Source: a virus
Direction: 5' to 3' (one strand)
Virus record (IMG/VR): IMGVR_UViG_3300008062_000001
Location: 1-41,634 of that record
Length of the DNA stretch: 41,634 nucleotides
Part shown: piece after piece, positions 1 to 41,634 of the stretch
Position numbering within the stretch: the first letter of the stretch is position 1
Layout: each line of letters begins with the position of its first letter
Position numbers and translations under genes: made by a program
Notes under the pieces: model-generated
Told to the model about the DNA's origin: nothing
The model's database searches: none
The model's input: the letters and a program-made list of their open reading frames with translations, nothing else

Positions 1-100
1 AGCCTTTGGCTTTTCAGTTGTAGCCTTTGGCTTTTCAGTTGTAGCCTTTGGCTTTTCAGTTGTAGCCTTTGGCTTTTCAGTTGTAGCCTTTGGCTTTTCT
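1..100. repeat. 21-bp tandem repeat, left end
   Basis: Four perfect 21-bp units fill 1-84, followed by a 16-bp partial unit. Read on the minus strand each unit codes TTEKPKA. Bases 1-84 are identical to 41551-41634, so the window has an 84-bp direct terminal repeat made only of this array. That is what an assembler leaves when it breaks a circular genome inside a tandem repeat. The true copy number therefore cannot be read from this sequence: somewhere between four and eight full units fits. Confidence 0.95.
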
Positions 101-219
101 ACTTGTTTCTCAACTTTGGGAGCTTCTGCGCCATTTAAAGTATTGAAAAAAGCTGCCATCGCAGCCACCTGCATTTTGTCTGTTGGGTCAATAGCCAACT
201 CAAGTTTAATTTGACTCAT
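1..219 (-). CDS. TTEKPKA tandem-repeat protein, N-terminal part (continues at 41634)
   Basis: This is the first 73 codons of a gene that leaves the window at base 1 and, if the molecule is circular, continues in the same frame at base 41634. The start ATG is at 219-217. Residues 1-36 form a non-repetitive head (MSQIKLELAIDPTDKMQ...), followed by a lysine-rich linker and the heptapeptide TTEKPKA, repeated four times plus a partial copy before the window end. Joined to the other end, the protein would be about 157 aa. The repeat is hydrophilic and probably a flexible tether between two small folded parts. The start overlaps the end of the HTH gene by 14 bp, which suggests co-translation. Function is unknown. 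It sits just upstream of the DUF2800 nuclease, so a role in DNA metabolism is an inference from context. Confidence 0.85.
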   Translation of the reverse strand, partial: MSQIKLELAIDPTDKMQVAAMAAFFNTLNGAEAPKVEKQVEKPKATTEKPKATTEKPKATTEKPKATTEKPKA

Positions 220-619
220 TTTCTTTGAATTTTAAAATTTGAATATTTAATTTATCTAAGTACTCACTAAGTGGAATAGACTTTGAATGGATAACAGACT
301 CATGAAATTTTGAGCCTTTGTGGAAAATCTTTGTAATCCAAGAAGTGGTATCGAGCTCAGCTTTGAACTCACCATTTGTAAAGGTGTGCAAACCTTTAGA
401 ACTTTTTGCTTTCCAATTTGCACCATAAAGTTCTGCAATTGTTAAGTCCGCTAGTAAGGCAAGCTTACTAATTTGGTCCGCATCTAAAACAGCATCTCCT
501 GCGATAACCCTATTTAAAGCTAAACGAGGGTATTTATTTTTAGGGAAAAGCTGCTCAGCTACGTCATTCATCTCTAAGCCTTGCTTTTCGATGATAGCTT
601 TAATGTCTATAGTCTTCAT
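206..619 (-). CDS. HTH-like (XRE-type) small regulatory protein
   Basis: A 137-aa protein with an N-terminal helix-turn-helix-like segment at about residues 4-66: a first helix (IKAIIEKQG), then DVAEQLFPKN, a recognition-like stretch (RLALNRVIAGDAVLDADQIS) and a helix ending in LADLTIAELYG. This resembles Cro/CI-type domains seen in Bacteroidetes phages. The C-terminal half (residues 70-137) is lysine-rich and of no recognised fold. The start ATG lies about 24 bp downstream of a perfect -7 box (TACTTTTG at 650-643). It overlaps the next gene by 14 bp. It is the best candidate in the window for a sequence-specific phage regulator, for example of the ATTGTTT arrays, but binding is only inferred. 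There is no integrase, so it need not be a lysogeny repressor. Confidence 0.7.
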   Translation of the reverse strand: MKTIDIKAIIEKQGLEMNDVAEQLFPKNKYPRLALNRVIAGDAVLDADQISKLALLADLTIAELYGANWKAKSSKGLHTFTNGEFKAELDTTSWITKIFHKGSKFHESVIHSKSIPLSEYLDKLNIQILKFKENESN

Positions 620-642
620 ATATCTTAAATTCTTATTTAAAA

Positions 643-650
643 CAAAAGTA
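643..650 (-). promoter_or_regulatory. Putative promoter -7 box for the HTH gene
   Basis: TACTTTTG on the minus strand is an exact match to the Bacteroidetes -7 consensus TAnnTTTG, about 24 nt before the ATG at 619. No clear TTG/TTTG -33 box is seen at the usual distance. Confidence 0.45.
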
Positions 651-696
651 AGAAAAGTTTTTACCCTTGAAAAATATTTTGACTTATTATTTAAAA

Positions 697-873
697 TTAA
701 TTTCGCTTGGCTATTAAATACTTATCTATCTTCTTTGTATCAACATTTTCTGCTAACCAATATTCAAAGGTTCTATAATTACCCTCTAGCTTTTCTAGTA
801 GCTTGAAAGTTCCTACTTTATTGCGTTTAGTTCTTTCATCGACAAAAATGTCTACAATATCACCTTGTTTCAT
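697..873 (-). CDS. Small hypothetical protein, 58 aa
   Basis: A 58-aa reading frame that begins MKQGDIVDIFVDERTKRNK and ends in TAA at 699-697. Its ATG (873-871) overlaps the denV stop (TGA at 872-870) as ATGA, a typical translational coupling that supports a real gene. The opening KQGDIVDIFVD followed by basic residues and then VGTFKLLEKLE looks like a small beta-barrel (SH3/KOW-like) start, but this is only a resemblance. The rest is rich in Lys, Glu and aromatic residues. I do not recognise the family. Confidence 0.7.
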   Translation of the reverse strand: MKQGDIVDIFVDERTKRNKVGTFKLLEKLEGNYRTFEYWLAENVDTKKIDKYLIAKRN

Positions 874-1238
874 ACCTTCATATTTTTTAAACGTTCCAAA
901 ATTCGTTCTTCAATAATAGCTTTGTCTTTTGCAGTTGGCTTATAATCGTGCAGTAAATTACTTGGCAAGTCTTCAAAAGCTTCGCTAAAGTCAGATATAT
1001 TAAAGCCCCGCCTCAAACATTCTTTATGTAGCGCTATATACCTATTTTTAAGGTATAGCAATTTATTATAAAAGAATTTCACATGACCTGCGCCAAGCCT
1101 AAAATTAGTAGGTATATTTACTAGCTGAGCTTTACCTGATTTGATTGTATTTGGAATACGCACAATTTCACGATGCTCAGCTAGCAAGTGTTTATTATGT
1201 AATAGCCTTGGGGCTACGCCGCAATTAATTCTAGTCAT
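870..1238 (-). CDS. denV: Pyrimidine dimer DNA glycosylase (T4 endonuclease V family)
   Basis: A 122-aa homologue of T4 DenV, which removes UV-induced pyrimidine dimers: the N-terminal Thr amine attacks the sugar and the enzyme then nicks the abasic site. The N-terminus MTRIN matches T4, so the start is secure and Thr2 becomes the nucleophile after Met removal. The acidic catalytic residue is Glu24 in HLLAEHREIVRIP (Glu23 in T4), with Arg3, Arg23 and Arg27 also kept. The family signature LGAGHVKFFYNKLLYLKNRY and ECLRRGFNI follow. The C-terminus is shorter than in T4 and lacks the aromatic WYKYYG tail that contacts the lesion, so activity may differ. It is the first gene after the 1239-1596 array and probably the first gene of the early operon. 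Confidence 0.95.
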   Translation of the reverse strand: MTRINCGVAPRLLHNKHLLAEHREIVRIPNTIKSGKAQLVNIPTNFRLGAGHVKFFYNKLLYLKNRYIALHKECLRRGFNISDFSEAFEDLPSNLLHDYKPTAKDKAIIEERILERLKNMKV

Positions 1239-1242
1239 TATT

Positions 1243-1292
1243 TTTGTTTTGATTACGGTGTAAAGATAGCTGAATAATTTAAACCGCGAAAT
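1243..1292 (-). promoter_or_regulatory. Repeated early promoter element, copy 1 (denV)
   Basis: A 50-bp element that is 49/50 identical to 32101-32150. On the minus strand it contains TATCTTTA at 1268-1261, close to the Bacteroidetes -7 consensus TAnnTTTG, about 23 nt before the denV ATG. Conservation extends through both flanks of the box, so more than a bare promoter may be conserved, for example a regulator site. Confidence 0.6.
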
Positions 1293-1481
1293 ATTTCTTG
1301 AGAAAAAAGTAAAAATATTTCTTGAGAAACAATGGAAACAATTATTGTTTCTCCGTAATCAATTCAAAATAAGGACTTTACAAGCCAAATTCAAGGGCGA
1401 GAAACAATATAAACAATAATTCCCTATAAGTCTTATGGCGTTATTTACTCTTTTTTATATCCTATAAAGGCTATAATTACT

Positions 1482-1525
1482 AAATAAAAGGTTTTATAAT
1501 ATTATTGTTTACATTGTTTACAGGA
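1482..1525. repeat. 44-bp duplicated array core, copy A
   Basis: Identical over 44 bp to 24124-24167. It consists of an AT-rich half (AAATAAAAGGTTTTATAATA) and two direct copies of ATTGTTTAC. A shared TATCCTATA lies a short way upstream in both copies, so the two intergenic regions share a common origin or function. Confidence 0.95.
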
Positions 1526-1559
1526 GATGTAAGTCTAGTGGAAACCAGGTACTTGGCGC

Positions 1560-1598
1560 GTAAACAATCATTGTTTACGATTGTTTCTATTGTTTCTC
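1560..1598. repeat. ATTGTTT repeat cluster at the end of the late operon
   Basis: A 19-nt palindrome (GTAAACAAT-C-ATTGTTTAC, 1560-1578) is followed by GATTGTTTCT and ATTGTTTCTC. The same palindrome is found at 24324-24342 and a near copy of the whole block at 24199-24238. The block runs into the TGA of the 1597-2157 gene, so it would also be transcribed as a hairpin just after that gene. Confidence 0.85.
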
Positions 1599-2157
1599 AA
1601 AACTTGACACTGACCTGGAGCTCTACCCCTTTTTGTTTAAAATCAGTCAAATATTTAAGACCAAAACCAGTATTATTGTAATATGCGCCAGCCCCTAGGC
1701 CGAAGTAGCCAAGGGTATTTACAGACGAAAGAATAAAAGGCTCAAAGACCCTTTTCTGTGTTATTGTAGTCTGCTTATGTATAGGCGTAAAAGAGTAGCC
1801 AAAATACTGCAGCTTATTATATTGTACTTGTGCTTCAAAAGAAAAGCTACCTAGGGTGTCATTATCAAATAAAATTTCCTGATAATAGTTCTTTTTAATA
1901 TAATCGGCTATTATTTGAGCTGTATCAACAACCTGGGCAATATAGGTTGTATCGCCTGATAGCTTAATTGTATCTGGTTTTAATGGCAAAACAGGGTTAG
2001 CTGGTATTTCAACCTTATATGGAACTGAATACGGTATTGAATCATGCACCTTTATTCCGGGTAAATACTCTATTTTGATTTTCTGGGGCAAAGTCCATCG
2101 ACCCAGAATCACGCCCAGGATTAAAATCGTAATCAATATCAAGATATTCTTCTTCAT
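1597..2157 (-). CDS. Membrane-anchored protein with beta-rich C-terminus (DUF6808-like; spanin candidate)
   Basis: A 186-aa protein. Residues 3-20 are a strongly hydrophobic helix (NILILITILILGVILG) preceded by two lysines: a signal anchor with the rest in the periplasm. A Pro-rich stretch follows (YSVPYKVEIPANPVLPLKPD). The C-terminal 60 residues read like outer-membrane beta strands (NTLGYFGLGAGAYYNNTGFG...) and the protein ends in Phe, as outer-membrane barrels do. It resembles DUF6808 proteins of Bacteroides phages, a match I make from memory. It is the last gene of the late operon, behind holin and amidase, so a one-piece spanin-like role bridging inner and outer membranes is a reasonable inference, not an identification. 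Confidence 0.75.
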   Translation of the reverse strand: MKKNILILITILILGVILGRWTLPQKIKIEYLPGIKVHDSIPYSVPYKVEIPANPVLPLKPDTIKLSGDTTYIAQVVDTAQIIADYIKKNYYQEILFDNDTLGSFSFEAQVQYNKLQYFGYSFTPIHKQTTITQKRVFEPFILSSVNTLGYFGLGAGAYYNNTGFGLKYLTDFKQKGVELQVSVKF

Positions 2158-2177
2158 CTTATATCTTATGAGTTTTT

Positions 2178-2204
2178 AAAAGAAAAGGCCTCGATATGGG
2201 CCTT
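2178..2204 (-). terminator. Hairpin with T-rich tail after amidase
   Basis: AAGGCC / GGCCTT arms (2204-2199 and 2190-2185) with an 8-nt loop, followed on the minus strand by TTCTTTT. It overlaps the amidase stop codon. Probably a partial terminator, since the spanin-like gene begins 46 bp further on. Confidence 0.5.
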
Positions 2205-2775
2205 AAATGGACTCCAAAATTCTGACTATCCCTTTAATATGAAAATCAGCAATTCTTTTACGACCAATTTCACTCATGATGAATCTACAATCTGATTCAG
2301 TGTCCATGAAAAAATTCTCAGTTAAAATAGCTGGGTGCTTAGTGTGTTTTAAAATATAAAAAGCTGCTTCTTTATCTGGGTCATTGTCAGATAAATCTTT
2401 GCGCATTCTAAATTCAGATAATTCTTTTTGAGCTTCTTCAAATAGGATAGTGGCTAAAGGGTCTGCTTTAGTGTCTCCAGGACTTGTAAAAACTTCAAAG
2501 CCTGTTCCACAGCCAGCATTGGCATGAATGCTTATCAAGATAGCGTTTGAATAATAGTTAACCCTGGAACATCTCTTTGAAAGTGAAATATCAATTTCTT
2601 CGGGTACCAGAATTTTATGGTTAATATTCAAATCAACCAAAGCTTTAGCAATCCTTTTTACAATATCACGGTTAAATTCAAATTCAAATAGCTGTGTTCC
2701 ATCGTCCCATTTAGGGCTTCTTTTACCAGGTGTATTAATGCCATGGCCATTATCGAGAAGTATTATTGGTTTCAT
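2203..2775 (-). CDS. N-acetylmuramoyl-L-alanine amidase (endolysin, Amidase_3)
   Basis: A 190-aa zinc amidase that cuts the bond between muramic acid and the peptide stem of peptidoglycan at lysis. Starting at the ATG at 2775, residues 4-12 are IILLDNGHG with the first zinc ligand His11. A glutamate ligand is in LFEFEFN (Glu31 or Glu33), the second His is His84 in ISIHANAG, and the catalytic Glu is Glu153 in ILTENFFMD. This set matches Amidase_3. A longer frame upstream begins with TTG and has no family similarity, so I reject it. There is no signal peptide, so export depends on the holin. The start overlaps the holin gene by 26 bp. Confidence 0.92.
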   Translation of the reverse strand: MKPIILLDNGHGINTPGKRSPKWDDGTQLFEFEFNRDIVKRIAKALVDLNINHKILVPEEIDISLSKRCSRVNYYSNAILISIHANAGCGTGFEVFTSPGDTKADPLATILFEEAQKELSEFRMRKDLSDNDPDKEAAFYILKHTKHPAILTENFFMDTESDCRFIMSEIGRKRIADFHIKGIVRILESI

Positions 2776-3259
2776 CTTTGTTGGTTTTAAAAAGTTGTGA
2801 AATAAGAACTCTAGCATTGAGTTTATTCTTCCAAATATTTTCAGCATTTTCAAGTATAGATTTAAAGTAAACTCCTATGATATAAAAGACTAAAGTGCTA
2901 TGCATATAATGAGCAACATGCTCTTCAGCCTGACCTTTATATTGGTGAGTTAAAGCATTCAAGGCCAGGAGCAATGTAAACCAAACAAGAATCATCACAC
3001 CAAACCTTTGCATTCTTCTACTTGTTAATTTTCTGCCTTTTAATTTTGCTGCGGTTAAACCAGTAATCAGTTCAACTAAAAGCAATATAAACAAAGCCGT
3101 AAACATAAAGGGCTTTAATCCGAAAGCGTATTCTACACCAGCACCAATCATACTAATTGATGCAAGCATAGGAGCAGACTTTGGCCGCCAGAGACTCGCT
3201 AATAAGTCCTGGTGGCCACAAAATCCGATAGCTGAAAATAAGCGTTCCATTTTATTCAT
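2750..3259 (-). CDS. Holin (phage_holin_4 type)
   Basis: A 169-aa membrane protein. Hydrophobic helices are visible at about residues 30-47, 51-70 (FMFTALFILLLVELITGL), 88-104 (VMILVWFTLLLALNAL) and 120-135 (STLVFYIIGVYFKS). The motif ELITGLTAAKLKGRKLTSRRMQRFG between helices two and three is typical of the Bacteroidetes/Firmicutes phage_holin_4 family. It would form lesions in the inner membrane that let the amidase reach the cell wall. It lies between the tail fibre and the amidase genes in a standard lysis cassette. The soluble C-terminal tail of about 30 residues is basic and overlaps the amidase gene. Confidence 0.85.
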   Translation of the reverse strand: MNKMERLFSAIGFCGHQDLLASLWRPKSAPMLASISMIGAGVEYAFGLKPFMFTALFILLLVELITGLTAAKLKGRKLTSRRMQRFGVMILVWFTLLLALNALTHQYKGQAEEHVAHYMHSTLVFYIIGVYFKSILENAENIWKNKLNARVLISQLFKTNKDETNNTSR

Positions 3260-3260
3260 A

Positions 3261-5285
3261 TTATATACCTAGTTCTTTTTCAAATACTCCGTCATTTATC
3301 AATTCATCAAAACACAAACTATCCGCGTGCGTTGCAACAATTTCTTTATATGATATATAACCGCCCGCCGCCTTAATAGCATTTACAATTTCCATGTATT
3401 TAGCCGTACCTCCGAAGTCAACTGTAAATGTTGAATCATCATTTCCAACAACAATATAAATCTTAGGAAATCCAAACTTGTAAACAGTACCCGAAACATT
3501 TACTAAACCTAAATCATACCAATCATAGCCTTGAATAAATTGTTCTAAATTAGCATCATCAGCACCTCCAGCATCCATCCCGTAAGAATTTCTTATTGGC
3601 TCTTGTCTGCTTGCGCCGCCATTTGCAAAAATGTAACTTAAATCAGGAACGGGACCACAAAGAAACGCGGCTGTAATTGGAAAAGGTTTATTATACATCA
3701 ATTGTCCCGCGATTAATCCACCCATACTAGTGCAATTTAGAATGATATTAGGACTTAAGTTAAAGTTATCCATTGCGTATTTATACAATGCAATATACCT
3801 TTGTAAATGCACGTAATTTCCCCACCCGCTTGCATTTGTTGTGAATGGTGCGGCTGTTTCATCCTGACCCTGTGTTGATATAATTGCAATATTGTTTGCC
3901 TTACAGAAAGCTAACCAATTTACAGAACCTTGATAAGCGTAACTTTGCCCGTTTCCATGACAAAACAAAACGCAATAAGACGGTTTCCCATTAGTCACAT
4001 AATCATTCGGCGTACTTATGCGCGAATCAACACCGTTAACTTGAAAATCCAAAGTCACAGAACCTTCAATTTCAACACTTCCGGCATTTCTCAATAAATT
4101 AATATCAAATTTAAAATTTTCAACATCAAACCCGTCCGGCGGGTTTGTAACACCTGAAGGCATTTTTGCGAAATCTAAAGTTATTTGCACCGTTATTCCA
4201 GACGAATTTTGTTCACTCAACGTAACCGTATCAATTTGCCTTCCACCTTGCGGAGTTGGAAATATATAACTTGGGTTTGCATCCCACAACGCAACCTTTG
4301 TTCCTATGACACCAGTTGAAGTATCATACTCATAAACACCTATAAAATTTCTTGTTCCGTCATCCGCGATTCTGCATTGACCAATCGCATAGTCCTTAGC
4401 AACATCAACACTTCCGAACACCTTAATTTTTAAAATTGCTTCTTTAAATTCTGGAACAATATCAAACGTATTTGAACGGTTCCAAATCATTGATTCCGCT
4501 TGCGGTATTAAAGAAGGAACTTCTTCAGCCCTAACATAATCATCAATTTTATTTTCATCAAATACCCTTGAACTTAAACCAGCTTTTACATAAGATTGCA
4601 CTCCCCACGCTTCACCCAATGGAATAGCTGACCAATCAACAAGCATTTTCGCACTTGTCACACCAGCAAACAAATTCGTGAATTCAATTTCTTCAATTAT
4701 TCTTCCATTTACCGGACTTGGTTCAACATGCGAACCTTCCAACCATTGCGCAATTACACCATTTCCAGCAACACTATCATCCTTCACGTCATTTTCATCA
4801 AAAACAACCAACCTTATATAATGACCCTGACTTCCGTCACGCTCAAATGTGAACGGTGCAACACGCCAATTTTTATTGCCCCCTTTAATTTCCACATCAA
4901 TTATGGCATTCTGGATTCCTGGCTCTTCTCCTTCAAAAGTTGCATTTCTCTGAAATGGATAACCTACAGACCCGCTTGAAGCAGTAATTAATTCCTTTAC
5001 CCAGGTTGTACCATTCCAAAGTAGAATTGCTATCTCTCCTTGTTCTATCTCGATAGCAGAAAAATTCGAGTATGTTCCTTGCTCAGAAGCCATGTAAAAT
5101 ATAGAACCGTCTGGGGTTCCTGGATTTGTACTCGTTGTAGCAATACCTGCATAGGTTGCATTTTCCCCAACATTATCAACTATAGAAAATAATGTTTGTT
5201 GCAAATTAGTTCCTGTTATTTCTTGGTTTCCATTTGCTTTAACTATAGCAGCAATAGCCGCTTTTAAATCTGTCCAAAGTGCCAT
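3261..5285 (-). CDS. Tail fibre/receptor-binding protein with C-terminal alpha/beta-hydrolase (esterase) domain
   Basis: A 674-aa protein. Residues 1-100 (MALWTDLKAAIAAIVKANGN...) resemble the attachment part of other Bacteroidetes phage tail proteins. Residues 120-430 contain two successive beta-rich blocks with similar elements (RNATFEGEEPGIQNAIIDVE and RSNTFDIVPEFKEAILKIKV). Residues 436-674 form an alpha/beta-hydrolase: oxyanion HGNG at 443-446, nucleophile Ser520 in CTSMGG (a GxSxG variant), acid Asp616/617 in VVGNDDS, and His653 in ATHADS. A likely role is de-esterification (for example de-acetylation) of a surface polysaccharide during adsorption; the substrate is unknown. It is the most distal tail gene, next to the lysis genes. 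Confidence 0.85.
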   Translation of the reverse strand: MALWTDLKAAIAAIVKANGNQEITGTNLQQTLFSIVDNVGENATYAGIATTSTNPGTPDGSIFYMASEQGTYSNFSAIEIEQGEIAILLWNGTTWVKELITASSGSVGYPFQRNATFEGEEPGIQNAIIDVEIKGGNKNWRVAPFTFERDGSQGHYIRLVVFDENDVKDDSVAGNGVIAQWLEGSHVEPSPVNGRIIEEIEFTNLFAGVTSAKMLVDWSAIPLGEAWGVQSYVKAGLSSRVFDENKIDDYVRAEEVPSLIPQAESMIWNRSNTFDIVPEFKEAILKIKVFGSVDVAKDYAIGQCRIADDGTRNFIGVYEYDTSTGVIGTKVALWDANPSYIFPTPQGGRQIDTVTLSEQNSSGITVQITLDFAKMPSGVTNPPDGFDVENFKFDINLLRNAGSVEIEGSVTLDFQVNGVDSRISTPNDYVTNGKPSYCVLFCHGNGQSYAYQGSVNWLAFCKANNIAIISTQGQDETAAPFTTNASGWGNYVHLQRYIALYKYAMDNFNLSPNIILNCTSMGGLIAGQLMYNKPFPITAAFLCGPVPDLSYIFANGGASRQEPIRNSYGMDAGGADDANLEQFIQGYDWYDLGLVNVSGTVYKFGFPKIYIVVGNDDSTFTVDFGGTAKYMEIVNAIKAAGGYISYKEIVATHADSLCFDELINDGVFEKELGI

Positions 5286-5287
5286 AT

Positions 5288-6145
5288 TTATGAATTATTA
5301 AAGTCATTATTAAAGTCATTATTAAAATCACCATTATCTGCTGGAGTAAAGCCTCTGCCAATTTTCTTGATTACAGTATCACACTGGAACTCGGCCTCAA
5401 CAGCGGCAACATACCCCCCATCCTGCCATTTGGGTGTCATTAGAAAAGTATCAACATCATAGTTGTCCCCTTTATTTGTTATATATACACTATCAGTCAT
5501 TCGAATAATGCGCATAGCGTCGCATAAGTATTCAGGAGCTATAAAATTAAACTTAAACGTTTTCTCGCTTATTTGTTTTTCTACGAATGTATAACCATCC
5601 CTATTTTCTACCTGCTCTTCAAATTCATAATCCGGCCGACCTAGTTGAGTTGATAAATAAACATTGAATCTAAAACCCTCTGAGTAGTCTATTCTACCAC
5701 CTTCAAATATTAAACTTTCAGAATCCCCGTATTCAATCTTAAAACAACTGCTTAAATCTCTAACTATCGTAAATACTTCACTATACCATATTTCTACACC
5801 ATCTGAAATCTCAATATAATACTGACCTTCTGGAGTGTTTATAGCCATCGGTAAAATTCCAGGATATAAAATCACGTCATAACCGCTAGATTCATATCTG
5901 TTAATTTTTAAGCCTGTATAGTTCATTTCGTTTCTAATAGTTGAGACTAACACCCCATCTACTTTTCGCAAATATACGTAACTGATGGCATTCGTTCTAG
6001 TAGTTCTAATTATTTGAAAAGGTAATATTTTCCTATCAGGAGTAAGTAATGGGTATATTTCTCCGAAAGCGTAATCCTTCCTGTGATTCTGCTTGGAAAC
6101 ATCCAAGTAAAAGGGCAATATGGATAAATTATTATTCGGTATCAT
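5288..6145 (-). CDS. Tail protein, hypothetical, with DFNN repeat tail
   Basis: A 285-aa protein between the tail-tip protein and the tail fibre, so probably part of the tail tip or baseplate. It is rich in beta-strand-like segments and aromatic residues (for example YAFGEIYPLLTPDRKILPFQ, and GQYYIEISDGVEIWYSEVFT at about residues 107-126). The last 17 residues are four copies of DFNN (GDFNNDFNNDFNNDFNNS), coded by near-identical 12-bp units. Similar short Asp/Asn repeats occur in the 14041-15390 protein (GDFDGDFSDDYDSD). It starts inside the end of the preceding gene (14-bp overlap) and stops 2 bp before the fibre gene. I do not recognise a named family. Confidence 0.75.
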   Translation of the reverse strand: MIPNNNLSILPFYLDVSKQNHRKDYAFGEIYPLLTPDRKILPFQIIRTTRTNAISYVYLRKVDGVLVSTIRNEMNYTGLKINRYESSGYDVILYPGILPMAINTPEGQYYIEISDGVEIWYSEVFTIVRDLSSCFKIEYGDSESLIFEGGRIDYSEGFRFNVYLSTQLGRPDYEFEEQVENRDGYTFVEKQISEKTFKFNFIAPEYLCDAMRIIRMTDSVYITNKGDNYDVDTFLMTPKWQDGGYVAAVEAEFQCDTVIKKIGRGFTPADNGDFNNDFNNDFNNS

Positions 6146-8831
6146 ACTTTAATTGTATTTCGTTCATTCTACTTGACAAATTTACACTTAATTTTTGAAT
6201 TTGGCCATCACCAATGTACGTTTTTATAAGCTGCATTGGGTCTGGGTCTTCTAAACTTGGGTATTTAACTTGTTGCTTTTTACTTCTTTTAATACCTTGA
6301 ACATAGTAAGCTTCCCCATTTATATCAACATCAGTTGCAGGTAAATCATAAACCCAATAATTCGGATGCAAATAAATCCAACTCATTAAGCCATTCTGTA
6401 GCCTTAAATCAGCATCTTCTACAGTTCTTTGTAGAAATGGCAATTTGTATAGGCCATCAATTGTTGTGCCTTCAACTATCTTATAAGTTGGTAAAGCAGC
6501 GTCAGAAATACTAACCCGTACATAAGCGGCCCCTACAGGGGATTCCAAAGTATAAACTAAATCATCACCAGTGTTTCCAGACCCGGAAATGTAAACTTTA
6601 TTTTCATCATACCAAGCTAGAGTAGATTTATAATTCCAAGCATAGTCTGTTTCTTCTTTCACTTCTATGAATCCACTGGCATTATATGTTGGATTCGAAA
6701 TCAGTGTTCCATCATTTTTATTTATATAATAGTCAGGAGTGAAATCTGGATCAGACTCATCAAAAAGATTCGTATCATCTAAAATAGAGGCAAATAAAGC
6801 AAAACCATCTTGATTAATTGCTAGTGGGTTCAAAAGCATATAGTCAACATCGGTTGTAAAATCACCTATATTTATTTCGTCAATTTTTCCTTCTTCAACA
6901 AACTTAGAATTGATTTCTATCGGAAAACCTTCAAAACCAAAAGTTACACCATCCATCCATTTGAATTGCATTCTTTCAGCTAAATCAGCTTTATCATATT
7001 CATATTTGCTAGACTCAAAACCCCATTTTTTATTATTTTTTCTTTGAGTTAAGGTTGTTAAATCAGCTGCATAAACAGGACTCGGTGAATAAGTGCCCCC
7101 ATTTTTAAACCAGGAAATATGCTCAATCTTTAACTTACTATCTTCAATATACCAGTAGCATTGAAATGTATCTCTAAGCATTGTAAAAATTGAGCCTAGG
7201 GTTATTGGTGCTTTTTGTGCAGGTCTGTCATATTCTCCAGCAGTTATGTTTGACTTTTGAGTAATCATAACCCTGAAAGCATTGTATGTTATCGGGTTAA
7301 CATCTCCATATAAAAATTCAGAGTATTCATCTGTTCCGTCATGACTTATATCTGGAGCAAATTCAGCAAGCAATACCTTAATAACATCTGAGATTAAAGA
7401 TGTATCTTTTGCTGTATAAGCTTTGCGTCCTTGTTCTTCTAGTGACCAATCGAAAAAATCAAAATTAAACCATATAGAAGACAATCCCCAGGTGCTTCTA
7501 GCAACAGGATAATATTTGTAATAGGTAGGAAAACCAGGTGGTTCTACGAAATAATAACCATCATCTCTTAAGCCATATTCTGTAGCTTCTACATTTGCAT
7601 TTGGTGATATTGTAACCTGGTCAATGGCATAGCCGATTGCTCTTGTATAATTACGATTGTAGTCAACCAAATCATCTGTAGGAATTTCATAAGTATCGAG
7701 ACCGGCAATGGTTTCTACATCTAGTAAATAACGCATATAAACTTCAATTGATGATATGAAACCAGTCAAAGTGCCAGTACCTTGGTCTGCTACAAAATCA
7801 ATATCAACAGTATCTGGAACAGTCTCATAGTCTGCTTTAGAAGCGAACATTATAGCACTATCAGAAGTTCTACGTAAAGCATACAAATGAGAAGCTGTAT
7901 AAGCTCCAACAGTATTATAGAAAAAGGTGCTTGTATTAGTAGCTCCTCTAACATGAACCATTGAATCAGAGGCAGTATCTGGTAAATTATTAGAATGAAA
8001 ATATTGTATAAAAGTTAAAGAGCCAGTACTTGGAATTGCTACTAGCTGCCAGTCATTAGAATTATCGTCTCTCCATATACTACCTAAATCTGCCGAGGTT
8101 TTCCCATGTGTTCCCGCGGTTGACATGGTTGCTTTATTTAAAGCTGTGTAGTATATATTATAAATATCCTCACCGGCTATGTCATACACATTTTTACCAA
8201 TGTATGTATCTGTATTTTCGCTAGTGTAATCACCTAAGCAGCCCTCAGGTGTACCTGTTCCACTGACAAATATTTTATACAGTGTCGAAGCTAAAGCAAA
8301 GTAATAAGTATTGATTAGTTCGTTTGTGTCTTCTTCTTCAAAAGCAGTATCTTGCTCCCAAGAATTGCCACTCAAAAAACAACTTACAACAGAATCTCCT
8401 GGAATATAAAGTTGAATCAATGGTCTTTTTTGAATTTGTAAAGGGGTTTTCTCTGGGGCTAGTTTAATTAGATTATACTCTTTTTCTAGCCCAGCTAAAA
8501 TATCATTATAATCATCTTTAGTATCTAGCTTAATCTCAACTTTTTTATCATCTTCATCCCATTTGCAATCTGTTTTAAAAAATTTACCGGTCCAATAGTC
8601 TGTCCATGTTTGACCTTCGTCATTGCTTTTTTCAACAAGAAATACAAACTCTGTATCGAAAGCTTGCCCATCTAACCAATCAAAATCATCACGAATAAAA
8701 TTAATTTTACCAGAAAGTTGAGCACGATAAAATCGTTGTTGAGATTCTAGCTCATACTCTTTTTGCACATCATCTTTCCAAATTGGGTTGACGTAGTGGC
8801 TATTTATTGAAAATCTATACTTAATTAGCAT
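6132..8831 (-). CDS. Large tail-tip/baseplate protein with carbohydrate-binding-like insert
   Basis: An 899-aa protein directly after the tape measure gene, the usual place of the distal tail and tail-associated proteins. The N-terminus (MLIKYRFSINSHYVNPIWKD...) and the segment WTDYWTGKFFKTDCKWDEDD look like the ring domain of tail hub proteins in this phage group. Residues 701-784 look like a separate beta-sandwich: YYINKNDGTLISNPTYNASG, then FIEVKEETDYAW and YDENKVYISG. This pattern recurs in phage fibre and carbohydrate-binding modules. The C-terminus returns to the hub-like type. It overlaps the tape measure gene by 11 bp. The hub role is inferred from position and size. Confidence 0.75.
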   Translation of the reverse strand: MLIKYRFSINSHYVNPIWKDDVQKEYELESQQRFYRAQLSGKINFIRDDFDWLDGQAFDTEFVFLVEKSNDEGQTWTDYWTGKFFKTDCKWDEDDKKVEIKLDTKDDYNDILAGLEKEYNLIKLAPEKTPLQIQKRPLIQLYIPGDSVVSCFLSGNSWEQDTAFEEEDTNELINTYYFALASTLYKIFVSGTGTPEGCLGDYTSENTDTYIGKNVYDIAGEDIYNIYYTALNKATMSTAGTHGKTSADLGSIWRDDNSNDWQLVAIPSTGSLTFIQYFHSNNLPDTASDSMVHVRGATNTSTFFYNTVGAYTASHLYALRRTSDSAIMFASKADYETVPDTVDIDFVADQGTGTLTGFISSIEVYMRYLLDVETIAGLDTYEIPTDDLVDYNRNYTRAIGYAIDQVTISPNANVEATEYGLRDDGYYFVEPPGFPTYYKYYPVARSTWGLSSIWFNFDFFDWSLEEQGRKAYTAKDTSLISDVIKVLLAEFAPDISHDGTDEYSEFLYGDVNPITYNAFRVMITQKSNITAGEYDRPAQKAPITLGSIFTMLRDTFQCYWYIEDSKLKIEHISWFKNGGTYSPSPVYAADLTTLTQRKNNKKWGFESSKYEYDKADLAERMQFKWMDGVTFGFEGFPIEINSKFVEEGKIDEINIGDFTTDVDYMLLNPLAINQDGFALFASILDDTNLFDESDPDFTPDYYINKNDGTLISNPTYNASGFIEVKEETDYAWNYKSTLAWYDENKVYISGSGNTGDDLVYTLESPVGAAYVRVSISDAALPTYKIVEGTTIDGLYKLPFLQRTVEDADLRLQNGLMSWIYLHPNYWVYDLPATDVDINGEAYYVQGIKRSKKQQVKYPSLEDPDPMQLIKTYIGDGQIQKLSVNLSSRMNEIQLKYDTE

Positions 8832-11800
8832 TGTAAATTCTCCTTAGATTTTTATAGGTTTCAATCACTCTACCCTTACCATCCACGAAATACCTTCTCT
8901 CGCCTTGTTTCTTGATGTCTCGGACGTCATTTTCCAAATTCTTTATATCTACATTGTTTGAAACAGCACTCAACGAGAGGCCTCCTAAATCATACGCAGG
9001 GCCATACTTTTTTTCAAATATTCCTTTATTAAGAGATTTAATAATTCCAGGTAGTATATTTTTATATTTACGAGTTTTGTGTTTATTAATAACAGCTAAG
9101 GCCTCATCTTTTTCACCTCTTAATTCGTGGCCATTGTTGTGGCCAATCACCGTATCGTTTCCAGAAGCATGAGAACCACCACCTAGTATTTCTAAACCAC
9201 CATCCGCAAACTCTTTTTTCTTTGCAGCTTGTCCAGCTTTTATCTTGGCAAAAGCAAATGAACCAAACATAACAGCAATAGCTGGGATAGCCCAGGGGAA
9301 ACCCAATGTGCCCCATATTTTTGCGGCTCCAGTAACAAGCGAGCCAATTTGTTGTAGTGTCTCAATAGCCGCTTGAGCTTTCTGCGCTTTTTCTTGCTGT
9401 TTTAAAGCTGCATCTTGCTGCTTCTTAGCTAAGGCTAATTCTTTCTGAGCTTGGGACACATTAGAAGCGTACCCATTATTTCTAGCTTCTATTTCAGAAT
9501 CAACAGCACTTTGAGCCGCATCGGCCTCCATATCAGCAGCCTCAACAGCAGCATTTGCCGCATCTACTTTAGCTTGTAGAAATGTATTAACTGCGTCAAT
9601 AGCATATTGTGTACTGATTGAAATTCCTTCTTTTGCTTCATCGCTAAGATTCAAACCAACAGCAGAGTAAATGTCTTGGTCTTCATCCACGGAAGTAGCC
9701 ATTTCTTGGTTGATTTTCTCAATAGTATTTTTTACAGCTTCTACTTGAACTTTTGATAAATCACCACCACTTTTTTTGTTAAGGTCTAAAATAGCTTGTA
9801 GTCTTTCTTTTTCAGCTTGTAACCGCAATCGAGTTTTTTCTGCCTCGGTGGTTTTCATTATATCAATCTCAGAAAGACGCAAATCATATTCCTGGTCTAA
9901 CGCATCTAAACCGGCTTCGTACTGTTGTTTCTGTAATTTCTTAGAATCCTCTAAAGCTTTTGTGTCGGCAGCCTCTTTTTTCTCGGCCAAATCTTTTTCA
10001 GCTTCAGCTAAATCTTGATTAGCAATCCGACGTTCTCGAACAATCTCAAGTAGTCTACCCTCAATTATTTCTGATAAGCCTAAACCCCTTATTTTTTGAT
10101 TTAAAGCAACTGCGTCACTCTCATTTATTAAATCATTTGCATTGATTTGTTGGTCAGTGAACTGTTGTATCGTTTCAATCTGCTTGGCAAAAGTATCTTC
10201 AAACAGGCCTTTAGTCTGGTCTAAAACTTTTTTACGCTCTTCAAAAGTTTTAGTGTCGTCCGCTATTATTCGCTCATTAATTGTTTTTTGATTATCAAAA
10301 CCGTCAATAAGAATATCTAAATCTTTTTCTAACCTATCTTGCTTTAATTCAGATTCGCGCTTTTGATTTTCATCGGTAACAAGTAAATAATCTCGTTGGG
10401 CTCCTTTTAAAGTTTTATAGGCGTCAAGCTGCTGGTCAAGTAAATCTTCAATATCTTCACCCTTTTTAGAACGCAAATCAATTTCTCTATTGATTAAATC
10501 TAAATTACTTTTTGCTATTTCTTGTTCAACGCCAGCACGCTGTATGGTCAATTGTGAAGCCTGTTTAGCGGCCTCTTCTCTTTCTTTAAATGATTTGGTT
10601 GAGTTGTCAGCTGTAGCTCTTAAAAGCTCCTCTTTTGTTATTAAATCTTCTAACTGCTTTTCTAATTCCCTATTTGCTGTTCTGGTATCACGTCTAGCTT
10701 GTTCTAATTGTGCAAAAGCATCTGCTTGGTCATATATGGCTTTAGTAGTTTCTTGGATTGCTTGGGCAAAACTTTTTTGTTGTTGCTCATCTAAACCAGT
10801 ATTCATTTGAACTAAAGCGGTACCCGCATCTTTTGCGGCTGTTTTTAAGCCTTCCATATCTCGCTCCCAGAGAGCTTTGAAAGCACTACCGAGGGCTTTA
10901 ACTAAATCGATTACACCAGTAAGCCTATTTACTATATTCTTTTTAAGAGCCTCCCAGAAGTCTTTCATAGCTTGTTGGGGGTCTTCAAATACTGCTTTTA
11001 ATCCTTCATATAAAGTATTGACAACACCGACTAGAGCCGAAAAAATACCATTTAAAGCAGCGCTTCCTTTTGCCAATAAATCAGAACCGGCTTTTGTTTG
11101 TTTGAATAACTTATATAGAGCAGCTAAACCCGCAACAATTCCGGCGATTAATAATATAATAGGATTGGCTAATAGTTTTTTAGCGGCGGCCCCAATACCT
11201 TGTAAACCCCCAGCTGCGGCCCCGGCTGGCCCAGGTAAACTAGCTAAAGAGTCTTTTAAACTTTCAGACCCTTCTGTCATATCTTCAAAATCTACATCCT
11301 CAATATCATTTTGGATGTCATCCAAGCTTTTACCGGTTGTAGTTGCCAGCTCAGAAATAGAAGTTTCAAGAGCTTTCACTTCTTTATCATAAGCATCAAT
11401 AGCCTCTTGATTTTCTTTTATTACTTTTGGCTGCGCTTCAAAATCCTTTTTTGTCTTCTGGAGCTGTTGATTTAATCGAATTTGTTCTTTAATAGCATCG
11501 AGAATACTATTTTTATAATTACCTACATTTAGTGTGTACTTTCCAGTTGCCTCCTGGAGGCGCTTCATCTCTTCATAAATCTCAGCGGTTTGTTTTTCTA
11601 AAGCTTGACCTTCTTTGGTATTATCTCGCTGAGCTTTACTCATTGCATTCAACTCAACTTTATTTAAAGCGTATTGGGCTGACAATTTATCATACGAACC
11701 CTCAGCAGCTTCATTAAGTTTCGCTGTGAGTTTATTTATATTATTTTGTTGTTGTTGGGCTAGTTTTACTTTGGCTAATTGTTTGCCAGTATCTTCTCGA

Positions 11801-12051
11801 GACTTATTTAAACGGTCTTCTGCTGAAGCTAATTTGTCAGCCTCGGTAGCTGCTTTTTTAGTTGCTTTCTGGCCTTCTTCGGTAACACCATTTACTTTTT
11901 TGATAGTTATCTCTAAAGCCAAAGCATCGTCTTTGATTTTTTTAAGCATTTCAGAATAAGTAGACTGTAAGTCTTCTAACTGCTTTATGAGGCCTGTTAC
12001 ACTTTCATCAGGCTTAATAAAATCGCTATATTTTATCGGATTATCTGCCAT
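8821..12051 (-). CDS. Tail tape measure protein
   Basis: The longest gene, 1076 aa. It is mostly predicted coiled coil with Ala, Lys, Glu and Gln (residues 20-260 and 430-910). A hydrophobic segment at about 290-312 (NPIILLIAGIVAGLAALYKL) and another near 920-945 (LGFPWAIPAIAVMFGSFAFA) are typical of tape measure proteins. Near the C-terminus is GGLEILGGGSHASGNDTVIG, a motif common at the end of Bacteroidetes tape measures. In this family tail length scales at about 0.15 nm per residue, which predicts a tail near 160 nm and so a siphovirus. The neighbours fit: chaperone-like gene before, tail-tip genes after, with 11-bp overlaps on both sides. Confidence 0.92.
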   Translation of the reverse strand: MADNPIKYSDFIKPDESVTGLIKQLEDLQSTYSEMLKKIKDDALALEITIKKVNGVTEEGQKATKKAATEADKLASAEDRLNKSREDTGKQLAKVKLAQQQQNNINKLTAKLNEAAEGSYDKLSAQYALNKVELNAMSKAQRDNTKEGQALEKQTAEIYEEMKRLQEATGKYTLNVGNYKNSILDAIKEQIRLNQQLQKTKKDFEAQPKVIKENQEAIDAYDKEVKALETSISELATTTGKSLDDIQNDIEDVDFEDMTEGSESLKDSLASLPGPAGAAAGGLQGIGAAAKKLLANPIILLIAGIVAGLAALYKLFKQTKAGSDLLAKGSAALNGIFSALVGVVNTLYEGLKAVFEDPQQAMKDFWEALKKNIVNRLTGVIDLVKALGSAFKALWERDMEGLKTAAKDAGTALVQMNTGLDEQQQKSFAQAIQETTKAIYDQADAFAQLEQARRDTRTANRELEKQLEDLITKEELLRATADNSTKSFKEREEAAKQASQLTIQRAGVEQEIAKSNLDLINREIDLRSKKGEDIEDLLDQQLDAYKTLKGAQRDYLLVTDENQKRESELKQDRLEKDLDILIDGFDNQKTINERIIADDTKTFEERKKVLDQTKGLFEDTFAKQIETIQQFTDQQINANDLINESDAVALNQKIRGLGLSEIIEGRLLEIVRERRIANQDLAEAEKDLAEKKEAADTKALEDSKKLQKQQYEAGLDALDQEYDLRLSEIDIMKTTEAEKTRLRLQAEKERLQAILDLNKKSGGDLSKVQVEAVKNTIEKINQEMATSVDEDQDIYSAVGLNLSDEAKEGISISTQYAIDAVNTFLQAKVDAANAAVEAADMEADAAQSAVDSEIEARNNGYASNVSQAQKELALAKKQQDAALKQQEKAQKAQAAIETLQQIGSLVTGAAKIWGTLGFPWAIPAIAVMFGSFAFAKIKAGQAAKKKEFADGGLEILGGGSHASGNDTVIGHNNGHELRGEKDEALAVINKHKTRKYKNILPGIIKSLNKGIFEKKYGPAYDLGGLSLSAVSNNVDIKNLENDVRDIKKQGERRYFVDGKGRVIETYKNLRRIYNAN

Positions 12052-12787
12052 TTGGTTTCTTTGCTTTCTTTATATACTCAAAAGAGTTATAAAATTGTAA
12101 AACAGTCATATTCTCAATATCCGCTGAAACTTCTTGCTTTAAAAACAAGCACATTTCTTCGAATTGCTTATCGTATTTTATTTCTACACTCTGCTTACCT
12201 GAAAAGGTTTTAGGCTTTGCAAGATTCATAAGAAATAAATCTATTTTATTGATAGCTTTACTGTTATCTTTTTGCCTTATTATAGCATCAAGTTTAAGTA
12301 AAGCTCTAGCTCTCAATTTTTCATAATATTCTTTTATAGCGACATCATCAAATTGACCTGGAAAATATAGAGTTAACTCTTGGTCGATTTTTTTTTTGAC
12401 AGACTCAATAAGCCTGTCTAAAAAACCTTTTTTAATATTTCCAAGTTTGTGCATTATATGCTTTATATTGTCATCAGATAAATCGTAGACTCGTTCACCA
12501 TTTATACTATATATTAAAGGTGCAAAGGATAAATGCTTTATATTAGTCTCTTCTGAAATCATATAAAGCGACTGCCTTAAATTCTCAAGTTCAGCTTTAG
12601 CGCTTTTGGTATCTGAATCTATATACTTTGATATTTTAGCGATGTGTGCATTTATATCATTCAAATCGCTACCAATTCCACTATCAACAAGCATATACTT
12701 ATTGAACTTATGAAACCTCTTTATAGGCAGCTCATCGATTGAGTCATATAGTTCCAGGGTATAACCCCCTATTTTTACAGTCTTCAT
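12041..12787 (-). CDS. Probable tail assembly protein (tape-measure chaperone position)
   Basis: A 248-aa mostly helical protein immediately before the tape measure gene, where siphoviruses encode tail assembly chaperones. It opens with a short beta segment (MKTVKIGGYTLELYDSIDEL), followed by charged helices. It ends with a basic tail (FEYIKKAKKPNGR). I see no heptanucleotide slippery site that would make a frameshifted G-GT form, and there is only one gene here. The start forms ATGA with the stop of the membrane protein upstream, and the end overlaps the tape measure by 11 bp. The function is inferred from position only. Confidence 0.65.
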   Translation of the reverse strand: MKTVKIGGYTLELYDSIDELPIKRFHKFNKYMLVDSGIGSDLNDINAHIAKISKYIDSDTKSAKAELENLRQSLYMISEETNIKHLSFAPLIYSINGERVYDLSDDNIKHIMHKLGNIKKGFLDRLIESVKKKIDQELTLYFPGQFDDVAIKEYYEKLRARALLKLDAIIRQKDNSKAINKIDLFLMNLAKPKTFSGKQSVEIKYDKQFEEMCLFLKQEVSADIENMTVLQFYNSFEYIKKAKKPNGR

Positions 12788-13038
12788 ATTAATAGCCTTG
12801 TTAAAGGTGAAGCCAAAAACGGCAAGATTAAAATATTTTCATCTCTTACAAAAATATAAAAAATCAATGAGATAAGGGCGCAAATCCAAAATGAAAGACA
12901 GAAGTCACACTGGAAAGCTTTAGAGACCAATTTTGGACCCCATATTTGAACCTTTTCCCTCCAACCTATATTTCCTATCAATAGAATAATAAAAGAGGCC
13001 AGAAGGGCCACCGAAATGATTTTTACAAGGTAATCCAT
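12784..13038 (-). CDS. Small membrane protein with CxxC-like motif
   Basis: An 84-aa protein starting at the ATG at 13038; a slightly longer frame starts with TTG and would overlap the preceding gene. Hydrophobic segments are at about residues 2-23 (YLVKIISVALLASFIILLIG), 49-65 (WICALISLIFYIFV) and 70-84. Between them is AFQCDFCLSFW, a Cys-x2-Cys followed by LSFW that resembles DUF1360-type small membrane proteins. A membrane protein between tail-completion and chaperone genes is unusual; it may act on the host envelope or be a moron. The end is coupled to the next gene by ATGA. Confidence 0.65.
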   Translation of the reverse strand: MDYLVKIISVALLASFIILLIGNIGWREKVQIWGPKLVSKAFQCDFCLSFWICALISLIFYIFVRDENILILPFLASPLTRLLI

Positions 13039-13040
13039 GC

Positions 13041-13610
13041 CTAACAATCTTCATTAAAAAGCATCTCTCCTTCAAATCTAAAGCCACAATAAGGCTGCAT
13101 CAAAAATTGTGAATCAATCTCTTTTATACTGTAGCCCTTATAAATGTTCTCAGCTTGTTCGTGTATTTGGCGAATATCAATCCTACCAAATGTTAGAAAT
13201 GTTTTTCTGGTTAATACTTTACTAATCTCAGCTTTAATAGCTTCTTTATTTCTGTCAACTTGCTTACCAAAAATCTTATCAAGATTAAGCCAGAAAACAA
13301 TTGAATATTTTAAGCGTACATTATTAGTTGTATGTGGCCTAAAATCAATATTCTGCGGGTCCTCAATCATAAAGAAAGAGTAGTTTCCTAGTTTAGCATT
13401 TGGGAAGACATTTTCATATTTTCCACTGCGAATATGAACCCCTGGGTAGAAGTAGTCTTTTTTATCTTTTGTAGTGACTAATTTCTGACACTGGCCAAAA
13501 GAATAATCTAACCAGGCAAGATTGTTTTTAAGTACGTCTTGTACTTGTACAATTACTTTATCAATAAAAGCCGGGGTTTCTGGTTTTGGAACTGCTGGTA
13601 TATTAATCAT
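13041..13610 (-). CDS. Probable tail completion/terminator protein
   Basis: A 189-aa protein in the head-tail joining block. Its order (capsid, 449-aa protein, gp10-like, this gene, tail genes) is the usual place for a tail terminator or head-tail connector. Visible elements are an amphipathic N-terminal helix (AFIDKVIVQVQDVLKNNLAW), a beta-rich centre (NVRLKYSIVFWLNLDKIFG) and a C-terminal strand (CGFRFEGEMLFNEDC). The start overlaps the preceding stop as ATGA. Named only by synteny; no catalytic motif is seen. Confidence 0.6.
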   Translation of the reverse strand: MINIPAVPKPETPAFIDKVIVQVQDVLKNNLAWLDYSFGQCQKLVTTKDKKDYFYPGVHIRSGKYENVFPNAKLGNYSFFMIEDPQNIDFRPHTTNNVRLKYSIVFWLNLDKIFGKQVDRNKEAIKAEISKVLTRKTFLTFGRIDIRQIHEQAENIYKGYSIKEIDSQFLMQPYCGFRFEGEMLFNEDC

Positions 13611-14041
13611 AATTTTTTAAATAAATCTGTTACTACTGGGCTTACATATTTGTCAATTACATATTGCAAATTTTCATCAGTTAAGCCAATTATTTCGTCT
13701 CCATATCGCCAGGTAAGTATGCCCTCGATAGGGTCTGTAGTCATTATTTCAATATTATCTGGGCCGTAATAAATATAAAAAGAGCGATGAAAAACGTTCT
13801 CATCTCGTAAAGTCACCCTGCCAGTTGGTTGGTTTTTTCTCTTTTTATATTTCTTAGTACTTTCAGCATATTCAGGAGTAAGCTTTCTACTGTCCCGGTC
13901 TATACCTTTATCATATAGTTGGTCTTCATAATTTAACGCAAGAATAAACTCCTCATTATTCTCTATAGCTTTACGGATAACTCTATAAAGCTCGTCTTCG
14001 AAGTTCTTTAATCTTGATATTAAATTATCTAGCTTATCCAT
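13607..14041 (-). CDS. HK97 gp10-like head-tail connector candidate
   Basis: A 144-aa protein with an N-terminal charged helix (LDNLISRLKNFEDELYRVIRK), a basic patch (YAESTKKYKKRKNQPTGRVT) and a C-terminal helix (NLQYVIDKYVSPVVTDLFKK). This layout matches small gp10-type joining or minor tail proteins, where a basic loop follows the first helices. The start codon overlaps the preceding stop as TAATG and the stop overlaps the next start as ATGA, so it is part of a tightly coupled block. Assignment is by architecture and position. Confidence 0.6.
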   Translation of the reverse strand: MDKLDNLISRLKNFEDELYRVIRKAIENNEEFILALNYEDQLYDKGIDRDSRKLTPEYAESTKKYKKRKNQPTGRVTLRDENVFHRSFYIYYGPDNIEIMTTDPIEGILTWRYGDEIIGLTDENLQYVIDKYVSPVVTDLFKKL

Positions 14042-15390
14042 TAGACAGTCCTAAATTTTACACCTTTATTATTGCATGGGAAGCATACACGGCTCATGCT
14101 TGTTGTATCGAGCTTAATAGCTTTCATAGCTTTTGTAAAGTCATGAACTAAACCACTTTTCTTGTAGCCCTGACTATCGCCGTCTAATTCGTATAAAATT
14201 TCTTGTCTGGAAAAGTTCTGTTGTTCACGACCAATATTAAATGCTGGATTATATGTAAACTCTCTTAGCATATCAATAGCAACTTGCATACCAATTATAT
14301 TCTGAAAAGCTTTTTTCTGTTCCAGAATAATATCAGTAGTGTCGCACTCAATTGTTAGTTGTAGATTTATCCCGTAATTAGTTTCATACGTATAAATATT
14401 GTCTTCAATATCCCACATTCTAACAGGGTCACTATCGTAGTCATCACTAAAATCACCATCAAAATCGCCAGCAAAAGCCGGTATAGCTCCTTCATTTACT
14501 TTAAATGGGTGAACCTCTAGGTATCGGCTCCAGATTCTATAATTAGCTTGCTCTCCGCGATTACATGAACCGCAAGGCCCTTTACTCCAATCTTTATCGG
14601 TATTAATGGCAACTACCCCCGGAAGTAAATCAGACTGTTTATAAACTAAGTACCAACTACCACCCGCATCATTCTCGTCGCTCAAATATGGTAAATAAAT
14701 ATCTTCAGTCGGGGTAAACCATTCCATACTACCATCTTTAGTTCTGATGAAAGATAATTCTTTTACAAAACCTGCGCGACTAGAGTGCATCAAATAAGCT
14801 TTGAAATTGCCAACACCCTGGAACTGCAGCCCAATTTTATTTATCTTAGTAGTTACTCCTTTGGAGCGGATAGGCACAAGCTCAAACCCTACAAGGTTTC
14901 CATCACCTTCGATTGTATCATAAATTCTACCAGTACCATCAAATAAAGCTTTGCTTTCAAGTATATTCTTTGCCGTTTTTTCGGTCATTTTCTCATCCCA
15001 GAAGGACCGAATTGCTTTTAAGATACTTGCCTGAGTCTTATTCTCTAACCATTCAGAGAACGCGTCGAATGGCTCCCAGTCACTTGGGCTAGACGCTGGG
15101 TCTGCCCCAAGATTATCACGCTTGGCTCTATAATTGGTACCCCCAGTAGCTACGCGGTCTCCGATATAATATTGAGTTCCGGCAGCCCAAGTAGGATATA
15201 CAATAGCTTCAAATTCTGGAGCAATTGATTTAATATTGTCCAGCGTAAGAAGAGGGTGAACTTCTTGGTAGAATTGACCTGTTTCGCTTGTTGTCAAGCT
15301 TGGTGCTATGGTAAAATCAGAAACATTGTAGTTTTGTCTCCAGCCCCACAGCCCAAATAATCCTGTTTTTATTTCTTCTGGTCTATACAT
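14041..15390 (-). CDS. Structural protein with chitin-binding-like module and two CxxC motifs
   Basis: A 449-aa protein right after the major capsid gene. Residues 64-108 (WAAGTQYYIGDRVATGGTNY ... SDWEPF) have the W-Y-x-G-D-x-V ... Y ... W layout of CBM5/12-like (chitin-binding type 3) modules, which phages often use to bind glycans. Two Cys pairs appear far apart: GPCGSCNRG near residue 270 and CFPCNNKG close to the C-terminus, possibly one zinc site. An acidic stretch GDFDGDFSDDYDSD is near residue 312. It could be a connector, decoration or minor head protein. A strong terminator separates it from the capsid gene, so it may be made at a lower level. Confidence 0.7.
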   Translation of the reverse strand: MYRPEEIKTGLFGLWGWRQNYNVSDFTIAPSLTTSETGQFYQEVHPLLTLDNIKSIAPEFEAIVYPTWAAGTQYYIGDRVATGGTNYRAKRDNLGADPASSPSDWEPFDAFSEWLENKTQASILKAIRSFWDEKMTEKTAKNILESKALFDGTGRIYDTIEGDGNLVGFELVPIRSKGVTTKINKIGLQFQGVGNFKAYLMHSSRAGFVKELSFIRTKDGSMEWFTPTEDIYLPYLSDENDAGGSWYLVYKQSDLLPGVVAINTDKDWSKGPCGSCNRGEQANYRIWSRYLEVHPFKVNEGAIPAFAGDFDGDFSDDYDSDPVRMWDIEDNIYTYETNYGINLQLTIECDTTDIILEQKKAFQNIIGMQVAIDMLREFTYNPAFNIGREQQNFSRQEILYELDGDSQGYKKSGLVHDFTKAMKAIKLDTTSMSRVCFPCNNKGVKFRTV

Positions 15391-15414
15391 TCTATTTACG
15401 TATTAGCATTAATG

Positions 15415-15447
15415 AAAAAAGGGAAGGGCATGTCGCCTTTCCCTTTT
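15415..15447 (-). terminator. Rho-independent terminator after major capsid gene
   Basis: On the minus strand, AAGGGAAAGGC pairs with GCCCTTCCCTT (one mismatch) around a short loop, followed by six T residues. It lies 29 bp after the capsid stop codon. It would protect the capsid mRNA and reduce transcription of the genes behind it. Confidence 0.85.
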
Positions 15448-15475
15448 AAATATTCAACTTTAAAACCAAAAGCTA

Positions 15476-16582
15476 CTAAGGTACTTCTTGAGTATATACA
15501 GGTGAAGTTGTTGGATTCACAATTTGAACTGGTTGTCCATAACCATCTCCAGATTCTACAGCTAATGCCATAATTGGATTGGCAATAGTGGTTAAATCAC
15601 TGTTATAAGGAGTTACAAATGCAACATCAACAGCAAAACCATAATGCTCTTTACGGGCACGAGTTAAATCAGCAGTTGAAGCTCCACCGATAGCAGAGAA
15701 ATCCCCTTTACTTTCGTAGAAATAAGTTCCACAAGGGAAGTTAATCATAGGCAGTGTATCAATACCCCAAGCTGTTCCGTCAGCCATTTGAGTGTTAAGC
15801 AATGACTCACGCTCAAAACGAGTTAATACACCAACAGAACCGCCATTTACAGCATACATATTTCCATATTCACCGGCAGCATTTGCAACACGTGTTGAGA
15901 AGTGGAGAATCTTATCGGAATATTCCAATGTTTTGTTCTCGATGTTGTAAAGGTCTTTCTGAGCCAACTTGCGAATAATACTTTCAACACCAGCATTACC
16001 TAAAAGGTGGATGTCGCTGAAATGGTCATTGGCTGCCATCATAGGATTGATGTCCCCAATTACATTCTCACGAGCAAACCAAGGTGCGATAATCTTATTA
16101 CCTGTTTCTGTATAGCTCAATAAATCTCCAAAAACTTGCGTTTTTGCAGCAGAAAGAGCAGCAATTGCAGCAGAATCAAGAGTTTCAGCAAACTTGTATA
16201 AATACTTATTGAACTTGCGTTCAAAGTCAGCTTGCATTGAAATCTCATTGTTCATATACATTGCAGGTACAATCGTGAAGCCCCAAGCATAAGTAGCGAA
16301 AGTGATTTGAAACATCTGAGATGTATTCTCATCATCTGCAATAGTTACAGTTCGAGTATTTCCGATTGTTACGCCAGCATCATAGTCGATAACAGGTGTT
16401 TCCAATACATTACCAATTGACGTTTCAGCTTTTTGTTTAAGCTCTGGCGTCAAGATACCAGATGGGTCGTCAGACTGCATCATGAATAAATTCAACCCTC
16501 CGTAACGGCTTGGGCGTAATTCGTTTTTATCCAAATTACTTTTAGCTCTGACATTCTGAATACGAGTGTTAATCAATGACAT
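15476..16582 (-). CDS. Major capsid protein (HK97-fold type)
   Basis: A 368-aa protein in the standard place after the scaffold. Features fit major capsid proteins of Bacteroidetes siphoviruses: a charged N-arm (RIQNVRAKSNLDKNELRPSR), a spine-helix-like segment (NNEISMQADFERKFNKYLYK, about residues 112-131), and the beta-rich A-domain with GNAGVESIIRKLAQ and PMINFPCGTYFYES. It carries no protease or delta domain, and the separate scaffold gene upstream fits this. It is flanked by terminators on both sides (16650-16679 and 15415-15447), so it may be made from its own transcript in large amounts. Confidence 0.85.
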   Translation of the reverse strand: MSLINTRIQNVRAKSNLDKNELRPSRYGGLNLFMMQSDDPSGILTPELKQKAETSIGNVLETPVIDYDAGVTIGNTRTVTIADDENTSQMFQITFATYAWGFTIVPAMYMNNEISMQADFERKFNKYLYKFAETLDSAAIAALSAAKTQVFGDLLSYTETGNKIIAPWFARENVIGDINPMMAANDHFSDIHLLGNAGVESIIRKLAQKDLYNIENKTLEYSDKILHFSTRVANAAGEYGNMYAVNGGSVGVLTRFERESLLNTQMADGTAWGIDTLPMINFPCGTYFYESKGDFSAIGGASTADLTRARKEHYGFAVDVAFVTPYNSDLTTIANPIMALAVESGDGYGQPVQIVNPTTSPVYTQEVP

Positions 16583-16649
16583 AACTATAAAATTTTAGTT
16601 TTTACAAATAAATTACGTGTTACCCTTGCACGTTACTTTTCTTACCAGC

Positions 16650-16679
16650 AAAACCCAGGCTCTCGAAAGAAACCTGGGT
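16650..16679 (-). terminator. Terminator with UUCG-type tetraloop
   Basis: ACCCAGG and CCTGGGT form a 7-bp stem. Inside, TCT and AGA extend it to a TTCG tetraloop, a very stable hairpin cap. A short T run (four) follows. It lies 26 bp after the stop of the membrane protein gene and before the capsid leader. Confidence 0.75.
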
Positions 16680-16704
16680 ACTCCTTTTAAAGGATATTGC
16701 TAAA

Positions 16705-17109
16705 TTACTTCTTTTTTATAAACAAAGTAAAAATCCATTGAATTATTTTCGTATCAGCTATACCATTTGCAGCTAAAGAGGCTCCGAAGCCGTACATTAA
16801 AGCGTAATACCATTCAATATCAATTAAGAAACCTAGTTTAAACCACCACCCAAACATAGTTAGTAATATACCGATTACCCAGGACACAAATTGTACAAGG
16901 AATTTTGGTGTACTTTCGTTAAACTTAAATAGCTTCTTTATAAATTCTACTACAACTGGTATGGCAGCAACGAGTGCAGCAAAAGTTGTAAAGAAATCAG
17001 TAAACTCGTTGACAGTCACAGCTGCACCCGTTACCTCCTGGGCAAGTAATGTTACTGATGAAACAAGCATCAACGCAAAGACCATAAGAAATTTCAAAAG
17101 TGTTTTCAT
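16705..17109 (-). CDS. Multi-pass membrane protein with signal peptide (holin-like), in capsid cluster
   Basis: A 134-aa protein with a clear signal peptide: basic start MKTLLK, hydrophobic core FLMVFALMLVSSVTLL and a likely signal peptidase site after LLAQ (about residue 24). It then has helices at about 38-58 (FTTFAALVAAIPVVVEFIK), 71-92 (LVQFVSWVIGILLTMFGWW) and 97-118, and ends in KKK. Its size and layout resemble small holins, but a better holin exists at 2750-3259. It is isolated between two terminators, among scaffold and capsid genes, which is an odd place for a membrane protein. Possible roles are a second holin/pinholin, an envelope modifier or an exclusion factor; none is proven. 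Confidence 0.75.
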   Translation of the reverse strand: MKTLLKFLMVFALMLVSSVTLLAQEVTGAAVTVNEFTDFFTTFAALVAAIPVVVEFIKKLFKFNESTPKFLVQFVSWVIGILLTMFGWWFKLGFLIDIEWYYALMYGFGASLAANGIADTKIIQWIFTLFIKKK

Positions 17110-17133
17110 TTTTATTATTTTTAGTTTGTTATT

Positions 17134-17163
17134 AAAAAAGCAGCATCTTTGAGATACCGCTTT
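17134..17163 (-). terminator. Rho-independent terminator after scaffold gene
   Basis: An 11-bp stem, AAAGCGGTATC with GATGCTGCTTT (two G-T wobbles, loop TCAAA), is followed by six T residues on the minus strand. It starts 4 bp after the scaffold stop. Confidence 0.9.
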
Positions 17164-17166
17164 GAT

Positions 17167-18108
17167 TTATCGGATTGGTAGTTTATCAACGCCGTTATCA
17201 GCCCTTAATTTCTTCTGCTTATCAGCAAAAGACTGTGAGCCTCGTGTTTCACCTTGTTGCATCAAATACTTTGTTATGATGTCGTCAGCTTCAACCTGGT
17301 TTTTGGCTCCAGCAATATCAACTATTTCAATAGTATCTTTGCCATCATCTGGATTAGAGCTACCTGTTCCAGTTGCTTTTTTACCAGGGTCAAGTACGTC
17401 TTTCAATTGTTCAGTGATAAGTTCTTGAGCCGTATAAGGATTCAAAGCATTGTTCTTATTTCTAAGAATCTCGCCTTTATCGTCTCTAAATACCATAACT
17501 TTCTTGCCGTCAGCTTCGACCCAATCAGGTTTATACTGGTCTAAGATACCATCTTTAGCCGATTTAAGAAGTGTTTGCTGAACTCCTTCAGGATAACCTG
17601 CTTTGAACTTCAAAGCTGATGTAGCTTTACCAAATTCAGAATTAACCTGAATACCGGTGATTTTTGAATTGAACTCACCTTTTTCTTTTTCCCAATTTGA
17701 TTTATCAGTGTCATACTGAGTTTGCAACTGGGTTAATTTACCTTGTGCATCCTTCAATTGCTGAGCTACAACTTCGTTTCCTTTACCGTCACCGATTTGT
17801 TGCTTAAGTGTAGAAATTTCAGTTTCATAACCAGTAATCTTTGTTTGCAAGTCAGCTGAGCCCGCAATTTGGGTTTTAAAATCCCCGAGAACGCGCTTAG
17901 CGTAATCATAGCTTTTTTCGCCTTGATTCTTTTCTACTCCGGATATTTCCTTTATATCTCGGTCGTAAGCGCCATGTAACTCGCCTACTTTTGCACCTAT
18001 GACAGTGTTCTCGTCGTTTACTGACAATGTTGATATTGCCGCAACTTGGTCGTCTGTCAATTCTGATAGCGATTCGTTCGCCTTAATAACTTCTGGTGTT
18101 AATGCCAT
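17167..18108 (-). CDS. Capsid scaffolding protein
   Basis: A 313-aa protein between the portal and capsid genes. Residues 85-155 are a long coiled coil (DLQTKITGYETEISTLKQQI ... GKLTQLQTQYDTDKSNWEKE), the hallmark of scaffolds such as phage GP20-type proteins. The C-terminal part (about 230-313) is charged and ends with KQKKLRADNGVDKLPIR, a basic tail that could bind the capsid shell. It would template procapsid assembly and then leave or be degraded; no protease is encoded nearby. The start ATG is clear and the gene is followed by a strong terminator. Confidence 0.8.
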   Translation of the reverse strand: MALTPEVIKANESLSELTDDQVAAISTLSVNDENTVIGAKVGELHGAYDRDIKEISGVEKNQGEKSYDYAKRVLGDFKTQIAGSADLQTKITGYETEISTLKQQIGDGKGNEVVAQQLKDAQGKLTQLQTQYDTDKSNWEKEKGEFNSKITGIQVNSEFGKATSALKFKAGYPEGVQQTLLKSAKDGILDQYKPDWVEADGKKVMVFRDDKGEILRNKNNALNPYTAQELITEQLKDVLDPGKKATGTGSSNPDDGKDTIEIVDIAGAKNQVEADDIITKYLMQQGETRGSQSFADKQKKLRADNGVDKLPIR

Positions 18109-18142
18109 AATTTTGTCCCTTTAAATTATAGGTTTAAAAAAA

Positions 18143-18490
18143 TTAGTTTGAATATTTAGTTGGGTCCCACATAACTTTGGTCTCGAACCCTAAACCTTTT
18201 GAGTTCTTTTGAAAGTGATTCCACTCAGGGATTGTATACTTTTGGATGAAAGCTTTTGAAAGCTTCTTACCTGTTTTCTTGTCAAAAAGAGGCTTATCCA
18301 TTTGAACATGGAAAATACCACGCTCTTTTTCAGCGGGTAAATAAGTACCTGATTGAGCCGCTTTAATGCGAGCTTTTTCATCAGCCTCAGCTTTCTTCTT
18401 AGCTGCTTCAGCTTCCTTCTTAGCTGCTTCAGCTTCCTTGGCCGCTTGCTCCTGGGCCAGTTGTTCCGGTGTTTTCTTGGTCTCTGACAT
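18143..18490 (-). CDS. Hypothetical protein with Ala/Lys/Glu coiled coil
   Basis: A 115-aa protein. Residues 8-46 are a charged helix with near repeats (KEAEAAKKEAEAAKKKAEAD) coded by near-identical 21-bp segments. The second half is a small domain (GIFHVQMDKPLFDKKTGKKL ... WNHFQKNSKGLGFETKVMWD) with the look of a structural protein. The start overlaps the portal gene by 62 bp in another frame, so the two are translationally linked. Placed between portal and scaffold, it may be a minor head protein; I do not recognise the family. Confidence 0.65.
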   Translation of the reverse strand: MSETKKTPEQLAQEQAAKEAEAAKKEAEAAKKKAEADEKARIKAAQSGTYLPAEKERGIFHVQMDKPLFDKKTGKKLSKAFIQKYTIPEWNHFQKNSKGLGFETKVMWDPTKYSN

Positions 18491-20177
18491 ACTCTTTGAA
18501 TTTTTCAGTTATAATATTTATTTTTTTATCAAAATCAAGCTGAGAACCAAATTCAATGATGTTGGTGTTCTCTCGCTCGAACCGTTCAACAAATGTAGGA
18601 AAATTAATTTTAATTTTAAGTGAATCTAAATTTAAAAGTTCCTTCTCATTCAACTTTAATAGCTCATCTAAGGTATAATGCCTATACGGCTCAAGTTGTT
18701 TCAATATAAGCATCCTTTGTAGCTGTATGGGATTATTCCGGTGCTCTGTGGCTAGAATGTTGCTATTAATAGCATCGAGCTCAGCCTCACTAGCGCCATT
18801 CTCTTTCGCTTGCTTATATTGCGCATACAAATCATCAACAGAATAAATATAGAACTCAGTGCCCATACTTATTGAACTGCTAATAAAATTATCACCATAT
18901 CGTAAGGCACAAATAGTATCATCAGCAAACTTTTGGGCCGCTTCTAAGTTACCTTTAAGATTGTTCAGCACACTAGTACGACTCTCAAAGTTAGCTGTAA
19001 CTTGCATCTCATTAATGCTTTGTTTCTGTTGTACGTCACCACCCATTCCGATAGAAGCTGTGAGAATCTCAGCAGCAACTCTTTTAACCTCTTCAACATT
19101 ATAATCTAATGACGATTTGTCGATAGTAGTTATTTGAACGGGGTTCCTTAAATCTGGGTCGTCACCAGTTGGAACAGGTACCTCAATAAATGAGCCTACT
19201 CCAGCTAATCTCTTCTGAGCACAAACTGGACACGTTTCAATTGTACCATTCCTAAGCACTTTATAGTTCTGGTTGGTATCTCTTAAATAACCACCATCGC
19301 AATAATCCCCCGTTTCATTATTCTCAAAATCACAATCAGCCTCATAAGATGAATAAATTGGGTAGGGTGCATACAAATCCAGGTGGCGCTTGCTTATTGA
19401 AAAGAATAGTAACCAATCAAGATTAGATAACTGTGGAGACAATGGTGACTTCTTAAGGTCTGGCTGTTTTTGATTCAATTCAGTGGACCAGAAGAATCTT
19501 GCTGGGCAAAAACCTAAATCATGTTCAGTTTCAACGATGGGTTCTACCGGTAACTCATTGTCTTTGGTCAATTGAAATACACGGTAATATTTATCATCAA
19601 ATACAGCGACTCTATTCCCTGGTTGCTTAAACATGATATATTCAAGCTCTGAGGATGTCTTCAATTTATAATCGATTACATTCTCTATAGATAACCAATA
19701 GAAATAAGGCTCTGGATATTCAGTAGTTTGTTCCTGTGGTAAATCTATAATAAGAACTGAGTTAATAGCTGTTTTTACAGCGTCCCAACCCTTTTTACGC
19801 CACACTAGAGGTTCTTTTAAAACGTCTTTACGATATGCTTCCCAATCGTCTCTATATTCCGAGTCTGTAAACTGGAAGTTAGACACTGGGTTGCGCCCAT
19901 CAAACACACGTTCTAATTCACTGAAGATAGTTCCAGTTAGTTGGATGTTAGGTGTTGGAAATTTGAATAAGCTGACAAAAATGTTGTACTTATCTTTTGG
20001 GATTAGAGTCCTAACCCACTCAAGAAAAGTGGTCAACGGTTGAGAAATCTCAGAAGGCTCCATAAAGCTTTCGACATGAAAGCGTATTCTGCTTTCATGT
20101 CGTACTGCTTTACTTATTACTTGAGTTTTCTTCGGACTTTTTATCAGTTCTTTTATTTCGCTTACTAGTAAGGCCAT
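18429..20177 (-). CDS. Portal protein with zinc-finger-like insert
   Basis: A 582-aa protein, the DNA-entry ring at one capsid vertex. Its N-terminus (IKELIKSPKKTQVISKAVRH) and clip/stem region fit portals of Bacteroidetes siphoviruses. Residues 282-319 carry four Cys (C282, C293, C316, C319, the last two as CPVC), which suggests a zinc-binding loop after YAPYPIYSSYEADC. The helical stem-like part follows (ILTASIGMGGDVQQKQSINE, NLKGNLEAAQKFADDTICAL). The first ATG is at 20177 and overlaps the preceding gene by 68 bp. A later start at residue 39 (position 20063) would remove the overlap, but the conserved-looking N-terminus argues for the long form. Confidence 0.85.
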   Translation of the reverse strand: MALLVSEIKELIKSPKKTQVISKAVRHESRIRFHVESFMEPSEISQPLTTFLEWVRTLIPKDKYNIFVSLFKFPTPNIQLTGTIFSELERVFDGRNPVSNFQFTDSEYRDDWEAYRKDVLKEPLVWRKKGWDAVKTAINSVLIIDLPQEQTTEYPEPYFYWLSIENVIDYKLKTSSELEYIMFKQPGNRVAVFDDKYYRVFQLTKDNELPVEPIVETEHDLGFCPARFFWSTELNQKQPDLKKSPLSPQLSNLDWLLFFSISKRHLDLYAPYPIYSSYEADCDFENNETGDYCDGGYLRDTNQNYKVLRNGTIETCPVCAQKRLAGVGSFIEVPVPTGDDPDLRNPVQITTIDKSSLDYNVEEVKRVAAEILTASIGMGGDVQQKQSINEMQVTANFESRTSVLNNLKGNLEAAQKFADDTICALRYGDNFISSSISMGTEFYIYSVDDLYAQYKQAKENGASEAELDAINSNILATEHRNNPIQLQRMLILKQLEPYRHYTLDELLKLNEKELLNLDSLKIKINFPTFVERFERENTNIIEFGSQLDFDKKINIITEKFKEYVRDQENTGTTGPGASGQGS

Positions 20178-20328
20178 TCACTTTGTCTAATTGCAAGTTT
20201 GAATCACTTGGCAGCTCCCAACCACCATTATTTGGCATACGCAAAATGCGCTCAGCGTGATTAACTTCAAATTCTTGAGTCTTGTCCCCACACTGAAGAA
20301 CAACACTGTTGGTCCCTTTTTTTTCCAT
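20110..20328 (-). CDS. Small hypothetical protein of head cluster
   Basis: A 72-aa protein: an N-terminal part with strand-like segments (NSVVLQCGDKTQEFEVNHAE), RILRMPNNGGWELP, and a basic, Ser/Asn-rich tail (KRNKRTDKKSEENSSNK). The pattern NHAE-x-IL ... GWxLP is, as far as I recall, common in small phage proteins beside portals of this group. It starts 3 bp after the preceding stop and its end lies within the first 23 codons of the portal gene. Function unknown. Confidence 0.65.
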   Translation of the reverse strand: MEKKGTNSVVLQCGDKTQEFEVNHAERILRMPNNGGWELPSDSNLQLDKVNGLTSKRNKRTDKKSEENSSNK

Positions 20329-20330
20329 GA

Positions 20331-20972
20331 TTATGGAGTTACAAGGTCAGTAAGAGCGTTGAAGTCCGTTGGAGTGATAATTTTCAAGTTATCAGACCAG
20401 TTCGGGTAGAAGCTCCAAGAAATAACGTTCATATCAGGTGTCTCAAGGCCGCCGAGAACTTTATCACCTACAAACAGGCCATTAATTGGAATAGGATAGT
20501 ATTCGGTTGGAGTTGTTGCATCATCTGCAATCATTCCAATACGTCCATATTCATCAATCAAATAAACACCAACATTCTCACACTGGTATTCTTTAAGCGC
20601 TTTAATGGTCTCCTGGTTGCTTCTCAGGATGTTTGCTGTAAAGGTTGAAGGCTCACGACCGATAACCAATTCAATTCCGCCCAAAGTCTCGTTTCCGCCA
20701 CCATAAGTACGTGCCGCCCCAGCCTCATTGGTTGGTGCTTGTATAAATGGTGATTGTACAACTTTAGTTCCATCAGCAGCAGCCAGTAAAGGCGTCCAGC
20801 TTGCAAGAACGTCAGGTGCGTTAGTAGCTATTACAAATGCGTTTTTAGTACTACCAGTAGAATAAATTCTCTGAAATACAACTTTCTGAATTTGCCCAAA
20901 TTCTTCAGGACATTCGCTGATAGGTACGTCGCCAATGGCGGCAGCAGCAGGACAATTACAAAGTAAACCCAT
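20331..20972 (-). CDS. Structural protein, hypothetical (tail-tube-like size and composition)
   Basis: A 213-aa, Thr/Pro/Gly-rich, beta-like protein with its own promoter candidate (21008-21015), as expected for a highly expressed virion protein. It begins MGLLCNCPAAAAIGDVPISE and contains VVFQRIYSTGSTKNAF and IELVIGREPSTFTANIL. It ends with a strand pair (ETPDMNVISWSFYPNWSDNL). The size and beta content would fit a major tail tube or decoration protein. Its place between terminase and portal is not the usual one for a tail tube, so the role stays open. Confidence 0.65.
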   Translation of the reverse strand: MGLLCNCPAAAAIGDVPISECPEEFGQIQKVVFQRIYSTGSTKNAFVIATNAPDVLASWTPLLAAADGTKVVQSPFIQAPTNEAGAARTYGGGNETLGGIELVIGREPSTFTANILRSNQETIKALKEYQCENVGVYLIDEYGRIGMIADDATTPTEYYPIPINGLFVGDKVLGGLETPDMNVISWSFYPNWSDNLKIITPTDFNALTDLVTP

Positions 20973-21007
20973 GATATTAATTTTTTAAATTAGACATTTT
21001 ATCATTG

Positions 21008-21015
21008 CAAATATA
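21008..21015 (-). promoter_or_regulatory. Putative promoter -7 box for 213-aa virion protein
   Basis: TATATTTG is an exact match to the Bacteroidetes -7 consensus TAnnTTTG, 36 nt before the ATG at 20972. No clear TTG at -33. Confidence 0.45.
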
Positions 21016-21027
21016 TAAACTTTTTTA

Positions 21028-22053
21028 TTAAGGTTGGCCGATGGCGTCTAAAAAGGCCTGTGAGAACTTGCTTTCATCGACCAAACGAATATCAAATGCG
21101 GCCCAGACGCCCATTGTTGTACTAACTTCTTCTACTTCAATTTTTATATCAGTTAAAGCTGGTATAATATCCGGGAAGGTTCTTACATCTTGGTAAGCTC
21201 CTTGCGCTACCATAACAGTAACACGTTTCTTAGTAGTGAATACTTTACCAAATCTACGGCTCTTGTATAAGAATCTAGCATACTCAGCTATAGCTGCAGC
21301 ATTGCCTTCTTCTTCAATTCCTAATTCACCTCTATATAAGTAGCCGACTTTTCCTTTTGGGATAGTATAAATAGCCATTAAAGTCTGCTGATTAGATGGA
21401 GTAGCTATAGCTCTAACTGCTACTGAAGCAGGAACACCATTCGTTGGTGTTGGGTCCAAATGGCAATACACTGTACCGGTGAACTCAGTTGAATTAGCAT
21501 TTGACAATCTGTAAACTCTCCAAAGTGGAGTAGTGAGATTCACGTTATTCTGGCCATTTAAAGCAATCTCTTGTTCAACTTCATTGCCGTCTATATCCAA
21601 ACCAAGAACAGTTATTGTTTGATTATCGGCCGTCTCTGATGAACTTAAATAAAGTATTGGGGCTGTTCCATCAGCATCATATTGATATAAACCACCGTGC
21701 TCCCAAACATCTTCGGGGTCTGTGCCTGTAGTTATCTCTGGGTTAGCTCCAAACTTATCTTGTGTATCAAAGCCAGCCGTTTGTCCATGTATAGGCTTAT
21801 AACCATCATTAGACTGACGTTTCTCAAAGAATAATTTAGTTGCTTTTCTAAACTCCGCAGCGTCTTGATACTTATCGCCTGTAGCATTCTTGTCAATCGA
21901 AGTTAAGTCTGTGAAGTCGTCTAGGCGCTCGCCAGTTTGGACACCTAAGATAGTAACATAGTTACCGTCTTGGCCTAAAATGTAGATACCTGAAGGGCAA
22001 ACAGAGCCGTTCAATATCCAGTCATTTCCTGATTTGTATAATGATGTTATCAT
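21028..22053 (-). CDS. Structural protein, hypothetical (fibre or decoration-like)
   Basis: A 341-aa protein directly after the large terminase. The N-terminal third starts MITSLYKSGNDWILNGSVCP and includes KATKLFFEKRQSNDGYKPIH. From about residue 130 it is beta-rich and Thr-rich (ADNQTITVLGLDIDGNEVEQ, NSTEFTGTVYCHLDPTPTNG). The C-terminus (RTFPDIIPALTDIKIEVEEV ... GVWAAFDIRLVDESK) looks like a beta-sandwich seen in phage virion proteins of marine Bacteroidetes phages. It may decorate the head or form a fibre. A perfect -7 box lies just upstream. Confidence 0.6.
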   Translation of the reverse strand: MITSLYKSGNDWILNGSVCPSGIYILGQDGNYVTILGVQTGERLDDFTDLTSIDKNATGDKYQDAAEFRKATKLFFEKRQSNDGYKPIHGQTAGFDTQDKFGANPEITTGTDPEDVWEHGGLYQYDADGTAPILYLSSSETADNQTITVLGLDIDGNEVEQEIALNGQNNVNLTTPLWRVYRLSNANSTEFTGTVYCHLDPTPTNGVPASVAVRAIATPSNQQTLMAIYTIPKGKVGYLYRGELGIEEEGNAAAIAEYARFLYKSRRFGKVFTTKKRVTVMVAQGAYQDVRTFPDIIPALTDIKIEVEEVSTTMGVWAAFDIRLVDESKFSQAFLDAIGQP

Positions 22054-22073
22054 ATCAAGCGATTTTTATAAAA

Positions 22074-22081
22074 CAAAAGTA
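22074..22081 (-). promoter_or_regulatory. Putative promoter -7 box for 341-aa virion protein
   Basis: TACTTTTG, an exact TAnnTTTG match, 20 nt before the ATG at 22053; the same octamer as in front of the HTH gene. The expected -33 box falls inside the terminase gene and is not obvious. Confidence 0.45.
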
Positions 22082-22093
22082 GGTTAAAATTTT

Positions 22094-23272
22094 TTAGTTT
22101 CGTCTTTTTAACCCCCTTTTTTGTTTCGTCTTACTCAATTTAGCTGTAGCAAGATACCTCATTGCGTCAATACAATGGTTGAATGCGTCAATAGCTTTAT
22201 TCAAGGCTTTACCAGTTTTATCCTTATCCCAAGCATACTTACGCAGCTCTTTAATAAGGTTAGTACTTCGCTTAGTGACGTAGAACTCATCTTGCTGGAG
22301 TATATCGATACCAAAGTTAACGGAGTCTTTACCTTTGACAGCTGGCCTAATATTAAAACCATGTTGGTTAATCTCTGTTATAGATTTGGGTTCAGCTGAA
22401 TCAGCAACAACAAAATCAGTGCGCTTGATTCCATGGTGCTTCATTAGCCTGGCTATGTCTCCATTAGTTAAACCGGTCTGATAAACTAATTCGTCCCATA
22501 TTACTTTGCCATTCCATTTATAGGCTGCGGTTATAGTTGTTGGGTCATTTGTAAAACCAAAGTCAATAGTATAACCTATTAGCTTGGCTTCAGCCGGTAC
22601 CCGGTCAATCAATTTCCAGTTATCAAATATGACGCCTTCTAATTTACCTATCAAGCCTAGGCCGTATACTTTCCACCAGTTTTCCCAATATGATGAGGTC
22701 TTGGCTTTCTCCCAGGCCTTCTCTATTTCCTTTATAATCGAATCTGAGAGGGCTTCGTTATCTTTATAAGTTAATATCAACCATTCGGCATCCTCATCAT
22801 CCTGGAGCTCCTCATGAACCCAGAATGTATTTGACGGGTTGAAGTCAAGCCAAATTGTCTGGTCTGTTCTAATAGCTAATTGGTGATAAGTCTGGAATGA
22901 AATATTATTGCACTCATTTATGTATAGTATATTTCTACGGGGTCCCCGAACCTTGTCCTCCTGGTCAGCTGAAAAGAACTCGATATAAGAGCCGTTAGTG
23001 AACGTATACGTTAATAAGGTCTTATTGTAGTTAGTATCAATCCAGCGGCCTGTGGCCTTCATAATCTTTATGAAATCTTTCAACGCCCCTTTACGTAAAT
23101 GTGGTACCGTCTCAGATACTACTGATATTTCCAGTAGCGGCGTTTTGATAGCTGTATCAATAAGAATAGGCAGTATGCCAAAGGTCTTACCTGCTGACGT
23201 ACCACCTGGAACTACTCGAATGCGCTTCTTTAGCTTTCGAAGTTTTTTTATGGCTGTTGTATACTTAAACAT
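22094..23272 (-). CDS. terL: Terminase large subunit (PBSX/Terminase_3 type)
   Basis: A 392-aa packaging motor and nuclease. The ATPase part has Walker A at residues 23-30 (GGTSAGKT) and Walker B at 114-120 (ILYINEC). The RNase-H-like nuclease has its acids at Asp237 (IDFGFTNDP), Asp291 (VVADSAEPKS) and Asp369 (HCIDAMRY). This is the Terminase_3 pattern of PBSX-like phages, many of which package by headful; that fits the circular permutation suggested by the ends. It begins directly after the small subunit stop (TAA-ATG), so the two are co-translated. The C-terminus is basic (KTKQKRGLKRRN). Confidence 0.95.
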   Translation of the reverse strand: MFKYTTAIKKLRKLKKRIRVVPGGTSAGKTFGILPILIDTAIKTPLLEISVVSETVPHLRKGALKDFIKIMKATGRWIDTNYNKTLLTYTFTNGSYIEFFSADQEDKVRGPRRNILYINECNNISFQTYHQLAIRTDQTIWLDFNPSNTFWVHEELQDDEDAEWLILTYKDNEALSDSIIKEIEKAWEKAKTSSYWENWWKVYGLGLIGKLEGVIFDNWKLIDRVPAEAKLIGYTIDFGFTNDPTTITAAYKWNGKVIWDELVYQTGLTNGDIARLMKHHGIKRTDFVVADSAEPKSITEINQHGFNIRPAVKGKDSVNFGIDILQQDEFYVTKRSTNLIKELRKYAWDKDKTGKALNKAIDAFNHCIDAMRYLATAKLSKTKQKRGLKRRN

Positions 23273-23830
23273 TTATTCGTTTGAATCATCTCCAAATAAA
23301 GGCTGCTCGGCTCTAGTTGTAACATCAACTTTGTCTGGTGCATTCCAACCCATTGCTTTGAAAATATCCTGAATAGCTAATCTCTTATCATACAGCTTGA
23401 TTTTTACATACTCAACTTCAATAAGTTCGTCATTCATATTCTTGACTTCGGTCTTAGTGCTTATCTCCTGTATGGCTGCTAAGATTTGAGGGTTGTCTTT
23501 TTTCAAAGCCTCAAAGTCTTCCCTTTTTATCCAGTCAGTATAGAAGTCAGCAATATTAGAGGTAGCTAAAACCTTGAGGTCTTTCAATAATCCAATTTTT
23601 GAAATTCCGACGGCTTTAGCCACATCTTCTTTGATAATCTCTATATACTCCTGAATGTTAGCTTTCATAAGTAGCTTAGCCCCGGCCACGTTAGCCCCTT
23701 TCGGGCTGTAACCGGCATCTCTAACCGCTCGGCTAGCGTTCCAATCCACAATATACTCATGACAGAAAATCTGTTGCTTTGCATTTAGTTCCTGCTCTAA
23801 TTCTTGCCTTCTTTTAGCTGTTGAATCCAT
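23273..23830 (-). CDS. terS: Terminase small subunit (Terminase_2)
   Basis: A 185-aa DNA-recognition subunit. The N-terminal segment LNAKQQIFCHEYIVDWNASR AVRDAGY is the classical Terminase_2 helix-turn-helix (residues 18-50), followed by a central oligomerisation region (GISKIGLLKDLKVLATSNIA) and an acidic end (PLFGDDSNE). I chose the ATG at 23830 because the longer frame upstream only translates the repeat array into a Phe/Leu-rich string. The array and late promoter sit just before it, so the protein may bind its pac site there or in the flanking coding region. Confidence 0.9.
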   Translation of the reverse strand: MDSTAKRRQELEQELNAKQQIFCHEYIVDWNASRAVRDAGYSPKGANVAGAKLLMKANIQEYIEIIKEDVAKAVGISKIGLLKDLKVLATSNIADFYTDWIKREDFEALKKDNPQILAAIQEISTKTEVKNMNDELIEVEYVKIKLYDKRLAIQDIFKAMGWNAPDKVDVTTRAEQPLFGDDSNE

Positions 23831-23849
23831 ATCGAATATTTTTATTTTA

Positions 23850-23878
23850 CGAAGATAATAAAACCCTCTGAGAAACAA
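23850..23878 (-). promoter_or_regulatory. Putative late promoter upstream of terminase genes
   Basis: On the minus strand, TTG (23878-23876), 18 nt, then TATCTTCG (23857-23850): a match to the Bacteroidetes promoter TTG-N17-23-TAnnTTTG/TTCG. The TTG is part of the last ATTGTTTCTC repeat unit, so a protein bound to the repeats could block or recruit RNA polymerase here. The terminase ATG is 20 nt downstream. Confidence 0.65.
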
Positions 23879-23921
23879 TAATGGAAACAATAATGGAAAC
23901 AATAGAAACAATGATTGTTTC
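23870..23921. repeat. AAACAAT direct repeats and palindrome next to the late promoter
   Basis: Four AAACAAT copies in a row (GAGAAACAAT, then ATGGAAACAAT twice, then AGAAACAAT), the last forming the 17-nt palindrome GAAACAATGATTGTTTC. Copies are spaced 11-12, 12 and 9 bp apart, close to one helical turn for the first three. Confidence 0.85.
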
Positions 23922-23958
23922 CCGCTAAATATTTGGTTACCAAGTTATTATGGACGCA

Positions 23959-23990
23959 GGGTAAACAATAAAAAAGTCTATTGTTTACCC
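23959..23990. repeat. 12-bp-stem inverted repeat in array B
   Basis: GGGTAAACAATA and TATTGTTTACCC are perfect inverted copies around an 8-nt A-rich centre. The same design with GAGAAACAATA is found at 24359-24387. Confidence 0.9.
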
Positions 23991-24123
23991 ATAAAACCTT
24001 TATACCCAAATAGTTAGGCCTCAAAAACTCAAAATGTAAACAAAAAAGAGGCCCAAACTTTCTCTGGTCCTATATTATAATAAATATATGTAATTTCTAT
24101 ATATCCTATATTCCATATTTATC

Positions 24124-24167
24124 AAATAAAAGGTTTTATAATATTATTGTTTACATTGTTTACAGGA
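24124..24167. repeat. 44-bp duplicated array core, copy B
   Basis: Identical to 1482-1525 over 44 bp: AT-rich half followed by two direct ATTGTTTAC copies. It is the longest exact shared block between the two inter-module regions. Confidence 0.95.
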
Positions 24168-24198
24168 TATTCGGGGCCCTGGGTCTCAACCACTTAAC

Positions 24199-24238
24199 CG
24201 AGAAACAATCATTGTTTACCATTGTTTCTATTGTTTCC
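24199..24238. repeat. Four-copy ATTGTTT block
   Basis: GAGAAACAAT, then ATTGTTTAC, ATTGTTTCT and ATTGTTTCC in sequence, the first two forming an inverted pair with a single C between. It closely resembles 1560-1598. Confidence 0.85.
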
Positions 24239-24323
24239 AAAAAGTCCAATCGAAAGTTTGCCTCTTTTATTGTTTACATTGTTTACACCTGGCCCTGGGC
24301 CTTGGCCTTCAATGACTTGAGTT

Positions 24324-24387
24324 GTAAACAATCATTGTTTACCATTGTTTACACGCTGGAGAAACAATAAAAAATCTATTGTTTCTC
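24324..24387. repeat. Palindrome and hairpin following the HNH gene
   Basis: GTAAACAATCATTGTTTAC (24324-24342), another ATTGTTTAC copy, then the perfect 11-bp inverted repeat GAGAAACAATA/TATTGTTTCTC (24359-24369 and 24377-24387), which touches the HNH stop codon. As RNA this last one is a strong hairpin but has no T run after it, so it is not a standard terminator. Confidence 0.85.
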
Positions 24388-24764
24388 TAAAAAGGTACCT
24401 CAGAACAACCCTTTTTGGCATTCTGCCGGTTAGTTAAGAATTGTATATTATCTAGCGAGTAGCCTTTATTATTATCAACGCGGTCAATTGTATATAATTT
24501 ACCTCTTTTACCCTTTTCAATAATATAACCAGTATCTGCACAGAATTGCCTGAACTCTTTCAGTGTAATATTAAAAGCTTTGCCTCGCGTCTTTGCATTA
24601 TTCTTAAACTGATGAAACCTGGCATAAACAGGGTCCTCTTCTCGACGTTTGCGAGCAAAATGCTTATGGCATAAACCCCCTTTTCGGGCTATCGGCACAT
24701 TTGTACAGTTATAAGCACAGCAATATTTGCCCTGTTTTTTTTTGTTTTCGCTTATATGGAACAT
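24387..24764 (-). CDS. HNH endonuclease with zinc-binding N-terminus
   Basis: A 125-aa protein. Residues 15-35 carry Cys/His pairs (YCCAYNC ... LCHKH) that probably bind zinc. The nuclease core is YTIDRVDNNKGYSLDNIQFL (91-110) followed by TNRQNAKKG, the DRxDNxxGY...N form of HNH enzymes common in phages. The first HNH histidine is replaced by Asp-Arg, as in that subfamily. It could be a free-standing homing nuclease or the HNH partner that stimulates terminase cutting in cos phages (HK97 gp74-like); it lies just before the terminase genes but in the preceding operon. The gene end abuts repeat array B. Confidence 0.85.
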   Translation of the reverse strand: MFHISENKKKQGKYCCAYNCTNVPIARKGGLCHKHFARKRREEDPVYARFHQFKNNAKTRGKAFNITLKEFRQFCADTGYIIEKGKRGKLYTIDRVDNNKGYSLDNIQFLTNRQNAKKGCSEVPF

Positions 24765-24768
24765 AAAT

Positions 24769-24981
24769 TTAGTCTATAAATCCTTTAAGGGTTAATGTAT
24801 TCGGGTCACATAGAAGTTTACCTTTATCTGTATAAACTCGGATTTTACCATTGATTAAACCCTCATGCGAATAAGTCCGACCAGTCAAACCTGTTTTAGT
24901 TTCTACTAATTGCCCGGCCTTTTTATTGCCGTTACAGAGCCTATCAATTTGCTCAATATCCCAAGAAGTTAACTCTGTCAT
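24769..24981 (-). CDS. Small hypothetical phage protein
   Basis: A 70-aa protein. It begins TELTSWDIEQIDRLCNGNKK, continues to GRTYSHEGLINGKIRVYTDK and ends CDPNTLTLKGFID: a small alpha+beta fold is likely, with the KIRVYTDKGKLLCDP stretch recurring in phage proteins of this type. Its ATG overlaps the exonuclease stop as ATGA and it ends 4 bp before the HNH start, so the three genes form one unit. Function unknown. Confidence 0.7.
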   Translation of the reverse strand: MTELTSWDIEQIDRLCNGNKKAGQLVETKTGLTGRTYSHEGLINGKIRVYTDKGKLLCDPNTLTLKGFID

Positions 24982-25559
24982 AATTCAATTTCTAAGCCAG
25001 TTACTATTCTATAAATATCTCTAGTCAATTGTACATCGTACGAGGCGTCATGTAATCGACTTTTATCAATTACAAGACCTAACTCCATTGCAACTCGTTT
25101 GAGCTTAAAAGAAGGCATCTCTCGCCTCCTAGTGAGAAGATACTGGGAAGCCAAGCTTTGTACATCTAAACCGAAGTAGAAATAACTACCCATGAATTTA
25201 TCTCCATTATGCAGAAACCACTTTGAGAAAAATCTGTCATCAAAATAGCGATTATTGAAGCCAATCAACCAAGCTTTAGACTTTGGGTCATATTTATCGA
25301 CGTATTTACTTAGGACCTTGATAAGTTTCTTATACACCTCAACCATCTCAGGATAAAGCCTTATTTCTTCTTCGGTTTTCTTACAAGTGCTGAGCGCTTC
25401 AGGCTCATAAATAGCCTTAGGATGTGGCCTGGTATAAAAGTTAAACTCTTCAACTACAACATCGTTGACCTCTACCAGGCCGGCAATCTGGTGAACAGAA
25501 TGCTTTCCAGTCTCCAGGCCAGTTGTCTCAAGGTCATAAAATACTTTAATTATATCCAT
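24978..25559 (-). CDS. DnaQ-like DEDDh 3'-5' exonuclease
   Basis: A 193-aa exonuclease of the DnaQ/RNase T superfamily, which removes nucleotides from 3' ends using two metal ions. Exo I is FYDLETTGLE (Asp9, Glu11), Exo II is FNNRYFDDRF (about residues 100-109), Exo III is LHDASYDVQLTRD, with His then Asp giving the DEDDh form. The DNA polymerase here already has its own exonuclease domain, so this enzyme probably acts in recombination, DNA repair or host DNA breakdown. It is coupled by ATGA to the next small gene. Confidence 0.88.
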   Translation of the reverse strand: MDIIKVFYDLETTGLETGKHSVHQIAGLVEVNDVVVEEFNFYTRPHPKAIYEPEALSTCKKTEEEIRLYPEMVEVYKKLIKVLSKYVDKYDPKSKAWLIGFNNRYFDDRFFSKWFLHNGDKFMGSYFYFGLDVQSLASQYLLTRRREMPSFKLKRVAMELGLVIDKSRLHDASYDVQLTRDIYRIVTGLEIEL

Positions 25560-25563
25560 AGCT

Positions 25564-25740
25564 TTAAAATATACTCCAGTAGTCGGCCATGAAAGCCATT
25601 ATCTTCTTAGCCTTGATTTTACGCTTATTCTTTTTAGTGTACTCTTCAAGAGCTGTATAAATGACTTTAGCTTCTTCGGTAGTCATTATTACGATTGTTT
25701 CAATGGGCTTCTTTGGTGAACCCTGGTCAAAGAATCTCAT
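25564..25740 (-). CDS. Small basic hypothetical protein, 58 aa
   Basis: A 58-aa frame (MRFFDQGSPKKPIETIVIMT ...) whose ATG overlaps the upstream stop as ATGA (TGA at 25742-25740) and which ends 5 bp before the exonuclease gene. The second half is a strongly basic helix (EEYTKKNKRKIKAKKIMAFM) ending in DYWSIF. Helical Lys-rich peptides like this can bind nucleic acid, but I do not recognise the family. Confidence 0.65.
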   Translation of the reverse strand: MRFFDQGSPKKPIETIVIMTTEEAKVIYTALEEYTKKNKRKIKAKKIMAFMADYWSIF

Positions 25741-25997
25741 CAGTTATCAAATTTTTCAAGTTCACTTACTCTACCGCGCAATGCTCTGAAAGCATAATCA
25801 AACAGCCTTTTAGAACCGGCTTTTACCTTTATTCCTTGCAGCTTTGTCCATGTCTTTCTACTAGTTGGGAAACCCATTTGGCTTTTCTCTTCAATCAATA
25901 CTGGGTAATTATCGATAAAATGGTTAATGCAAGCTGCTTTGACATTAATATCTTCTGTGCCTTTTCTAAGGTGTTCTATAAACGTTTTCTTATCCAT
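25740..25997 (-). CDS. Hypothetical protein
   Basis: An 85-aa protein starting at ATG 25997 (MDKKTFIEHLRKGTEDINVK); a longer frame uses TTG and runs further into the preceding gene. It is mixed alpha/beta, with a basic centre (FPTSRKTWTKLQGIKVKAGSKR) and RALRGRVSELEKF at the end. It overlaps the membrane protein gene by 22 bp and couples to the 58-aa gene by ATGA. Function unknown. Confidence 0.6.
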   Translation of the reverse strand: MDKKTFIEHLRKGTEDINVKAACINHFIDNYPVLIEEKSQMGFPTSRKTWTKLQGIKVKAGSKRLFDYAFRALRGRVSELEKFDN

Positions 25998-26257
25998 TTG
26001 TATAATTCTATTGGCCAAGTGAGAAATAGCTTAAAAGTATCATGCTTTTTCTGTATATCACGGCCTTGTTCAACAAGAGGTTCTTTCTCGAAATCATCAT
26101 TGAAATCTTTGCTAAATTTTATAGCCTCTTCGGGTATATTCGCGCCCTTAATGAACGCGAATATAAACACCACAAAGACTAACCATAAAGGAATAGCAAT
26201 AAAATACCAATGCTTAAGCATCCACGCTTTATCTGCTGCCCAGTTTATTTCTTCCAT
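25976..26257 (-). CDS. Single-pass membrane protein, hypothetical
   Basis: A 93-aa protein with one clear transmembrane helix at about residues 16-37 (WYFIAIPLWLVFVVFIFAFI). A charged, largely helical C-terminal part follows (KFSKDFNDDFEKEPLVEQGR) and it ends IELYKWIRKRL. Early-module membrane proteins of phages often alter the host envelope or act in superinfection exclusion; that is only an inference here. It starts 2 bp after the end of the gene at 26260. Confidence 0.65.
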   Translation of the reverse strand: MEEINWAADKAWMLKHWYFIAIPLWLVFVVFIFAFIKGANIPEEAIKFSKDFNDDFEKEPLVEQGRDIQKKHDTFKLFLTWPIELYKWIRKRL

Positions 26258-26259
26258 GA

Positions 26260-26676
26260 CTATTCAGGTTTTGAAGTTGTCATTTGAATAGGTTGCAAAG
26301 GAGCTCCAAAAGTGGCTGTTGTAAACCAGATTTTTTTATCCTTTTTAAGCTTATGTAACTCAATGCTTGTAAGATTCACGGCGAAAGTTGCATTACCATC
26401 TTCTGACCAGTTGAGTACATCTGAGGTCAAATTCTTGTGGTCTACTGGAAACTTAGGCTTAATAACATTAACCTTGATAGGCTGAACAGGACCTTTAAAA
26501 GTCAACCTAGTAATAAACAAGGTTTGATTCTTTTGAATCTCCTTAAGCTCTTCCTCCGTTAACTCAAAGCATGATGTTATCATACCCGTATTTTGAGCAT
26601 GCGCTGGAAGTGATTCATACTCTTTTTGGTCCTTTGCAAAAACGATGTTTTGTTCTTTAAATTCTACTGCTTTCAT
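26260..26676 (-). CDS. Hypothetical protein with internal duplication
   Basis: A 138-aa protein made of two similar halves. Half one has LTEEELKEIQKNQTLFITRL then TFKGPVQPIKVNVIKPKF; half two has LTSIELHKLKKDKKIWFTTA then TFGAPLQPIQMTTSKPE. The shared pattern (xLTxxEL-helix, aromatic strand, TFxxPxQPI) is also seen as a single copy in other phage proteins whose members begin with VEFKEQN-like N-termini, as here (KAVEFKEQNIVFAKDQKEYE). It lies between a repeat protein and a membrane protein. Function unknown. Confidence 0.65.
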   Translation of the reverse strand: MKAVEFKEQNIVFAKDQKEYESLPAHAQNTGMITSCFELTEEELKEIQKNQTLFITRLTFKGPVQPIKVNVIKPKFPVDHKNLTSDVLNWSEDGNATFAVNLTSIELHKLKKDKKIWFTTATFGAPLQPIQMTTSKPE

Positions 26677-26678
26677 AA

Positions 26679-27098
26679 TTACTTTTTATTTAAAAGTGAT
26701 AAACTAATGGCTAATTCAATATAAAGGCTATATTCTTTAATTTGTGTTTCGGTATAATTTTCAATTTTACCTACTCTTTCAAAATTGGTTTTCCAGTATT
26801 CAAAAGTATATTCCATACAACCAATTTTCAAATAACCTTTTTTACATTCATTCAAAAAATGTCGAGAGCCTTGAATTTGCAAAGGTGATACTTCCCAAGC
26901 ATTGCCGTAAACCCAAGCATTGCCGTAAACCTCAGCATCGCCGTAAACCCAAGCATTGCCTAAATTTTCTTCTTTTTCTATCCAGCCTCCAAGTTCACCA
27001 GCTTTACCGTACTTGCATGCTGCTTTTAATTTGATTTGAAAAAGTTTAATTCCAAAAATGTTGACTTTCGAAGTCCCTGTTAACTCAAAATGTTTCAT
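26679..27098 (-). CDS. Hexapeptide-repeat (left-handed beta-helix) phage protein
   Basis: A 139-aa protein. Residues 38-70 are LGGWIEKEENLGNAWVYGDA and then hexapeptide units GNAWVY, GDAEVY, GNAWVY, GNAWEV, which should stack as a short left-handed beta-helix. The repeat DNA is 18 bp and nearly identical, so copy number can change by slippage. The C-terminal part (GCMEYTFEYWKTNFERVGKI ... QIKEYSLYIELAISLSLL) is helical. Similar proteins are common in phages and have no known role. The start is preceded by a hairpin that may end the upstream transcript. Confidence 0.75.
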   Translation of the reverse strand: MKHFELTGTSKVNIFGIKLFQIKLKAACKYGKAGELGGWIEKEENLGNAWVYGDAEVYGNAWVYGNAWEVSPLQIQGSRHFLNECKKGYLKIGCMEYTFEYWKTNFERVGKIENYTETQIKEYSLYIELAISLSLLNKK

Positions 27099-27126
27099 AA
27101 TATTGTAGCTTTTGATTTATACCTAT

Positions 27127-27154
27127 GAAACCTCGCACCATTTACGATGCGAGG
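27127..27154 (-). terminator. Hairpin, possible terminator
   Basis: CCTCGCA and TGCGAGG are a perfect 7-bp GC-rich stem with a 10-nt loop, followed by TTTC on the minus strand. It lies between the 54-aa gene and the repeat protein gene. The T run is short, so termination is likely weak. Confidence 0.55.
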
Positions 27155-27183
27155 CAATCAATCACAATTAAGATTTAGCGTAG

Positions 27184-27348
27184 CTAATAATCATCAAAGT
27201 GCAAATAGTATTTAATAGCTTTACCTTTACGCTTTGATACAGGCTTAACTGGATTATTGTGACAATAAGCCACCAGTCTTATGACGGTCGGAAGTTTGAC
27301 CATGGTCCAATAAAGAAAGCCTATAATTGAGCTATAAAGTACTATCAT
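27184..27348 (-). CDS. Small hypothetical protein, 54 aa
   Basis: A 54-aa frame with a hydrophobic N-terminus (MIVLYSSIIGFLYWTMVKLP) and a basic C-terminal part (NNPVKPVSKRKGKAIKYYLH). It overlaps the preceding 58-aa gene by 17 bp and ends before the hairpin at 27127-27154. A shorter form could start at the internal Met at about 27303. If the first start is used the N-terminus could insert into the membrane. No family recognised. Confidence 0.5.
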   Translation of the reverse strand: MIVLYSSIIGFLYWTMVKLPTVIRLVAYCHNNPVKPVSKRKGKAIKYYLHFDDY

Positions 27349-27508
27349 CTTCTATAATTTTTTCAATCATCGTATTTGGTATTGTAGGGTGCGGAACCAA
27401 AATTGTCCGCTTACCCTGCATCGATTTTTCGTGTTTTTTCTTCGTAGCAAAAGCTATTTGCTGCAAAGTTTTCTCTCGCTTCTTACGAGTATATTTCTTG
27501 TAACTCAT
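27332..27508 (-). CDS. Small basic hypothetical protein, 58 aa
   Basis: A 58-aa frame that starts MSYKKYTRKKREKTLQQIAF, with 15 Lys/Arg in the first 33 residues, then ILVPHPTIPNTMIEKIIEDD. It lies right after a promoter-like box (TATCTTTA at 27523-27516), only 7 nt upstream of the ATG, so its transcript may be leaderless or nearly so, or begin further up. The basic first half could bind nucleic acid. No family recognised. Confidence 0.6.
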   Translation of the reverse strand: MSYKKYTRKKREKTLQQIAFATKKKHEKSMQGKRTILVPHPTIPNTMIEKIIEDDSTL

Positions 27509-27515
27509 AACCGTA

Positions 27516-27523
27516 TAAAGATA
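27516..27523 (-). promoter_or_regulatory. Promoter-like box, copy 4 (short form)
   Basis: TATCTTTA within TTATCTTTATACGG, the same -7 octamer as the three longer elements (1243, 29351, 32101). Only the octamer and its close flank are shared. It is in the gap after the UvrD-type helicase gene. Confidence 0.4.
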
Positions 27524-27550
27524 ATTATTTAGTTTAAACTAAGAAATTTT

Positions 27551-29032
27551 TTAAGCTTCAAAATCGGTAATAAAGCCTAAATAGTGTTTAGCTCTTGTGT
27601 AAGCCACATAAACCAGGTTATCCTCTTGCTCTGCCATCCACTCAACTTGCATAGCTCTTGAGTTATAAAGTTTGTCTGGGCAAGCTATAAACACTCTATC
27701 AGCTTCTAGGCCTTTAGACTTGTGAATAGTTGATAAACAGATTCCAGCGCGATTGCCTTCGCTAAATATCGATTCAATGCGCTTAATCAATTGGCGTACC
27801 TGTGTCAAACCTTCAGACAATACATTTAAAGCTGCGACCTTATCCTCATAATACGCGTATTGGTTATTGTGCTTAGCTTCAGCTATTGAACAAGATTGAG
27901 ACTTAGCAACCTTTTGAGCTATCTTATTAAGCTCGCGGTCGAATATACGCATAGCCTCTTGAATGTTGGTCCTATTAGTTCTTTTAAGCATGTTCACCAA
28001 GTTCGCGCCAATATCACGGCCTTTAATATAGGCTTTAGTTCCATTAGCGATATACTTCATACAAAGACTAGTCAAAGGAGCAGTAACACGACAAAGAATC
28101 ATATCCCCGTCTTGCACATCTTTAATAGAAGCCGCTTGATTTACTTCACCTGTTGGAGCATTATCTCTAGCTTCAATTTGAGGTACTATAGACTGCGCTT
28201 GTTTGATAATATGAGAGTTACAACGGTAACAAACAGACAAAGGCAGAGTAGTCGTTTTAGGCAACGTTTTAAGCAGATTGAAGCTTTTAACATCAGCACC
28301 CGCAAATCCATAGATAGCTTGTTTAGGGTCACCTACTGCAATAAAACGACCAGTCTTAGGCTTAACGCACTTCAAGAACATTTTTCTTTGAGCAGTATTC
28401 AAGTCTTGGCACTCATCAATAAAAACCCAATCATATTCCTGCATGCGGATATTCTTGATATTTGGGAAGTAAATCATATCAGTGAAATCAATCTTGGTGG
28501 TGTCATTCTTACCATATTTGATAACCTTGTTTACAATCTCGAGCTCATTATCTTGGATAAAAAGGTTATGCTTATAAGCTAAGTCTTGAGCCTCTTCGTA
28601 AGTAGTGCAAAGGTTAACACGAATCAAATCAGTAAGCTTGAGAATGTTGGCTTTATACTCGCTAAATTCTTCTGCATCTAATTCACGATTAGGAGAGAAA
28701 TGGCTGAACTTAAAACCTTGGTTTATGAAAGAGCGATACTTGTCTGCTTGGATTGAACAGCTAAAGCTTCTCATAACGCTAGCTGCACCTAGGCTGTGCA
28801 AAGTACGAATTTCAACATTTTGCTTGTTGCCTACCTTAATTTTCAACTCTTCTACAATAGCCTTATTAAAGGCAAGAAATAAAACTGACTTATCTGCAGG
28901 AATCAAATTGAGGGCCTCTACAATTGTAGTTGACTTACCACTGCCTGCAACAGCCTCAACAACTGCATTGCCTTCACCATTATCTATAAAGTCATAAATC
29001 GCTTGTTGGTATTTTGATGGAGTAAATTTCAT
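27551..29032 (-). CDS. UvrD/Rep-like superfamily 1 helicase
   Basis: A 493-aa 3'-5' DNA helicase of the UvrD/Rep/Dda kind. Motif Q/I: FTPSKYQQAIYDF and Walker A AVAGSGKST (residues 27-35). Motif II: WVFIDECQDLN. Motif III: AVGDPKQAIYGFAGAD. Motif IV: LSVCYRCN. Motif V/VI: ICLSTIHKSKGLEADRVFIA and LVYVAYTRAKHYLGFI. It may act in replication restart or recombination. Length is shorter than UvrD (about 720 aa), as in other phage helicases that lack large accessory domains. The start ATG is 44 bp downstream of the preceding stop and follows a GGGCC hairpin. Confidence 0.92.
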   Translation of the reverse strand: MKFTPSKYQQAIYDFIDNGEGNAVVEAVAGSGKSTTIVEALNLIPADKSVLFLAFNKAIVEELKIKVGNKQNVEIRTLHSLGAASVMRSFSCSIQADKYRSFINQGFKFSHFSPNRELDAEEFSEYKANILKLTDLIRVNLCTTYEEAQDLAYKHNLFIQDNELEIVNKVIKYGKNDTTKIDFTDMIYFPNIKNIRMQEYDWVFIDECQDLNTAQRKMFLKCVKPKTGRFIAVGDPKQAIYGFAGADVKSFNLLKTLPKTTTLPLSVCYRCNSHIIKQAQSIVPQIEARDNAPTGEVNQAASIKDVQDGDMILCRVTAPLTSLCMKYIANGTKAYIKGRDIGANLVNMLKRTNRTNIQEAMRIFDRELNKIAQKVAKSQSCSIAEAKHNNQYAYYEDKVAALNVLSEGLTQVRQLIKRIESIFSEGNRAGICLSTIHKSKGLEADRVFIACPDKLYNSRAMQVEWMAEQEDNLVYVAYTRAKHYLGFITDFEA

Positions 29033-29047
29033 GTTTGTTGTTATTTG

Positions 29048-29063
29048 TGGGCCAAAAGGCCCA
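29048..29063 (-). other. GC-rich hairpin in helicase leader
   Basis: TGGGCC-TTTT-GGCCCA, a perfect 6-bp stem located 15-30 nt before the helicase ATG, without a T run. It may set translation or mRNA stability of the helicase. Confidence 0.5.
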
Positions 29064-29076
29064 TTATTATATACTG

Positions 29077-29337
29077 CTATAGGTCTCTAAGGCTGCTTAA
29101 ATTAAATAAAGTCTCAATACGTATAACCAGATTTAGATAGCGCTTAAAACCTTTTGTTTCTGCACCGGTCCTATTACAATATACTTCATGTGTATCAAGA
29201 TTAACGCTTAGGCATTCTTTAATAGAAGACTCGAGCTTATTAACTTGTATTACACGGTCAAAAATTACCCAAGAGCCTTGTCCTTTATCTAATCTATAAG
29301 TTGTGTTTCCTTTTTTAATTTCTAATGAAGTAGCCAT
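29077..29337 (-). CDS. Hypothetical protein
   Basis: An 86-aa protein beginning MATSLEIKKGNTTYRLDKGQ (ATG at 29337; three more codons exist upstream but start with TTG). It then has SWVIFDRVIQVNKLESSIKE and a C-terminal helix (FKRYLNLVIRIETLFNLSSL). The repeated promoter element lies 14 nt before the start. It may be co-transcribed with the helicase. No family recognised. Confidence 0.6.
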   Translation of the reverse strand: MATSLEIKKGNTTYRLDKGQGSWVIFDRVIQVNKLESSIKECLSVNLDTHEVYCNRTGAETKGFKRYLNLVIRIETLFNLSSLRDL

Positions 29338-29350
29338 AATTTCCAATTTT

Positions 29351-29379
29351 TTTGTTTTGATTACGATGTAAAGATAGCT
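29351..29379 (-). promoter_or_regulatory. Repeated early promoter element, copy 2
   Basis: 29 bp identical to the copy at 32101. On the minus strand TATCTTTA (29376-29369) is preceded, at 16 nt, by TTG in TTTTTTG. The distance to the ATG at 29337 is 31 nt. Confidence 0.6.
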
Positions 29380-29420
29380 AAACTTTTGATACCAAAAAAT
29401 ATTTCTGAGAAAAAATAAAG

Positions 29421-29472
29421 AAAAAATTTAGGCTAATATCATAAGTTATTAATACTTAATCTATTAGCCTAA
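29421..29472 (-). terminator. Rho-independent terminator
   Basis: TTAGGCTAATA and TATTAGCCTAA form a perfect 11-bp stem. The 23-nt loop has an inner pair TAAGT/ACTTA. Six T residues follow on the minus strand. It ends the transcript of the thyA-dut-hypothetical group, 22 bp after the stop at 29494. Confidence 0.85.
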
Positions 29473-29493
29473 TAAATACACATCGATAAAAAG

Positions 29494-30015
29494 TTACTCT
29501 TCTAAACCTTGCAACTTGTAAAAATTATAATCAGCATTATAATGCTCTTTTGTGAGTTGTAGCCTAGCAATAAAATAATAACTCCAACCTACTTTTAAAT
29601 GGAGTCCTTTTGCGATAAATTGTTGAAGCTTTGAAAAATAATACTGCTTGGTGCAAAAATCGGTCCAGATGTCAAGTGCACTAGCTACTATATTAAGACA
29701 TACTTTTTCATCAACAATACTAAAGCCAATAGTCTGCTCTTCATTTAGCCAAATTAAGTCTGACTTTTGATGTAGCCTTTTTATAATGTCCTTTAATTGC
29801 TTTGCTGAAATAATAGCTTTAGAGGCTTCCTTTTTCCAATTAAACCAATCAACATTTATATCAGTCTCAACTGTGTTTTGTATGTAAAAACCGATATTAA
29901 ATAGCTCTTTAGTTTCTGTTTCGTATTCCAGGCCTTGCCTGTTAACTGCATCGAATAACATGACAAAAGCGTTTTGAGCATTATAGAAATTCGATTGTGG
30001 AAATATAGTAGCCAT
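29494..30015 (-). CDS. Hypothetical protein
   Basis: A 173-aa protein starting at ATG 30015, one base after the dUTPase stop; a longer frame uses GTG and overlaps dUTPase. It is mostly helical with many aromatic residues (YNAQNAFVMLFDAVNRQGLE; IDVNWFNWKKEASKAIISAK in slightly different order; SYYFIARLQLTKEHYNADYN). There are no signal, membrane or catalytic motifs. As the last gene of the nucleotide-metabolism unit it may be linked to dNTP supply or be a separate unknown function. Confidence 0.6.
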   Translation of the reverse strand: MATIFPQSNFYNAQNAFVMLFDAVNRQGLEYETETKELFNIGFYIQNTVETDINVDWFNWKKEASKAIISAKQLKDIIKRLHQKSDLIWLNEEQTIGFSIVDEKVCLNIVASALDIWTDFCTKQYYFSKLQQFIAKGLHLKVGWSYYFIARLQLTKEHYNADYNFYKLQGLEE

Positions 30016-30016
30016 T

Positions 30017-30463
30017 TTATTTAGTTCCAGTTGACCCAAATTTACCTTCTCCACGTTCAGTTTTTTGGCCTCCGTAGAGCTCCTCTAATGAGTCCGACTC
30101 TTCGGCAAGCTCATAACTCACATCAAGTAATAAACCTTGAATTATCTTATCCCCTGGGTTTATCTCGGCCACTTTATCACCTATATTAAATAGATGAATT
30201 TGAACCTCGCCTTGGTAATCTTCATCAATTACGCAAGCGCCTACTTTTAATTCTTTTTTCAAAGAAACACCGGACTTGTCCATGAAGACTAAAGCCTTAC
30301 CACTAGGCACTGCACAATGAATACCTGACGGAATGTTTACACTTTGACCAGGGGCCAGGTAGTGGGTGCCTGGAAAATCATTTGGCACATAAAAGTCTAA
30401 ACCAGCGGCTACACTTGTTCCGCGGGTTGGCGTTTTAACGTCTCTATTTTTGAATATTTTCAT
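30017..30463 (-). CDS. dut: dUTP pyrophosphatase (trimeric dUTPase)
   Basis: A 148-aa dUTPase that converts dUTP to dUMP and diphosphate, keeping uracil out of phage DNA and feeding thymidylate synthase. All five motifs are visible: I AGLDFYVP (20-27), II DKSGVS (62-67, normally RSGLA), III VGACVIDEDYQGEV (74-87), IV GDKIIQ (104-109) and V TERGEGKFGSTG (135-146). Asp80-Glu81-Asp82 near motif III holds the catalytic aspartate. Motif II has Asp-Lys in place of the usual Ala/Pro-Arg. It overlaps the thymidylate synthase gene by 20 bp. Confidence 0.95.
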   Translation of the reverse strand: MKIFKNRDVKTPTRGTSVAAGLDFYVPNDFPGTHYLAPGQSVNIPSGIHCAVPSGKALVFMDKSGVSLKKELKVGACVIDEDYQGEVQIHLFNIGDKVAEINPGDKIIQGLLLDVSYELAEESDSLEELYGGQKTERGEGKFGSTGTK

Positions 30464-31295
30464 AGCTTTTAGTAAATAATTCAGCTTTTATTGCTGAGTG
30501 TGATAAATAACCTATTAGTTTAAAATCTTCAATATTCAAGTTATTGAAGTCTGCAGAAGAGCTAATACATAAATCAGCTTCGTCAGGCATTGGCTCACGT
30601 TTCAATTGTTCTTTAATTAATGGAATATGCGGACCATAAAAATGTACATTCGAAAGGTCTCCAATTAACCTGGTGAACTGTAAACCTGTTTCATGCTCAA
30701 TTAAACGGCCTAAGGTCGCATATAAAGCAATGTCAAAAGGTATGCCGAGCATCGTATCGCAAGACCTTTGGTGCCACTTGATAGCAAAAGAATCTAAGCC
30801 TGTTGGAATTATTTCAAAAGACCAATGACAAGGCGGCAAAGCCATATCGTGTAATTCTGCAGGATTCCAGGCATTAACAATATGTCTACGATTATACAAA
30901 TCACCATTTTTTAATGACTCGATAAGCCCTTTAATCTGGTCTAGCGTAACTTTATTACCGGTGGTCCAATGCCTCCACTGAACGCCATAAATACGGCCAA
31001 CGTAGGAGCTTTTACTAAAGTCATAAGCATCTTTGGTCCAGATATTTACTTTGTTTGCTAACAGATAATCAATGTTGTCTTCACCTGAGAGCATCCAAAT
31101 AAGCTCATGTACACAAGCTTTCCAAAATATACGCTTGGTAGTAAGCAATGGAAAACCTTGCAGCATATCTATGTCTAGAGTATAATGTGGAATTTGTAGC
31201 ATCTCGATATTGCCTCTAGACTTATCCAAATAACTAAAGCCATCCTTTAAGACAGCTTTAGCTAATTTATTATAGACTTCATCAATATGAGCCAT
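30444..31295 (-). CDS. thyA: Thymidylate synthase (ThyA type)
   Basis: A 283-aa enzyme that methylates dUMP to dTMP with methylene-tetrahydrofolate. The catalytic Cys156 lies in LPPCHWSF. The folate/dUMP motifs QRSCDTMLGIPFDIA (176-190) and SNVHFYGPHI (215-224), and PLLTTKRIFWKACVHELIW (49-67) are all present. Length fits the usual 264-aa ThyA with small insertions. Clear start at 31295, one base after the preceding stop. The gene is part of a thyA-dut-hypothetical unit driven from the promoter element at 32101. Confidence 0.96.
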   Translation of the reverse strand: MAHIDEVYNKLAKAVLKDGFSYLDKSRGNIEMLQIPHYTLDIDMLQGFPLLTTKRIFWKACVHELIWMLSGEDNIDYLLANKVNIWTKDAYDFSKSSYVGRIYGVQWRHWTTGNKVTLDQIKGLIESLKNGDLYNRRHIVNAWNPAELHDMALPPCHWSFEIIPTGLDSFAIKWHQRSCDTMLGIPFDIALYATLGRLIEHETGLQFTRLIGDLSNVHFYGPHIPLIKEQLKREPMPDEADLCISSSADFNNLNIEDFKLIGYLSHSAIKAELFTKSYENIQK

Positions 31296-31296
31296 A

Positions 31297-32061
31297 CTAC
31301 TCTTCAGTTGATTCAGTAGCCTCTTCAGTCGCAGGTACTTCTGCAGCGGCGGCCTTGGCCTCTTCTTTGGCTTTTTTCTTTGCAGCTTTTGCTTCTTCCT
31401 TCTCCTTAAGTTTAGCCTCTTCAGCTTCTTTTAAAGCAGCTTCATAGGCTTCGGTCGCTTCTTCATTAATAACCAGCGCAATTGGGCGCTTGTTCTTAAT
31501 AGTACCATCCTCGAGCTTCACTTTAACAAGTACCATTGGCACGCGGCGGTCAATCCATACTTGCTTAGCTATACCTTGCAAGTTGTTTTTTGTGCGATAC
31601 TCTTCAAAATCAACTACTTTACCAACAAACTGCTCACGAGCATTTTGAGCTTCTTCTAAGGCCTCTTCAAGAGTTTGCTTAGGTTTAGGCTCTTTCTTTG
31701 GTTTGGGTTCAGCTTTTGGCTTCTCCTCAGTTGAGGTAGTAGCTTCTTCAGCTGTTTCTGCAGTATCTTCTTCAGCCGTAGGAACTTCGATACCACGCTC
31801 TTCCAAAATGTCTGCAATCATAGCAGCCTCACCGTCTTTGGCTTTTGCAAGGGCGTTTTGGAGCTGCTTAGAGCTTTTCTTTTTCAACTTAGCAGAATCA
31901 ACTACGTTGAACTCAACAGTGTCAACATAATCACGTTCTACTGTTTCAGTCACGCGTTCTACTAGGGTACCTGCGTCTTCGCCTTCGTTTGCGAAAAATT
32001 GTACACCATTTTCAAGTCTTACTTCAATTGAGCTTTTAGCTTCAAATAATTTTGCTTTCAT
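31297..32061 (-). CDS. Charged, Ala/Glu/Lys-rich hypothetical protein
   Basis: A 254-aa protein. Residues 1-95 form a small folded domain (MKAKLFEAKSSIEVRLENGV ... ALAKAKDGEAAMIADILEER). About 96-140 is a Thr/Glu/Pro/Lys linker (TSTEEKPKAEPKPKKEPKPK) that shares EKPKA with the TTEKPKA repeat protein. Residues 145-205 are a second domain with basic residues (NNLQGIAKQVWIDRRVPMVL). The end is an Ala/Glu/Lys helix and a Glu/Thr tail. Such a modular, acidic-tailed protein could bind other replication factors. It begins after promoter element copy 3. Confidence 0.65.
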   Translation of the reverse strand: MKAKLFEAKSSIEVRLENGVQFFANEGEDAGTLVERVTETVERDYVDTVEFNVVDSAKLKKKSSKQLQNALAKAKDGEAAMIADILEERGIEVPTAEEDTAETAEEATTSTEEKPKAEPKPKKEPKPKQTLEEALEEAQNAREQFVGKVVDFEEYRTKNNLQGIAKQVWIDRRVPMVLVKVKLEDGTIKNKRPIALVINEEATEAYEAALKEAEEAKLKEKEEAKAAKKKAKEEAKAAAAEVPATEEATESTEE

Positions 32062-32100
32062 CTTTTTTAATTTTATAGGGTTTAAAACCCTGGATTTTTA

Positions 32101-32150
32101 TTTGTTTTGATTACGATGTAAAGATAGCTGAATAATTTAAACCGCGAAAT
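32101..32150 (-). promoter_or_regulatory. Repeated early promoter element, copy 3
   Basis: The 50-bp element shared with 1243-1292 (one difference). The -7 box TATCTTTA is at 32126-32119 and the ATG of the next gene is 57 nt downstream. It precedes the 254-aa, thyA, dut and hypothetical genes. Confidence 0.6.
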
Positions 32151-32171
32151 TTTTTCAAGAAAAAAATGAAA

Positions 32172-32480
32172 TTATTTTTCAGTCTTTTCAAAGTCAATTT
32201 CAAGTTGGCTGTCTTTTTCCTTGGATTCCAGATAGTTATTGAGCGCACCAATATAAGCAGCTGCATCTAATAAATTATCTTCTTTATGTGCATGACCTTC
32301 GCGGGATAGCTTTAAAGCAATTAATGCTTTAAACATGTGCTCAGGCTTTAAGTCCAGGTGAGTCATTGCATTGAATAATGCGCAAGCCTCTTCCATGGAT
32401 TTACCAAAAGGCCCATATTGCCTTTCTTTTTCTTCTGAGCGCTGATTTACTATTTCATCAGCTTTTTTAAGAATGTTCAT
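32172..32480 (-). CDS. MazG-like/DUF6378-type nucleotide pyrophosphohydrolase candidate
   Basis: A 102-aa all-helical protein. The pattern ERQYGPFGKSMEEACALFNA, then MFKALIALKLSREGHAHKED and NLLDAAAYIGALNNYL matches small phage proteins of the DUF6378 type. These resemble all-alpha MazG-family NTP pyrophosphohydrolases (helices carrying Glu/Asp metal ligands, KLSRxxx...DNLLDAAxY). It would hydrolyse unwanted dNTPs. It lies among dNTP genes. The promoter at 32505-32512 precedes it by about 25 nt. The exact substrate is unknown. Confidence 0.7.
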   Translation of the reverse strand: MNILKKADEIVNQRSEEKERQYGPFGKSMEEACALFNAMTHLDLKPEHMFKALIALKLSREGHAHKEDNLLDAAAYIGALNNYLESKEKDSQLEIDFEKTEK

Positions 32481-32504
32481 ATGCTTTTATTTTTGAATAT
32501 TGTA

Positions 32505-32535
32505 CGAATATAAGAAAATCTCAATTAAAATCAAA
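32505..32535 (-). promoter_or_regulatory. Promoter of the MazG-like gene
   Basis: TTTG (32535-32532), 19 nt, then TATATTCG (32512-32505): an excellent match to the Bacteroidetes consensus in sequence and spacing. The ATG is 24 nt downstream. Confidence 0.65.
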
Positions 32536-32537
32536 AA

Positions 32538-32702
32538 TTATTCTTCAAAGTAATTTAAGACCTCAACTTTTGTAGCGTCTATAACCTCATATTTTTCACC
32601 CCCTATTATTATATAAGGCTTTTTCTTTAGCGGGACTACTACCTCAATATTTTCTTTATTATTAATTAATTTCTTCAGGTGTTTGAATGTTACTAGTTTC
32701 AT
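32538..32702 (-). CDS. Small hypothetical protein, 54 aa
   Basis: A 54-aa frame (MKLVTFKHLKKLINNKENIE ...) whose ATG overlaps the dCMP deaminase stop as ATGA. It continues VVVPLKKKPYIIIGGEKYEV and ends in NYFEE, giving a probable alpha-beta-beta fold. The coupling and the promoter immediately after its stop support it as a real last gene of its operon. Function unknown. Confidence 0.7.
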   Translation of the reverse strand: MKLVTFKHLKKLINNKENIEVVVPLKKKPYIIIGGEKYEVIDATKVEVLNYFEE

Positions 32703-33106
32703 AATTCCAAATGCGCTACTTCAATATTTGCCTGCCTCAATAGGTCTAGACCTTCTTTTCTCTTATACTCTACCGCATAAACTACTCTTTTAATTTTAGC
32801 CTGAATAATCAGCTTCGCGCATTCCATACAAGGCGAAACTAGCGTATAAATAGTTGAGCCTTCACTACTGTTATTTGATTTGGCTATTTTTGTTATAGCG
32901 TTGGCTTCGGCATGTAGGACCCACGGAAACGTTTTTCCGTTATCATCTTCGCAGATATTTGGAAAACCGGACGGGGTACCGTTAAAACCATCAGCAATTA
33001 TTATTTGGTCTTTTACAATCAAAGCACCGACTTTCATTTTATTAGCATAAGAGTTTTCAGATATAATCTTAGCTATTCTTAAATATTGTCTATCTAGTTT
33101 GCACAT
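32699..33106 (-). CDS. dCMP deaminase
   Basis: A 135-aa zinc deaminase that converts dCMP to dUMP, the substrate of the thymidylate synthase encoded nearby. The zinc site is complete: His65-Ala-Glu67 in LHAEANAIT and Pro92-Cys93-x-x-Cys96 in SPCMECA. The N-terminal part KVGALIVKDQIIIADGFNGTP (25-45) is typical of ComEB/dCMP deaminases. The start overlaps the helicase gene by 17 bp. T4-type regulation by dCTP cannot be judged from sequence. Confidence 0.93.
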   Translation of the reverse strand: MCKLDRQYLRIAKIISENSYANKMKVGALIVKDQIIIADGFNGTPSGFPNICEDDNGKTFPWVLHAEANAITKIAKSNNSSEGSTIYTLVSPCMECAKLIIQAKIKRVVYAVEYKRKEGLDLLRQANIEVAHLEL

Positions 33107-34481
33107 ACTTATTAATTTTAGATTTTATAGCTTGCATCAGGCCTTCTTGTTTACTGTCTTTTCTCTCTAGTGATTTTACAACGTCATTGTCAATAGTTCT
33201 TGAAGCTACCAAATGGTTGACAATAGTCACCTCTTTTTTACCTTGGCGGTCTAAGCGAGCATTAAATTGCTGATATAATTCCAGGGACCAGGTTTGACCG
33301 AACCAAACAATTATATTGCCACCAGCTTGTAGATTTAAACCGTGGCCGCCTGAAGCCGGGTGCATCATTAAGACTTGAATCTTACCAGCATTCCAGTCTT
33401 TTATATCCTGGTCGGTTTTCAACTCTCTAGGTTTGTATTTTTTCAACCTCTCTTTGAGTCTATACATATCATGCCGGTATGTCCAAGCAATAAGGACCGG
33501 TTTGCCATTAGCGGCCTCAACTATCTCTTCTGTGACATCTAGTTTTAAATCGTGTACAACATGGTAATCTTTATTTTCATCATAAACGGCCCCATTAGCA
33601 AATTGTAGGAGTTTATTAGAAAGTGCAGCCGCATTTATTGCTGAAATATTTTCACCCTCTTCTTGGTCTGCAAATAACTCCAGAACTTGCTCCTCTTCAA
33701 AAGCGTCATACTTGGCTTGCGTTTCTTCATCAAATTTTATATCGATGTAGTTATTAATTCGGCCAGGCATGTCGAGGTAATCTTCAGACTTCATACTAAT
33801 ACAAATATCGCTAATCTTTTCGTGAATCCTAGTTTCACCGTCGTCTCTCAAATTGTACTTATAAACTATAGCGCCATTTCTTTGGCCTGGTCTAAAATAC
33901 TCTTCTCTAAACCTCGTAATAAATTTACCAAGGCGTTCACCTCTATCTAGTAAATAAACTTGGCTCCATAAATCGATAAGGCCATTTGGCGCTGGTGTTC
34001 CAGTTAAACCCACAACTCTAGTGAACGAAGGTTGAACTCCTCTGAGCGCTTTAAATCGTATAGATTTTGGATTTTTAAAACTACTGAGCTCATCAATAAC
34101 TAACATATCAAAAGGTAGCATAGAGCCCCCGTATTGACCGCAAAGCCATGAGACATTATCACGGCCAAGCATATAAATATCGGCCTCAGCCACAAGAGCT
34201 GCTTTTCTTTGCTTTACTGTCCCAATTACTTTTGAAACACGTAAATCTTTTAGATGCTCCCATTTTTCAATTTCAGCATCCCATACACTTTCAGCTACTC
34301 GCTTAGGTGCAATGACTAAGGCCTTTTCAATATCCAACTCCTCAAACATTAATTTCTTAATAGCTGTTAAAGTTGATACTGTTTTACCCAGGCCCATTTC
34401 CAGGAATAGCGCGCTGTGTGTATTATCAATTATATGGTTAACGGCTGTCTTTTGATAGCCATGTAAATTTGATTCATTCAT
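33090..34481 (-). CDS. SNF2-type DNA helicase/translocase
   Basis: A 463-aa superfamily 2 ATPase. Walker A is MGLGKT (29-34), motif Ia LVIAPKRV, motif II VIDELSSFKN (128-137), motif III GLTGTPAPNG (158-167). The C-terminal half has LIAWTYRHDMYRLKERLKKY, MMHPASGGHGLNLQAGGNII and motif VI QQFNARLDRQGKKEV. These are the compact SNF2-like helicases found beside VRR-NUC and VirE-type primase genes in phages. It may translocate on dsDNA in replication or recombination. It starts 8 bp inside the VRR-NUC gene. Confidence 0.92.
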   Translation of the reverse strand: MNESNLHGYQKTAVNHIIDNTHSALFLEMGLGKTVSTLTAIKKLMFEELDIEKALVIAPKRVAESVWDAEIEKWEHLKDLRVSKVIGTVKQRKAALVAEADIYMLGRDNVSWLCGQYGGSMLPFDMLVIDELSSFKNPKSIRFKALRGVQPSFTRVVGLTGTPAPNGLIDLWSQVYLLDRGERLGKFITRFREEYFRPGQRNGAIVYKYNLRDDGETRIHEKISDICISMKSEDYLDMPGRINNYIDIKFDEETQAKYDAFEEEQVLELFADQEEGENISAINAAALSNKLLQFANGAVYDENKDYHVVHDLKLDVTEEIVEAANGKPVLIAWTYRHDMYRLKERLKKYKPRELKTDQDIKDWNAGKIQVLMMHPASGGHGLNLQAGGNIIVWFGQTWSLELYQQFNARLDRQGKKEVTIVNHLVASRTIDNDVVKSLERKDSKQEGLMQAIKSKINKYVQTR

Positions 34482-34758
34482 AACTTTTAAGGACTTCTTT
34501 TATAAAATCTGAGTTATCTATTATCTCAACTCTAAAACCTAAGTTTCTGAGCTTCTGGTGAACCCACAATTGGATTTTGCGAGGTTTCTGTTTTGTGGTT
34601 TTAATCTCAGCAAAGAATAATCGGCCACCGGGTAATAAACAAAGCCTATCTGGTAGGCCTGTTATATGTGTAGACAATAATTTAATAGACCAGCCGCCTA
34701 ATTTTTCAATACCTTTCGATAGTTTACGTTCTAAAAGCTTTTCGCTTTCTACAGTCAT
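34474..34758 (-). CDS. VRR-NUC domain nuclease
   Basis: A 94-aa single-domain nuclease of the VRR-NUC (PD-(D/E)XK) family. Motifs: Glu in the first helix (SEKLLERKLSKGI), then GLPDRLCLLPGGRLFFAEIKTTKQKP with Asp52 and the Glu-x-Lys pair in AEIKT, and Gln in the following helix (IQLWVHQKLRNLG). The family includes FAN1-type structure-specific nucleases; phage versions are often stand-alone. It is coupled to the preceding gene by ATGA and overlaps the helicase gene by 8 bp, suggesting a joint action. Confidence 0.92.
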   Translation of the reverse strand: MTVESEKLLERKLSKGIEKLGGWSIKLLSTHITGLPDRLCLLPGGRLFFAEIKTTKQKPRKIQLWVHQKLRNLGFRVEIIDNSDFIKEVLKSYE

Positions 34759-34976
34759 AATATTAAATCTTTAAGTCGAATAGTCATTATTTTATCGCTT
34801 ATAGTTATATCGATTTTTGAATGCCGATATTTTGATTGGATGAAGACCTGGAGCAAGTCTAAGAATCTACGGCTATAGGCGAACCTAATTCCAAGACCTA
34901 GCTCCAGGGTGGCTATGTGGCTCAATACAAATTCTTCATCAATCAAGTCTTCTGGAATAATATTTTTGTTTTCCAT
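34755..34976 (-). CDS. Small hypothetical protein
   Basis: A 73-aa protein starting at ATG 34976 (MENKNIIPEDLIDEEFVLSH). This start overlaps the end of the primase-helicase gene by 38 bp in another frame; the still longer frame is less likely. It continues LELGLGIRFAYSRRFLDLLQ and ends DITISDKIMTIRLKDLIL. The last two residues overlap the VRR-NUC start as ATGA. Function unknown. Confidence 0.65.
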   Translation of the reverse strand: MENKNIIPEDLIDEEFVLSHIATLELGLGIRFAYSRRFLDLLQVFIQSKYRHSKIDITISDKIMTIRLKDLIL

Positions 34977-37347
34977 ACATACCAAAGTTTTTAGTAGATT
35001 TAGATTGTTCCCAGCCATCTAGGCTGCGTAAAATATCATTTATTTCACGGGTCTTATAGCGGTCCATATCTTCTTTATTTTTACCAAGGCACTCGCACCA
35101 GACTTCGGCTACACAAACATGGTCTCGCTCTATATTAGCTTCACCTTTATCGCTGAGTGGGTCTTCAAGAAAAGTGCGACGCTCATAAATATCCATTTGG
35201 TTCCACTTAGAAGGTAGTAGAGTATTAATATAATCATCAATCAATCCACGACGCTCGTCGGTCTCACTGTGTTTCTTTTGCTCATGACTAGCTAAAGCTT
35301 CAGCCTCTTCGCTTAAAAATAAAGTTTCACCAGCTTTATACAGGGTAACGGCTTCAGCCCAAATTTGAGCTATTACTTCTGGGCTATCAATAAAGTCTCT
35401 AAGGTCCTGGTTCTGAGTTAGTTTAATATCGTGAACATCTACAGGCATAAAGCGCCTATTTCCAGATGGGTCTCTTAAAAATTCTTGTTCGTTAGTCGTA
35501 GCCACAAAAACGCATTGCCTTAAAAAGGTTTCAGGAACACGTGCATAAGCTGGTCTAAAAGTGTCTTCTTGCTTGGAAATGAAGTGCTTAACCGCTTCTA
35601 CTTCTGCTTTTCTTAAACCTTTTAGTTCAGCCATTTCTAAAATCCAGGCCCCTTGTAGCTGCTCGTAGGCCTCTTTACCATTTACACCTGCAAAACTATC
35701 TGAGAACCACTCACGGCCTAGCGCTCTGAAAAAAGAACTTTTACCAGTTCCTTGCATCTGCCCTACTAGTGTTAAAACTAAGTCAAACTTTATGCCAGGG
35801 TTGAAAATACGAGCAACTGAGCCTACAAGCATTTTTCTAATAGCCTCACGAGTATAGATATTATCTTTAGCGCCAAAATATTTTATCAGTAATGTATCAG
35901 CTCTTTCAATACCATCCCACTCCAAAGCTGTTAAATATTCTTTGACAGGATGAAAACAATGCTTATTAAATTCCAAAGCTAATGAGTCATCAATTTTAAG
36001 AGTGCCTGAAATTTTATAAATAGTCTCAATATAGTTTCTAACTCCTGAATAGTCTACATTTTTAACAGGTTCAGGCTTTTCAACACGGCGCCATGGGACG
36101 GTATCAAAAATGTAGCGTTTGCCATCAAAATCATTTTGTTTAAATAAGCCTTTTAGATTTTCATCGCTAGCGAAAATTGTATTAAGATTCTGGGCATTTG
36201 AAAGGTAGTTACCTTTTCCATCAACTTCTAATTGTTCTGCCCAGGTTAAATCTTGTTCTTTTGGTTCTGTATTATCTTCTGGATTCTCAGCAAAATCATA
36301 CTTAGCTTCATTTATTGTTTCAGAGGCGATGGTCTTTTTTACTTTACTATTTGAGCTAGCAAAGTCTTCCATAGACTTAAAGCTCTTTAATTTCGTTATC
36401 TGGTTTGGGTTTGGATTATCAGCATCTAAATGACCAAATTTATGAATCCTTACCAAGTCAAACGCGTTACATAATTTACCCCCGCAAGGGTCTGTGCCAT
36501 GATGCGAATAAGCAAACTTATCATCGTACGTTATTAAACCTGAGGCCGCTGTCCCTTTTAGATACGTATAGCGCCCGTCTGTGGTTGGTACATAAACATC
36601 TTTTAAAAAGGTTTCAATAGCTTCTGTGATAGCGTAGGACCTACAAAAAGCCCCAATTAAACCCCTTTTGAGCTCAGGGTCTTCTTGTTTCTTAGATAGG
36701 CTCTTAACTTCTTCAAATTTTCTATCTGCAGTGGGCCAAAGGCTTGAGTCAGTCCAATCTGCATACGTATTTAGTACTTCATCAACATCAACCCAGGGGC
36801 CATCTTGTGATTGACAATAATAATCTACATCTTTTGGATTAGACGGCCAAAACATTAGCCTGTTTGTTTCAAAAGTAGTATTATCAAAAATATCAATATT
36901 CATTAGGCCCGCTATCTGCCTGGAAACGGCGACGTATTCATCTGGAGTAGCTTCTCTGGATAGTGGCATTATTAGCCGGTACCGCGGTGAGGTTTCACTA
37001 TGTTTATGAGTAGCGTGGAGTAGGGCCGCATTTGAAAATTGCATACAAAAGTCGTCCCAAAAATCTGGATGTGCAAAGTCTATATCAAGGGTCATAATTT
37101 GTCTATGAACAATATTCTCAGGCTTACGTCTACCATTTCTCAAGTAGCCACCGACATAACCACCAACATCTTTTATTTTTGACTGCTCATCTTTAGTTGA
37201 GCTTATAAATTCTTTAAAGGTCTCGTTAGTCTTATTTTCTTCTTTTAGTTTTGTAACTAACTCAGACCATTGCCACTTTTTATTTTTCCAGATTTTTGAT
37301 TTGGCACTCATGCCTATAGCCAAATCAATTGAGCCATCATATTTCAT
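34939..37347 (-). CDS. Primase-helicase (AEP-like N-terminus and VirE-type helicase)
   Basis: An 802-aa replicative protein. The N-terminal part (about 60-190) resembles the archaeo-eukaryotic-primase-like domain of VirE_N/BT4734 proteins: an Asp-x-Asp in TLDIDFAHP (88-90), then HKHSETSPRYRLIMPL and TFETNRLMFWPSNP. The C-terminal part is the Virulence-associated E helicase: Walker A GQMQGTGKSS (529-538), Walker B ILEMAEL (569-575), sensor FVATTNEQEF and arginine finger region GNRRFMPVDV. Between them is a Cys/His segment (YSHHGTDPCGGKLCNAFDL). The protein would prime and unwind at the fork. Bacteroidetes phages often encode such fusions. Confidence 0.92.
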   Translation of the reverse strand: MKYDGSIDLAIGMSAKSKIWKNKKWQWSELVTKLKEENKTNETFKEFISSTKDEQSKIKDVGGYVGGYLRNGRRKPENIVHRQIMTLDIDFAHPDFWDDFCMQFSNAALLHATHKHSETSPRYRLIMPLSREATPDEYVAVSRQIAGLMNIDIFDNTTFETNRLMFWPSNPKDVDYYCQSQDGPWVDVDEVLNTYADWTDSSLWPTADRKFEEVKSLSKKQEDPELKRGLIGAFCRSYAITEAIETFLKDVYVPTTDGRYTYLKGTAASGLITYDDKFAYSHHGTDPCGGKLCNAFDLVRIHKFGHLDADNPNPNQITKLKSFKSMEDFASSNSKVKKTIASETINEAKYDFAENPEDNTEPKEQDLTWAEQLEVDGKGNYLSNAQNLNTIFASDENLKGLFKQNDFDGKRYIFDTVPWRRVEKPEPVKNVDYSGVRNYIETIYKISGTLKIDDSLALEFNKHCFHPVKEYLTALEWDGIERADTLLIKYFGAKDNIYTREAIRKMLVGSVARIFNPGIKFDLVLTLVGQMQGTGKSSFFRALGREWFSDSFAGVNGKEAYEQLQGAWILEMAELKGLRKAEVEAVKHFISKQEDTFRPAYARVPETFLRQCVFVATTNEQEFLRDPSGNRRFMPVDVHDIKLTQNQDLRDFIDSPEVIAQIWAEAVTLYKAGETLFLSEEAEALASHEQKKHSETDERRGLIDDYINTLLPSKWNQMDIYERRTFLEDPLSDKGEANIERDHVCVAEVWCECLGKNKEDMDRYKTREINDILRSLDGWEQSKSTKNFGMYGKQKYYSRRLD

Positions 37348-37350
37348 ATA

Positions 37351-39315
37351 TTAGTCTTTTTTATAGAACGGTGTAAGGTAACCATCAGCCACTAATGGTA
37401 GGCCTTCCGCCCAGGGTACATCTTCACCCATTATTTCACACATATTTTCTAAGCTTTGTTCTTGGTCTAGTTCAGGAATTTCACAAATGGCTTCATCATG
37501 TACGTGCATGACAATATCAAAGCCTTTATCGTCAAGAGCCAGCATCGAATAAGCTAATAAATCTCGTGCTACAGCCTGAACTATATTCTCCACGAATTTA
37601 CCACCATACGACTCAACCCACCACCATTTTTTGGTAACTTGGTCCATGCCTTTATATTTGACACTCTCGCCTCCAAATCGATTGGTCGTAAAGGTAGGAC
37701 TTTGATAGAATAATTTACGCCCTGAGGGCAATTCTATTGTCAATACTTTTCCGTCGCATTCAAAAGCGATATTTTGGTTTTGAGTTAATACTACTCTTTT
37801 TCTAGTTCTTATAGCTCGCTTTGCAAAAGCATCTACTTTATTCCAAAAGGAAACGATAGCTTTATTTTTATTACGCCACTTGCGAACTATGTCAGTCATT
37901 TCTGGGTCTGACAAACCCATGCTTTCGCCACCCATTTTTTTAAGAGCTCCAAGAGAACCCCCGTAACCAAGGGCTAACTCTGCAACTTTACCTTTTTGAC
38001 GCAAGTCACTACCCTTAGTTATTTCTTCAATCGGAATATCAAACATCATAGAGGCTGACGCTTCATAAATTTTACCATGCGTTTGGAATACATCAAGGCG
38101 CCAGTCTTCGCCAGCTAGCCAAGCGATAACTCTAGCTTCAATAGCACTAAAGTCAGCCACTGCAAAAGTGTGTCCAGGCTTAGCTATAAATGCTGTTCTA
38201 ATTAATTGGGATAGCAAAGAACTTGGGTCATCATACGACATTGATACAAGGCCAAAATCACCAGCTGCGACCATATCCCTAGCGCCTTGTAAATCGTCAA
38301 TATGATTTTGTGGTAAATTTTGTAACTGAATTAAACGGCCAGCCCAACGACCTGTTCTATTAGCTCCATAAAATTGGAATAAACCATGTGCTCTACCATC
38401 ATAACAAACGCTATTTTGCATTGCTACATATTTCTTAATAGAAGTCTTTGAAGCTTTCGAACGTAGCTTTAAAACATCCGAAACAAGTCCAGGCCCAGCT
38501 TCTTCAATCAGTATAGGAATTGAATCTTTAGCCAATGATTTTACTTCTTTTTGCATGGCCCCACTCAACCACTTCTTGAGCTGGGCTGGACTATTCGGAT
38601 TTTCTAAACCTGTTATTTTTTTAAGTTTCTCAGTAAGAATAGCTGAATTTTTATCGTTAATAGTCAGCGCATTTGTAGCCATCTCAATATCGATTAAAAT
38701 ACCGCGGTCATTTATTTCTTGGTCAAGTAAATAGTTACGCCTTTCAAAAGCTGGTATTTTATACTCAATTAATCTGTTATCAATCTCGCGCTCAGCCTCA
38801 ACATCATTAATACAGTAGAGCTTGAACTCACCCCACTTCTCTAAGTCATGGTAATAAAAATTTCTATTGCGCTTACCATTGGTTTTGGTTGGCTTGCAAG
38901 GAATACAAAAATACCTGATTAGTGCACGGCCTGTTGTTAATTTACCTTTTTCTTCGAGCTTCATCGCTTTTGATACTTGCTCAAGTGATAAAGGTAGACC
39001 ACAATAAGCGGCTTTAATTGCTGAACAATGCCATTGCTCAATTGGTATATCATACCCAAAATTCTTAAAGGCCTGCCTTTCAAAAGTGGCGTTATGCGCG
39101 TGCTTTTCAATAGCTGGATTTTGAAGATTCTCAATAAATTCTTGAGGTAGTTCTTCGCCTTGGGCCAAGTCTACTATTTGAATTGGTTCATTATTTAGAG
39201 CATACGCTACTAGTAAGATTTCAAAATCAACTGACTGCAAATATTTATAAGCGCCTGCTGACTTAATATCTACTGAGCTGTATGTCTCAATATCGATGTG
39301 TAACTTTTGAGCCAT
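37351..39315 (-). CDS. DNA polymerase, family A, with 3'-5' exonuclease
   Basis: A 654-aa replicative polymerase. The proofreading exonuclease is at the N-terminus: Exo I HIDIETY (Asp8, Glu10), Exo II HAHNATFERQAF (72-83), Exo III YCINDVEAE (Asp171). The polymerase has TGRWAGRLIQLQNLP (321-335), motif A ADFSAIEARVIAWLAGE (Asp388, Glu393; the classical DYSQIELR is changed to DFSAIEAR), motif B RQKGKVAELALGYGG (Arg439, Lys443, Tyr451) and motif C HVHDEA (Asp607, Glu608). The 5' nuclease of Pol I is absent. The gene follows the tRNA-like element and precedes the primase-helicase. Confidence 0.95.
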   Translation of the reverse strand: MAQKLHIDIETYSSVDIKSAGAYKYLQSVDFEILLVAYALNNEPIQIVDLAQGEELPQEFIENLQNPAIEKHAHNATFERQAFKNFGYDIPIEQWHCSAIKAAYCGLPLSLEQVSKAMKLEEKGKLTTGRALIRYFCIPCKPTKTNGKRNRNFYYHDLEKWGEFKLYCINDVEAEREIDNRLIEYKIPAFERRNYLLDQEINDRGILIDIEMATNALTINDKNSAILTEKLKKITGLENPNSPAQLKKWLSGAMQKEVKSLAKDSIPILIEEAGPGLVSDVLKLRSKASKTSIKKYVAMQNSVCYDGRAHGLFQFYGANRTGRWAGRLIQLQNLPQNHIDDLQGARDMVAAGDFGLVSMSYDDPSSLLSQLIRTAFIAKPGHTFAVADFSAIEARVIAWLAGEDWRLDVFQTHGKIYEASASMMFDIPIEEITKGSDLRQKGKVAELALGYGGSLGALKKMGGESMGLSDPEMTDIVRKWRNKNKAIVSFWNKVDAFAKRAIRTRKRVVLTQNQNIAFECDGKVLTIELPSGRKLFYQSPTFTTNRFGGESVKYKGMDQVTKKWWWVESYGGKFVENIVQAVARDLLAYSMLALDDKGFDIVMHVHDEAICEIPELDQEQSLENMCEIMGEDVPWAEGLPLVADGYLTPFYKKD

Positions 39316-39439
39316 ACTAAATATTTTAAAAAATAAAGGTTGCTGTCTGAGTCTTAATATCTCTAGTTATTGGATTAGCTAGCATTCCTAAAGAGTCCAA
39401 AAGAAACTGCAGAACTTCCAACCTTTATATTTTGATTTG
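39316..39439. other. Leader between tRNA-like element and polymerase gene
   Basis: Non-coding as far as I can see. A 31-codon frame without an ATG start (39326-39421) is the only open stretch. No clear promoter motif or terminator. Confidence 0.4.
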
Positions 39440-39507
39440 TGGACAGGATTGGATTCGAACCAATGTCTCTCACCGTCGTGAGCGCTAACCTGACTGCTAA
39501 CCCGCCC
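39440..39507 (-). ncRNA. tRNA-like RNA with abnormal anticodon arm (degenerate tRNA)
   Basis: A 68-nt element. The acceptor stem pairs GGGCGGG with CCTGTCC (two G-T wobbles) plus discriminator A. The T arm is canonical: ATTGG/CCAAT around TTCGAAT. The D loop has the normal AGTCAGGTTA with GG, but its stem has only 2-3 pairs. The anticodon arm is CTCAC/GTGAG with a 4-nt loop GACG instead of 7, and no U33, so no decoding loop exists. CCA is not encoded. Elbow and acceptor could still be recognised by tRNA enzymes. It may be a dying tRNA or an RNA with another role. Confidence 0.55.
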
Positions 39508-39510
39508 TAG

Positions 39511-39541
39511 AAAAGTAAAGCAGTACTAAGACTGCTTTACT
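39511..39541 (-). terminator. Perfect 11-bp hairpin between SSB-like gene and tRNA-like element
   Basis: AGTAAAGCAGT and ACTGCTTTACT with a 6-nt loop, then TTTC on the minus strand. It starts 20 bp after the SSB-like stop codon. The T run is short; it may act as terminator or as a processing site just before the tRNA-like RNA. Confidence 0.65.
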
Positions 39542-39561
39542 AGTAATCAAAATACACCACC

Positions 39562-40110
39562 CTAGAATAGGTCGTCGTCTGACCCAAAGTCGTCTTGTGC
39601 GGAAGCTCCACCCCCTGCTAAGCGGTCACCATCTTCAGTCTTTTGTAAGTTGTTCAACCCACAAGCAATACCTTTCGTACCATTGTAATTATAGGCGTAG
39701 AAATTGATTGAAGCACGACCATAACAACCTGAGTAAAAATCATCAGGTGTAAGACCTTTTAAGTTACCAAAATCATCTTTCTCAAGGCCTACAACACCTG
39801 GTTTGCGGTCGCTGTTCGCGTTAACAAACATAGCGCTTTCGTAGCTCTCATCATCTTCGCGGTCAATATCGCCATCACGTAATGGCATTTTCAAATTCTT
39901 TGGAATTTTACCATCAAATTTAGAAGCCTTACCTTCTTCAATTGCGGCTTTAATTCCAGCCTCAATCGCAGCAAGTGTTTTTTTATCATCCTTTGGGATA
40001 ATCAAAGAAACACTATACTTTTCTTTATCGCCTTCGTTGATTGCGTTTGGCTCAAAAACATGTGCGTAGCTGAAGCGCACTTTACCTGTAATAACTTTTG
40101 TACTTGGCAT
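39562..40110 (-). CDS. DUF2815 single-stranded DNA-binding protein
   Basis: A 182-aa protein of the DUF2815 family, which is regarded as a T7-gp2.5-like ssDNA-binding protein. Visible: TGKVRFSYAHVFEPNAINEG, KYSVSLIIPKDDKKTLAAIE, MPLRDGD (typical of the family), DFYSGCYGRASINFYAYNYN and GIACGLNNLQKTEDGDRL. The C-terminus is Gly/Ala-rich and then acidic, ending DDFGSDDDLF, the expected tail for contacting polymerase and helicase. It lies between the DUF2800 nuclease and DNA polymerase, the same order as in many Firmicutes phages. It has its own promoter candidate. Confidence 0.9.
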   Translation of the reverse strand: MPSTKVITGKVRFSYAHVFEPNAINEGDKEKYSVSLIIPKDDKKTLAAIEAGIKAAIEEGKASKFDGKIPKNLKMPLRDGDIDREDDESYESAMFVNANSDRKPGVVGLEKDDFGNLKGLTPDDFYSGCYGRASINFYAYNYNGTKGIACGLNNLQKTEDGDRLAGGGASAQDDFGSDDDLF

Positions 40111-40141
40111 ACTCTTAAATTTTAAATTATTAAATACGTTG

Positions 40142-40149
40142 CTAAGATA
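40142..40149 (-). promoter_or_regulatory. Putative promoter -7 box for the SSB-like gene
   Basis: TATCTTAG resembles the -7 box of the other early promoters (TATCTTTA), 32 nt before the ATG at 40110, in a 91-bp AT-rich gap after the DUF2800 gene. A -33 match is not convincing. Confidence 0.4.
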
Positions 40150-40201
40150 GACCTTTTTCTTTAATACGAAAATAAATCTACAAAATTTTTAAAACTATTT
40201 T

Positions 40202-41380
40202 TTATTCTTTGAAGTCAATCTGGGCTTGTTCAATGCCCATAGCCGGCCTTTTATCGTCAATAGGGGCTAAAGTAGGTTTACCTTGTGGTTTGATTACAAG
40301 AGGACCCAGGAGCTCAGGAAAAGCCTTTTTAGTAACAAGCTTTTCAATGGCTGTAATACCGGCTAATTTAGAAACCATAAACTTATCAGTTGCGAAATTA
40401 TTATCTACTAATACTTCAACAACTTTTTTATCATCAAGCCATTTACGATTACTTCGGCCTTCAACAATTTTAAGACCTTCCCACTTCTTACCTTTTAAGG
40501 CTTCGTCAAGAACATATTTACCAATTGTATTAGCCCAATCTTGAATCTGACTTATTTGATTGTAGACCGCTAAAAGCTCTTCATCGGTAAGTAAATCAGG
40601 TTCTTTAAATTCATGCTTTGCAATAGCTAAGTTTTGGTCGTTATAAGCACGACAGCGAGCTTTAGCTTTACACCAGCGGCACCATGAACCCGCTTTCTTT
40701 TGGCCTTTACCTTCATAAGCTAACGCAGCTTTAGGTTTTACAATTTGTTCACCCCACTCACGTAATTCTTGAGCATCAATTTCCCATGATGAAATGTGGT
40801 CTAATCGAGGTTGTACAATGGTCAGCTTAACAGTTTTAATGTCAAACGATAATTCATTAGCATATAGCATGCCTAAGCCGTATAATTTCAACTGTGAATT
40901 ATCAACAGACGAAACACGAACACCTTTGCCATATTTTAGGTCGATTACTTCCATAACACCATCAGCAATAAGGCCTGCGTCACCGGTACCAAAACCATCC
41001 TCAATAAAGGCTGTTAAATCAATGCGCTCTTCAATGGATAAATGAGCATCAGGTGTTTTCTTTTTAGCAGCCTTAAACTCCTCCATTACATAGTCAATAT
41101 ACTTCTGAACTTCGCTTTCCATTTCATCAGTATAAAGTTTATCTTTTCGAAGAGGCAGAACTGCACGGTTATATTTAGCAGCTGTTAAACGCTTACTAGC
41201 TTTCTGCAAACCAAGGTCGCCAAATTCATGGGCAAGAGTTCCTTCAGCTGCATAAGCGGAGGCTTTACCCTCTTCAAAATTCTCTTCTAATCGCGGACTA
41301 GGTGTACAATTAATCCACCTAGATGAGCCAGAAGCAGACAATAAAGCATGCTTCCGCTCAGTGTGGTTTACTTGTCCCAT
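40202..41380 (-). CDS. DUF2800 PD-(D/E)XK nuclease with Fe-S cluster cysteines
   Basis: A 392-aa Cas4/RecB-like nuclease. The opening HALLSASGSSRWINCTPSPR and AAEGTLAHEFG (44-54, with His51) are DUF2800 hallmarks. Nuclease motifs follow: Asp134 in GTGDAGLIADG, Asp147-x-Lys149 in VIDLKYGKG, and QLKLYGLG. Four cysteines, C25 near the N-terminus and C234, C237, C243 (WCRWCKAKARC), fit the one-plus-three arrangement of an Fe-S cluster, as in Cas4 and AddB. A role in processing DNA ends for recombination-dependent replication is likely. Its ATG overlaps the stop of the TTEKPKA protein (TAATG), so the two are coupled. Confidence 0.92.
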   Translation of the reverse strand: MGQVNHTERKHALLSASGSSRWINCTPSPRLEENFEEGKASAYAAEGTLAHEFGDLGLQKASKRLTAAKYNRAVLPLRKDKLYTDEMESEVQKYIDYVMEEFKAAKKKTPDAHLSIEERIDLTAFIEDGFGTGDAGLIADGVMEVIDLKYGKGVRVSSVDNSQLKLYGLGMLYANELSFDIKTVKLTIVQPRLDHISSWEIDAQELREWGEQIVKPKAALAYEGKGQKKAGSWCRWCKAKARCRAYNDQNLAIAKHEFKEPDLLTDEELLAVYNQISQIQDWANTIGKYVLDEALKGKKWEGLKIVEGRSNRKWLDDKKVVEVLVDNNFATDKFMVSKLAGITAIEKLVTKKAFPELLGPLVIKPQGKPTLAPIDDKRPAMGIEQAQIDFKE

Positions 41381-41634
41381 TATTTCAAACCGTTTAAGAA
41401 GTCAGCAAAATCCTGATAATTTTCAGGTGCTAAATTCGACACATTAGGAGCCCCTAACTCAGTCAATTTGGCCTTAATATCTCCGCGGTGGGTTTCTACC
41501 TTCTTGGCAAGTAAAGCACGAACCTCGTCTATTTTAATGCCGCCAGTTGTAGCCTTTGGCTTTTCAGTTGTAGCCTTTGGCTTTTCAGTTGTAGCCTTTG
41601 GCTTTTCAGTTGTAGCCTTTGGCTTTTCAGTTGT
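41380..41634 (-). CDS. TTEKPKA tandem-repeat protein, C-terminal part
   Basis: This is the 3' part of the gene that starts at 219. It enters at base 41634 in frame with four TTEKPKA units, then TTGG and a 50-residue domain: IKIDEVRALLAKKVETHRGD, IKAKLTELGAPNVSNLAPEN, YQDFADFLNGLK. The pattern VRxxLxxK...G...IKxxLxxxGAxxxSxLxxxxYxxF resembles a short C-terminal domain found in small DNA-metabolism proteins of many phages (my recollection). TAA at 41382-41380 overlaps the DUF2800 start. Repeats would link this domain to the N-terminal head as a length-variable tether. Confidence 0.85.
   Translation of the reverse strand, partial: TTEKPKATTEKPKATTEKPKATTEKPKATTGGIKIDEVRALLAKKVETHRGDIKAKLTELGAPNVSNLAPENYQDFADFLNGLK
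41544..41634. repeat. 21-bp tandem repeat, right end
   Basis: A 7-bp partial unit (41544-41550) and four perfect units (41551-41634). Bases 41551-41634 equal 1-84. See the left-end repeat for the copy-number ambiguity. Confidence 0.95.

Follow-up and report, generated by a model that had tools for sequence, protein, structure and literature searches.

Which protein reads the two arrays of the word ATTGTTT that stand at the only two module borders of a 41,634-nucleotide viral DNA (the whole stretch analyzed, hereafter the window), and to what end? A sequence-only reading had proposed that a phage-encoded protein binds the arrays to switch or insulate modules, or that they are paired replication origins or a pac site.

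Two word arrays at operon heads

We counted ATTGTTT on either strand and found 42 copies in the window, 31 of them inside the arrays (11 in array 1, 1327-1595; 20 in array 2, 23873-24384) and 11 elsewhere. All window copies of ATTGTTTAC (14/14), ATTGTTTCT (11/11) and ATTGTTTCC (5/5) were likewise inside the arrays. The densest 550 bp held 20 words; in 200 Markov-resampled windows the corresponding count averaged 2.2 and never exceeded 4, in agreement with the earlier claim that the words cluster at two borders and are not scattered. The 44-bp core that had been described as identical was recovered as the longest stretch common to both arrays, as were the two copies of a 19-nt palindrome, at 1560 and 24324. 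Each array comprises words, a 9-bp tandem pair (GTAAACAAT)2, an AT-rich tract and inverted words, with the following parts:

1325-1597, minus strand: array 1 ("early"), 11 ATTGTTT words, ahead of the replication module
1400-1417, minus strand: inverted word pair of array 1, on the far side of the AT tract
1420-1503, no strand: AT-rich tract of array 1, putative unwinding element (79% AT over the 80 nt used)
1504-1521, minus strand: tandem pair GTAAACAATGTAAACAAT of array 1, 9-bp period, adjoining the AT-rich tract
1560-1578, no strand: palindrome GTAAACAATCATTGTTTAC of array 1, identical to 24324-24342
23871-24386, minus strand: array 2 ("late"), 20 ATTGTTT words, ahead of terS
24063-24145, no strand: AT-rich tract of array 2 (84% AT over the 80 nt used)
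24146-24163, minus strand: tandem pair GTAAACAATGTAAACAAT of array 2, adjoining the AT-rich tract
24269-24286, minus strand: second tandem pair of array 2
24324-24342, no strand: palindrome of array 2, same as that of array 1

Called coding sequence amounts to 38.4 kb on the minus strand versus 1.1 kb on the plus strand and, since almost all coding lies on the minus strand, each array precedes the first gene of a module. The arrays start at gene ends, as had been noted (minus-strand ORFs that border them end at 1597 and 24387), and the next genes are indeed denV-like and terminase genes. Family libraries (11 window proteins scanned) and comparison with relatives gave the following assignments, all on the minus strand:

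206-619: small helix-turn-helix (HTH)-like protein, conserved, heading the replication module
870-1238: denV-like pyrimidine-dimer glycosylase, first gene after array 1 (Pyr_excise, E 1e-15)
23273-23830: terminase small subunit (TerS), first gene after array 2 (Terminase_2, E 2.8e-26)
34939-37347: VapE-type primase-helicase, proposed initiator (Pfam VapE-like, E 6.9e-81; phrog_256 nearly full length)
34939-35151: VapE C-terminal winged helix, residues about 733-802, proposed word reader (model secondary structure; covariation with the word)
37351-39315: DNA polymerase A (PolA), conserved replication cassette
39562-40110: Enc34-type ssDNA-binding protein (SSB), same cassette as VapE and PolA
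40202-41380: DUF2800/PD-(D/E)XK exonuclease, same cassette as VapE and PolA

In several relatives the HTH gene directly follows the early array, without denV in between. Rfam and tRNA scans of the window returned no matches.

Arrays in relatives of the lineage

Arrays of like anatomy were found ahead of terS and of the replication module in many diverged phages, and the isolate Croceibacter phage P2559Y carries them at the same two borders with the same words. Judged by eye, the ordered anatomy recurred in most of the 20 arrays compared, drawn from 11 genomes; the exceptions were the early array of G005, which is degenerate, and G013 early and G006, which depart in the pair. Genomes first found via the palindrome or the tandem pair are biased towards array presence; 9 of 16 first-round contigs were taken whole (the other seven being short fragments or without a dense array) and 15 of 29 second-round contigs were taken for analysis. 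Elizabethkingia phage TCUEAP1 has both arrays, built from a wholly different word, TTGAGACA, that is common to both; with G022, this makes two word swaps in the lineage.

The sequence-only reading had named the lack of repeats in relatives with the same gene order as one refuting outcome; arrays were present in such relatives, but not in all. VapE, PolA and SNF2 occurred in all nine relatives (of 10) whose contigs reach that region, with VapE at 59-68% identity, and the window TerL matched 2 of the 10 only. In these comparisons it was the VapE/PolA replication cassette, and not the structural genes, with which the arrays travelled. Searching by TerL relatives helped little (0 of 80 loci with more than 5 words in 600 bp), and G025 and BF486P2 encode HTH and VapE without an array being found. 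In a set of 22 HTH loci found independently of the arrays (including the near-duplicates L217/L218 and L220/L221), 14 had an upstream cluster of at least 6 overlapping word matches, 3 a degenerate one and 5 none. Overlapping patterns may count one site twice; without double counting, the 14 positive loci held 5 to 12 words per 500 bp and the other 8 held 1 to 6, the count of 6 belonging to L214, whose array is degenerate.

A word-agnostic scan gave 102 matches in 28 genomes (1.13 Mb) versus 16 in one block-shuffled copy of each, some matches being intragenic and the arrays of G006, G011 and G042 and the early array of G002 being among those missed. On concerted evolution of the two arrays within a genome, two measures disagreed. 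When AT cores were compared by gapped identity, an array's own partner was nearest in 0 of 12 genomes, with some cores misplaced by the script (e.g., G004 late and G026 late); by longest exact shared stretch, the own partner was best or tied best in 11 of 15.

A candidate reader of the words

We consider the VapE primase-helicase, absent from the sequence-only reading, to be the best candidate reader. It matched PDB 7pds ("PriRep1 with dsDNA") with E 5.9e-120 by profile and Z 35.3 by fold. In outgroup phages, iteron enrichment lay directly 3' of vapE at 19 of 28 loci of a first scan, many of them near-duplicates, and was not seen at the other 9, one of which (L259) holds the vapE start only. 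A second scan, again with many near-duplicates, found iterons directly 3' of vapE at 30 of 37 loci; the 7 loci without them comprise 4 HTH-bearing loci and 3 of the 33 that are HTH-free (30/33 positive). The words vary by group (GGTAACAC, GGTAGCA, GGACACA, GTAAACCAA and GATGCAACA), and the isolated phages 3A and phiFL4A also have iterons directly 3' of vapE. Four loci chosen for containing the word (L161, L197, L178 and L202; VapE 41-46% identical) carry GTAAACA-type arrays in that position. None of the VapE loci with an array 3' of vapE yielded an HTH homologue. No array lies on the 3' side of vapE in the window, and the gene's interior holds two isolated ATTGTTT words only (35954 and 36314) and no ATTGTTTAC.

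We then compared word distance with VapE divergence by segment, using 43 typed word/VapE pairs reduced to 34 (15 words) at 85% identity, with words assigned by eye. Word distance covaried with residues 731-802 (partial r 0.41, p 0.0005) and with 341-470 (partial r 0.26-0.40), and showed no covariation with 41-340 or 471-730. With the main clade cut to one member (n = 19) the signal was weak, at partial r 0.19 (p 0.034) for 731-802, and other segments were not significant. The VapE of TCUEAP1 showed an identity deficit at 721-792 (z to -7.0) and thus differs from the others chiefly in the predicted C-terminal winged helix. In G022, VapE changed most at residues 385-468, with a moderate change at the C-terminus (z -2.8 to -2.9), and therefore a second VapE region may matter; a comparison of G022 with the window only, under another normalization, pointed to the same two regions.

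The arrays 3' of vapE with their group-specific words, together with the joint change of word and VapE in TCUEAP1, argue that the arrays are iteron-type origins which VapE reads with its C-terminal winged helix and which, by relocation and duplication, came to head both operons; on these comparisons we hold this to be very probable. We infer binding, melting and firing, which way the origin moved and how the two arrays share the work, in the following form. Each array would serve as an iteron-type replication origin, at which VapE would bind the 9-bp word through the winged helix, assemble on the words flanking the AT-rich tract, melt the tract and load itself as replicative helicase; PolA and SSB of the phage would complete the replisome. 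An ancestral position directly 3' of vapE is probable, from which the origin would have been moved and copied to two operon heads in the window lineage. The array ahead of terS, the larger of the two, is probably the main origin, and the smaller one, ahead of the replication module, may be a second origin or a fork barrier (compare SPP1 oriR). The earlier proposals of a phage protein reading the sites and of paired origins thus gain support from sequence comparison, whereas the readers it had named, HTH and TerS, do not. Its suggested skew check gave no origin signal: coding-strand GC skew showed no reversal at either array in four genomes.

Alternative readings and known systems

Closest to the preferred reading is one in which only the late array is an origin and the early one a fork barrier or decaying duplicate, as PMC6316719 and PMC3485210 propose for SPP1 oriR. 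We give this somewhat less than an even chance. In all 8 genomes where both arrays were counted the late one had the more word matches (overlapping patterns included, so that one site may count twice), the early array of G005 is degenerate, and scans of G021 and G031 show a late array only; against this, the full anatomy is kept by the early arrays of the window, G004, G017, G024, G028 and TCUEAP1, and TCUEAP1 has the same word in both arrays.

It is highly unlikely, in our estimate, that the arrays are instead operators of a phage transcription regulator (HTH 206-619 or another) that switches early and late operons, with the AT tract as promoter DNA. Each array does end upstream of its module's first gene, and a conserved HTH gene stands at the head of the replication module. 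The consensus of the Bacteroidota-type -7 element is TAnnTTTG, which occurred on the coding strand within 150 nt upstream in 22 of 32 cases versus 6 on the other strand (shuffles: mean 4.5, maximum 12), but the window has no exact match at either start. Nor were arrays confined to genomes encoding the HTH: VapE relatives without a found homologue still carry a like array 3' of vapE, and 5 of the 22 array-independent HTH loci lack a cluster and 3 are degenerate. Moreover, HTH identity to the window is 36% for G013, which has the same word, and 48% for G022, which has another. HTH divergence thus does not track the word, and we rejected HTH 206-619 as the common reader.

Two further readers appear scarcely credible. 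TerS usually binds near its own gene, and the late array is upstream of terS wherever terS was identified, as expected were it a pac site or TerS-binding region and the other array a copy; yet the window TerS has no detectable similarity to any P2559Y protein despite identical words, the second array lies far from terS, so that the copy before the replication module is left unexplained, and outgroup arrays adjoin vapE. A host protein would fit a word shared by many phages, but the word differs between VapE groups, and among 20 stretches in a genome-contig scan only L149 had a cluster of at least 5 ATTGTTT, sitting among interspersed short hairpins. On these comparisons a host factor was rejected, and TerS is not supported, as common reader.

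The twin VapE-read origins that we prefer have partial precedents. The primase-helicase alpha of phage P4, which binds GT-AACA-like iterons at two loci, ori and crr, may be a parallel. PMC6092414 names alpha and its cognate ori site, gives titles on two replicons, and describes every PICI origin as an AT-rich region between two sets of iterons, located 3' of rep; PMC7581432 has SaPI Rep reading downstream iterons via its C-terminal domain. In both accounts a helicase, in many cases joined to a primase, acts as initiator and reads DNA with a C-terminal domain. In the window arrays, too, iteron sets lie on both sides of an AT-rich region, and a cognate Pri-Rep/VapE-type initiator helicase is encoded. 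An array immediately 3' of the initiator gene is seen in most outgroup VapE phages; unlike SaPI/PICI, the window, an independent phage, has two copies at operon heads and none 3' of vapE.

According to PMC6316719, the 44-kb SPP1 genome has two distant, alike sites, oriL and oriR, with repeats and an AT-rich DUE, both bound by one phage protein, gp38, and one copy (oriR) is proposed there and in PMC3485210 to block forks. The window shares two distant copies of one origin organization, in organization only. However, oriL lies inside gene 38, whereas no window array lies inside the initiator gene; the SPP1 origins are 12-13 kb apart, with oriR within the late region; and gp38 binds the origins as a protein of its own, a loader and a DnaB-family helicase acting alongside it, whereas the window candidate is VapE. 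The sequence-only reading knew of no described system with this layout; a two-origin phage layout is on record in SPP1, with another initiator and other positions. In the PLE satellite, a parasite of phage ICP1, the initiator's DNA-binding domain covaries with the origin (PMC8263062); by contrast, the initiator is RepA_N-type and one origin is described. Our literature search, with most subscription papers outside its reach, found no description of twin VapE origins; the single-copy form is already known and the paired placement at module borders is new.

This placement raises the question of why origins should be retained at both operon heads. Twin arrays might couple replication to transcription and genome mosaicism, the initiator acting as replication switch, late-gene gate and module boundary, which we regard as unlikely. 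With the initiator on both operon heads, origin firing would open the late promoter beside terS; fork arrest at the partner array would start concatemer formation beside the packaging gene, and same-orientation homologous arrays would bound an exchangeable structural module. For a little-studied group of phages, whose hosts are probably Bacteroidota, the arrays and VapE supply a candidate origin and a candidate initiator; the isolated relatives grow on Croceibacter, Elizabethkingia and Bacteroides, and hosts of the metagenomic ones are inferred. The signature of 9-bp tandem pair, AT tract and inverted pair should be recognizable in VapE-phage origins whatever the word, and the natural word/VapE pairs, including the two swaps, make initiator specificity directly testable.

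Distribution and anatomy of the arrays

The sequence-only reading had claimed that ATTGTTT words cluster at two module borders of the window, and this was borne out: the words are strongly restricted to two arrays, at a density far above chance expectation.

1325..1597, early array, before the replication module
23871..24386, late array, before terS
206..619, minus strand, HTH gene heading the replication module
34939..37347, minus strand, VapE primase-helicase, the proposed initiator

Viral pattern scans returned 25 and 74 stretches, many with dense clusters. We examined 24 whole-viewed genomes of the VapE lineage bearing the HTH gene, several of them partial contigs, and found arrays at both borders in 15.

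Genomes with arrays at both borders
Isolated phages: P2559Y, TCUEAP1
Others: window, G002, G004, G006, G007, G012, G013, G017, G024, G026, G028, G029, G032

In P2559Y, a Croceibacter phage, the arrays (42880-43095 plus 1-190, and 23627-23870) precede terS and the HTH gene. Among the other relatives, the early array is degenerate in G005, the late array alone was found in scans of G021, G022, G027 and G031, and the G001 contig stops short of the HTH gene. G011 (L133) carries a single array (16552-16879) between divergent terS and HTH genes, which usually run in the same direction. No array was found in scans of G025 and BF486P2; the latter, a Bacteroides phage (L337/L338), encodes both HTH and VapE and has an unannotated 4.5-kb stretch at its record end. 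A search with the HTH protein only yielded 22 loci, with a dense upstream array at 14, a degenerate one at three (L213, L214, L215) and none at five. Contigs of Prevotella sp. UW_TS_PREV2_1 (L136, L138, L143-L146, L149, L150) repeat the palindrome amid many GTAAAAGA/TCTTTTAC-type short hairpins; these copies seem to belong to a family of interspersed repeats with no relation to the arrays.

By eye, most arrays read in gene direction show inverted words and the palindrome GTAAACAATnATTGTTTAC and, some tens of bases on, the direct pair GTAAACAATGTAAACAAT. Next come ~80-100 bp of AT-rich sequence, an inverted word pair, more words and then the first gene; a terminator-like hairpin marks the upstream end of several. 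The -7 element of Bacteroidota promoters, TAnnTTTG, was present in the 150 nt preceding the first gene in 22 of 32 cases (opposite strand, 6; shuffle average, 4.5), and inspection by eye of the window's own first genes gave near-matches only. The last gene before the late array (24387-24764) resembles HNH/endonuclease VII families (phrog_3322, E 1.8e-23).

VapE as candidate reader of the word

VapE is of the PriRep type, with a profile match to 7pds (E 5.9e-120) and a fold match of its model (mean pLDDT 86.6) to the same structure (residues 367-802, 34% identical; Z 35.3, rmsd 3.7 over 429 residues). In the model, the final 60 residues of VapE run strand-helix-helix-strand-strand, a winged-helix-like order. 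Two lineage phages carry a wholly different word. TCUEAP1 has TTGAGACA in both arrays, and its VapE falls more than 4 standard deviations under expectation only in residue windows 721-792 (z -4.2 to -7.0), the second-lowest being 73-108 (z -3.4) and 385-468 staying close to normal (z 0.1 to -1.9). G022 (L265) has the unrelated word AGATCATA/TATGATCT in its late-position array (contig positions 18575-18868); its otherwise lineage-typical VapE drops at 385-468, where z reaches -11.8, and to a moderate degree at 733-792 (z -2.8 to -2.9). The VapE of BF486P2, where no array was found, also scores low, with z of -3.0 to -4.9 at the C-terminus and down to -6.8 in some N-terminal windows.

We then compared word distance with local VapE distance over 34 VapEs, 15 words and 7 segments. 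Word distance tracked residues 731-802 (partial r 0.41, p 0.0005) and 341-470 (partial r 0.26-0.40, p 0.001-0.0035) and none of the remaining segments. Both were again prominent with G022 left out; with one main-clade member, nominal support went to 731-802 only (p 0.034). Together, these sequence comparisons suggest that the C-terminal winged helix of VapE likely reads the word and that residues 385-468 may provide a second contact.

Candidate origins and genome ends

On sequence grounds, we consider it highly probable that the arrays serve as VapE iteron origins; that both copies fire is about an even call. Since the late array is richer in word hits in all eight genomes counted and persists where the early array is weak, it is probably the main origin. 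Exonuclease and SSB were present in 10/10 relatives compared and VapE, PolA and SNF2 in 9/10 (all those whose contig covers the region), whereas relatives of the window's TerL occurred in 2/10; the arrays are thus linked to the replication cassette.

Among known systems, PICI origins have an AT-rich region between two iteron sets and lie just 3' of the gene for the initiator (PMC6092414), the C-terminal domain of SaPI Rep recognises iterons downstream of its gene (PMC7581432), and the DNA-binding domain of PLE RepA covaries with its origin (PMC8263062). SPP1 has two similarly organised origins, both gp38-bound, with forks meeting gp38 on oriR proposed to switch synthesis to concatemers (PMC6316719, PMC3485210). 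PICI/SaPI origins are the closest likeness in putative way of working, and the SPP1 pair is somewhat alike in layout. The window has no array between vapE and the following genes, and its arrays are set apart from PICI-type origins by not lying 3' of the initiator.

The initial 84 bases of the window, a single virus record, are identical to its final 84 and consist of a 21-bp unit repeated four times in tandem within a gene, so the unit number at the junction is unsure.

1-99 and 41544-41634 (both window ends), 21-bp tandem repeats encoding EKPKATT units

One frame is open across the junction and resembles its G004 homologue on both sides, which supports a plausibly circular window. Four genomes were taken as circular: the window, G002 and G017 from end repeats (tandem units in the window and probably in G002), and P2559Y as annotated. 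The arrays split each at ~45-55%, which may reflect module size alone.

Arrays 3' of vapE in outgroups

Across two VapE scans 65 loci were recovered, of which four (L300-L303) hold HTH homologues, any arrays there lying elsewhere. VapE identity to the window was 36-49% among the HTH-free loci that were aligned. An iteron array directly 3' of vapE passed the shuffle test at 19/28 loci of the first scan and 30/33 of the second, many of these 30 being near-identical prophages; L259 was too partial for the test. At L232, L233, L235-L239 and L256 iterons were not found 3' of vapE, and the origin presumably sits elsewhere. The words are group-specific, and include GGTAACAC, TTGGTAACA, ATGGACACA, GGTAGCA, GAACACA, GTAAACCAA, GATGCAACA, AAGGGACG and TGAAACCAG. 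L161, L197, L178 and L202, loci picked for holding the word, have a GTAAACA-type array directly 3' of vapE, and the isolated phages 3A and phiFL4A likewise carry an iteron array 3' of the gene.

Follow-up and report, generated by a model that had tools for sequence, protein, structure and literature searches.

We analyzed a window of 41,634 bases, an entire virus record, in which a minus-strand gene at positions 3261 to 5285 encodes a protein of 674 residues. Sequence comparisons and structure models indicate that it is probably a modular receptor-binding tail protein, with an esterase tip that would act on ester groups of host surface polysaccharide during adsorption. The protein adds an alpha/beta-hydrolase to the enzymes borne on one tail attachment domain of Bacteroidota siphophages.

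The gene lies in the tail module of a Bacteroidota siphophage

The window virus is a siphophage infecting Bacteroidota bacteria. Phages of Bacteroidota account for 74 of the 75 records matching its portal protein, which shares 66% identity with its counterpart in Croceibacter phage P2559Y and 49 to 57% with those of Bacteroides, Parabacteroides, Alistipes and Elizabethkingia phages among the matches listed. The gene and its neighbors are as follows.

8821 to 12051: tape measure, upstream of the gene
6132 to 8831: 899-residue protein, upstream
5288 to 6145: 285-residue protein, upstream, matching phrog_33450 "tail fiber protein"
3261 to 5285, minus strand: complete tail/receptor-binding protein gene, 674 residues
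2750 to 3259, minus strand: holin, downstream
2203 to 2853, minus strand: Amidase_3 endolysin, downstream

The open reading frame (ORF) has an ATG start and is uninterrupted; an overlapping plus-strand ORF at 4728 to 4979 was without support and was set aside. Within the stretches retrieved, the upstream gene order recurs in BKO1-3, TCUEAP2, PDS1, PD491P1, P2559Y and P2559S, whose tail genes are syntenic with the window's, and also in C1_85S2P. Lysis genes lie 3' of the corresponding tail gene in BKO1-3, TCUEAP2 and PDS1. The order of tape measure, protein of about 830 to 900 residues, protein of about 285 residues and attachment-domain gene is conserved in phage tail modules, and the window gene sits directly after the tail protein of about 285 residues and before the lysis genes, the position expected of tail proteins carrying the phrog_36068 domain. 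This synteny suggests that the product is located on the tail.

The holin and the endolysin are the next minus-strand genes downstream, as would suit a non-virion enzyme that is associated with lysis or released. Such a role is extremely improbable given the N-terminal domain and the gene order, conserved as it is in tail modules; moreover, no signal peptide was seen by eye. In IMG/VR, single-protein scans detected nothing related to the 674-residue protein as a whole, and the gene had no DNA-level match in any phage record.

One attachment domain carries different C-terminal enzymes

The protein was divided into four parts.

4971 to 5285, minus strand: N-terminal attachment domain, residues 1 to 105
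4512 to 4970, minus strand: beta-rich module A, residues 106 to 258
4050 to 4511, minus strand: beta-rich module B, residues 259 to 412
3264 to 4049, minus strand: alpha/beta-hydrolase domain, residues 413 to 674

An attachment domain at the N terminus of a tail protein had been proposed in the earlier note, and both synteny and a match of residues 1 to 105 to phrog_36068 (E 6.7e-20) bear this out. These residues are 39 to 56% identical to relatives and 41 to 50% identical to the corresponding proteins of named phages, and residues 41 to 100 have a mean pLDDT of 86 to 97 per block in the full-length model. A scan found the domain at 39 IMG/VR loci. As judged by these comparisons, a domain of about 105 residues is conserved at one gene position in Bacteroidota siphophages, and this conservation and position suggest that residues 1 to 105 would dock the protein to the tail tip.

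What follows the attachment domain varies. Pfam detected a GDSL/SGNH esterase in 11 of the 32 members scanned, a calcineurin-like phosphoesterase in 2, and, in single cases, a pectate-lyase-like domain, an M14 carboxypeptidase, an AstE/AspA-type domain and a weak GDPD match. The GDSL/SGNH esterases, where they could be placed, occupy the C-terminal end. Croceibacter phage P2559S gp25, which has the attachment domain in common with the window protein, is annotated with an SGNH esterase domain. With such varied enzymes after one conserved N terminus, the gene is a platform for exchangeable terminal enzymes.

An alpha/beta-hydrolase C terminus was found behind the attachment domain in the window protein and in two IMG/VR phage proteins, L015 (734 residues) and L054 (796 residues). 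The gene position and upstream tail proteins of L054 match those of the window. The hydrolases of L015 and L054 are 39% identical to each other and 23 to 24% identical to that of the window, from which the two proteins differ in having a longer hydrolase and another middle part. Separately, the attachment domain of L054 is a variant (positions 4588 to 4900): an insertion (NPTDHSLPAWDNNAK) interrupts an N-terminal region that is otherwise conserved.

The earlier note had called a fused alpha/beta-hydrolase less usual. This is right only in part: on this attachment domain the alpha/beta fold is in the minority, with precedents, but an esterase at this gene position is ordinary, esterase-type modules being the commonest detectable C terminus, and virion lipases and tail esterases had been predicted before.

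The C-terminal domain is an alpha/beta-hydrolase

The best Pfam match of the C-terminal domain was a weak one to Hydrolase_4 (PF12146; Serine aminopeptidase S33; E 0.0031), whose 17.3 to 19.8 bits against a curated cut-off of 27 place the domain outside that Pfam family. Pfam gave no GDSL match; with its alpha/beta-hydrolase fold, the domain does not belong with the SGNH/GDSL esterases. A direct single-sequence search found no match in the PDB, a two-sequence hydrolase profile found none in IMG/VR, no plasmid matched, and the collections searched held no close relative of the domain. NCBIfam matches, including a Shiga-toxin model (E 0.09; 12 bits, where the cut-off is 730), were dismissed as chance.

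As Pfam alone is weak, it is the relatives that settle the identity of the domain. A profile built from the window, L015 and Seahorse hydrolases matched solved esterases (E 2.5e-5), and a six-member profile found the 3doh esterase, the acid region being aligned with its "DDPVVP". RTX-toxin chains in the profile results reflect the common alpha/beta-hydrolase fold only. An AlphaFold2 (AF2) model of the domain, of moderate confidence (pLDDT 57.5, pTM 0.62), showed the alternating beta/alpha order of alpha/beta-hydrolases. Structure prediction followed by a search against esterase structures, a check proposed in the earlier note, came out in favor of its reading: Foldseek returned 466 PDB matches with E <= 0.001. 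Alpha/beta-hydrolase esterases headed the list, and FphF, FrmB (an S-formylglutathione hydrolase) and Lactobacillus esterase B ranked at the top (probability 1.00). Profile, Foldseek and homologues retaining the triad thus agree on an alpha/beta-hydrolase at the C terminus, which extends over about 262 residues (413 to 674) rather than the 240 first proposed.

In the phage collection, the only match to the window hydrolase was gp33 of Arthrobacter phage Seahorse, an annotated esterase of 694 residues (28 to 29% identity over about 165 to 180 residues, aligning with residues 401 to 583), which also ranked fifth in a Foldseek search of a viral library. Like the window protein, it has a C-terminal alpha/beta-hydrolase with TSMGG, DD and GGH, whereas its N terminus is unrelated, its host is actinobacterial, and its neighborhood is different and includes a second, adjoining esterase. 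The latter is a stand-alone alpha/beta-hydrolase on the opposite strand, directly after gp33 (L002, 4780 to 5607, minus strand). A related hydrolase is borne by a different tail fiber in L055. This phage fiber of another type (3889 to 7023) has a short collagen-like GATGATG stretch and, at its end, a member of the same alpha/beta-hydrolase family; it is preceded by a gene resembling a second long tail fiber.

A real hydrolase fold could have another target, whether outer-membrane lipids, as a lipase or phospholipase would, or surface proteins, as a peptidase of the acylaminoacyl-peptidase or S33 type would. The Serine aminopeptidase S33 model as the best, if weak, Pfam match, acylaminoacyl peptidases among the Foldseek matches, and carboxypeptidase-type or phosphodiesterase modules in relatives at the matching gene position all point in that direction. 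We consider it unlikely, since carboxylesterases top both the Foldseek and the profile results and SGNH esterases predominate among the relatives.

The putative catalytic residues are conserved

HGNG, Ser520 in CTSMGG, Asp616/617 and His653 all lie where the earlier note had placed them.

3948 to 3959, minus strand: HGNG, putative oxyanion motif, residues 443 to 446, after the first strand of the model
3726 to 3728, minus strand: Ser520, putative nucleophile, invariant in the alignment and at a strand-turn-helix position in the model
3435 to 3437, minus strand: Asp617, putative catalytic acid, an invariant Asp in the alignment
3327 to 3329, minus strand: His653, putative catalytic base, the sole His past the last predicted strand

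CTSMGG spans residues 518 to 523, and GNDD, with both Asp616 and Asp617, spans residues 614 to 617. Either aspartate had been offered as the acid. Asp617 is the likely one, as it is invariant in the six-member alignment while position 616 varies (D/Q/E). The spacing from Asp617 to His653 is 36 residues, as against 32 to 36 in relatives, and HGxG, SMG, an Asp and a downstream His are kept in L015, L054, L055, L052, L053 and Seahorse gp33. In the AF2 domain model, with residue 413 numbered 1, Ser520 follows strand 102 to 107, Asp617 follows strand 196 to 201 and His653 follows strand 232 to 236, each in a loop shortly after the strand, which is the canonical order at moderate confidence. Sequence positions and strand order are compatible, at the level of topology, with the expectation that a predicted structure would bring the serine, the aspartate and the histidine together.

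The nucleophile elbow is C-T-S-M-G, with Cys at -2. A G-x-S-x-G elbow is usual in alpha/beta-hydrolases and is not strictly required. The elbow reads A-T-S-M-G in Seahorse gp33 and G-x-S-M-G in the remaining relatives. This non-canonical C-x-S-x-G elbow, in a domain that is divergent and shorter than those of L015, L054 and the bacterial relatives, might suggest a catalytically dead fold, retained as a carbohydrate-binding receptor domain. We regard that as very unlikely: the three triad residues and HGxG all persist at a mere 22 to 27% identity to relatives, and Seahorse gp33 likewise has no Gly at -2, where it has Ala.

The middle region suggests a tandem duplication

Modules A and B resemble each other weakly (BLASTP E 9e-5; alignment score of 65, where 500 shuffles reached at most 50) and were modeled mainly as strands, at low confidence. 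This similarity suggests that residues 106 to 412 (4050 to 4970, minus strand) arose as a weak tandem duplication of a beta-rich module of about 150 residues. The full-length model has pLDDT below 50 for most of residues 102 to 428 and is read here as beta-rich and nothing further; its Foldseek matches were mostly not meaningful. A C2-domain Pfam match at residues 267 to 306 (E 0.0085) was under the cut-off and was not used.

An esterase tip would act on the host surface

In the arrangement that we favor, a receptor-binding tail protein with an esterase tip, residues 106 to 412 would make up two beta-rich modules behind the docking domain, serving as spacers or binding glycans. Residues 413 to 674, with Ser520, Asp617, His653 and the oxyanion loop around HGNG, would cleave ester bonds. 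The target would most likely be O-acetyl or other acyl groups of host surface polysaccharide, met at adsorption.

Tail proteins that combine receptor binding with a serine esterase are known in Escherichia coli phage G7C (gp63.1) and in Klebsiella prophages and annotated in P2559S (gp25), and differ from the window protein in having the SGNH fold, not the alpha/beta-hydrolase fold. G7C gp63.1 is a demonstrated deacetylase, and two Klebsiella prophage proteins are esterase-active (PMC13123978). By analogy with these precedents, although of another fold, ester removal from the host surface is the best-supported reading, and de-esterification of surface polysaccharide by the window protein is plausible.

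For Cellulophaga phages, virion-associated lipases have been predicted (Pires et al. 2016), experimental validation being lacking according to a review that cites the prediction (PMC5380687); by description only, these resemble the window protein as predicted ester hydrolases of Bacteroidota phages. The alpha/beta-hydrolase fold was screened by DepoScope as a possible polysaccharide-degrading fold, and the benchmark proteins that it missed include four alpha/beta-hydrolases (PMC11326577). With these precedents, the window protein is a further case of a known type, one more of the tail proteins that swap enzymes on one attachment domain. Gut and marine Bacteroidota have variable polysaccharide coats, and different enzymes on the same dock offer a comparison set for how these phages handle them.

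Related modules occur in bacterial lipoprotein-like proteins

C-terminal alpha/beta-hydrolases of the window's wider family also occur in DUF4988 lipoprotein-like proteins of Bacteroidales (L052, L053 and L058). These are bacterial genes whose products carry a lipoprotein-like signal and have DUF4988 at the N terminus in place of the phage attachment domain. Two of them (L052, 4891 to 6927; L053, 505 to 2577) lie in two Bacteroidales metagenome-assembled genomes, and a search of 295 Bacteroidales genomes gave a single match, in the genome of L052. The L015 hydrolase is 51 to 52% identical to the L052 and L053 modules, which argues that the module is common to phage and bacterium and could thus provide a handle on the substrate. 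The hydrolase of the window itself is remotely linked to these modules (E 2.7e-7 to L052 in a small set).

Bacteroidota phages and their hosts may draw surface-glycan-modifying catalytic modules from one pool, in which case a phage might reuse enzymes that its host applies to its own surface, and the module would predict host surface chemistry. We offer this idea tentatively and hold it to be rather doubtful.

In both bacterial loci (L052, 338 to 6927; L053, 505 to 6996), adjoining lipoprotein-like genes have one DUF4988 N terminus and differing C-terminal enzymes, namely, a GDSL esterase, a carboxypeptidase-like sequence (recognized by eye) and the alpha/beta-hydrolase. In their modularity, these clusters mirror the phage tail proteins on the bacterial side.
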